A DNA stretch of 30,749 bases from a virus: the IMG/VR virus record IMGVR_UViG_3300025483_001113, positions 1 through 30,749 of that record; one strand, 5' to 3'. Numbering within the stretch: position 1 is the first letter of the stretch; every line of letters begins with the position of its first letter. This document shows positions 1 to 30,749 of this stretch, in pieces. The translations under genes and the position numbers were made by a program. Under the pieces are notes generated by a model, which made no database searches, was not told where the DNA came from, and was given only the letters and a program-made list of their open reading frames with translations.

Positions 1-2595
1 TTGTAGTTCATATACATCATTCAATGCAAATGAGATTTCCTCATCTTCAATACGAGTACCATATAAGTTACCATATGCCAACCCATAATTCGTAACATCA
101 TTTTGATTTCTGGTGCGAATGACCTTCATGGTCCTCATCTTCGCAGCAGTCTTAATCTTCTTAGATACTGTGTTGACAGATACGGCAGCAGTTAGAGTTA
201 CATTCGAGATGTTGTTGACTGTACCACCAGAACCATCATTCAGACCAGTAACTTGGAGAGACTGTCTGTTAGCACCAAATGAGACTCCAATAGTAGGTGT
301 GAGTTTCTCAGATTCTTCTTCAATATCCAGGTTAGTACCAACATTCCAACCATATCCAGTATTATCATTAGCACCCTGTGTGATTGTCAGGTTGTAATTT
401 TCACCATCAAGAGTAGTAAACTGTTCATTTTCAGGCAGAGTGAATGTCACATCACCAGATGAAAGTGGTTTGTTTGCAAATGTCTTGATGACAACAAAGG
501 ATTCATCGGATACAGATTTGATTGCCCTCTTAGGCATATCGATAGCAAGTTCACCATCTCTATTCGTCTTCTCAAAGAAGTAAGGACGCAAACGTGTAAA
601 CTGAGTTGCAGGATATTCTGCATCAGTTATACTGCCCTTGGTCAAAGCGGTATCAATCAGTGCTTCCTGATCTCCAAAATCAAACACTGGTGTAAGACCA
701 GAATTCTTTCTATTATTTTCTGTAAATGCAATACTAGTAGGATCGATACGCTTCACACGAAGTGAAGTGGTACCTTTCTTATCTGTATTAGTTGGTGAGA
801 TTACATCACCAGCGCGAAGGTCGGCACTGAACTGAGTATCAAAACCTTGAATATCCTGACCAGATGCCTGATCAACAGTGATAGTCTTACCAAGCAATGA
901 TATGGATTCGGTCAGGGCCAGAGATGCGGTAAAGATAGGAGTTGCGTTAGTGCTGGATTCGTAACCAACAACTTGACGAATATCAGATCTATCATAAGAG
1001 TAAGATGCATTCAATACATCTAGAACACGACCGTCACGCTCGATAACTTCACCATTTTGGAACACACCAGATACTTGGTGTACTAATGCATAGTCGGCCG
1101 CGGCAGAATATACATACCCTCTGGCACCAGAAGAACGACCAACTAGCATCTCACCATCAATAATGGATTGTGACGATGCAAAGTTTAACGCAGTAAACAT
1201 TTGAACGTCAAAGACGAACATGTTATACTTATTGCCATCTTTTTCGAGTTGCAGAACTCTTGCCTTACCAATCAAGTTACCCTGAACGGAATTAGAAGCA
1301 CCAGTACCTAACCAATCATCTCTAAGGTCGATAGTCTGATAGCACTCAGTTACGTTTTCACCAGAGATACGAGGCCAACCCCAAATGTCATACACTTCCA
1401 CTTTTTGGGAGAGGTCAACAGGAACAATCTGGTTATTACGTCCTACAAAGGTACGTGGTTTTGGAGTATCAACATAAGTAGGTGCCAGAATTTGTGTTCT
1501 ATAACCTTTTACATATGCTTTACCAGGTCCAACTTCAAGAACAGCAAAGTTCTCAGATGCTGCTTGACCATCGGAAGAAATTTGACCAGGTGTATATACA
1601 CCATTATTAAAGTTATCGTTTAGGTGCTCTCTTGCGCGAACCTCAAACGTATCGACAACATAGTCACCATGCGTCTCAAAGGTTCTACGAGCAAGCGATT
1701 TTTCAAGTTCGTTATACTCTGTACGATCAACGAAGTTCTCGACGGTTGAATTTCTGATTCGCAGAAGTTCAATGAAGTTCTTGTCTGTCTCATCATTGAT
1801 TGGTTTCTTAACAAGTTGAGTCTTGATTCTGAATCTGTGAGCACCTGGTGCAGAGTAGTTGGACGCACCAATAGCATTATCTGTGAGTGACGGGTCATCC
1901 TCAGGTGTAATAATTGATTCGCTAACCTCAAATCCGACTCTGTATGATGGATTGTTTGTATACTGGTCAAGAATAATGTACTCGGAGGGAATGTCAACAA
2001 AGTGTCCACGAATGAAGTAGACGCCTTCGCTAATATAAGCAGTAGAACCTATCTGAGAAGCGTCTACTGGGAGCATTTGGGCAAAGGGTGATCCAGTTTC
2101 GATCAGGGTGTTGCCAAAAGTAATTTCCTGTTCAGCAACTAACTGTTCGTTGTTCTGGAATTTCTTTGTCGTTACATCAGATGTAGTATCACCTGATTCG
2201 ATATACTTAATATAGAATGTAATATATCCACGATCACTTTGTGTTGCAGGAATTGAATACAGAACCTTTGCTTTAATTCCAGTGGTCAGACCTTCAATGA
2301 TCTTGCCTTGTAGTTGATTTCTATATGTCTCTACATCCACACCCAAGAATGCTTGCTGGATGAGAATACATTCTACATTCAGGTCATAACCAACCTGACC
2401 AGGAATGACCATCGCACCTTCTTTGAATAGGTGCTGCCCCATTGCTTCGATCTGATTTTGCAGGATCGATTGCATTGTAGTAAGTTCCCTTGCCTGGATA
2501 GGAAATCCTGGGCGGAAGAGAACTCTATAAAAGTTTTTATCCTTATCGAAGTCATCGAAATAAGGAGAAATGTTTAGGTTAGTATTCTGGGGCAT
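1..2595 (-). CDS. DUF4815-type virion structural protein, 3' end cut by window edge
   Basis: The frame is open from an ATG at 2595-2593 to base 1: 865 codons without a stop, checked codon by codon over most of its length, so the C-terminus lies outside the window. The protein begins MPQNTNLNISPYFDDFD, followed by a block containing FRPGFPIQARELTTMQ and then GQHLFKEGAMVIPG. I recognise this start as the DUF4815 family of large structural proteins found next to gp8 in marine T4-like phages. Near the left edge a segment with YGLAYGNLYGTRIEDEE is also typical of the family. Its exact place in the virion is not known to me; a baseplate-peripheral or fibre-attachment role is inferred from position, where T4 has gene 9/10. 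It starts 3 bp after the gp8 stop with only a weak Shine-Dalgarno (CGAG), which suggests translational coupling to gp8. Confidence 0.88.
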   Translation of the reverse strand, partial: MPQNTNLNISPYFDDFDKDKNFYRVLFRPGFPIQARELTTMQSILQNQIEAMGQHLFKEGAMVIPGQVGYDLNVECILIQQAFLGVDVETYRNQLQGKIIEGLTTGIKAKVLYSIPATQSDRGYITFYIKYIESGDTTSDVTTKKFQNNEQLVAEQEITFGNTLIETGSPFAQMLPVDASQIGSTAYISEGVYFIRGHFVDIPSEYIILDQYTNNPSYRVGFEVSESIITPEDDPSLTDNAIGASNYSAPGAHRFRIKTQLVKKPINDETDKNFIELLRIRNSTVENFVDRTEYNELEKSLARRTFETHGDYVVDTFEVRAREHLNDNFNNGVYTPGQISSDGQAASENFAVLEVGPGKAYVKGYRTQILAPTYVDTPKPRTFVGRNNQIVPVDLSQKVEVYDIWGWPRISGENVTECYQTIDLRDDWLGTGASNSVQGNLIGKARVLQLEKDGNKYNMFVFDVQMFTALNFASSQSIIDGEMLVGRSSGARGYVYSAAADYALVHQVSGVFQNGEVIERDGRVLDVLNASYSYDRSDIRQVVGYESSTNATPIFTASLALTESISLLGKTITVDQASGQDIQGFDTQFSADLRAGDVISPTNTDKKGTTSLRVKRIDPTSIAFTENNRKNSGLTPVFDFGDQEALIDTALTKGSITDAEYPATQFTRLRPYFFEKTNRDGELAIDMPKRAIKSVSDESFVVIKTFANKPLSSGDVTFTLPENEQFTTLDGENYNLTITQGANDNTGYGWNVGTNLDIEEESEKLTPTIGVSFGANRQSLQVTGLNDGSGGTVNNISNVTLTAAVSVNTVSKKIKTAAKMRTMKVIRTRNQNDVTNYGLAYGNLYGTRIEDEEISFALNDVYELQ

Positions 2596-2598
2596 TTC

Positions 2599-4134
2599 TT
2601 AGAACTCGATTACGATTTTGATGTCTTCGATTTGGTCGCCAGCACGAGAGATCGCGCCTCTGTTATCAATATATATGATCTCACCCGAGTTGGGTTCGAT
2701 CTCGGACTTTGCATAACCATTAGTAAATGACATACCCAAGTCATACTCAGTGTTGTTAATAACACGAGTAGAGATGCCAGACACAACAGGGAAGTTGATG
2801 TCAGGGTCTGCCGAAGTACCAGAGGTTGAACCTGTAACAGCGTTACCCCCTTCAAACTCGGTGAGGTTACCAGTAATCTCAGGGAACACACCGTCAATTC
2901 TGTTCTGGTAATATTTCAGAACTTTGGTTGTATTGTTCCATGAAATGACTCGTCCCCTAGCAGTCACTTGCTGACCACCAACAGTTCTTGACTGTGTGAT
3001 AATCTCGTCAGTTTGAAACTGACCGTTAAATGTAGGAGAGAAGATTACTGCCTTAGTTGCAGATAAAGTAATCGCGGATGTAAGTTCAACTGTTCCATAT
3101 CTAAATGGATTGATCACCAAACCGATACGACGGTAATCGTTATCGGTAGGGAAGTCACCTGATCCTTCATCATAGGTGAACTTCGTGTTGATCATCACTC
3201 TATAACCACCTAGTTCCTTACCAGGATCTGAACCATGACCAGTGTCGGGAGGAATAATAACGTCAATGGCAGCACCAGTACCTGTACCAGCACCAATACC
3301 GTTGACTTCATCAATAACAACCTTACCAAAAGTATATCCAGAACCACCAGAGGTCACTGTGGCAGATACGATCTTACCACCATCAACCACCAGAGAAACA
3401 CGACCACCAACGCCATCGCCTTTGATGGGTACGTTCTCATAAGTACCGTTGTTATAACCAGTACCAGATGCTTGGATAACCACACTGTCGATTTCACCAC
3501 CAACAGCATCACCTGTCACAGCAACGTCGCTGAGCACAGGCATGTAATCGTTGGAGAAGAATTTCAGAACCTGACCCACAGGGATCGTATAAAGATACTT
3601 CCAACGATAACCATCACTAGTTGTGATAATTGAAGTGGAGGTACCAGTAGGTTCAACAGTAGAAGGTTTACCGTTAGGATCAGAAGGACTGGTGCCGTTA
3701 TAGATGCACTTATATACCTGATACTGCGAGTTAACAACGTAGAAATCTGCGTCGTATAGTTTCGTAGCACCAGACGATGCCGTCTTGGTAGATGAATAAT
3801 CATGGCGATACATATCATAGACATAACCCAAACCACCAGTGGTTTGTTCGGGTGGAGTCCAGTCAATGCGGCGAATGACCTGAATCGTATCACTTGCTAG
3901 GACACGTTTCAATGAAATCATGTCCGAGAACGTGTCCGAAAACTCTTGGGAAGAATCCACAGGAGTTGGAGCAGCATTTTCATTATCCCATTCCTGGGGT
4001 CGCCCAATGAACACGTACAGTCGATCTCTCGACGTACCTGCCACCAAGTCGGACTGCGTAGGATCTGCACCCTCCAAAGATTTGATAAATCTTTTCGCAG
4101 TAAAAATTCTAAATTGATCGGTTAGAAGTGCCAT
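2599..4134 (-). CDS. 8: baseplate wedge subunit gp8 homologue
   Basis: This 511-residue protein matches remembered T4 gp8 (334 aa) at both ends and in the middle. The N-terminus has FRIFTAKRFIKSLEG (cf. T4 SKFRTEKML), then FIGRPQEW at residues 42-49 (T4 FGRSEPW). Near residue 175 is GYRWKYLYTIP (T4 GYVWEYLFEIP), followed by SNDYMPV. Later come RRIGLVINPF (T4 RQISIITNP) and a C-terminus with SGEIIYIDNR and a final hydrophobic IVIEF (T4 GEMIYMENR ... ILFTF). In T4, gp8 is a wedge subunit joining the gp6/gp7 core to peripheral baseplate proteins. The extra length comes largely from a block near residues 211-288 with GSGY/GTGY beta-repeats like those in the giant neighbour. It is preceded by a late-promoter-like motif and an AAGGAAGG Shine-Dalgarno. 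Confidence 0.93.
   Translation of the reverse strand: MALLTDQFRIFTAKRFIKSLEGADPTQSDLVAGTSRDRLYVFIGRPQEWDNENAAPTPVDSSQEFSDTFSDMISLKRVLASDTIQVIRRIDWTPPEQTTGGLGYVYDMYRHDYSSTKTASSGATKLYDADFYVVNSQYQVYKCIYNGTSPSDPNGKPSTVEPTGTSTSIITTSDGYRWKYLYTIPVGQVLKFFSNDYMPVLSDVAVTGDAVGGEIDSVVIQASGTGYNNGTYENVPIKGDGVGGRVSLVVDGGKIVSATVTSGGSGYTFGKVVIDEVNGIGAGTGTGAAIDVIIPPDTGHGSDPGKELGGYRVMINTKFTYDEGSGDFPTDNDYRRIGLVINPFRYGTVELTSAITLSATKAVIFSPTFNGQFQTDEIITQSRTVGGQQVTARGRVISWNNTTKVLKYYQNRIDGVFPEITGNLTEFEGGNAVTGSTSGTSADPDINFPVVSGISTRVINNTEYDLGMSFTNGYAKSEIEPNSGEIIYIDNRGAISRAGDQIEDIKIVIEF
3270..3505 (-). repeat. GSGY-type beta-repeat insertion inside gp8
   Basis: Approximately residues 211-288 of gp8. It contains two repeats ending in GTGYNNGTYENVPIKGDG and GGSGYTFGKVVIDE. 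The first resembles a segment of the giant protein near 20,630-20,560 (GTEYAPGVYTQIPIIGDG). T4 gp8 as I remember it has no such block, so this looks like an insertion into the conserved fold. Boundaries are by eye. Confidence 0.7.
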
Positions 4135-4147
4135 CTTTAAGCAGTTA

Positions 4148-4155
4148 CCTTCCTT
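4148..4155 (-). promoter_or_regulatory. Shine-Dalgarno of gp8
   Basis: On the coding strand this reads AAGGAAGG, 13 nt before the ATG at 4134. It is the strongest ribosome-binding site in the window and supports that start. The spacing is somewhat long. It abuts the ATAAATA motif, so if transcription starts 6 nt after that motif much of the site would be missing from that transcript and present only in read-through mRNA. Confidence 0.6.
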
Positions 4156-4156
4156 T

Positions 4157-4164
4157 TATTTATG
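4157..4164 (-). promoter_or_regulatory. candidate T4-type late promoter upstream of gp8
   Basis: Coding-strand CATAAATA in the 34-bp gap between the 615-aa gene and gp8. The T4 late promoter is TATAAATA at about -13 to -6, read by gp55/gp33 with the gp45 clamp. The octamer is identical to those at 7517-7524 and 30126-30133. A T4-like spacing would place the transcript start near 4151. Confidence 0.6.
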
Positions 4165-4168
4165 GGAC

Positions 4169-6016
4169 TTATTCTGGTTCAATTCTGACCAGATTTGTAT
4201 ACTCTTGACTTACAAATACACCAGTAGCACCACTACTACCACCACTAATCGTATCCGATGTTGTGAATTTGTAGGTATTGCCATTGTTGACAATAGATTC
4301 CACGGTTAAGTATCTATAACCAAATGCATCAGCAGTGCTAATGTAGGACACAACAGTTGCTGTAATTCCTGTAACACTACTAGTGACAGTTTCACCAGTA
4401 GTAAACAGAGCACTATTAACATCTTTCAATTTGATAATAGTATTAGAGACATGCTCAATACCATCACCAAGAGCACCAGCAGTTGATATGGTTGATGTTA
4501 AAGGAACAATACTGGAATCATATATCTGATCCCCTTGCTGGAACAGGGTTGTGTTCTGTCCACCAACAGTTTCTTCAATACCATACAATGATGGTGCAAT
4601 ACCACCATCTAGACTAATAGCATTTTCATAATCAGTATCAGTATTTACCAAATCGATGATGCCATCACCAGCACCATCAAGTTCATCATTATCTTCAAAT
4701 ACATATCCTTCCAGAGTTGCGATTGGATCTGTAAATGTTACGATAGAACCCTCATCATCTTCTACAAGAACATGTGGTTCAACGCCAGTACCTGATGATG
4801 CTGCTGTTCCAGCAATAAACTGAATAACAGCAGTATTTTCATTAGACCTACCACCGTCAATAAACGCAAGTTCATCAACCTCGAAAGTTAGGAATAATTC
4901 TCTTGTCTCAGGTTTCCAATCATATACAATAGCAACTTTATTTGTTTTATCTTCTTCTACTCTTCTAAGTCTATCAGAAACAGTGAAGTTATATCCAGAG
5001 ATACCTGTGTTTGGATCAGTTGCTAGATTATCTAGAATCACACGCTGGTCATAACGGAAATTGATACCTCTATCACAACCAGTAAAGGAGATCGCTGTCT
5101 TTCCTGTATATCTGACAATTTCCCTACCAATCTGGAACTTACCAGAACCAGGGAATGCATTAGTAGTCTCTACATATATTGCACTATCGCTAGCAGACGT
5201 ATCTCTAATCAACGCTGTCATGTTATAGAAGTCTGATACCAAAGACGTTCTATTTCTTTGCCTTTTAATTAAGTTGGTATTGCGAGTAAAGATGACACTT
5301 GGTGGACTTGTATAACCACCACCAGGATTTAATAGTTGAATATTAGAGATTGCACCTAAATTAATATCTGCTTCTGCTGTGGCACCAGATCCACCACCAC
5401 CAATCAATTGAAGGATAGGTGGAGTCTCAAAGAACTCACCTGGTGATGTTATATTAATACTTTCAACAACACCAAACTGATTGACTTCTGCAACACCACG
5501 AGCACCACTACCACCACCACCAGAAATCACAATAGTAATATCTTGTGCTGTATAGTTTCTACCATTATTTTCAACTGACAAACCAGTCACACCACCAGTT
5601 ACTGGGACTAGTTCTGCACCAGATCCACCACCACCTCTGAGATATGCTTCTGCTGAAAAATATCCATCACCAGGTTGATTTACTTGTAAGAAGTTTACAG
5701 AACCATCTTCATTCAAATAAATGTTTGCATCTGCCTGAGTAACGCCAGAATCTGTACTGATAATATTCAAACGTAAAGGATCATATCCTTCACCAGGATC
5801 GATCACATCAACTGATAGCAGTTCTCCATTCTCACCAATATTCGCTTTAAGAACAGCGTCTCTAATAGGAGTACCACAATTCCCAACAACTAACCTAGGT
5901 GGATCAGTAGGATCATATCCACTACCACTGTTAGTTACGATAACGTCTTTAACACCATATACACTATTAAAGACGGGTTCAATTGCTGCGCCACTACCTG
6001 GGACTGTTCTTGTCAT
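4169..6016 (-). CDS. GSGY-repeat structural protein (615 aa)
   Basis: I do not recognise a named T4 gene. The first 245 or so residues are tandem beta-repeats of about 30-40 residues with GSGYDP, GEGYDP, GDGYFS and GGGYTSPP turns and GGGGSGA segments, nearly the same as blocks in the giant gene. The protein even begins mid-motif (MTRTVPGSGAAIEP). Around residues 270-320 is a segment with AIYVETTNAFPGSGKF and REIVRYTGK, of the type that also occurs twice in the giant. The C-terminal third has FTTGETVTSS and TISGGSSGATG turns, another module shared with the giant. No signal peptide or membrane segment is visible. Its ATG shares its A with the last A of the upstream stop (TAATG), so translation is probably coupled. 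A virion structural role near gp8 is inferred from modules and position. Confidence 0.85.
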   Translation of the reverse strand: MTRTVPGSGAAIEPVFNSVYGVKDVIVTNSGSGYDPTDPPRLVVGNCGTPIRDAVLKANIGENGELLSVDVIDPGEGYDPLRLNIISTDSGVTQADANIYLNEDGSVNFLQVNQPGDGYFSAEAYLRGGGGSGAELVPVTGGVTGLSVENNGRNYTAQDITIVISGGGGSGARGVAEVNQFGVVESINITSPGEFFETPPILQLIGGGGSGATAEADINLGAISNIQLLNPGGGYTSPPSVIFTRNTNLIKRQRNRTSLVSDFYNMTALIRDTSASDSAIYVETTNAFPGSGKFQIGREIVRYTGKTAISFTGCDRGINFRYDQRVILDNLATDPNTGISGYNFTVSDRLRRVEEDKTNKVAIVYDWKPETRELFLTFEVDELAFIDGGRSNENTAVIQFIAGTAASSGTGVEPHVLVEDDEGSIVTFTDPIATLEGYVFEDNDELDGAGDGIIDLVNTDTDYENAISLDGGIAPSLYGIEETVGGQNTTLFQQGDQIYDSSIVPLTSTISTAGALGDGIEHVSNTIIKLKDVNSALFTTGETVTSSVTGITATVVSYISTADAFGYRYLTVESIVNNGNTYKFTTSDTISGGSSGATGVFVSQEYTNLVRIEPE

Positions 6017-6018
6017 TA
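6014..6018 (-). promoter_or_regulatory. TAATG stop/start overlap
   Basis: The stop codon of the cupredoxin fibre gene (TAA, 6018-6016) overlaps by one base the ATG (6016-6014) of the 615-aa gene. No clear Shine-Dalgarno or late-promoter motif precedes this start, so termination-reinitiation is the likely way it is translated. Confidence 0.7.
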
Positions 6019-6330
6019 GACGACTACGATGTTACCAACCATGTTGCTGTGAATATTGCACTGATACACATAGGTTGTACCAGCAGCAAGACTCATTGGA
6101 ACTGTCCAATACTGGACACCATTGATAGATCCAGATGTTCCACTGATCTGAGAACCACCACTAGATACTCTGAGTTCTAATGGATGACTAGAACCAGTTG
6201 TGTTGTTGAATCTATATGTAAATCCACGATACACATAAATGGTGGCGTCGGTGCCATTAGAGATACCAGGACCATTCAGTGTATAGTTATTACTGTCAGC
6301 AGCAGTAAAGTCATAACTCAATCCAGGCGA
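6016..6330 (-). other. cupredoxin-like domain, type-1 copper ligands retained
   Basis: C-terminal 100 or so residues of the 492-aa protein. The ligand set is His437, Cys479, His482 and Met485 in a beta-rich segment, with 41 residues between the first His and the Cys, and the C-x2-H-x2-M loop sits on the last strand as in plastocyanin-family folds. A virion fibre protein with such a C-terminus differs from the stand-alone plastocyanin (petE) some cyanophages carry. The domain boundary is estimated. Confidence 0.7.
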
Positions 6331-7494
6331 TGCTACTGCTTCATAGTTTGATGCACCATAGATCAATGATTGACCTTCTGATGCACTAGGCAATGCAACC
6401 GTATTTGTGATTGTTATTGTGGAACCAGATACAGCAGTAGAGATTCCAGTACCACCAGCAATAGTGATAGAAGAATCAGCAGCATCAGCAGTATAACTAC
6501 CAGTATCTCCTGCAACCCCTTTCAGTGCGTCCTGAACGACGTTAGGTGAATCATTAGTGAATGTAATTGCACCAGCATTCAAGTTAGTGCTAATACCACT
6601 GCCACCTGTAAATGTTAACGAATCTGTGGTTACAGTCGCACTTGTACCGCCATTGTCGGCATTGAATGTTGTAAATACATTCTGATCAGGAGCACCAAGA
6701 GCACCTGTCATATCAATGGTTAGTGTATCCCCCACCATGGTGGTAGAGATGTTAGTGCCACCAGCAATAATCAGGGTGTCATTGACTGCCGAAGCAGTTG
6801 TGGTGCCAGTATCGGCATTAACAGTTTCAAATAGATTTTGAGTAGAACCAGTACCACCAGTTCCTTGCTCATCGTTAGCAGGTTCCCAATTACTACTAGT
6901 AGAATTCCATTTCAGAACCTGACCATTAGTAGGACCACCATTCACTGTGGTATCTACGTCAGCAAGAACAGTGATGCTCTGAGTTTCGTCTACCAGAGGA
7001 ATCCACTGAGCGTTGTGTGCAAAATATCCTTTTCCAGTGCCATGGACATGAGCAAACATACCATGATGATTACTTGCATCAGGAAGATTAACGAGTTCGG
7101 CATACGGTGCATACCATTTCAGGTAACCATCATCACCATCAATATAGGTATATGCAGAACCAGATCCACCTCCCCAGAGTTGGATATCACCAGTTCCAGT
7201 TTGTTTGATGACAATATCATCAGAACCATCAGATACAATCTGAAATCCGTTGGTATCTAGATTACCAGTCAGTGTATCAAAGTTCCCAGCACGAAAAGCA
7301 CCAGTTGGAGAACTACTCCACTTCAAAACTTGACCATCAGTTCCAGCAGCAACGTCTAACTGGATGTCAGTTTGGTTACCTAGTTTATCGTATAGTTCGT
7401 CAAAATTAGCATTAAATTTAATAGCACCGTCTCTTAGGGTATCACCTGTACCATCATTTGCCGAAGATCCAATACCAACTAGCTGTTTTGCCAT
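6016..7494 (-). CDS. fibre-like structural protein with C-terminal cupredoxin-like domain
   Basis: 492 aa. The N-terminus carries ANDGTGDTLR with a following KFNANFDELYDKLG (residues about 12-39), a start I know from many marine T4-like phage fibre and structural proteins. Two GQVLKW motifs follow. Near residues 138-165 is a His-rich stretch with NHHGMFAHVHGTGKGYFAHN. Residues about 220-370 hold three degenerate beta-repeats built on GGTNIST/GGSGIST/GGTGIST turns. The last 100 or so residues resemble a cupredoxin: YVYRGFTYRFNN, then SSHPLEL with His437, and a final strand YQCNIHSNMVG with Cys479, His482 and Met485. The C-x2-H-x2-M spacing is that of amicyanin. The role is inferred as a baseplate-attached fibre or decoration; copper binding is a prediction. 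It starts 25 bp after the previous stop, with an ATAAATA motif in between and a weak ribosome site. Confidence 0.85.
   Translation of the reverse strand: MAKQLVGIGSSANDGTGDTLRDGAIKFNANFDELYDKLGNQTDIQLDVAAGTDGQVLKWSSSPTGAFRAGNFDTLTGNLDTNGFQIVSDGSDDIVIKQTGTGDIQLWGGGSGSAYTYIDGDDGYLKWYAPYAELVNLPDASNHHGMFAHVHGTGKGYFAHNAQWIPLVDETQSITVLADVDTTVNGGPTNGQVLKWNSTSSNWEPANDEQGTGGTGSTQNLFETVNADTGTTTASAVNDTLIIAGGTNISTTMVGDTLTIDMTGALGAPDQNVFTTFNADNGGTSATVTTDSLTFTGGSGISTNLNAGAITFTNDSPNVVQDALKGVAGDTGSYTADAADSSITIAGGTGISTAVSGSTITITNTVALPSASEGQSLIYGASNYEAVASPGLSYDFTAADSNNYTLNGPGISNGTDATIYVYRGFTYRFNNTTGSSHPLELRVSSGGSQISGTSGSINGVQYWTVPMSLAAGTTYVYQCNIHSNMVGNIVVV
7010..7080 (-). other. His-rich HHGMFAHVH motif in fibre protein
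   Basis: Residues about 138-165 of the 492-aa protein contain HHGMFAHVH followed by GYFAHN. I recall close relatives of this motif (GMFAHVH ... YFAHAG) in many marine phage fibre-like proteins. HxH pairs can bind metal in trimeric fibre tips, but that is only an analogy here. Confidence 0.55.
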
Positions 7495-7516
7495 GATCGT
7501 TCTTTTTTTACAATTC

Positions 7517-7524
7517 TATTTATG
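7517..7524 (-). promoter_or_regulatory. candidate T4-type late promoter upstream of cupredoxin fibre gene
   Basis: Coding-strand CATAAATA at the extreme 3' end of the YHYH gene, overlapping its stop codon (7520-7522). With T4 spacing the transcript would start near 7511, giving a 5' leader of about 17 nt rich in A. No strong Shine-Dalgarno is present in that leader. Confidence 0.6.
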
Positions 7525-9130
7525 TTGCGTCGAAGGAGATGCTTGTAGTGTCAAACTTAGTATCCGTAGAAGAGAAGTCTGAATCACCTTGACCATCACC
7601 GAAACCAGTCACAGTCAGAGTTGCAACGTCTGACGTTAGTGGTGAGTTTTGTGCAGGGGTCACACCTAGACCCAAAGGACCACGTACTTCACATCTGAAT
7701 TTATATCCAGACATGTAGTTGAGTGCTGTGAATGTATATGCGGAAGCAGTCGCTCCCGTCAGGACAGCGAACGAGAATCCACCATCAGTAGATCTAAACC
7801 ACTGATACGACTTAGGTCCATCTTCTGGACTAATTGCGGCAGTAATAGAGAATGTAACTGTCTGGTTAACATTATGTGTAGCATTTGCAGGTTGCAATGC
7901 AATCTGAATTGTTGGAGGAATTACCTCACCACCATCATCATCAGGTGGGGGTGGAGGAGTAGCAGCACCATTATTAGGTGGTACATCAATAATTTCACGA
8001 GTAGTTAAACCAATCATATATGGGAATTGAGGTATCAGATTAGTTTCACTATCCAATTCAGCAGTTAAAAAATATGCATATGTTCCGTCCTGAAACTCAG
8101 GAGTAATGCAAAATCTACCATTATGAGAATCTAGATTCCCAAGTCCCTCAGAATATTCCCAATCTTGCATCAAAGATCCAGCAGGTGGATTTTGTTGAGA
8201 ATCGCCATATGTTGGTCTACCTTCAACCTCTTCACTTTTAACACGATATGAACTAGTACCGAGACTAATATCAGAATTAGAGTCCCAAGGATTAGAATAG
8301 AGATATGGACCGTAGATGGGAAATCCATCAAATGCATATCCTATGATTTTAGAGTGCCCGTCTGGATGTCGTATGTTATCTCCGTTATACTGAGAAGAAC
8401 CATAGTAGTCATTATAAGATGCCATAATGGCATTATCTTTCCAGCATTCTAAAAATTCAGAGTCATGATGATGGTACTGACCAGTGTTTTCTGGATGACC
8501 ACCACAAGTATCTTCTCCAAAATTAATATAGGATTCTGCCCCTGCCCCAGCAGCATTCCAATTGAAGTTTACTGGTGGATTACCACCCGAACCAGCAGAG
8601 GGATTGAACAATATTACGCCGTTAGCAGCAATACCAATCGCACCTAATGGTGTTGACCCCCTTCCATTTCGTTGATCATGATATTCATATGTTCCACTTC
8701 TACCAGATGTGCTATACTCCATGACCAGTTGTAGATTCTGATCAGTCTGTCTCCAAAATTCACCAGGAATTGCGGTTTGCTCTGTTCCTCGATATATGAA
8801 TACTTTCTTTTCTTCGTTTGCAGTACCCCTATCAAATACAAAAAGGATTCTATCCCCAACTTGTATTTGATTTCCAAGAAGAGCATTATCAGGAACTGAC
8901 AACGCAATAGAGATAAAGAATCCCTCCTGGGCATAAACGTTGCTATCAAGGGTTCTAGTGATCCCAAAGGTGCCGCCTCTATAATAGAAGTCATGATCAA
9001 AATCTTGTTCAGTTACCTGATTGGGATTATTAACATTAGGAAACGTACCATAGGATACGGGGGTTGGTAATCCATCCGCTTCTATGGTAAGTATCTTAGT
9101 TCCAGCGTTAAATTCAGCGGTTGCCGTCAT
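7520..9130 (-). CDS. YHYH-domain structural protein with C-terminal Ig-like domain
   Basis: 536 aa. Residues about 200-380 match the YHYH family as I remember it: GQYHHHDSEF (YHHH in place of YHYH), then GYAFDGFPIYGPYLY, a spacer with SSYRVKSEE, and finally DSHNGRFCITPEF with DGTYAYFLT. The first 150 residues are beta-rich and unrecognised, with a GDRILFVFDRG strand. After a proline-rich linker (ATPPPPPDDDGG), residues about 400-513 form an Ig-like domain with YQWFRS, a Cys in FRCEV and a final ATLTVTG. The same two families occur in the giant gene immediately upstream. A virion surface role is inferred from phage Ig-like domains in general and from position; what the YHYH domain does is not known to me. 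It starts 16 bp after the giant's stop, almost directly behind an ATAAATA motif. Confidence 0.87.
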   Translation of the reverse strand: MTATAEFNAGTKILTIEADGLPTPVSYGTFPNVNNPNQVTEQDFDHDFYYRGGTFGITRTLDSNVYAQEGFFISIALSVPDNALLGNQIQVGDRILFVFDRGTANEEKKVFIYRGTEQTAIPGEFWRQTDQNLQLVMEYSTSGRSGTYEYHDQRNGRGSTPLGAIGIAANGVILFNPSAGSGGNPPVNFNWNAAGAGAESYINFGEDTCGGHPENTGQYHHHDSEFLECWKDNAIMASYNDYYGSSQYNGDNIRHPDGHSKIIGYAFDGFPIYGPYLYSNPWDSNSDISLGTSSYRVKSEEVEGRPTYGDSQQNPPAGSLMQDWEYSEGLGNLDSHNGRFCITPEFQDGTYAYFLTAELDSETNLIPQFPYMIGLTTREIIDVPPNNGAATPPPPPDDDGGEVIPPTIQIALQPANATHNVNQTVTFSITAAISPEDGPKSYQWFRSTDGGFSFAVLTGATASAYTFTALNYMSGYKFRCEVRGPLGLGVTPAQNSPLTSDVATLTVTGFGDGQGDSDFSSTDTKFDTTSISFDAT

Positions 9131-9143
9131 TGTGCTTTTTATC

Positions 9144-9150
9144 TATTTAT
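9144..9150 (-). promoter_or_regulatory. candidate T4-type late promoter upstream of YHYH gene
   Basis: Coding-strand ATAAATA (preceded by A) that overlaps the stop codon of the giant gene. Only 13 nt separate it from the ATG at 9130, so with T4 spacing (start near 9138) the leader would be about 8 nt. Confidence 0.55.
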
Positions 9151-12100
9151 TGAAAAATCTGAGTCGGGTTAAAGTTGCTAACGACAGTAGCACCAGTCTG
9201 TACTGTGAGGATCACAGAGTTTGAGTAGATTGGTGTAGCGCCAGCAGCGGTTGATGCAACACGGAACTCATCACCATCATCTGCCTGTTCAGCAGCGTTT
9301 GATGTATATGTAGCACCAGTAGAACCAGTGATGTTTGCCCAAGTAGTTTCACCATACTGCTTACGCTGCCACTGATAGTTCAGAGCAGTTGTTCCAATTT
9401 GATTATCAGAACTGTTGATGAACTGAGCGCCAATTGTGAAAGATGCAGTCTGACCTTGGTTCACGGTTACGTTTACAGGTTGGTTGATAATCTGAATATA
9501 ACCAGGTGTGATGACAATTGGGTTGCCTTGCCCATCAGTACCCTCACCCGCGTAGGTATCAAAACCTTGGTTGACGGAAGGACCCTCTGGGGCAACAAAG
9601 TCATCTTCAACTACGGTTTGAACTTCAACAATCGGTTGTTGATAACCAATACCCCTAGTCTTGACATCAATTCTCAATAGACCCATTAGGGCACGAACAC
9701 GACCATCAAAACCAGTGGATGAGATGATATCAACGTTCGGGCGCGAGGTATAACCATCTCCTGGTGAATTAATCAGTGCCTTAGTGATCTCACCAGTTTT
9801 GATACTGGCAAGAGCAGCAGCACCACGACCCTTAACCGTACCTGTGTACTCAAAGGTGATCAATGAGTTGGAAGACTCAATCAGAGCAACTTCACGTTCA
9901 TCTGCTTCACCCTCGATTTGCAGAATATCACCTGCTTCGATCGGTGGAACAACAGTTGCTGCAATAACGTCAGCGTCAGAACCGATATAAGAGAAGGCAA
10001 CGAATGTAGATCCAGAGCGAGGAATCTCAGCAAAGATGATTCTAGAACCAACCAACTGATAACCAATACCTGCTTCTTGAATAACACCATTGAGTGAGAC
10101 GATGATGTTATTCTCAGGAAGAATAGTATTGGAAGATACACCCTCAGTCAGCGTTAGTGAGTAGAAACCACCCTGATATTTCAGGTTGAATGAAGAGCGT
10201 AAGGAGTCAAACTCAAACGAAATATCATCCAGTTGTCTCAGTTTACCCACGTAGTAACCAATGAACTCAGATCCAATAGTTGGCGGTTCAGTAAACGTGA
10301 TTTGATCCGAGAAAGCAGTGTAAGCGAAGTTAGCGCCAGGAGGTTGTAGAACACCATTAACAAAGGCGAGGAGGTGTCCTGCGGGATCTGGGAAGTATGA
10401 CTCACCATTATTGACAGTAAGGTTGAATGTATCAGCAGTGCCGTCAAATCCACGGAAGAATCTATCGCAACGACCCAAGAGATCTTTCGCTTGTGTCACA
10501 CCAGCAGACCAACCATAATCAGATTTGATAGTCAAGTTACTTGGGAAATCACCATTGACATCTTCTAACCACAGGCGACCAGTTTCACCACTAATTGTTT
10601 TACCAGAAACCTTACCATAAGAGGTGTAGTTGGTCACTGTTACATTTGTGATATCAGCGGAGATGATTGGGAAGTTGTTAAGGTTTTCAAATTTACCCAG
10701 TCCACTCGTCAAAAGTTCCTGAGGATCTGTGGTTGTAGTTCCATCAGCAGCAGCGCCATATGGTGTCAAGTTGGCGATCCAGATCTTATGCTGGACACCT
10801 TCCTCATAGACGTAATCTGTAACGATAGCAGTCCAACCTGGGATCTTAGGAACACTTCCTGAGAGAAGATAAACGATATCACCTCTCTTGAAATCTCCAT
10901 CAAAACCTTGATCTCTTAGGACACTATTAACATCACACTCGATAGTCTTAACCGCGTGTACGAACTGATTAAGTTCAATGTCTTGGAATCCTTCTTTTGT
11001 GATCTTACCAATGTCAAGGATCTTGTCAGTGATAGAACCGTAGATGATATCACCATCAGTGAAGTCATCTTGTAAAGTCTCAATATCAATTGTGATACGA
11101 CCACCAGAGTTGCCAGTTAGAATACCAGCAGAATTTTCAAAGGATGCAATAGTTGCCTCAGCGCCATTACTCTTATTGAAGATAATCTCGCCATTTGCGA
11201 ACGCGCCGCGATCAGTATTGATCAACATGCGAGTAGTTCCATCACTTTCTAGTTCTGCTGTCAGACCACTATCCACACCTTCAATAACTTGTCCATCACT
11301 CATGGTACCAGTAATACCTTCGATATATACCCAACCCTCATCGCTATTATCGCCAGTGAGGACTGAGGTTTGTAGGACTGTACCAAAGTTAGCGGCAGCA
11401 CCCTGAACCTGAACACGTTCGCCAACCGTGAATCTGCCCGTAGCAGCACTTATCGGGTATCTGTAATAGAGTTTGACGATCTCTGCTTCGTTGTTTCTAG
11501 TTCTGACAATCTCAGAAGTAGCATTAGATGAAGTACCAGCAAACACGTCTGCGAGACTAAAACCACCACTAATGGGATTGTCAATATCTCGTGTTCCGAA
11601 TGTAGTTGTTTGACGGACAATACCAGATCTTACAGGACTTTGCAGTTGTTGAGTTCCAGTGGTTCTGGTGTCTAGTTCAAAACGACCAGAACGAGCATCA
11701 TGTCTAATTTGATTAGTGATTTCAAATTGAGTTGGAGTTGCATTAAGAACATAGACATATTCTTGTGTTGCAAACGCAGATTCAACGTCAGATGATGCAA
11801 CAGCATATTGGAGAATATCACCGCGTGAGTAGAAGTTAGGACGTTGAATAATAATTCTATTCTCTCTTCTCTCAAATCCAACCTCAACAGTAGGTGTGTT
11901 GATGACCAGATCAGGATCAGTGTTCCAATCATTACCTTCATCATAAAGATTCTGCTGATTAGTGCCATGAATATTGTTAGTCCACTGAACACTATTTTGT
12001 GCAGGAGGTGTACCTCTACTGATGGCAAAGTATGCAGCATTTAGAGAACTATCAATTCTGAATTGAGTAGACTCTTTCTCATATTCAAATCTGTTATCAA

Positions 12101-15100
12101 TAGCACCAGTGTTGATATGAGTTTCATCTTGATAGATGTCATAACCATACCACTCACCACCAACCAAGACATCGTTATAGTCATCCAGAATGCGCTTGGC
12201 ATACTCACTGATACGAGTTACATACCAGAGAAGATGTTGCTTGGTGACATCAGGGTATGCAATGAAATTACCTTCACCATCAAACCAGGTATTGACTAGT
12301 CTCAGGATGCCGATGTTACCACCAGTATTCAGGTCATATAGCAGACCATCAATCAACGCATCACCAAACGATTGTTCGGCCAAGGTTGTTGGATATGAAG
12401 ATTGAACCTCAGAGAATGCTTTCAGCGAAACTGCGTGCTTGTTGAACAGAATTCGTCTAGCGGCAGCCTTATCTGAATGACTACCACCACCAAGACTCTC
12501 AGACATCAGTTCAAAGAGAGTATCTGCTGCTGATGTGACGTTATAACAGGTGTAATACTGATACTCGGTGTTTGAGTTATATCCAGTCGTGCGAGTCAGA
12601 CCTGCCAGGTAACTTGGGTTACCTGCATCCGCAGTAGTAATCGTGTCGATAAGAATATCAAACAGAGTTTCAATGTTTGTTACCTGATCGTTACAAGTTT
12701 GATTCCAGTCACCACCATCATAAATAACAGTTACATCGCGCTTGACAAATTCAGGTGCATACTTGACAGGCCAAATGTTAGGCATTGTCTTAGTAATCGT
12801 ACCGTCTCCGATACTTGCAGGTGTAGTGATTGTGTCAGTAACAATCGTCATCATAGTGTTGATTGCCGAAGCAACGTCAGCACACTTAGGTGAGTCAGTA
12901 TCTACTGTGATTGCATAACCACCATCACTGTAAGGAGCATAATCTAGATCTGTATATGTCTTCTGAGTGAATCCATGTCCAGCAGTGATTGTGATGGTTT
13001 CATCTCTCATGCACTGAATTGCAAGATCTCTTGCTTTGTTCAGAATCCAGATAGACTCAGTAGAAACACCTACGATATGTTGTAGGTTGCTACCAGAGAC
13101 ATACAGTTCAGCAGATTTGAAGACCTTATTGTTACCACCATGCTTCAAGTTCCACACCAGAGAGGAGAGAACGTCAGTCACGTCATGAACACAGTCGATG
13201 CTACCATTAGTCACCACAGCGTTCTGTTGGGCAGATACGAAAGTGTGTGCATACTGATATTCAGCAGCAGCAGCACCAACGTTCACGGTGAAGGTGTCGG
13301 TTGTAGCAGCACTAATGGCTAAGGATGTATTAAACGCGGGGTCGCCTTGTCTTGGGTAAGAATGCTCAGTGGCATTAGCATTTGAAGTACATGTAAATAC
13401 AATGCTATTAGGTTTGATTGTGACTCTATTGGCAGTAGTCAAGTTATGACCAACAACTGTCAGAGTCATATCGCCAGTTGCCTGGTTGTATGTTGCAGCG
13501 GTCGGAGTCAACTTGACACCACCAGTACCAACACCATTGATACTCAATGAAGGATACTGAGCGAGACCTTGTGCAACTGCTTCCTCAGCAATCAAACGGA
13601 TGTTTCTGTCAATGACGTTAGCAGCATCGATGAAACGGTCATCAGCGCCGTTTCTCTCATAGGTGCTTGCATCTACACCATCCAAAGAAGAACCACCAGT
13701 GATTGGTTCACCAGTTACGGGGTCAACACCACCATCTTCTTGGTAGATATACAGGTTCTCACGTCCGAAACCATTACGCATCGTCATGATGCAGATCTCA
13801 GCAGCAATCTTCATAACGTCAAGAGAAGCGTCAACTTCACCTTCGATATGCTTCAAACTATCATCTTCTTCGTTCAGATATAGCGCAGCGGCATCCCATA
13901 CCTTAGAGTTACCACCGAATCTGAGGTCATGAACAACAGCATCCAGAACATCCATCACATCATCAATACAATTCTGAGCACCACCAGGAACAGCAAGATC
14001 CAAATACTTGGACATATCGTTCATAGTGTAAACCGCTTCGGTTGCGATTACATGCTTATTCGCTTCGATCAGATTAGCAGCATCAAGATTCTTATTAACA
14101 AGGCTGATATCAGTATTTCCATCATATCCCTTAGAATCGATAATTATAGTGGCATCTCTGAATGCTTGAATTAGAGTGTATTGTGCAACATAATAATCAT
14201 CTTGATATTGAGCTGGAACACTAAGTCCAGAAGCAGTAGTACCACTAGTTAAGAGTGTATTGTTAACTGCATGATGCACCAACTTATTGACGAAAGCGAA
14301 AGCATCCAACATTGGACCAAGTTCGTTCTCGATATGAATAATTTGATCATTTGCATCGATATATTGATCAATAACGTATTGGGTGGCAGAATTACCACCA
14401 GTAATCAAATCAGTAATAACGGCAGGAAGGATATGTTGCTTGATATCGCGCTCACAATAAGAGTCGCCATATCCAGGCATGATCAGGTAATCGTATGTAG
14501 TACCATTGATTTCTTTAATGTAGGTTGCCTGTAAGTACCCAACGGTCTCTTCTGCAATATAATCACGGTTCTTCCAGATCAAGTCACCAGCATCACGGAA
14601 TCTATCGCCCGTAGGTCCGATGATATCTGCGATAACATTAGAGAGACTAGTGATCTCATCTGTAATTACACTAGATGCAGGAGAAGTAAAGTTGTTAGGA
14701 ATGCGAAGACGCTCAGTATACTTAGTGCCGTTATAGGTTTCTAGATCAGCGTCAGTAGTGGTAATGACATAATTAACAACGTTAGCAACTTCGGTCCAAG
14801 TGTAGATAGATTGCAGAAGTTCATTGCCAACATAGTTTAAACCACCTTCTTTCGTGAGATATCCTCTACCAGCAATTACACTGTTGTAGTTGCCACCATA
14901 CTTAATGTCTTCTACAATTGCTTTTAGAATATATTCTTTGGTGTCGCGCAAACACTTGTTAGTGCCTTGCTGAACTCCAATACCATCAACTGAATCACCA
15001 GGGATCACGAAGTCGGAGTATCTCTCCTTCATCAATCCAATAGCAACCTCAGAAATCCAGTTATAGTTAAGTTCAATTATTTCAGCACACTTACGGTACT

Positions 15101-18100
15101 CATCGCGACCCAGATCGATCTCCTCAACAATAATTTGCTTCTGATCGTAATCAATACTCTTGGCAGTTGTTGCTGAGTTTGTCTGACCTGTAAAGATACC
15201 AAATCTCTCCTGATCGCTAATGATCAGAGGAAGTTCCATACTCATACCAAACGTAATATTGTTGGTAGAGGTAGGATACGTTGATCCAGGTGTGAATGTT
15301 GCAGTATAGTCAGAAACACCTTTCTTGAAGATGATATTATCAAACCAACCAACGAAACCATTAGTACCATTGAAGTCAGCAGCAAGTTTGAAGGCACGTT
15401 CCAGATAGTTGGTATTATCGGTAAAGTCGCCACCAACTTGTGTACCATTGACCCACAGTTTAGTGATGTTAGTGGTTCTACTGACTGCGATATGGTGCCA
15501 AGAATTAGTTCCAAGGTTATGAGCGCCACTGATCTGATCATTACCATTCAGGTACCAATTGATGGTAGATCCATTCAAATACAGAACAGGAGATCCAACT
15601 TCTGTTGCACCACTAGTGCGTGTATCCCAAAGATACTGCAAACCACTCAGAGTTGTAGGTCTAATCCACATCTCCATAGTGAAGTCGCCAGTTTCAAACT
15701 TAGCAACATTACTAAGTTCATGTGATAGATAACCACTAGCATCAATTCTTAACGACTTAGTGCCAGATTTCTTTTGAAGACCAGTCAGAACTGCATTAGT
15801 AGCGGTTAACTTGGTATTGGAAATATATTCTCTATCTTGGAATGCTCCCGTAACCCCAGTAGTGTACAACCACTTCAAACCAGAGTTTGAACCCTTAACA
15901 GGTAAAGAAGCACCAGAGGTTGCACCAATTACCGTGTCGCCAGGGATAAACAATCCATTGCCACCAGGATCCTTGTAGGAGATCTTATATACACGAATAT
16001 TTTCATTGATCTGGTAAGAACCATCACTAATAACTGCAAGAGCATTAACATTAGTCAATGTACCAGCAGTAATAGCAGTAGATGCCAATTCAACCAAAGT
16101 ATGGATGCCTGCCTGAACATCAGCACAGTGTTGGATGCTTTCGTTTCTACCAGAGTAGTAGTTAGGATCGTAGTATGCAGCAGCAGTACCACCACCTTGG
16201 AATACAGCGTTATCGATAGCACTGATGAAGGTGTGAGCATATTGCTGACCACCAGGTGATGCACCAACATTAACTTCAATGGTTGTAGCAGTTACAGCAT
16301 TGATAGTCAGTAGTGTATCAAATGCAGGATCACCAGTACGTGGATAGTCGTGGAAAGATGCATTACCATCAGAACTACATGTGAAACGTAAGGAGTAAGG
16401 TCTGATCTTAATGCTGTCGCTAGTTGTCAGTGAGTGGGTACCGATCGTCAATGTCATGACACCAGTGCTAGCAACATATGCAGCAGCAGTCACATCAAAC
16501 TCAACCAAACTGGTTCCCGAAGAACCAAGATATGGACCAACATATGTGGTCGGATCTTTGAGCATATAACCAGTTTCTGGTGTTCTGGTATTGACCTGAA
16601 CATACAACAGGTTATTGATTGCCTTACGGCACATCTCACCTGCTTTTCTGAAAGCAGTAACTGACTCAGCAGTCTCACCAACCAGACCATTACTGATGGG
16701 AGTACCAGCATTATCAAAGTAAGACCTGATAAATTTAACTGTCTGATAGTTGCCATCGCCATCAATATCGGCAGCGAGAGCGTCAACTAATAGACCAATA
16801 TCACGACGACACTTAGTTTCGTTGTTGCTATAAGTATTTGCCTCAGAAAGATCGATTAGATCTGAAAGAGACCCTGCAAGCAGAACCTCAGATACGTTAG
16901 TAAAGAGAGTTGTCAGAGCAGATTGGACATCGGAGCAGTTATTTGCTCCAAAGTTATCAGCATTACTACCAGCAGTACCATAAGGGTTGCCTGGTGAAGG
17001 ATCGGCAGTAATTCCAGTTCCACCAGAACCACCAGTGCTTCTTTCATCATACTTAACATAAGTTACACCATCAACAACTTCACTTCCCGTGAGCATGTTT
17101 GAAAGTGCATTCTTCATGTATCCAAGTGCTTGCTCGAATGCATATTCAGTCGCCGCTTCTTCACCATCAATATACAGGAAGGTCAAACCATCTGTACTGA
17201 AATAAGATTGTAGAAGTTTACGAGTATAGATTGTACCACCTTGGAACATATCCATTGAAAGTGCTTCAATGAACTTACCAATGTCTCTCTTACACTTAGT
17301 TGAAGAAGGAACCACAAGTGAAGGATACTCAGTAACCATGTCAGCATAAGACTTGGCGATGATATATTCTTTGTTCTTAGTGATCAGACGATATGAGTCT
17401 GCATATCTACTAAACTGGTCGGTGATGTTATCACCAGGATAATAGAATCCAGGATGCTCAACAGCGATTTCAGCATTAGCAAAATCAATGATTTCCTGTC
17501 TATTAAATCCGATCATACGACCAGCATCTTTCCACCTATTGAGTGAATCAGTTACTGGGTTGCCATATGTTACTTGGATAGAACGAAGTTTATCATTAAC
17601 CGCTAATGTACCACCCGTGAGACCTTCATATTCGATCTCAGTAGAACGAACTTCTTCAAAGTCAAGGAAGTCAGCATTAATACGATCAGCACTGTCAAGG
17701 ATTTCGGCAGGTGTGATTGTGGTCTTAGAAATGTCATCCAGAATGACGTTCTGGTTAGTCAGAGAGATCAGACGCTCAAAGAGCATACCGAAGAAGGTTG
17801 ATCCTCTGTTAATCGTCAAAGTATCGACTACACCACCAATTCTTACTGCACCCAAAAGGGTCTCGGTTAAAGAATCTAAGATTGTGTTGCCATTAGCATC
17901 TAATGTATATCTCTGAACGATCTCATTAACTGCTAACTGATCACCATCATCGGGATCAATAGTGTTAGGATCTAAGTTGAAGTTCTGTTCAGTCTTTTTC
18001 AGGTAGTAGAGAATAGGAGGTGATGCTTGATAGTCAATTCTGACCACTTCACCTCTTGCACCAGAAGTTTGTCCAACGATTAGATCACCTTCAACGAAGG

Positions 18101-21100
18101 ATGCCCATTCAGCAGTGACTGTTGATGGACGTTCTATGTTTACGCTGGTAATAGGATCTCTGTAAGGAGAAATTGCAGTAATACGTGCAGCAATATTAGA
18201 TGCAGCAGAGTAGAATATATCGTTCAATAGTAGATTGTATGATCCAGTCTCAAACTCGGCGGTACCCGAAGTTTTAGATAGAACGATCCGATCCGAAACG
18301 TTACCATCAAGATCAAGATTGCTTTCTTCAATGATAGCAGTGTCATTATTCAAACTAGTTACAGATTCACCAAATTCAAAGATAGTCTTATAGTTAACAC
18401 TATCCACATTAAGGATATTTGCACCATATCCAGCAGTAAAGAATACAATATCTTCACCACGGTCGAAGTATCCATTAGACATGTCTGTCACTTGGATGCT
18501 TTGCTCAGTAAGATCAATAGAAGTTACGGTTGCTCTTGCGCCAGTTGTTTGGCCTGTTACAATATCACCGATTAAAATTGTTCCGAATGTGCCCCCAATG
18601 TTCTGCAAGAACAGTTTGGTGAAGGATTTATCGAGAGATCCAATAAGAGCACTGAAACCAGTTCTACCAACATCAACTCTTTCGTTGAGTTCAAACAATC
18701 CGCCACTAATATCAACAATATCGATGCTAGTAGCACCTGTTGCTACAACTTTACCAGTTGCCTGACTAGTGAAACCGTTGACTGTATCTCCAATGGATGG
18801 GAAGATGCCAGCAATGGTGTTCAGATTTAGTCTGGTGATAGGCATAATATCGAAACCGATATTCCTATACACGATTTTGGAATCAGGTTTGGGTGCTTCT
18901 GAGAACACAATAGAACCACCAACAACGTTGTATGCATCACCAGGTGCCTGAATCACACCATTCAAAGTAACAAGTAGTTGATTTTGGTTAGCAATTACTT
19001 GCTCTCCCTCAACCCGAATTGAGAATGCCTTAGTAACACCGTCAAACTGAGCGGAGATGTTATCAATCTTCTTAACAATAGAAGTAAGAATTTCCTCAGA
19101 GTTGGTCAGTCTCTTATTACGGAAGAGAACTTCGGAGTTGTTGAAAGTCGAATAGATTGGTTCAGCAGCACCGAATGAAGTAATTTCATTAACGTTAGTG
19201 TACTCATTAATGTTAACTTGCTTGGTGAAGTCAGCAGCAACCTTACGACCAGAAATATCCTTACCACCAGTCAGTTCTAACTGACCAAACATACTGAAAC
19301 CAACAGGGTGGTTATTTTCAAGAATCTGATTCTTCCATCTATTGATAGGAATCTGAGACTTAATCACATAAGAGAAGTTCTGGTAGAAGAAAGAATCCTG
19401 AATCTTCTGCACAATCTCCGAAGGTTTGCCAACGTCATCAGTAAATTTACCAGCGGTCTTAGTAATAGCATCAATATTCAGAACACCCTTAGCAATGTTC
19501 AGGTTGTCGATAACACCAGAAGCACGAGAAATAGTACCCTGCACTTTACCACCAACAACAAAGTTGCCTGATGGGTTAGTTACTTTAAGAATCTTAGGTT
19601 CAATTTGCCAACCAGAGTTAGTAGAAACAATACCAAATGCAGTTGCAGTTTCAAAGGTTTCGCCTTGGAATACTTGCTCGCCTTGCAAGAATCTAGAAGT
19701 CGAAACGATTGCTTCTGCTTGACCACCAAACACCTCGGTAAGAAGAACCTGACGACCATCACCTTGTGTCAGGAATGTGATGAAGTTACCAGACTCAGCA
19801 TCAACTGGGGTTAGACCAAATCTAAGTTGATCAGATTCAAGACCATTTGCATCACCAGCAATGGCATAGTAAGTCTGAGTAGAAGACAAACTTGTCAAAC
19901 CAACGCTGCTTGGTTTTGGTAGGATACCAATTTGAGAACCAATAGCATCAGCACGGAACTGAACCTCAGCACCAGTAGTAATGCCATGTGGGAAGTTAAA
20001 CTGCAAGTAGTTAAGGTCAAGGTTCACAACATATGTGAACTCAGATTTCAAGGTAACAGTAGGTTGTGAAGAGTAACCAGAACCAGGATTCTTGATTAGG
20101 ATCTCAGAAAGTCTGTTGTTTTTAACAATTGCTTCTGCTTCTGCATTAATTCCACCACCACCAGAGATAAGAACAGCAGGTGCAGAGGTATAACCAGCAC
20201 CAGGATTAGTGATCTTGATCTGTGAAAGAATAGAAGTATTGAATAGTTGAAGGTTGATTGGGAATGCAATTTCAGGACGCAGAGTGTAGTCATGGGAGTA
20301 ACCATAACCAAACTCATTGTTTTTCAGAGTCTTGATCTTACCAATCTGAGTACCTGTCAGGAATACAGCAGCACCACTACCCTCAGCAGGGATAACAACT
20401 TCAATTGCACCGCCAGAACCTGCCAACGTTGGTCCAAGGATTCCTGGGATACCATCGATGTCAATACTACCTGTGGTATAACCTTTACCTGGATCCGTTA
20501 ATGCAACATCTGAGATAGCACCAGATCCTGTCTCTGGATCATTTTCAACAGTGATATTACACAAACCACCTTCACCATCTCCAATAATTGGAATCTGAGT
20601 GTATACACCAGGTGCATATTCAGTACCAGCAGCAGTGATACGCAGTTTCTCAATCTTACGATCAGATGCAATATCAGAGATGATAGGCAGTTTCTTATAG
20701 AATCCACCAGGTGAAATTAGTCTAATCGCATTAATAGGACCGATTGCCTTGGTAGAAGTCGTCGAATAGATAGTATTTGGATTATCAAACTCATCATCAC
20801 CAATATTGGCATTAGTAAACTCAGGTTCGTTAAGTAGTGGGAATCTAAACTCAGTATCCGAAATAACTTCGGTAATTTGGAATCTACCATCAAATGGAGT
20901 CTTGATAACGTCAATAAACGAGTTTGGACCAACAGGTGATGTTGTACCTGTTCTTGATGGGTCAAAATAGTATGTGATGTTAGTAACTTCACCACCAATC
21001 GTAAACTTAACCAGAGGAGTCTCAGTAGCAGAAGACAAACCAGGGGTTCCCTCACGTTCAATCACGTTGAAGGAATATTCCAGTTTAAACTGGTTGTCCT

Positions 21101-24100
21101 GTGCAAATGACAAGAAATAACCAAAGTTGGAAGCATCACTCATATCAAAGATATAAGAGTGGTTTCTAACTAGAAGTAGAGTTGGGTGCTTAGAAGCAAT
21201 CTTTACTCTGGAAATGGCACCTTGTTCAAATTGTGGTTCTGCATCAGCAATTGCTCTCATTCTGTAAGTGAAATCTCTGGAAGAGAATACTTCTTGTACA
21301 AAGAATGAACCATTGAACTGATCAGTAGTAAATCCTTCAACAAATAGGATGTTACCGACATTAAAGTTATGACGTGACAGTGCTGAACAGTAGATAAGGT
21401 CAGTATTTGCCTCATTTGTTCTAATAATATCTTTATTAAGATTGACAGTGACTCTGATAGTTTTAACACTATCCAGACCACTTACTTCTGCAATCTTATT
21501 GTTAGTATCTGCTTTTGGTCCAGCATTAATACTATTACCTAGTGATACCACATCACCAATAATAAAGTCAGAACCACTGAAAGTATTCAGGATAGTTACT
21601 TTATAATCTGCCTGTGCGAAAGGACGGAACCTAGCATAGTCATAAAGTGGATCATATGTACTAGTGTATGACCATGTAACGGAATTATCAGTGGCAGTGC
21701 CTGTTGTATGAGTAGGTGCGACTGTTCCTGTTGTACCAGCAACTGTACAGGTATACTTATTTCTACCAAAGTATACAGTGTCATTCACATTATATGATCT
21801 AGTTTCTGCCCATGGTGTGGCATCTGTTGGGGTAGGCCATGGATAATCCAGAAGATTAACTTCAATGTTTGGAGCAGTGCTAATGAACTGCCAAGTTACT
21901 GCACCATCAGTTACTGCACCAATAGTATGAGTAGGTGGTGTTACACCAGACGTTCCATTGTTAGTTGCATAGTAAATTTTGTTATCACTCCAAACTTGGT
22001 TATTTACTGCATATACTTTGCCAGTTACCCAAGCATCTTGTGGACGAGTGACTTCAAAGGAAATCTCATCAATCGTATTCTCTTCACCAAGATCATTCTG
22101 ATACAAATCATCGGTATTGAAGGTGCCGAAGATTTTACCGACTTTGTACTTATTACCAAGACCAGGATTGTCAATACTACCAACAGGAACTTCTACAATC
22201 GTGCCGAATGCTTGAACAACACCAATGGAATTGACCTGTTGAAGAATTGATCCTTTGTTCAACTTAATATTCTGGTTGAACGTGAATTCCTTAACAGCAT
22301 CAATCTTCTGATAACCAGCATCTCTGATATAGTATTTTGGAAGAACAATTGGATCTAAAATCAACTTTCTACCCAAAGGAGTAGGAATTGTGGATGTCTT
22401 AGTTTCGTAAGTGAATCTGTCAGATACAAAGTTATATGTACCAGGTGCAAGAGTTGATGTTACATCAGCATAGTCAAGAATCTGCAAACCAGAAGAACCA
22501 ACCAACCAAGTAGTGATAACGGGGTTAGAAAGGGTATTAACGTTAATACCAGCAGTTCCACTATCAATGTCCTCTATACGCAGGTTCTCGCCGCTCCTGG
22601 CGGTGCTGGTGGGGGTATACGTGCCTCTCTTGCTATGGAGTCTATCAAACTTGATTAGTTCAAAACCACTATTCTTAGATGTGATTCTAAACTGTTCAGT
22701 AGGTGGAGTAAACGATGCCGTAGTATAAACCGCAGTAGGATCAACAACAATATCATCAAAGTTACCAACGAATCCATTTGCTGTTGTTGGAGTAGTTCTA
22801 TCAGCACCCACATACAGATCATCCAGAATGATGTTCTCGACAGTCGTTGTAGTGGCAACCGCAACACCATCAAAGTAACATGTATAAACATATGAACCCA
22901 AAGAAGGTTCTTCTTTTACGAATGCAATATGATGCCAAGCATTATCAGATAGTGCTGCCCAATATGTAGAACCAACAGACCAAACTGTCACTTGTGTTCC
23001 ACCTTGTGGATTCAGTTCCAGAGCGATCTTACCGTAGTTTGCATCGCCAGAATCACCCTGAACTACAAACTGAATGTCTCCACCAGTATCAGCAAGTGCT
23101 GTAATCAGATTAATACGAGCATCACTGGAATTCCAAGAAGAATCCATCTGAACCCACATACCAACTGTCCAGTCAGTAGTAATATTCAGATCTTGCCAGA
23201 GAAGGCGGTTAAGTCCAGTAAAGTCAAGAGATCCAGACCCAAATTTATAGTCTGTCGTGTCATGAGCAGCATTACCAGCATTGAGAAGTGTAATTGTTGG
23301 AATATCTTGTTTAGTAGCATCCTCAGTCAGTGCAGCACCATTTTCAAATCTATGAATGATGACTTGATCGGCGTTTTGCTTATTTGTAGTGAGTATGATA
23401 TCACCAGAATTGTCAACAGCATGAGTATGTACTTTAAATCCAATCTCAGCAGCAGTTTTCCAAACATCCGACTGATTTAATAGAGTTCCGTCATATTTGA
23501 AACTGGAAATATTAGCAGTCAGGTTATTGTCGCTATATCCAATTTCTGTAACGACATTAACGTTACCGAAGACATCAAGAGTAATACCAGCATGTTTAAC
23601 AGACTCAAATGCGACTGTTGGTGCCATAATCTTGGCAAATTCCCAAGTTGGTGCAGATGCAACAAGTTTAAGTTGTGCCAATGCAATCTTGAAGAATGCA
23701 ACACCATAATTCTTGGTGCCATTCCACATATCACATACAAAGAACACATCATTATACTCATCAATAACGAACTGTGGGTTTTGTACATCACCACCAGTTA
23801 CTGCAAGACGTTTTACATAAGTGAGTTCGATGTTAGCACCATCGTACTCCATTTCGCCAAATATCACATCATTATTGTCTTTATCGATACCAGCAAACAC
23901 CATTTTGTTGTTTCCGATATAATAAAGTTGATTCATCTGCTCACCTTCGGAATCCGAGGCAAACTTACGCTTCTCAATAAGATCACCGAAACTATTAAGT
24001 TGAATTACCCAAATGTCGTCTGGATCGGGAGAGTTGGTATCAGTCCAACCACAAATGTAAACACGTTGCTCATCATCCAGATAAATGTCACCAGCATAGT

Positions 24101-27100
24101 CGCGACGGGATGCACCAGAGACACCAGCGATCTCTTTCTGCCATCTAACAATACCTTCTGGGTTATTTGCATTATCAAAACCAGATTCGTACTTAGCAAC
24201 CAAAATATCAGGATTACGGCTTTCAGTTGACTGCGACTCTGTTTCTCCAATCAAATAGATCAGATCATTTTCTTCACTAGTTTCGTCAAGATATAATTTC
24301 TTCCAACGGGCAACTTTAATAGTTGCACTAGGCAGAAGAGTTCTATCCCAAACGACATTTCCAAGATCATTAAACTTAGCAAGGAATGCTGAGGAATTAC
24401 CACCTTCTTCTGTTATTTCTCCACAGACATATAGATCACGGTTTGACGATACAATAGAATCGAAGATCTCAAACTTAGAATTAGCGTTCTCAGTAAAGAG
24501 AGTTGACCAATAATAAGTTTTCTTCGCTCTTTGTGGATGTGAGACTCTAATAATAGGTGGATTCTCAGTATCATAGTTGAAACCAGAGTTGATGATATCA
24601 ACAGTATCCACCTTACCAGTGGTCAAATCTAAGTTGATATTAAGTTCAACATCTTGACCTTGTGGGGTAATGATCTCATATGTTGGAGGAATTGCCTGAT
24701 TATAACCAATACCAGATTGAGTAACAGAAATTGAATCAATGCCTGTAACAACAGACATGTAGAATCTCTTATTAGTATTCTCAGTAATAACCCTAGAACT
24801 AACAATAACCTCGTCTTGTGCGATCAGTTCGTGGTCTTGTGTTGTTGTGATCCTTCCATATGGGATGTCATTAATGACTTCTTTTGAATATGCTGCAATT
24901 CCTGCACCCTGCACAGATTCAACTTGTGCAGATGCACCAAAACCATCTGTTCCAGTATTATCGAAGAATAATGTATCATTAACTTGATATGACACACCAG
25001 AATTTTCAATAACAAAACCATCGATTTGAGCATTCTCAAATTTCGTTGTTGTTTCAACTTCGATATCAACTCTGGATTCTGTGGATACTCTTGGGAAGTA
25101 ATCATAGATTTGAAGTGCTGCCTCCTCGGTCATTACTTCATCTGTGGCGATTTCAGCAGGTGAAATAATGCCATCTCCATCAATATCTTGGGTTTCAAAG
25201 AGGATCAGATCCCCTTCTCTTTCAGTTACTAGTTGATCCGACTGTTGGTTAGGTTGACGCTCAATATCAATATCAACTTCTTCATATGGATCTCTGAAAC
25301 GAGATACACCCTGAGGAATATTCTCCTGAGTTGCTTGCTGACTCAGGTTCCAGGTATCTACAATAGAGTTGAATTGTGGACCGATGATATATGGGAATAC
25401 AGGAAGACCCAACTCAGATGCATCAATAGTAATGAAATAGCAATAGATTCCATCTGGATACTCAGGTGTCTTACAGAAACGACCGTTGTATTGGTCAAGA
25501 TCACCCTCTTGGAATCGATACTCATAGTCATCGACAAACTGCCCAGCAGGGTATGTGGTCAATGATGGACCATCAATACGAGCGGGGATTGGGTTTGTAT
25601 CTATATCATATACTACATTAGTTTTTAGTGAATATGAAGAACGCAGTCTTCTAACACCACCATTTTGATCCGTAGGATCAATATATCCATAAGGACCATA
25701 AATTGCGTTACCATCAAACGCCCATCCAAGGATAGGAGAGTGTGTAATAGCAGCACCAGTTTCAGTGCCTTCTTCTTTGAAAGTATTAGTTTCTGGATCA
25801 AGGATTACATTATCACCAACCACATAACGTAGTTCTTTCGGGTCGGAAACATGAGCATACTCGCCACCATACTGATTATTAAAACCAGTGAATACATAAC
25901 CACGAGCAACATCATACTTGCTGCTGAGGTCATATTCTAGGTTCTTGTTCCATTCAAATACGTTTGCAGTGAATGTTGCAAGTTGTCCAACTGCCTCCAT
26001 ACGAACAGTGGTATTTCCTTGGGTATAACCAACACCTCTGTTATCAATAGTAACCGAAATTACCTTACCTTTATCCTCACCCAGAGTTCCGATAACAGCA
26101 GTTCCCTTTGCACCGAAACCATCTCCATTGATATAAACAGTAGGAGCAGTGGTATACCCACTACCAGAGTTAATAATAGCGATCGATACCAGACGACCAT
26201 TAATAACAATCGGTTGTGCCAGAGCACCTTCACCAGAGTTCAATTTGATATCAGGAGTCGAAGTATATCCAGATCCTCTTGCTGTAATATTAACCGCAGA
26301 GATAGCACCACGAACCTGTGCAATTGCTGTTGCACCAGATCCACCACCACCCGTAATAGAAATTGTAGGTTGTGAAGTATATCCAGTTCCAGCATTTCCA
26401 ACCAGAACACGAGTTACACGACCATTAGTAACAACTGCTTGTGCTGTTGCACCAGATCCACCACCACCAACGATAGAGATTAGAGGTTGATCAGTATATC
26501 CACTACCTTGATTAATTACATCAACACTGTTTAGTGAACCATTAACAACAACGGAAGCAGCAGCACCAGAACCACCACCACCTGTAATTTCAAGTGCAGG
26601 AATAGAACCAGCATCGTACTGTTCACCAGAGTTGGTGATATCGATACTAGTGATAGGTCCGAAGGTTACAAACTCTTGATCCTTATATCCCCATGCAGAT
26701 ACACCATTAATCCAAGCACCGATTGGTGTGTTTGGTTGTACAGTAGTTCTTGTAGATACAGTATTGACAACTCTTGGGAATCTCAACAGTTTACGTTGGT
26801 TTCCAGGGATTAGAGCAGATCCAGTGAATGGTCCAATCTTATAGTTAGGAAGACCCGATGCTGCAACATACACATGCTCATTATTGAAGAAGGAGTTCTG
26901 AATGTTCGATGTGAACAAAGAAATAACTTCATTAATAGTATTAACAGTAGACTTACCTCGGTTAAGGTCAACCGATAGAAGGATATTGCCTTGTGGTTCG
27001 ATAGATGTAGGAACAGGAATCAAATACGAGAATGTAAACTCATCAAGACGAGCAGTTACTTCAAATGTGCCATTATATACAGCAGGGTTTGCACCATAGA

Positions 27101-30062
27101 TTGTAACAGAATCTTCAACCAACAAACCATGTGGGTTTTCGCAGGTTACTGTTGCAGTTCTATTAAGACCCCCAGGAAGGATTCCAGAAACTTTAATAAG
27201 TTTCTTAACATTGTATAACCAAGACTGTAAACGCTCATCTTGATCAGTAGAACCCAGTGCAGCAACGTTTAGTTTATCACCAGGCAAATAGTAAGAACCA
27301 CTATCTTCCAGGACGGTAGTTCCTGCTTCGGCAATACCCAAAATACGAAGTTTTACTTCATTTGTAGTTCCTTGGTTAACATATACAAAAATATCAGAAT
27401 GAATGGTAGTACCAGGATCCCAATCCTCTACAACACCATTCTTAGAACGAGTACATTCGATAAACTGGTTCAGAGACTTCTCTTTATACTGTACAATCTC
27501 CATATCATCAATAATGATCGTACCGTTCTTCTCGGGCCAACCAATCGTTGAGTCAACGGTGATAATACCTTCTGTTGTGTTCAGAGGTTCAACCAAAGAC
27601 GTTTTGTATGGAATCTTGAACTCGCCCGTTAGTGTTTCTTCGGAAATAGCAAGTTCGTAAATAATATCAGTACCTTCGATAATCGAAATCACGTTTTCGA
27701 TCAAAACTGACGCATCTTTGATATTCTGATCCACAGCATCAGCATTTTGGACCAACTGAGCGTCTCTGAGGTCAGCAGGATCACCAGAAATCAGTTCTGC
27801 TCGCAAAATAGTGTCTACAACCCAAGATGCAGCAGAAGGGGTGATCATCTCATCCCTAGGGTAATACACATCAATCTCTTCACCAAAGAGAATCTTAAAT
27901 AGGTATTGCGTTGCCTTTTTGGTACCCTTAGAAACGTAGAAGTCTTTAATCCTCTTAATTACCAACACAGGATTAACCTGAGAGTAGTCAAGATTGATTG
28001 TGGGCATGTATTGACGACGGAATTTGTCGAATACTTGCTTAATGATCATACTGTCCAGATTATGGACAATAGATTCTTGACTATGAGTGCTTTGACTTAG
28101 TTGATCTTCTTTGGCAAAGATCTGGTTTGCATAATCATCAAATGCGGCAATATCAGATACACCACGAGCACAACCAACCAGAGAAGATGCTTCGTAGTTA
28201 CGTCCACTTGACAAAATAGTGAAACCAGTAACTTCACCAAAACCAACATCACAAGATGCTTGTGCAGCAGCAGGAGATGCGATGTATACTTGTGGTGGTT
28301 GAGTGTCGGAATATCCAGAACCGAAACTATTGATGTTGATATCAGTAATTTCACCATTAAAGATGGTCGCTGCTGCCATAGCACCTGTACCACCAATTGA
28401 TTCCCCAAGAGGACCCTTACGTGGGTCTACAATATACACAGAAGGTGCATCAAGATATCCAGCACCACCAGTGAGCAAATTGATGTTAGTTACATTGCCA
28501 TTCGCAACGGTCACGTCAAGCACCTGTGCGCCCACAGGTTGGATGATACGCGCCCTTGGGGGTGTAGTATACCCTCTACCCCTATTAGTGATTGTTACAC
28601 TGACAACCTGCCCATCGGGAGATACATTACAGGTAGCAGCAGCATTGATACCATCCACAGGTGCAGCGTCAATGTAAATTGACGGAGGATTAGTATAACC
28701 AATACCACCAGCGGTAACTGTGATAGATCCACCAACCAAACGACCCTCAGAATCAATCTCTGGATCACTGATTGCAGCACCATCAGGATTCAGGAAGGTA
28801 ATTGCAGGGATGAAATCATATCCAGAACCTGAGTTAGTAATCTCAATGGCAGATACTGTTCCTGTTTCGTCATCAACCGTGATTTCTGCTGTTGCTTGCG
28901 ATCCGTTTATCAGATCAGAAGGAGGGGTAATTAAGACGACTGGTGGGTTGTATGAAGTGTAACCCTGACCGCCTCTAATTAACTGAGAATCCTTGATACC
29001 GTTGACAAGAGTCTTACCCGCTGCTGCTTCACCAACACCAGTCGATGAATAGATTGAAAGTTTTGGTGCAAAGTTAAGTTCGTATCCTTTACCACCATCT
29101 TTAACAATGATCTTGTCAATTTCACCAGTGTTACCAACCCTGGTAACTGCTCGTGCTCCCTGACCCACTGTGGGCGAAACATATTCAATAGAGCGGATAT
29201 GAAATGTATCCTGATTTGAAATATTTACGAAAAACTTGATTCTTGTATTGTTATCCGTTAAAACATAGTTATCATACGGACGTTGGAGCACACCATTCCT
29301 ATTAATGATGAGACCAATCTCAGCAATAGGAGAATATGGCAAGGAATCATAAGACATGACCATAGAGTCTTGTCCAGATATATCCTCAACCGCAGGTAAT
29401 GTCAATTCTTTGATGACAGCATCTGCAAAACCAACATAATATAGGATCTGAGTCAACTCAACTTGATCATTACCCGTTCTAGCGCGAGGAGGGGTGAGGA
29501 ATGTGATCTCACTACCAGAGATGGTGTAGTCAATCTGAGGAATTAACAGATCACCATAAATTGTGACTGCAAGGTGTTCAGCAGAAACTGCGGACACAGG
29601 AGTGCCCAAAAATTTCAGAGAGAATGTAGTTCTAGTGCCGTCAAATAATTCCCAAGGGGATTCAAGTGCTTGTCTCTTCTTATTAAACTCTTCTAATGAG
29701 ATACCAGGTGTTAAAATGGCATCAGGACCTCTAACGGTTTCATCATAATAGATGATCTCATTATCGATCATAATAGAACCCTTAGATTCTAAAAATCCAT
29801 CGATTTGTTCAACTTCAATAACTTCATCGTAAACTCCTACATCTTTAATAAGAGATGTAAATGAAGTTAAAGTTTCTCTATCGTATTCGTCTATATCAAG
29901 ATACTTAATAATATTATTAAGTACGTTATATGGGCGACCAGTTTTCTCCTGTGACTTATAGTATTCAATCAGGAAATTTACTAGTTGCTCATCTTCATTT
30001 CGGATGAACTCTGGGAGTTGATTAGCAACTCTGTCAGAAATGTTGATTGTTTTTGAGAACAT
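9147..30062 (-). CDS. giant modular baseplate/adhesion protein (6,971 aa) at the gene 7 position
   Basis: One uninterrupted frame, roughly 0.75 MDa; T4 gp7 is 1,032 aa. The ATG (30062) follows AAGAGATAA, and the N-terminus (MFSKTINISDRVANQLPEFI) suits a folded start. Residues 1-80 contain LVNFLIEYYKSQE and LDIDEYDRE; residues about 700-740 contain IKDFYVSKGTKKATQYLFK and VYYPRDE. Together they resemble P2 gpI-type tail proteins, the class containing the T4 gp7 core, so this part probably joins the gp6-based wedge. Other modules, by residue: GSGY repeats (about 294-627, 1131-1350, 3109-3341, 6744-6817), YHYH-like (1395-1565), beta-propeller-like (1857-2243), LamG-like (2262-2457, 4761-4932), CBM-like pair (2676-2804), Cys/GGN helical repeats (4170-5961) and Ig-like (6860-6960). 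No catalytic domain is evident. The gp7-equivalent role is inferred from synteny and the N-terminal motif. Confidence 0.9.
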   Translation of the reverse strand: MFSKTINISDRVANQLPEFIRNEDEQLVNFLIEYYKSQEKTGRPYNVLNNIIKYLDIDEYDRETLTSFTSLIKDVGVYDEVIEVEQIDGFLESKGSIMIDNEIIYYDETVRGPDAILTPGISLEEFNKKRQALESPWELFDGTRTTFSLKFLGTPVSAVSAEHLAVTIYGDLLIPQIDYTISGSEITFLTPPRARTGNDQVELTQILYYVGFADAVIKELTLPAVEDISGQDSMVMSYDSLPYSPIAEIGLIINRNGVLQRPYDNYVLTDNNTRIKFFVNISNQDTFHIRSIEYVSPTVGQGARAVTRVGNTGEIDKIIVKDGGKGYELNFAPKLSIYSSTGVGEAAAGKTLVNGIKDSQLIRGGQGYTSYNPPVVLITPPSDLINGSQATAEITVDDETGTVSAIEITNSGSGYDFIPAITFLNPDGAAISDPEIDSEGRLVGGSITVTAGGIGYTNPPSIYIDAAPVDGINAAATCNVSPDGQVVSVTITNRGRGYTTPPRARIIQPVGAQVLDVTVANGNVTNINLLTGGAGYLDAPSVYIVDPRKGPLGESIGGTGAMAAATIFNGEITDININSFGSGYSDTQPPQVYIASPAAAQASCDVGFGEVTGFTILSSGRNYEASSLVGCARGVSDIAAFDDYANQIFAKEDQLSQSTHSQESIVHNLDSMIIKQVFDKFRRQYMPTINLDYSQVNPVLVIKRIKDFYVSKGTKKATQYLFKILFGEEIDVYYPRDEMITPSAASWVVDTILRAELISGDPADLRDAQLVQNADAVDQNIKDASVLIENVISIIEGTDIIYELAISEETLTGEFKIPYKTSLVEPLNTTEGIITVDSTIGWPEKNGTIIIDDMEIVQYKEKSLNQFIECTRSKNGVVEDWDPGTTIHSDIFVYVNQGTTNEVKLRILGIAEAGTTVLEDSGSYYLPGDKLNVAALGSTDQDERLQSWLYNVKKLIKVSGILPGGLNRTATVTCENPHGLLVEDSVTIYGANPAVYNGTFEVTARLDEFTFSYLIPVPTSIEPQGNILLSVDLNRGKSTVNTINEVISLFTSNIQNSFFNNEHVYVAASGLPNYKIGPFTGSALIPGNQRKLLRFPRVVNTVSTRTTVQPNTPIGAWINGVSAWGYKDQEFVTFGPITSIDITNSGEQYDAGSIPALEITGGGGSGAAASVVVNGSLNSVDVINQGSGYTDQPLISIVGGGGSGATAQAVVTNGRVTRVLVGNAGTGYTSQPTISITGGGGSGATAIAQVRGAISAVNITARGSGYTSTPDIKLNSGEGALAQPIVINGRLVSIAIINSGSGYTTAPTVYINGDGFGAKGTAVIGTLGEDKGKVISVTIDNRGVGYTQGNTTVRMEAVGQLATFTANVFEWNKNLEYDLSSKYDVARGYVFTGFNNQYGGEYAHVSDPKELRYVVGDNVILDPETNTFKEEGTETGAAITHSPILGWAFDGNAIYGPYGYIDPTDQNGGVRRLRSSYSLKTNVVYDIDTNPIPARIDGPSLTTYPAGQFVDDYEYRFQEGDLDQYNGRFCKTPEYPDGIYCYFITIDASELGLPVFPYIIGPQFNSIVDTWNLSQQATQENIPQGVSRFRDPYEEVDIDIERQPNQQSDQLVTEREGDLILFETQDIDGDGIISPAEIATDEVMTEEAALQIYDYFPRVSTESRVDIEVETTTKFENAQIDGFVIENSGVSYQVNDTLFFDNTGTDGFGASAQVESVQGAGIAAYSKEVINDIPYGRITTTQDHELIAQDEVIVSSRVITENTNKRFYMSVVTGIDSISVTQSGIGYNQAIPPTYEIITPQGQDVELNINLDLTTGKVDTVDIINSGFNYDTENPPIIRVSHPQRAKKTYYWSTLFTENANSKFEIFDSIVSSNRDLYVCGEITEEGGNSSAFLAKFNDLGNVVWDRTLLPSATIKVARWKKLYLDETSEENDLIYLIGETESQSTESRNPDILVAKYESGFDNANNPEGIVRWQKEIAGVSGASRRDYAGDIYLDDEQRVYICGWTDTNSPDPDDIWVIQLNSFGDLIEKRKFASDSEGEQMNQLYYIGNNKMVFAGIDKDNNDVIFGEMEYDGANIELTYVKRLAVTGGDVQNPQFVIDEYNDVFFVCDMWNGTKNYGVAFFKIALAQLKLVASAPTWEFAKIMAPTVAFESVKHAGITLDVFGNVNVVTEIGYSDNNLTANISSFKYDGTLLNQSDVWKTAAEIGFKVHTHAVDNSGDIILTTNKQNADQVIIHRFENGAALTEDATKQDIPTITLLNAGNAAHDTTDYKFGSGSLDFTGLNRLLWQDLNITTDWTVGMWVQMDSSWNSSDARINLITALADTGGDIQFVVQGDSGDANYGKIALELNPQGGTQVTVWSVGSTYWAALSDNAWHHIAFVKEEPSLGSYVYTCYFDGVAVATTTTVENIILDDLYVGADRTTPTTANGFVGNFDDIVVDPTAVYTTASFTPPTEQFRITSKNSGFELIKFDRLHSKRGTYTPTSTARSGENLRIEDIDSGTAGINVNTLSNPVITTWLVGSSGLQILDYADVTSTLAPGTYNFVSDRFTYETKTSTIPTPLGRKLILDPIVLPKYYIRDAGYQKIDAVKEFTFNQNIKLNKGSILQQVNSIGVVQAFGTIVEVPVGSIDNPGLGNKYKVGKIFGTFNTDDLYQNDLGEENTIDEISFEVTRPQDAWVTGKVYAVNNQVWSDNKIYYATNNGTSGVTPPTHTIGAVTDGAVTWQFISTAPNIEVNLLDYPWPTPTDATPWAETRSYNVNDTVYFGRNKYTCTVAGTTGTVAPTHTTGTATDNSVTWSYTSTYDPLYDYARFRPFAQADYKVTILNTFSGSDFIIGDVVSLGNSINAGPKADTNNKIAEVSGLDSVKTIRVTVNLNKDIIRTNEANTDLIYCSALSRHNFNVGNILFVEGFTTDQFNGSFFVQEVFSSRDFTYRMRAIADAEPQFEQGAISRVKIASKHPTLLLVRNHSYIFDMSDASNFGYFLSFAQDNQFKLEYSFNVIEREGTPGLSSATETPLVKFTIGGEVTNITYYFDPSRTGTTSPVGPNSFIDVIKTPFDGRFQITEVISDTEFRFPLLNEPEFTNANIGDDEFDNPNTIYSTTSTKAIGPINAIRLISPGGFYKKLPIISDIASDRKIEKLRITAAGTEYAPGVYTQIPIIGDGEGGLCNITVENDPETGSGAISDVALTDPGKGYTTGSIDIDGIPGILGPTLAGSGGAIEVVIPAEGSGAAVFLTGTQIGKIKTLKNNEFGYGYSHDYTLRPEIAFPINLQLFNTSILSQIKITNPGAGYTSAPAVLISGGGGINAEAEAIVKNNRLSEILIKNPGSGYSSQPTVTLKSEFTYVVNLDLNYLQFNFPHGITTGAEVQFRADAIGSQIGILPKPSSVGLTSLSSTQTYYAIAGDANGLESDQLRFGLTPVDAESGNFITFLTQGDGRQVLLTEVFGGQAEAIVSTSRFLQGEQVFQGETFETATAFGIVSTNSGWQIEPKILKVTNPSGNFVVGGKVQGTISRASGVIDNLNIAKGVLNIDAITKTAGKFTDDVGKPSEIVQKIQDSFFYQNFSYVIKSQIPINRWKNQILENNHPVGFSMFGQLELTGGKDISGRKVAADFTKQVNINEYTNVNEITSFGAAEPIYSTFNNSEVLFRNKRLTNSEEILTSIVKKIDNISAQFDGVTKAFSIRVEGEQVIANQNQLLVTLNGVIQAPGDAYNVVGGSIVFSEAPKPDSKIVYRNIGFDIMPITRLNLNTIAGIFPSIGDTVNGFTSQATGKVVATGATSIDIVDISGGLFELNERVDVGRTGFSALIGSLDKSFTKLFLQNIGGTFGTILIGDIVTGQTTGARATVTSIDLTEQSIQVTDMSNGYFDRGEDIVFFTAGYGANILNVDSVNYKTIFEFGESVTSLNNDTAIIEESNLDLDGNVSDRIVLSKTSGTAEFETGSYNLLLNDIFYSAASNIAARITAISPYRDPITSVNIERPSTVTAEWASFVEGDLIVGQTSGARGEVVRIDYQASPPILYYLKKTEQNFNLDPNTIDPDDGDQLAVNEIVQRYTLDANGNTILDSLTETLLGAVRIGGVVDTLTINRGSTFFGMLFERLISLTNQNVILDDISKTTITPAEILDSADRINADFLDFEEVRSTEIEYEGLTGGTLAVNDKLRSIQVTYGNPVTDSLNRWKDAGRMIGFNRQEIIDFANAEIAVEHPGFYYPGDNITDQFSRYADSYRLITKNKEYIIAKSYADMVTEYPSLVVPSSTKCKRDIGKFIEALSMDMFQGGTIYTRKLLQSYFSTDGLTFLYIDGEEAATEYAFEQALGYMKNALSNMLTGSEVVDGVTYVKYDERSTGGSGGTGITADPSPGNPYGTAGSNADNFGANNCSDVQSALTTLFTNVSEVLLAGSLSDLIDLSEANTYSNNETKCRRDIGLLVDALAADIDGDGNYQTVKFIRSYFDNAGTPISNGLVGETAESVTAFRKAGEMCRKAINNLLYVQVNTRTPETGYMLKDPTTYVGPYLGSSGTSLVEFDVTAAAYVASTGVMTLTIGTHSLTTSDSIKIRPYSLRFTCSSDGNASFHDYPRTGDPAFDTLLTINAVTATTIEVNVGASPGGQQYAHTFISAIDNAVFQGGGTAAAYYDPNYYSGRNESIQHCADVQAGIHTLVELASTAITAGTLTNVNALAVISDGSYQINENIRVYKISYKDPGGNGLFIPGDTVIGATSGASLPVKGSNSGLKWLYTTGVTGAFQDREYISNTKLTATNAVLTGLQKKSGTKSLRIDASGYLSHELSNVAKFETGDFTMEMWIRPTTLSGLQYLWDTRTSGATEVGSPVLYLNGSTINWYLNGNDQISGAHNLGTNSWHHIAVSRTTNITKLWVNGTQVGGDFTDNTNYLERAFKLAADFNGTNGFVGWFDNIIFKKGVSDYTATFTPGSTYPTSTNNITFGMSMELPLIISDQERFGIFTGQTNSATTAKSIDYDQKQIIVEEIDLGRDEYRKCAEIIELNYNWISEVAIGLMKERYSDFVIPGDSVDGIGVQQGTNKCLRDTKEYILKAIVEDIKYGGNYNSVIAGRGYLTKEGGLNYVGNELLQSIYTWTEVANVVNYVITTTDADLETYNGTKYTERLRIPNNFTSPASSVITDEITSLSNVIADIIGPTGDRFRDAGDLIWKNRDYIAEETVGYLQATYIKEINGTTYDYLIMPGYGDSYCERDIKQHILPAVITDLITGGNSATQYVIDQYIDANDQIIHIENELGPMLDAFAFVNKLVHHAVNNTLLTSGTTASGLSVPAQYQDDYYVAQYTLIQAFRDATIIIDSKGYDGNTDISLVNKNLDAANLIEANKHVIATEAVYTMNDMSKYLDLAVPGGAQNCIDDVMDVLDAVVHDLRFGGNSKVWDAAALYLNEEDDSLKHIEGEVDASLDVMKIAAEICIMTMRNGFGRENLYIYQEDGGVDPVTGEPITGGSSLDGVDASTYERNGADDRFIDAANVIDRNIRLIAEEAVAQGLAQYPSLSINGVGTGGVKLTPTAATYNQATGDMTLTVVGHNLTTANRVTIKPNSIVFTCTSNANATEHSYPRQGDPAFNTSLAISAATTDTFTVNVGAAAAEYQYAHTFVSAQQNAVVTNGSIDCVHDVTDVLSSLVWNLKHGGNNKVFKSAELYVSGSNLQHIVGVSTESIWILNKARDLAIQCMRDETITITAGHGFTQKTYTDLDYAPYSDGGYAITVDTDSPKCADVASAINTMMTIVTDTITTPASIGDGTITKTMPNIWPVKYAPEFVKRDVTVIYDGGDWNQTCNDQVTNIETLFDILIDTITTADAGNPSYLAGLTRTTGYNSNTEYQYYTCYNVTSAADTLFELMSESLGGGSHSDKAAARRILFNKHAVSLKAFSEVQSSYPTTLAEQSFGDALIDGLLYDLNTGGNIGILRLVNTWFDGEGNFIAYPDVTKQHLLWYVTRISEYAKRILDDYNDVLVGGEWYGYDIYQDETHINTGAIDNRFEYEKESTQFRIDSSLNAAYFAISRGTPPAQNSVQWTNNIHGTNQQNLYDEGNDWNTDPDLVINTPTVEVGFERRENRIIIQRPNFYSRGDILQYAVASSDVESAFATQEYVYVLNATPTQFEITNQIRHDARSGRFELDTRTTGTQQLQSPVRSGIVRQTTTFGTRDIDNPISGGFSLADVFAGTSSNATSEIVRTRNNEAEIVKLYYRYPISAATGRFTVGERVQVQGAAANFGTVLQTSVLTGDNSDEGWVYIEGITGTMSDGQVIEGVDSGLTAELESDGTTRMLINTDRGAFANGEIIFNKSNGAEATIASFENSAGILTGNSGGRITIDIETLQDDFTDGDIIYGSITDKILDIGKITKEGFQDIELNQFVHAVKTIECDVNSVLRDQGFDGDFKRGDIVYLLSGSVPKIPGWTAIVTDYVYEEGVQHKIWIANLTPYGAAADGTTTTDPQELLTSGLGKFENLNNFPIISADITNVTVTNYTSYGKVSGKTISGETGRLWLEDVNGDFPSNLTIKSDYGWSAGVTQAKDLLGRCDRFFRGFDGTADTFNLTVNNGESYFPDPAGHLLAFVNGVLQPPGANFAYTAFSDQITFTEPPTIGSEFIGYYVGKLRQLDDISFEFDSLRSSFNLKYQGGFYSLTLTEGVSSNTILPENNIIVSLNGVIQEAGIGYQLVGSRIIFAEIPRSGSTFVAFSYIGSDADVIAATVVPPIEAGDILQIEGEADEREVALIESSNSLITFEYTGTVKGRGAAALASIKTGEITKALINSPGDGYTSRPNVDIISSTGFDGRVRALMGLLRIDVKTRGIGYQQPIVEVQTVVEDDFVAPEGPSVNQGFDTYAGEGTDGQGNPIVITPGYIQIINQPVNVTVNQGQTASFTIGAQFINSSDNQIGTTALNYQWQRKQYGETTWANITGSTGATYTSNAAEQADDGDEFRVASTAAGATPIYSNSVILTVQTGATVVSNFNPTQIFQ
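9180..9500 (-). other. C-terminal Ig-like domain of the giant protein
   Basis: Residues about 6860-6960: IQIINQPVNVTVNQGQ, then LNYQWQRK, TGATYTSN, DEFRV and NSVILTVQTG. The same order of landmarks occurs in the C-terminal domain of the 536-aa neighbour, so the two are probably homologous. Phage Ig-like domains are commonly on virion surfaces. Confidence 0.7.
9610..9835 (-). repeat. GSGY-repeat cluster 4 in the giant protein
   Basis: Short cluster with SPGDGYTSRPNVDI and TRGIGYQQPIVEV, about two repeat units, shortly before the Ig-like C-terminus. Confidence 0.65.
9985..10445 (-). repeat. tandem NGVxQ beta-modules
   Basis: Two adjacent copies of a module of about 70 residues with the pattern FxL, then NGVLQPPG or NGVIQEAG, then an ITF/IIF strand and a PxxGS turn. 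Further copies lie near 29650-29430, 29320-29170 and 19065-18855 in the same protein. Confidence 0.65.
13215..13511 (-). repeat. duplicated beta-domain, copy 2, nested in helical repeat 6
   Basis: About 99 residues starting LTPTAATYNQATGDMTLTV and containing GHNLTT, FTCTSNANATEHSYPRQGD and YQYAHTFVSAQQNAV. It matches copy 1 at 16205-16497 landmark for landmark and sits between the first helix and the Cys motif of helical unit 6. Confidence 0.8.
15265..15780 (-). other. LamG/concanavalin-like domain 2 of the giant protein
   Basis: Residues about 4761-4932, with FTMEMWIRP, SWHHIAVSR, KLWVNGTQVG and GFVGWFDNIIFKKG. This order (EMW strand, WHHIA, LWVNG, FDNI) is the usual signature of LamG-like sandwich domains, which often bind glycans. 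No ligand can be read from the sequence. Confidence 0.75.
16205..16497 (-). repeat. duplicated beta-domain, copy 1
   Basis: About 98 residues starting VTAAAYVASTGVMTLTI and containing THSLTT, FTCSSDGNASFHDYPRTGD and QQYAHTFISAIDNAV. Paralogous to 13215-13511. The DNA of the two copies is well diverged while the protein landmarks are kept, so this is not a recent duplication. Confidence 0.8.
18030..18830 (-). repeat. FxxGExVxGxTSGA beta-repeat block
   Basis: Five or so short units with the pattern [LF]xxGDxV then GxTSGARxxV (for example SIGDTVNGFTSQATGKVV, IGDIVTGQTTGARATV, VEGDLIVGQTSGARGEVV). Similar units recur near 11560-10990 and 15930-15885 in the same gene and in the C-terminal third of the 615-aa protein. 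Confidence 0.65.
20040..20735 (-). repeat. GSGY-repeat cluster 3 in the giant protein
   Basis: Residues about 3109-3341 with turns SPGGFYKKLP, DPGKGYTTG, NPGAGYTSAP and NPGSGYSSQP, plus the GTEYAPGVY segment that resembles the block inserted in gp8. Confidence 0.75.
21650..22035 (-). other. tandem carbohydrate-binding-like (CBM5/12-type) pair
   Basis: Residues about 2676-2804. Two copies of W-x4-Y-x4-VW/VYF, then YYAT or YTCT, then a G...PTHT-x-G-x2-TD-x-[AS]-VTW end (WVTGKVYAVNNQVW ... PPTHTIGAVTDGAVTW; WAETRSYNVNDTVYF ... APTHTTGTATDNSVTW). The spaced aromatic residues resemble small chitin/cellulose-binding modules often seen on phage tail proteins. Glycan binding is inferred. Confidence 0.6.
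22690..23275 (-). other. LamG/concanavalin-like domain 1 of the giant protein
   Basis: Residues about 2262-2457, with FGSGSLDFTG, WTVGMWVQMD, AWHHIAFVKE, YFDGVAVATT and GFVGNFDDIVVDP. Same landmark order as domain 2 at 15265-15780 with clear divergence, so an older pair. Confidence 0.78.
23335..24490 (-). other. beta-propeller-like region of the giant protein
   Basis: Residues about 1857-2243. Repeated blade-like units of about 50-60 residues: RDLYVCGEITEEGGN with AFLAKFNDLGNVVWDRTL; NDLIYLIGETE with DILVAKYE and VRWQKEI; QRVYICGWTDT with DIWVIQLNSFGDLIEKR; NKMVFAGIDKDNND; DVFFVCDMWNG; NVNVVTEIGYSDNN. The pattern resembles SBBP-type beta-propeller repeats. The number of blades is not certain by eye. 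Confidence 0.65.
25370..25880 (-). other. YHYH-like domain in the giant protein lacking the YHYH motif
   Basis: Residues about 1395-1565. It shares with the 536-aa protein GWAFDGNAIYGPYGY (cf. GYAFDGFPIYGPYLY), a LRSSYSLK spacer, YEYRFQEGDLDQYNGRFC and DGIYCYFIT. The YHHH stretch that precedes these landmarks in the smaller protein has no counterpart here; only YAHVSDP is present. Confidence 0.75.
26010..26670 (-). repeat. GSGY-repeat cluster 2 in the giant protein
   Basis: Residues about 1131-1350. The cleanest GSGY array: successive units of about 36-40 residues with NQGSGYTDQP, NAGTGYTSQP, ARGSGYTSTP and NSGSGYTTAP turns, and three or more ITGGGGSGA segments. At DNA level the GGGGSGA segments give repeated ccaccacc strings. 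Confidence 0.85.
27850..27965 (-). other. P2 gpI / T4 gp7-like core motif in the giant protein
   Basis: Residues about 700-738 with IKDFYVSKGTKKATQYLFK and EEIDVYYPRDE. A Y..KGT..A...LF...G-type helix is what I remember from tail protein I relatives, the class to which the T4 gp7 core belongs. The companion N-terminal part (YY helix plus IDEYD) is at residues 28-60, near 29980-29880. Confidence 0.5.
28180..29180 (-). repeat. GSGY-repeat cluster 1 in the giant protein
   Basis: Residues about 294-627. Eight or so units with turns such as DGGKGYELN, RGGQGYTSY, NSGSGYDFIP, AGGIGYTNPP, NRGRGYTTPP, TGGAGYLDAP, SFGSGYSDTQ and SSGRNYEAS. It lies between the two halves of the presumed gpI/gp7-like core. 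Confidence 0.8.
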
Positions 30063-30069
30063 TTATCTC

Positions 30070-30749
30070 TTAGAAACAGGAATCCAGTTCTGGATACGAG
30101 AACGTTCCAGTGGGGTACGTGATTGTATTTATGTTGCTACCACCGTAGTTCCATCCGTTAAAACTGAATGGATCAAAGGAAGCAACAGCGCCAGGGTTAG
30201 TGTTAATATCCCTTGGAAACACTGATGGGTTGAAGATTGTTGGGTCAACACCAGGTGGAATTGTAATAGGACCAGTTTTAGGAAGAACTACCACAGGAAC
30301 CCTAGTTGTTCCATCAGATGTGTCCCCAATATTAATAGGACCAACACAGACAATTCCATTTTCATAATCAACAGTTCCTACCACATCATTAAGGATAACT
30401 TCTTTTTCATTACGATTAGTGACCATCATGAGATTACCAAGTCCATCATCACGGATGTTGACAGGTACCAGTGTTTGTGTTTGTGCTGTCGTTGCGTTGA
30501 CAACGACATCCTCTAATGTGGTACTACCACCACCAACTGGATTTGCAATAGTAGTGCCACTAATAAGCGATCCTGCCGCTTCACCAGCAGCAATCAAATC
30601 GGCAACTTCTTCTGTATAACCAGTAGCATAGAAGGTTCCACTCTTAACAGCAGAAAACTTAGGCTTACATGAGTTGTTACCATCGCCGCCGCCGCCGTTT
30701 CCACCGTCACCGCCTCCATCACCACCATCACCACCATCACCACCGCCGT
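30070..30749 (-). CDS. C-terminal part of a baseplate protein, probably gp6; 5' end beyond window
   Basis: The frame stays open from the stop (30072-30070) to the right edge, so at least 226 residues are visible and the start lies outside. The visible part opens with a Gly/Asp-rich tract, then has FSAVKSGTFYATGYTEE and, further on, DDGLGNLMMV with VGTVDYENGIV, and ends FSYPELDSCF. The DDGxGN plus GTVDYxxG pair resembles the C-terminal region of cyanophage gp6 as I remember it. In T4, gp6 forms the wedge dimer that holds gp7 and gene 6 precedes gene 7, which fits the giant gene following by 7 bp. An internal ATT/TTG near 30597 could be mistaken for a start but is not needed. Another structural protein with a similar C-terminal domain cannot be excluded. 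Confidence 0.6.
   Translation of the reverse strand, partial: GGGDGGDGGDGGGDGGNGGGGDGNNSCKPKFSAVKSGTFYATGYTEEVADLIAAGEAAGSLISGTTIANPVGGGSTTLEDVVVNATTAQTQTLVPVNIRDDGLGNLMMVTNRNEKEVILNDVVGTVDYENGIVCVGPINIGDTSDGTTRVPVVVLPKTGPITIPPGVDPTIFNPSVFPRDINTNPGAVASFDPFSFNGWNYGGSNINTITYPTGTFSYPELDSCF
30126..30133 (-). promoter_or_regulatory. candidate T4-type late promoter upstream of the giant gene
   Basis: Coding-strand CATAAATA inside the last codons of the preceding gene, 63 nt before the giant's ATG. With T4 spacing the transcript would start near 30120 and have a leader of about 58 nt, the longest of the four candidates in the window. Confidence 0.5.
30684..30749 (-). repeat. low-complexity Gly/Asp tract (triplet repeat)
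   Basis: Imperfect tandem triplets, mainly acc, atc and gcc on the plus strand, encoding about 22 residues of nearly pure Gly with regular Asp and one Asn on the minus strand. It runs to the window edge, so its full length is unknown. It probably forms a flexible linker and is a site where replication slippage could change length. Confidence 0.85.

Follow-up and report, generated by a model that had tools for sequence, protein, structure and literature searches.

Gp7 of phage T4 (PDB 5HX2, 5IV5) is a protein of 1,032 amino acids encoded at the locus after gp6, with extra domains N-terminal to a core whose pieces A, B and C follow one another in order. The small gp7 proteins of ACP17, Moby and pf16 share this core and a locus adjoining gp6, have only 482–523 aa and lack large insertions. 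A third group consists of the phrog_701 giants of cyanophages (S-WAM1, S-SZBM1_208, P-RSM6 and the gp7 of S-RIM50), which share gene, architecture and locus with the protein analyzed here and differ from it only in length and in details of the repeat region. Such giants have been annotated as gp7, 'virion structural protein' or 'baseplate wedge initiator' in several cyanophages. Given these annotations and the presence of the S-SZBM1 orthologue in virions, the giant as such is already known. In extracellular contractile injection systems, the gp7-like wedge part Alg12/Afp12 has been described as a re-engineering hotspot for fibre binding (PMC8894135). In contrast to the giant, Alg12/Afp12 is much smaller and is a gp6-gp7 fusion, and homology between the two has not been established.

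The window, a 30,749-nt stretch of viral DNA corresponding to a 30.7-kb IMG/VR fragment, contains one giant gene, which runs from ATG to stop through 6,971 codons with zero internal stops. The computed mass of the protein is 757 kDa, and the gene starts 7 nt downstream of the frame encoding the gp6-family C-terminus. The gene order as transcribed is the gp6 C-terminus, the giant, a YHYH protein, a gp9/10-N-like connector, a phrog_708-type protein, gp8 and a VrlC/DUF4815 protein (Table 1). The identical order with an unbroken giant was found in S-WAM1, P-RSM6, S-SZBM1 and P-TIM40, with a close variant in S-RIM50, and complete relatives display the locus order 25-6-[7]-...-8. The location directly after gp6 satisfies the positional criterion for membership in gp7. 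The initial annotation had placed a 6,971-codon gene, nearly seven times as long as T4 gp7, at the gene 7 position of a T4-like operon, with a probable gp6 C-terminus upstream and a clear gp8 following three genes later; the frame, the length ratio and both neighbours were confirmed.

Table 1. Features of the window, ordered by position; residue numbers refer to the giant protein.
Feature	Position	Strand	Basis
VrlC/DUF4815 protein, partial, not gp7	1..2595	(-)	PF16075; position after gp8; no significant gp7-core match
gp8	2599..4134	(-)	PF09215 E=5e-17; phrog_438 E=4e-216
phrog_22827/phrog_708 protein, 615 aa, without gp7 core	4169..6016	(-)	profile matches
gp9/gp10-N-like connector	6016..7494	(-)	PF07880, phrog_677
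YHYH-domain virion protein, YHHH motif kept	7520..9130	(-)	PF14240 E 2e-37; motif search
Giant gp7 (assigned by sequence), 6,971 aa	9147..30062	(-)	phrog_701 match; gp7-core HMM and profile matches
C-terminal extension, residues 3600-6971	9150..19265	(-)	
Ig-like C-terminal domain	9198..9497	(-)	phrog_613 E 5e-8, a head-protein family match
Repeat 7, degenerate, no cysteine at site	12123..12521	(-)	motif/HMM; no phycobiliprotein signal by hhalign
Phycobiliprotein-like repeat 6, CVHD; first helices upstream of ~100-aa insert	12948..13388	(-)	motif/HMM
Phycobiliprotein-like repeat 5, CIDD	13761..14162	(-)	motif/HMM; Foldseek
Phycobiliprotein-like repeat 4, CERD	14196..14651	(-)	motif/HMM; Foldseek
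Phycobiliprotein-like repeat 3, CLRD	14709..15149	(-)	motif/HMM
Concanavalin-like (LamG_3) domain 2	15336..15713	(-)	PF13385 E 2e-14
Phycobiliprotein-like repeat 2, CRRD	16557..16982	(-)	motif/HMM
Phycobiliprotein-like repeat 1, CKRD	17040..17483	(-)	motif/HMM
gp7 core piece C, residues 3553-3599, RWK-HPVGF	19266..19406	(-)	second model, E 2.5e-16; hhalign; PDB profile search
Insertion 2, residues 751-3552, near-constant length across genera	19407..27812	(-)	
Concanavalin-like (LamG_3) domain 1, residues ~2291-2440	22743..23192	(-)	PF13385 E 9e-12
Weak beta-propeller repeat (SBBP)	24036..24116	(-)	E 0.001, just under cut-off
YHYH domain C-terminal half, residues 1397-1548, without YHYH motif	25419..25874	(-)	PF14240 E 2e-29, profile 69-184 only
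gp7 core piece B, residues 638-750, FY-SKGT-LFKILFGE	27813..28151	(-)	i-E 2e-19; hhalign
Insertion 1, residues 60-637, beta-rich, GxGY/GGGGSGA repeats	28152..29885	(-)	strands in low-confidence model
gp7 core piece A, residues 7-59	29886..30044	(-)	HMM of four minimal gp7s, i-E 6e-7
gp6 C-terminal part, open at contig end	30070..30747	(-)	phrog_219 E=6e-12; synteny

A frame of this size might join several genes through fusion or misassembly, and long reads had been suggested as a test. Only the extreme length speaks for this, along with the S-SSM7 region, where two ~3,000-aa genes are present. Indirectly, the question is answered by five independently sequenced, complete isolate genomes that contain a single unbroken frame at the same locus (S-WAM1 6,737, P-RSM6 8,573, S-SZBM1 6,619, P-TIM40 7,351 and S-RIM50 6,405 aa). 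The dN/dS ratio between the giant and its S-WAM1 counterpart is 0.10–0.17 in each 1000-codon block, and 71 peptides have been assigned to the 724-kDa orthologue of S-SZBM1, although post-translational cleavage is not excluded. The gene is open over all available sequence in dozens of IMG/VR contigs, and relatives of the giant are encoded in hundreds of viral contigs and phage records. An artefact is barely conceivable, and we conclude that the giant frame is genuine and unbroken and that purifying selection acts on all of it.

Core pieces A and B were identified with an HMM built from four small gp7s of 482–586 aa (ACP17, Moby, pf16 and a Desulfovibrio phage protein), which matched T4 gp7 at E 2e-12 and the whole giant at E 7e-26. 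The second model, used for piece C, also matched T4-group gp7s at E 4e-6 to 1e-3. No significant matches to these gp7-core models were obtained in shuffled or reversed giants or in the neighbouring proteins. The order of the pieces is as in T4, with A and B together corresponding to T4 residues 662–759 and C to residues 864–889, whereas the distance from B to C is ~130 residues in T4 and ~2,850 in the giant. Unlike in T4 gp7, the core of the giant begins as early as residue 7, is interrupted by large insertions of ~580 and ~2,800 residues and is followed by a long C-terminal tail of 3,370 residues. None of the insertions in the giant matched the N-terminal domains of T4 gp7.

Comparisons that did not depend on the small proteins gave the same assignment for pieces B and C. 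Giant-family profiles from which the small gp7s had been excluded aligned to T4-group gp7 by hhalign at E 1.6e-9 (B) and 8e-7 (C), and the alignments cover short motifs only, of 37–39 residues each. In searches against PDB, T4-type gp7 was the sole match to the giant-family profile of piece B (E 1.3e-7) and of piece C (best E 0.0036); a further PDB profile search again returned T4-type gp7, with the other matches marginal at E 0.04–0.09. Core B as a single sequence ranked T4 gp7 first, at a non-significant E of 0.25. A scan of the whole giant against T4-group gp7 displayed signal at the core places only, with piece A non-significant, and the assignment of piece A rests on the small-gp7 HMM. 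The AlphaFold2 model of residues 1–960 was of too low confidence to use (pLDDT 42), and structural evidence that the split core assembles is therefore lacking.

Since the record is a fragment, the remainder of its genome could not be searched, and complete relatives were substituted. The gp7 core occurs once per record, in one gene, in 15 of 15 phage records, and the lone core of each complete relative sits within the giant; a separate gp7 elsewhere, which would have refuted the assignment, was thus not found in the relatives. The initial annotation had proposed residues 1–80 and 640–900 for structure prediction with gp6; as the place of the core this choice was right for pieces A and B, and piece C can now be added. 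With the core pieces in T4 order and T4-type gp7 as the PDB match, the sequence comparisons strongly support the giant as an expanded version of the baseplate wedge protein gp7.

This conclusion contradicts the assertion for cyano- and pelagimyophages that gp7 is absent and is replaced by VrlC, the DUF4815 protein after gp8 (PMC7029224), which would make the giant an unrelated fibre protein. The giant contains the gp7 core, which the portion of VrlC covered by the window lacks (E 0.12, no significant domain), and only one core was found per genome. VrlC is also encoded alongside small gp7s, for example the 482-aa protein of ACP17, so the two proteins coexist. Replacement by VrlC is accordingly most improbable. 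The 615-aa protein fares no better as the gp7 of this virus, and we give it hardly any credence: its counterpart in S-SZBM1 is annotated 'baseplate wedge initiator' and occurs in virions, and phrog_708 is labelled 'baseplate wedge subunit', but the protein displays no gp7-core match, and in phages with a small gp7, ACP17 among them, gp8 comes immediately after gp7 and the intervening gene is missing.

Annotation labels were also inspected. 'Baseplate wedge initiator' is also carried by core-less proteins in P-HM1, S-SSM7 and S-SZBM1. The gp7 of HTVC008M (5436–8486) is annotated 'head closure Hc2', and other genes of this phage carry 'baseplate wedge initiator'. The two ~3,000-aa genes of S-SSM7 (5562–24656) are both annotated gp7, and the core is present in the first only.

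At the gp7 locus, protein lengths between 482 and 8,573 aa were found. The series comprises ACP17 (482), Moby (503), pf16 (523), Melnitz (896), phiM19 (1,007), HTVC008M (1,016), S-CREM2 (1,937), S-SSM7 (3,007), S-CAM9 (3,884), S-SCSM1 (4,120), P-HM1 (4,446), P-SSM2 (5,195) and S-RIM2 (6,378), followed by the five isolates listed above and the window (6,971). One IMG/VR record of 199,258 bases contains a 9,914-codon open frame with eight repeat matches, above all listed giants; its identity as gp7 is unverified. Piece C is located at residue ~3570–3590 in the window and in four isolates, which means that up to residue ~3,800 these relatives hardly differ in length. Indels and length variation are concentrated at residues ~3800–5700. 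Within the first half of the giant, the fastest-diverging block is residues 2200–2550, which holds a concanavalin-like domain.

The view of the giant as a mosaic of adhesion-type modules was only partly upheld. Two concanavalin-like (LamG) domains, a partial YHYH domain, a hint of a beta-propeller and an Ig-like end agree with it, but among the repeated modules the largest does not resemble adhesins, being helical and similar to phycobiliproteins. The YHYH domain of the giant lacks the half with the motif and the next gene keeps YHHH, which would place a proposed hydrolase site in that gene and not in the giant. No Peptidase_S74 was found in the window, and a search of NCBIfam gave chance matches only. 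Stretches resembling the GxGY/GGGSGA repeats of the giant are present in gp8 and in the 615-aa protein (window 2599–6016), with shared PHROG matches, as if baseplate proteins exchange modules.

The C-terminal half of the giant contains seven helical repeats of ~145 aa at residues 4194–5980. They escaped self-BLAST of the giant and were identified by motif and HMM; seven repeat-bearing giants of other phages display two to nine matches each. Used against PDB, the repeat profile gave a best E of 3.2e-7, and phycobiliproteins accounted for 60 of 60 among the matches listed. In profile-profile comparison by hhalign, a cyanobacterial CpcA/CpcB profile reached E 2.5e-8, with signal in the giant only at residues ~4051–5470. 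PF00502 matches 13 of 29 repeats when these are taken singly, most single repeats being under the Pfam cut-off; for repeats with their neighbours, the cut-off was exceeded in four phage genomes and, among the control genomes, in S. elongatus only. A structural model of two repeats was weak (pLDDT 61), with all of the best 50 Foldseek matches in PDB being biliproteins (prob ~1.0, best E 0.03). With one repeat as query, 323 phage records were retrieved, all of them cyanophages save one marine virus.

The repeats resemble phycobiliproteins (PF00502; phycocyanin, phycoerythrin), which harvest light in the cyanobacterial hosts of these phages, in helix pattern, N and P/G positions, the cysteine of the bilin site and the Asp that follows. 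The cysteine aligned with the bilin-binding Cys84 is kept in six of the seven window repeats, and repeats 1–4 keep the full C-x-R-D. In contrast to phycobiliproteins, the phage repeats are shorter (~105–145 aa), stand in tandem in one chain and are missing most of the loop that precedes Cys84; no cysteine occupies the site in the seventh repeat, and pigment has not been shown. We conclude that the seven repeats are homologous to phycobiliproteins, a claim carried by sequence evidence given the weak structural model, and infer that they were captured from a cyanobacterial phycobiliprotein. The joint claim, that the giant is gp7 and carries homologues of phycobiliproteins, appears very likely on these comparisons. 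Another cysteine motif, NCADVQ with its variants, recurs within the repeat region at residues 4376–5839 (window 12500–17000), and its cysteines might pair with those of C-x-R-D.

The repeats are accompanied by a T-type bilin lyase gene of the CpeT family in 13 genomes, namely S-WAM1, P-RSM6, S-SZBM1, P-TIM40, S-RIM50, S-RIM2, P-HM1, S-SCSM1, S-PM2, Syn9, S-RSM4 and two IMG/VR records, with several CpeT matches weak in single pieces, though above the Pfam cut-off. Neither was found in P-SSM2, S-CREM2, S-SSM7, S-CAM9, S-SM2, HTVC008M, Melnitz or T4. The first 15 genomes split 11 to 4 (Fisher p 7e-4); since the genomes are related and the sample is small, the association is a lead and not proof. 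Some phages have repeats located outside gp7. S-PM2 has a repeat-bearing tail-fibre gene of 3,779 aa (158000–178000 segment, 7929–19268), which cpeT precedes by a few genes. Oddly, 16 tRNA genes are also annotated within this open frame in the S-PM2 record, perhaps through a coordinate error. S-RSM4 carries cpeT according to a review (PMC2984593); it was picked for this reason and the repeats were detected afterwards, with the CpeT match ~3 kb from the repeat-bearing frame. No such association with the repeats holds for bilin reductases (PF05996), which were found in 6 of 15 genomes, including the repeat-less P-SSM2 and S-SSM7.

One reading of this association is that CpeT-type lyases attach host or phage phycobilin to cysteines of gp7 and of tail fibres, which would place pigment at the baseplate. 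We consider such chromophorylation unlikely. We think it rather probable that the repeats are purely structural spacers with no pigment bound, which is compatible with an expanded gp7 and competes with pigmented repeats only. T-type lyases act on the Cys153/155 site, whereas Cys84 is served by S/U-type lyases (PMC10452541, PMC2327270). The absent cysteine of the seventh repeat, the shortened Cys84 loop and an Arg86 (position +2) in just 17 of 29 aligned repeats all agree with spacers, and other nearby cysteines could pair with the site cysteine. Against the spacer explanation, the alignment displays Cys in 29 of 29 repeats and Asp at +3 in 28 of 29, albeit in a set selected among the better ones, and CpeT is present in every repeat-bearing genome tested and absent from the repeat-less ones.

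Virion data are available for the S-SZBM1 orthologue, the peptides of which cover 13.5% of the protein with an emPAI of 0.41, as compared to 0.23 for gp6 and 1.37 for gp8 (PMC9146016). Absence from virions, which would have spoken against the gp7 assignment, is thus ruled out for this orthologue. The emPAI values are consistent with a wedge component but do not fix the copy number; if there were six copies, by analogy with T4, they would weigh 4.5 MDa. We infer that the three core pieces would meet in the wedge in the manner of T4 gp7 and gp6, in which case each insertion would form a loop projecting from the baseplate. Insertions and tail together carry the two concanavalin-like domains and the seven repeats, of which the lectin-like modules may bind the cell surface; for the repeats, a spacer or binding function is the least that we infer, and they may be pigmented. 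S-SZBM1, S-WAM1, P-RSM6 and P-TIM40 are without long tail fibres (PMC9146016), which makes a receptor role of the baseplate more plausible. That the giant serves as a wedge-borne apparatus for host contact is an inference made without receptor-binding data, and we regard the chances as roughly even.

In the literature and annotations searched, neither the split core nor the phycobiliprotein homology was found to be described; subscription papers were mostly not covered, and an earlier description is possible. The identification of the core settles the disagreement over gp7 in cyanophages and indicates that a conserved wedge protein tolerates thousands of inserted residues between its core pieces. 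S-PM2, which has many repeats, is reportedly a phage with light-dependent adsorption. Light-dependent adsorption has been described for 'several marine cyanomyoviruses' (PMC2984593), and Jia 2010 is cited for it (PMC9229316). The benefit of bilin genes is unexplained in phages of Prochlorococcus, a host without standard phycobilisomes (PMC2984593). Phycobiliprotein homologues in a virion protein would offer a possible phage target for the bilin genes of cyanophages and would make light-dependent adsorption testable at the virion level. If the repeats were chromophorylated, the orphan bilin genes would gain a phage substrate, and the light-dependent adsorption of S-PM2-type cyanophages would gain a physical basis.
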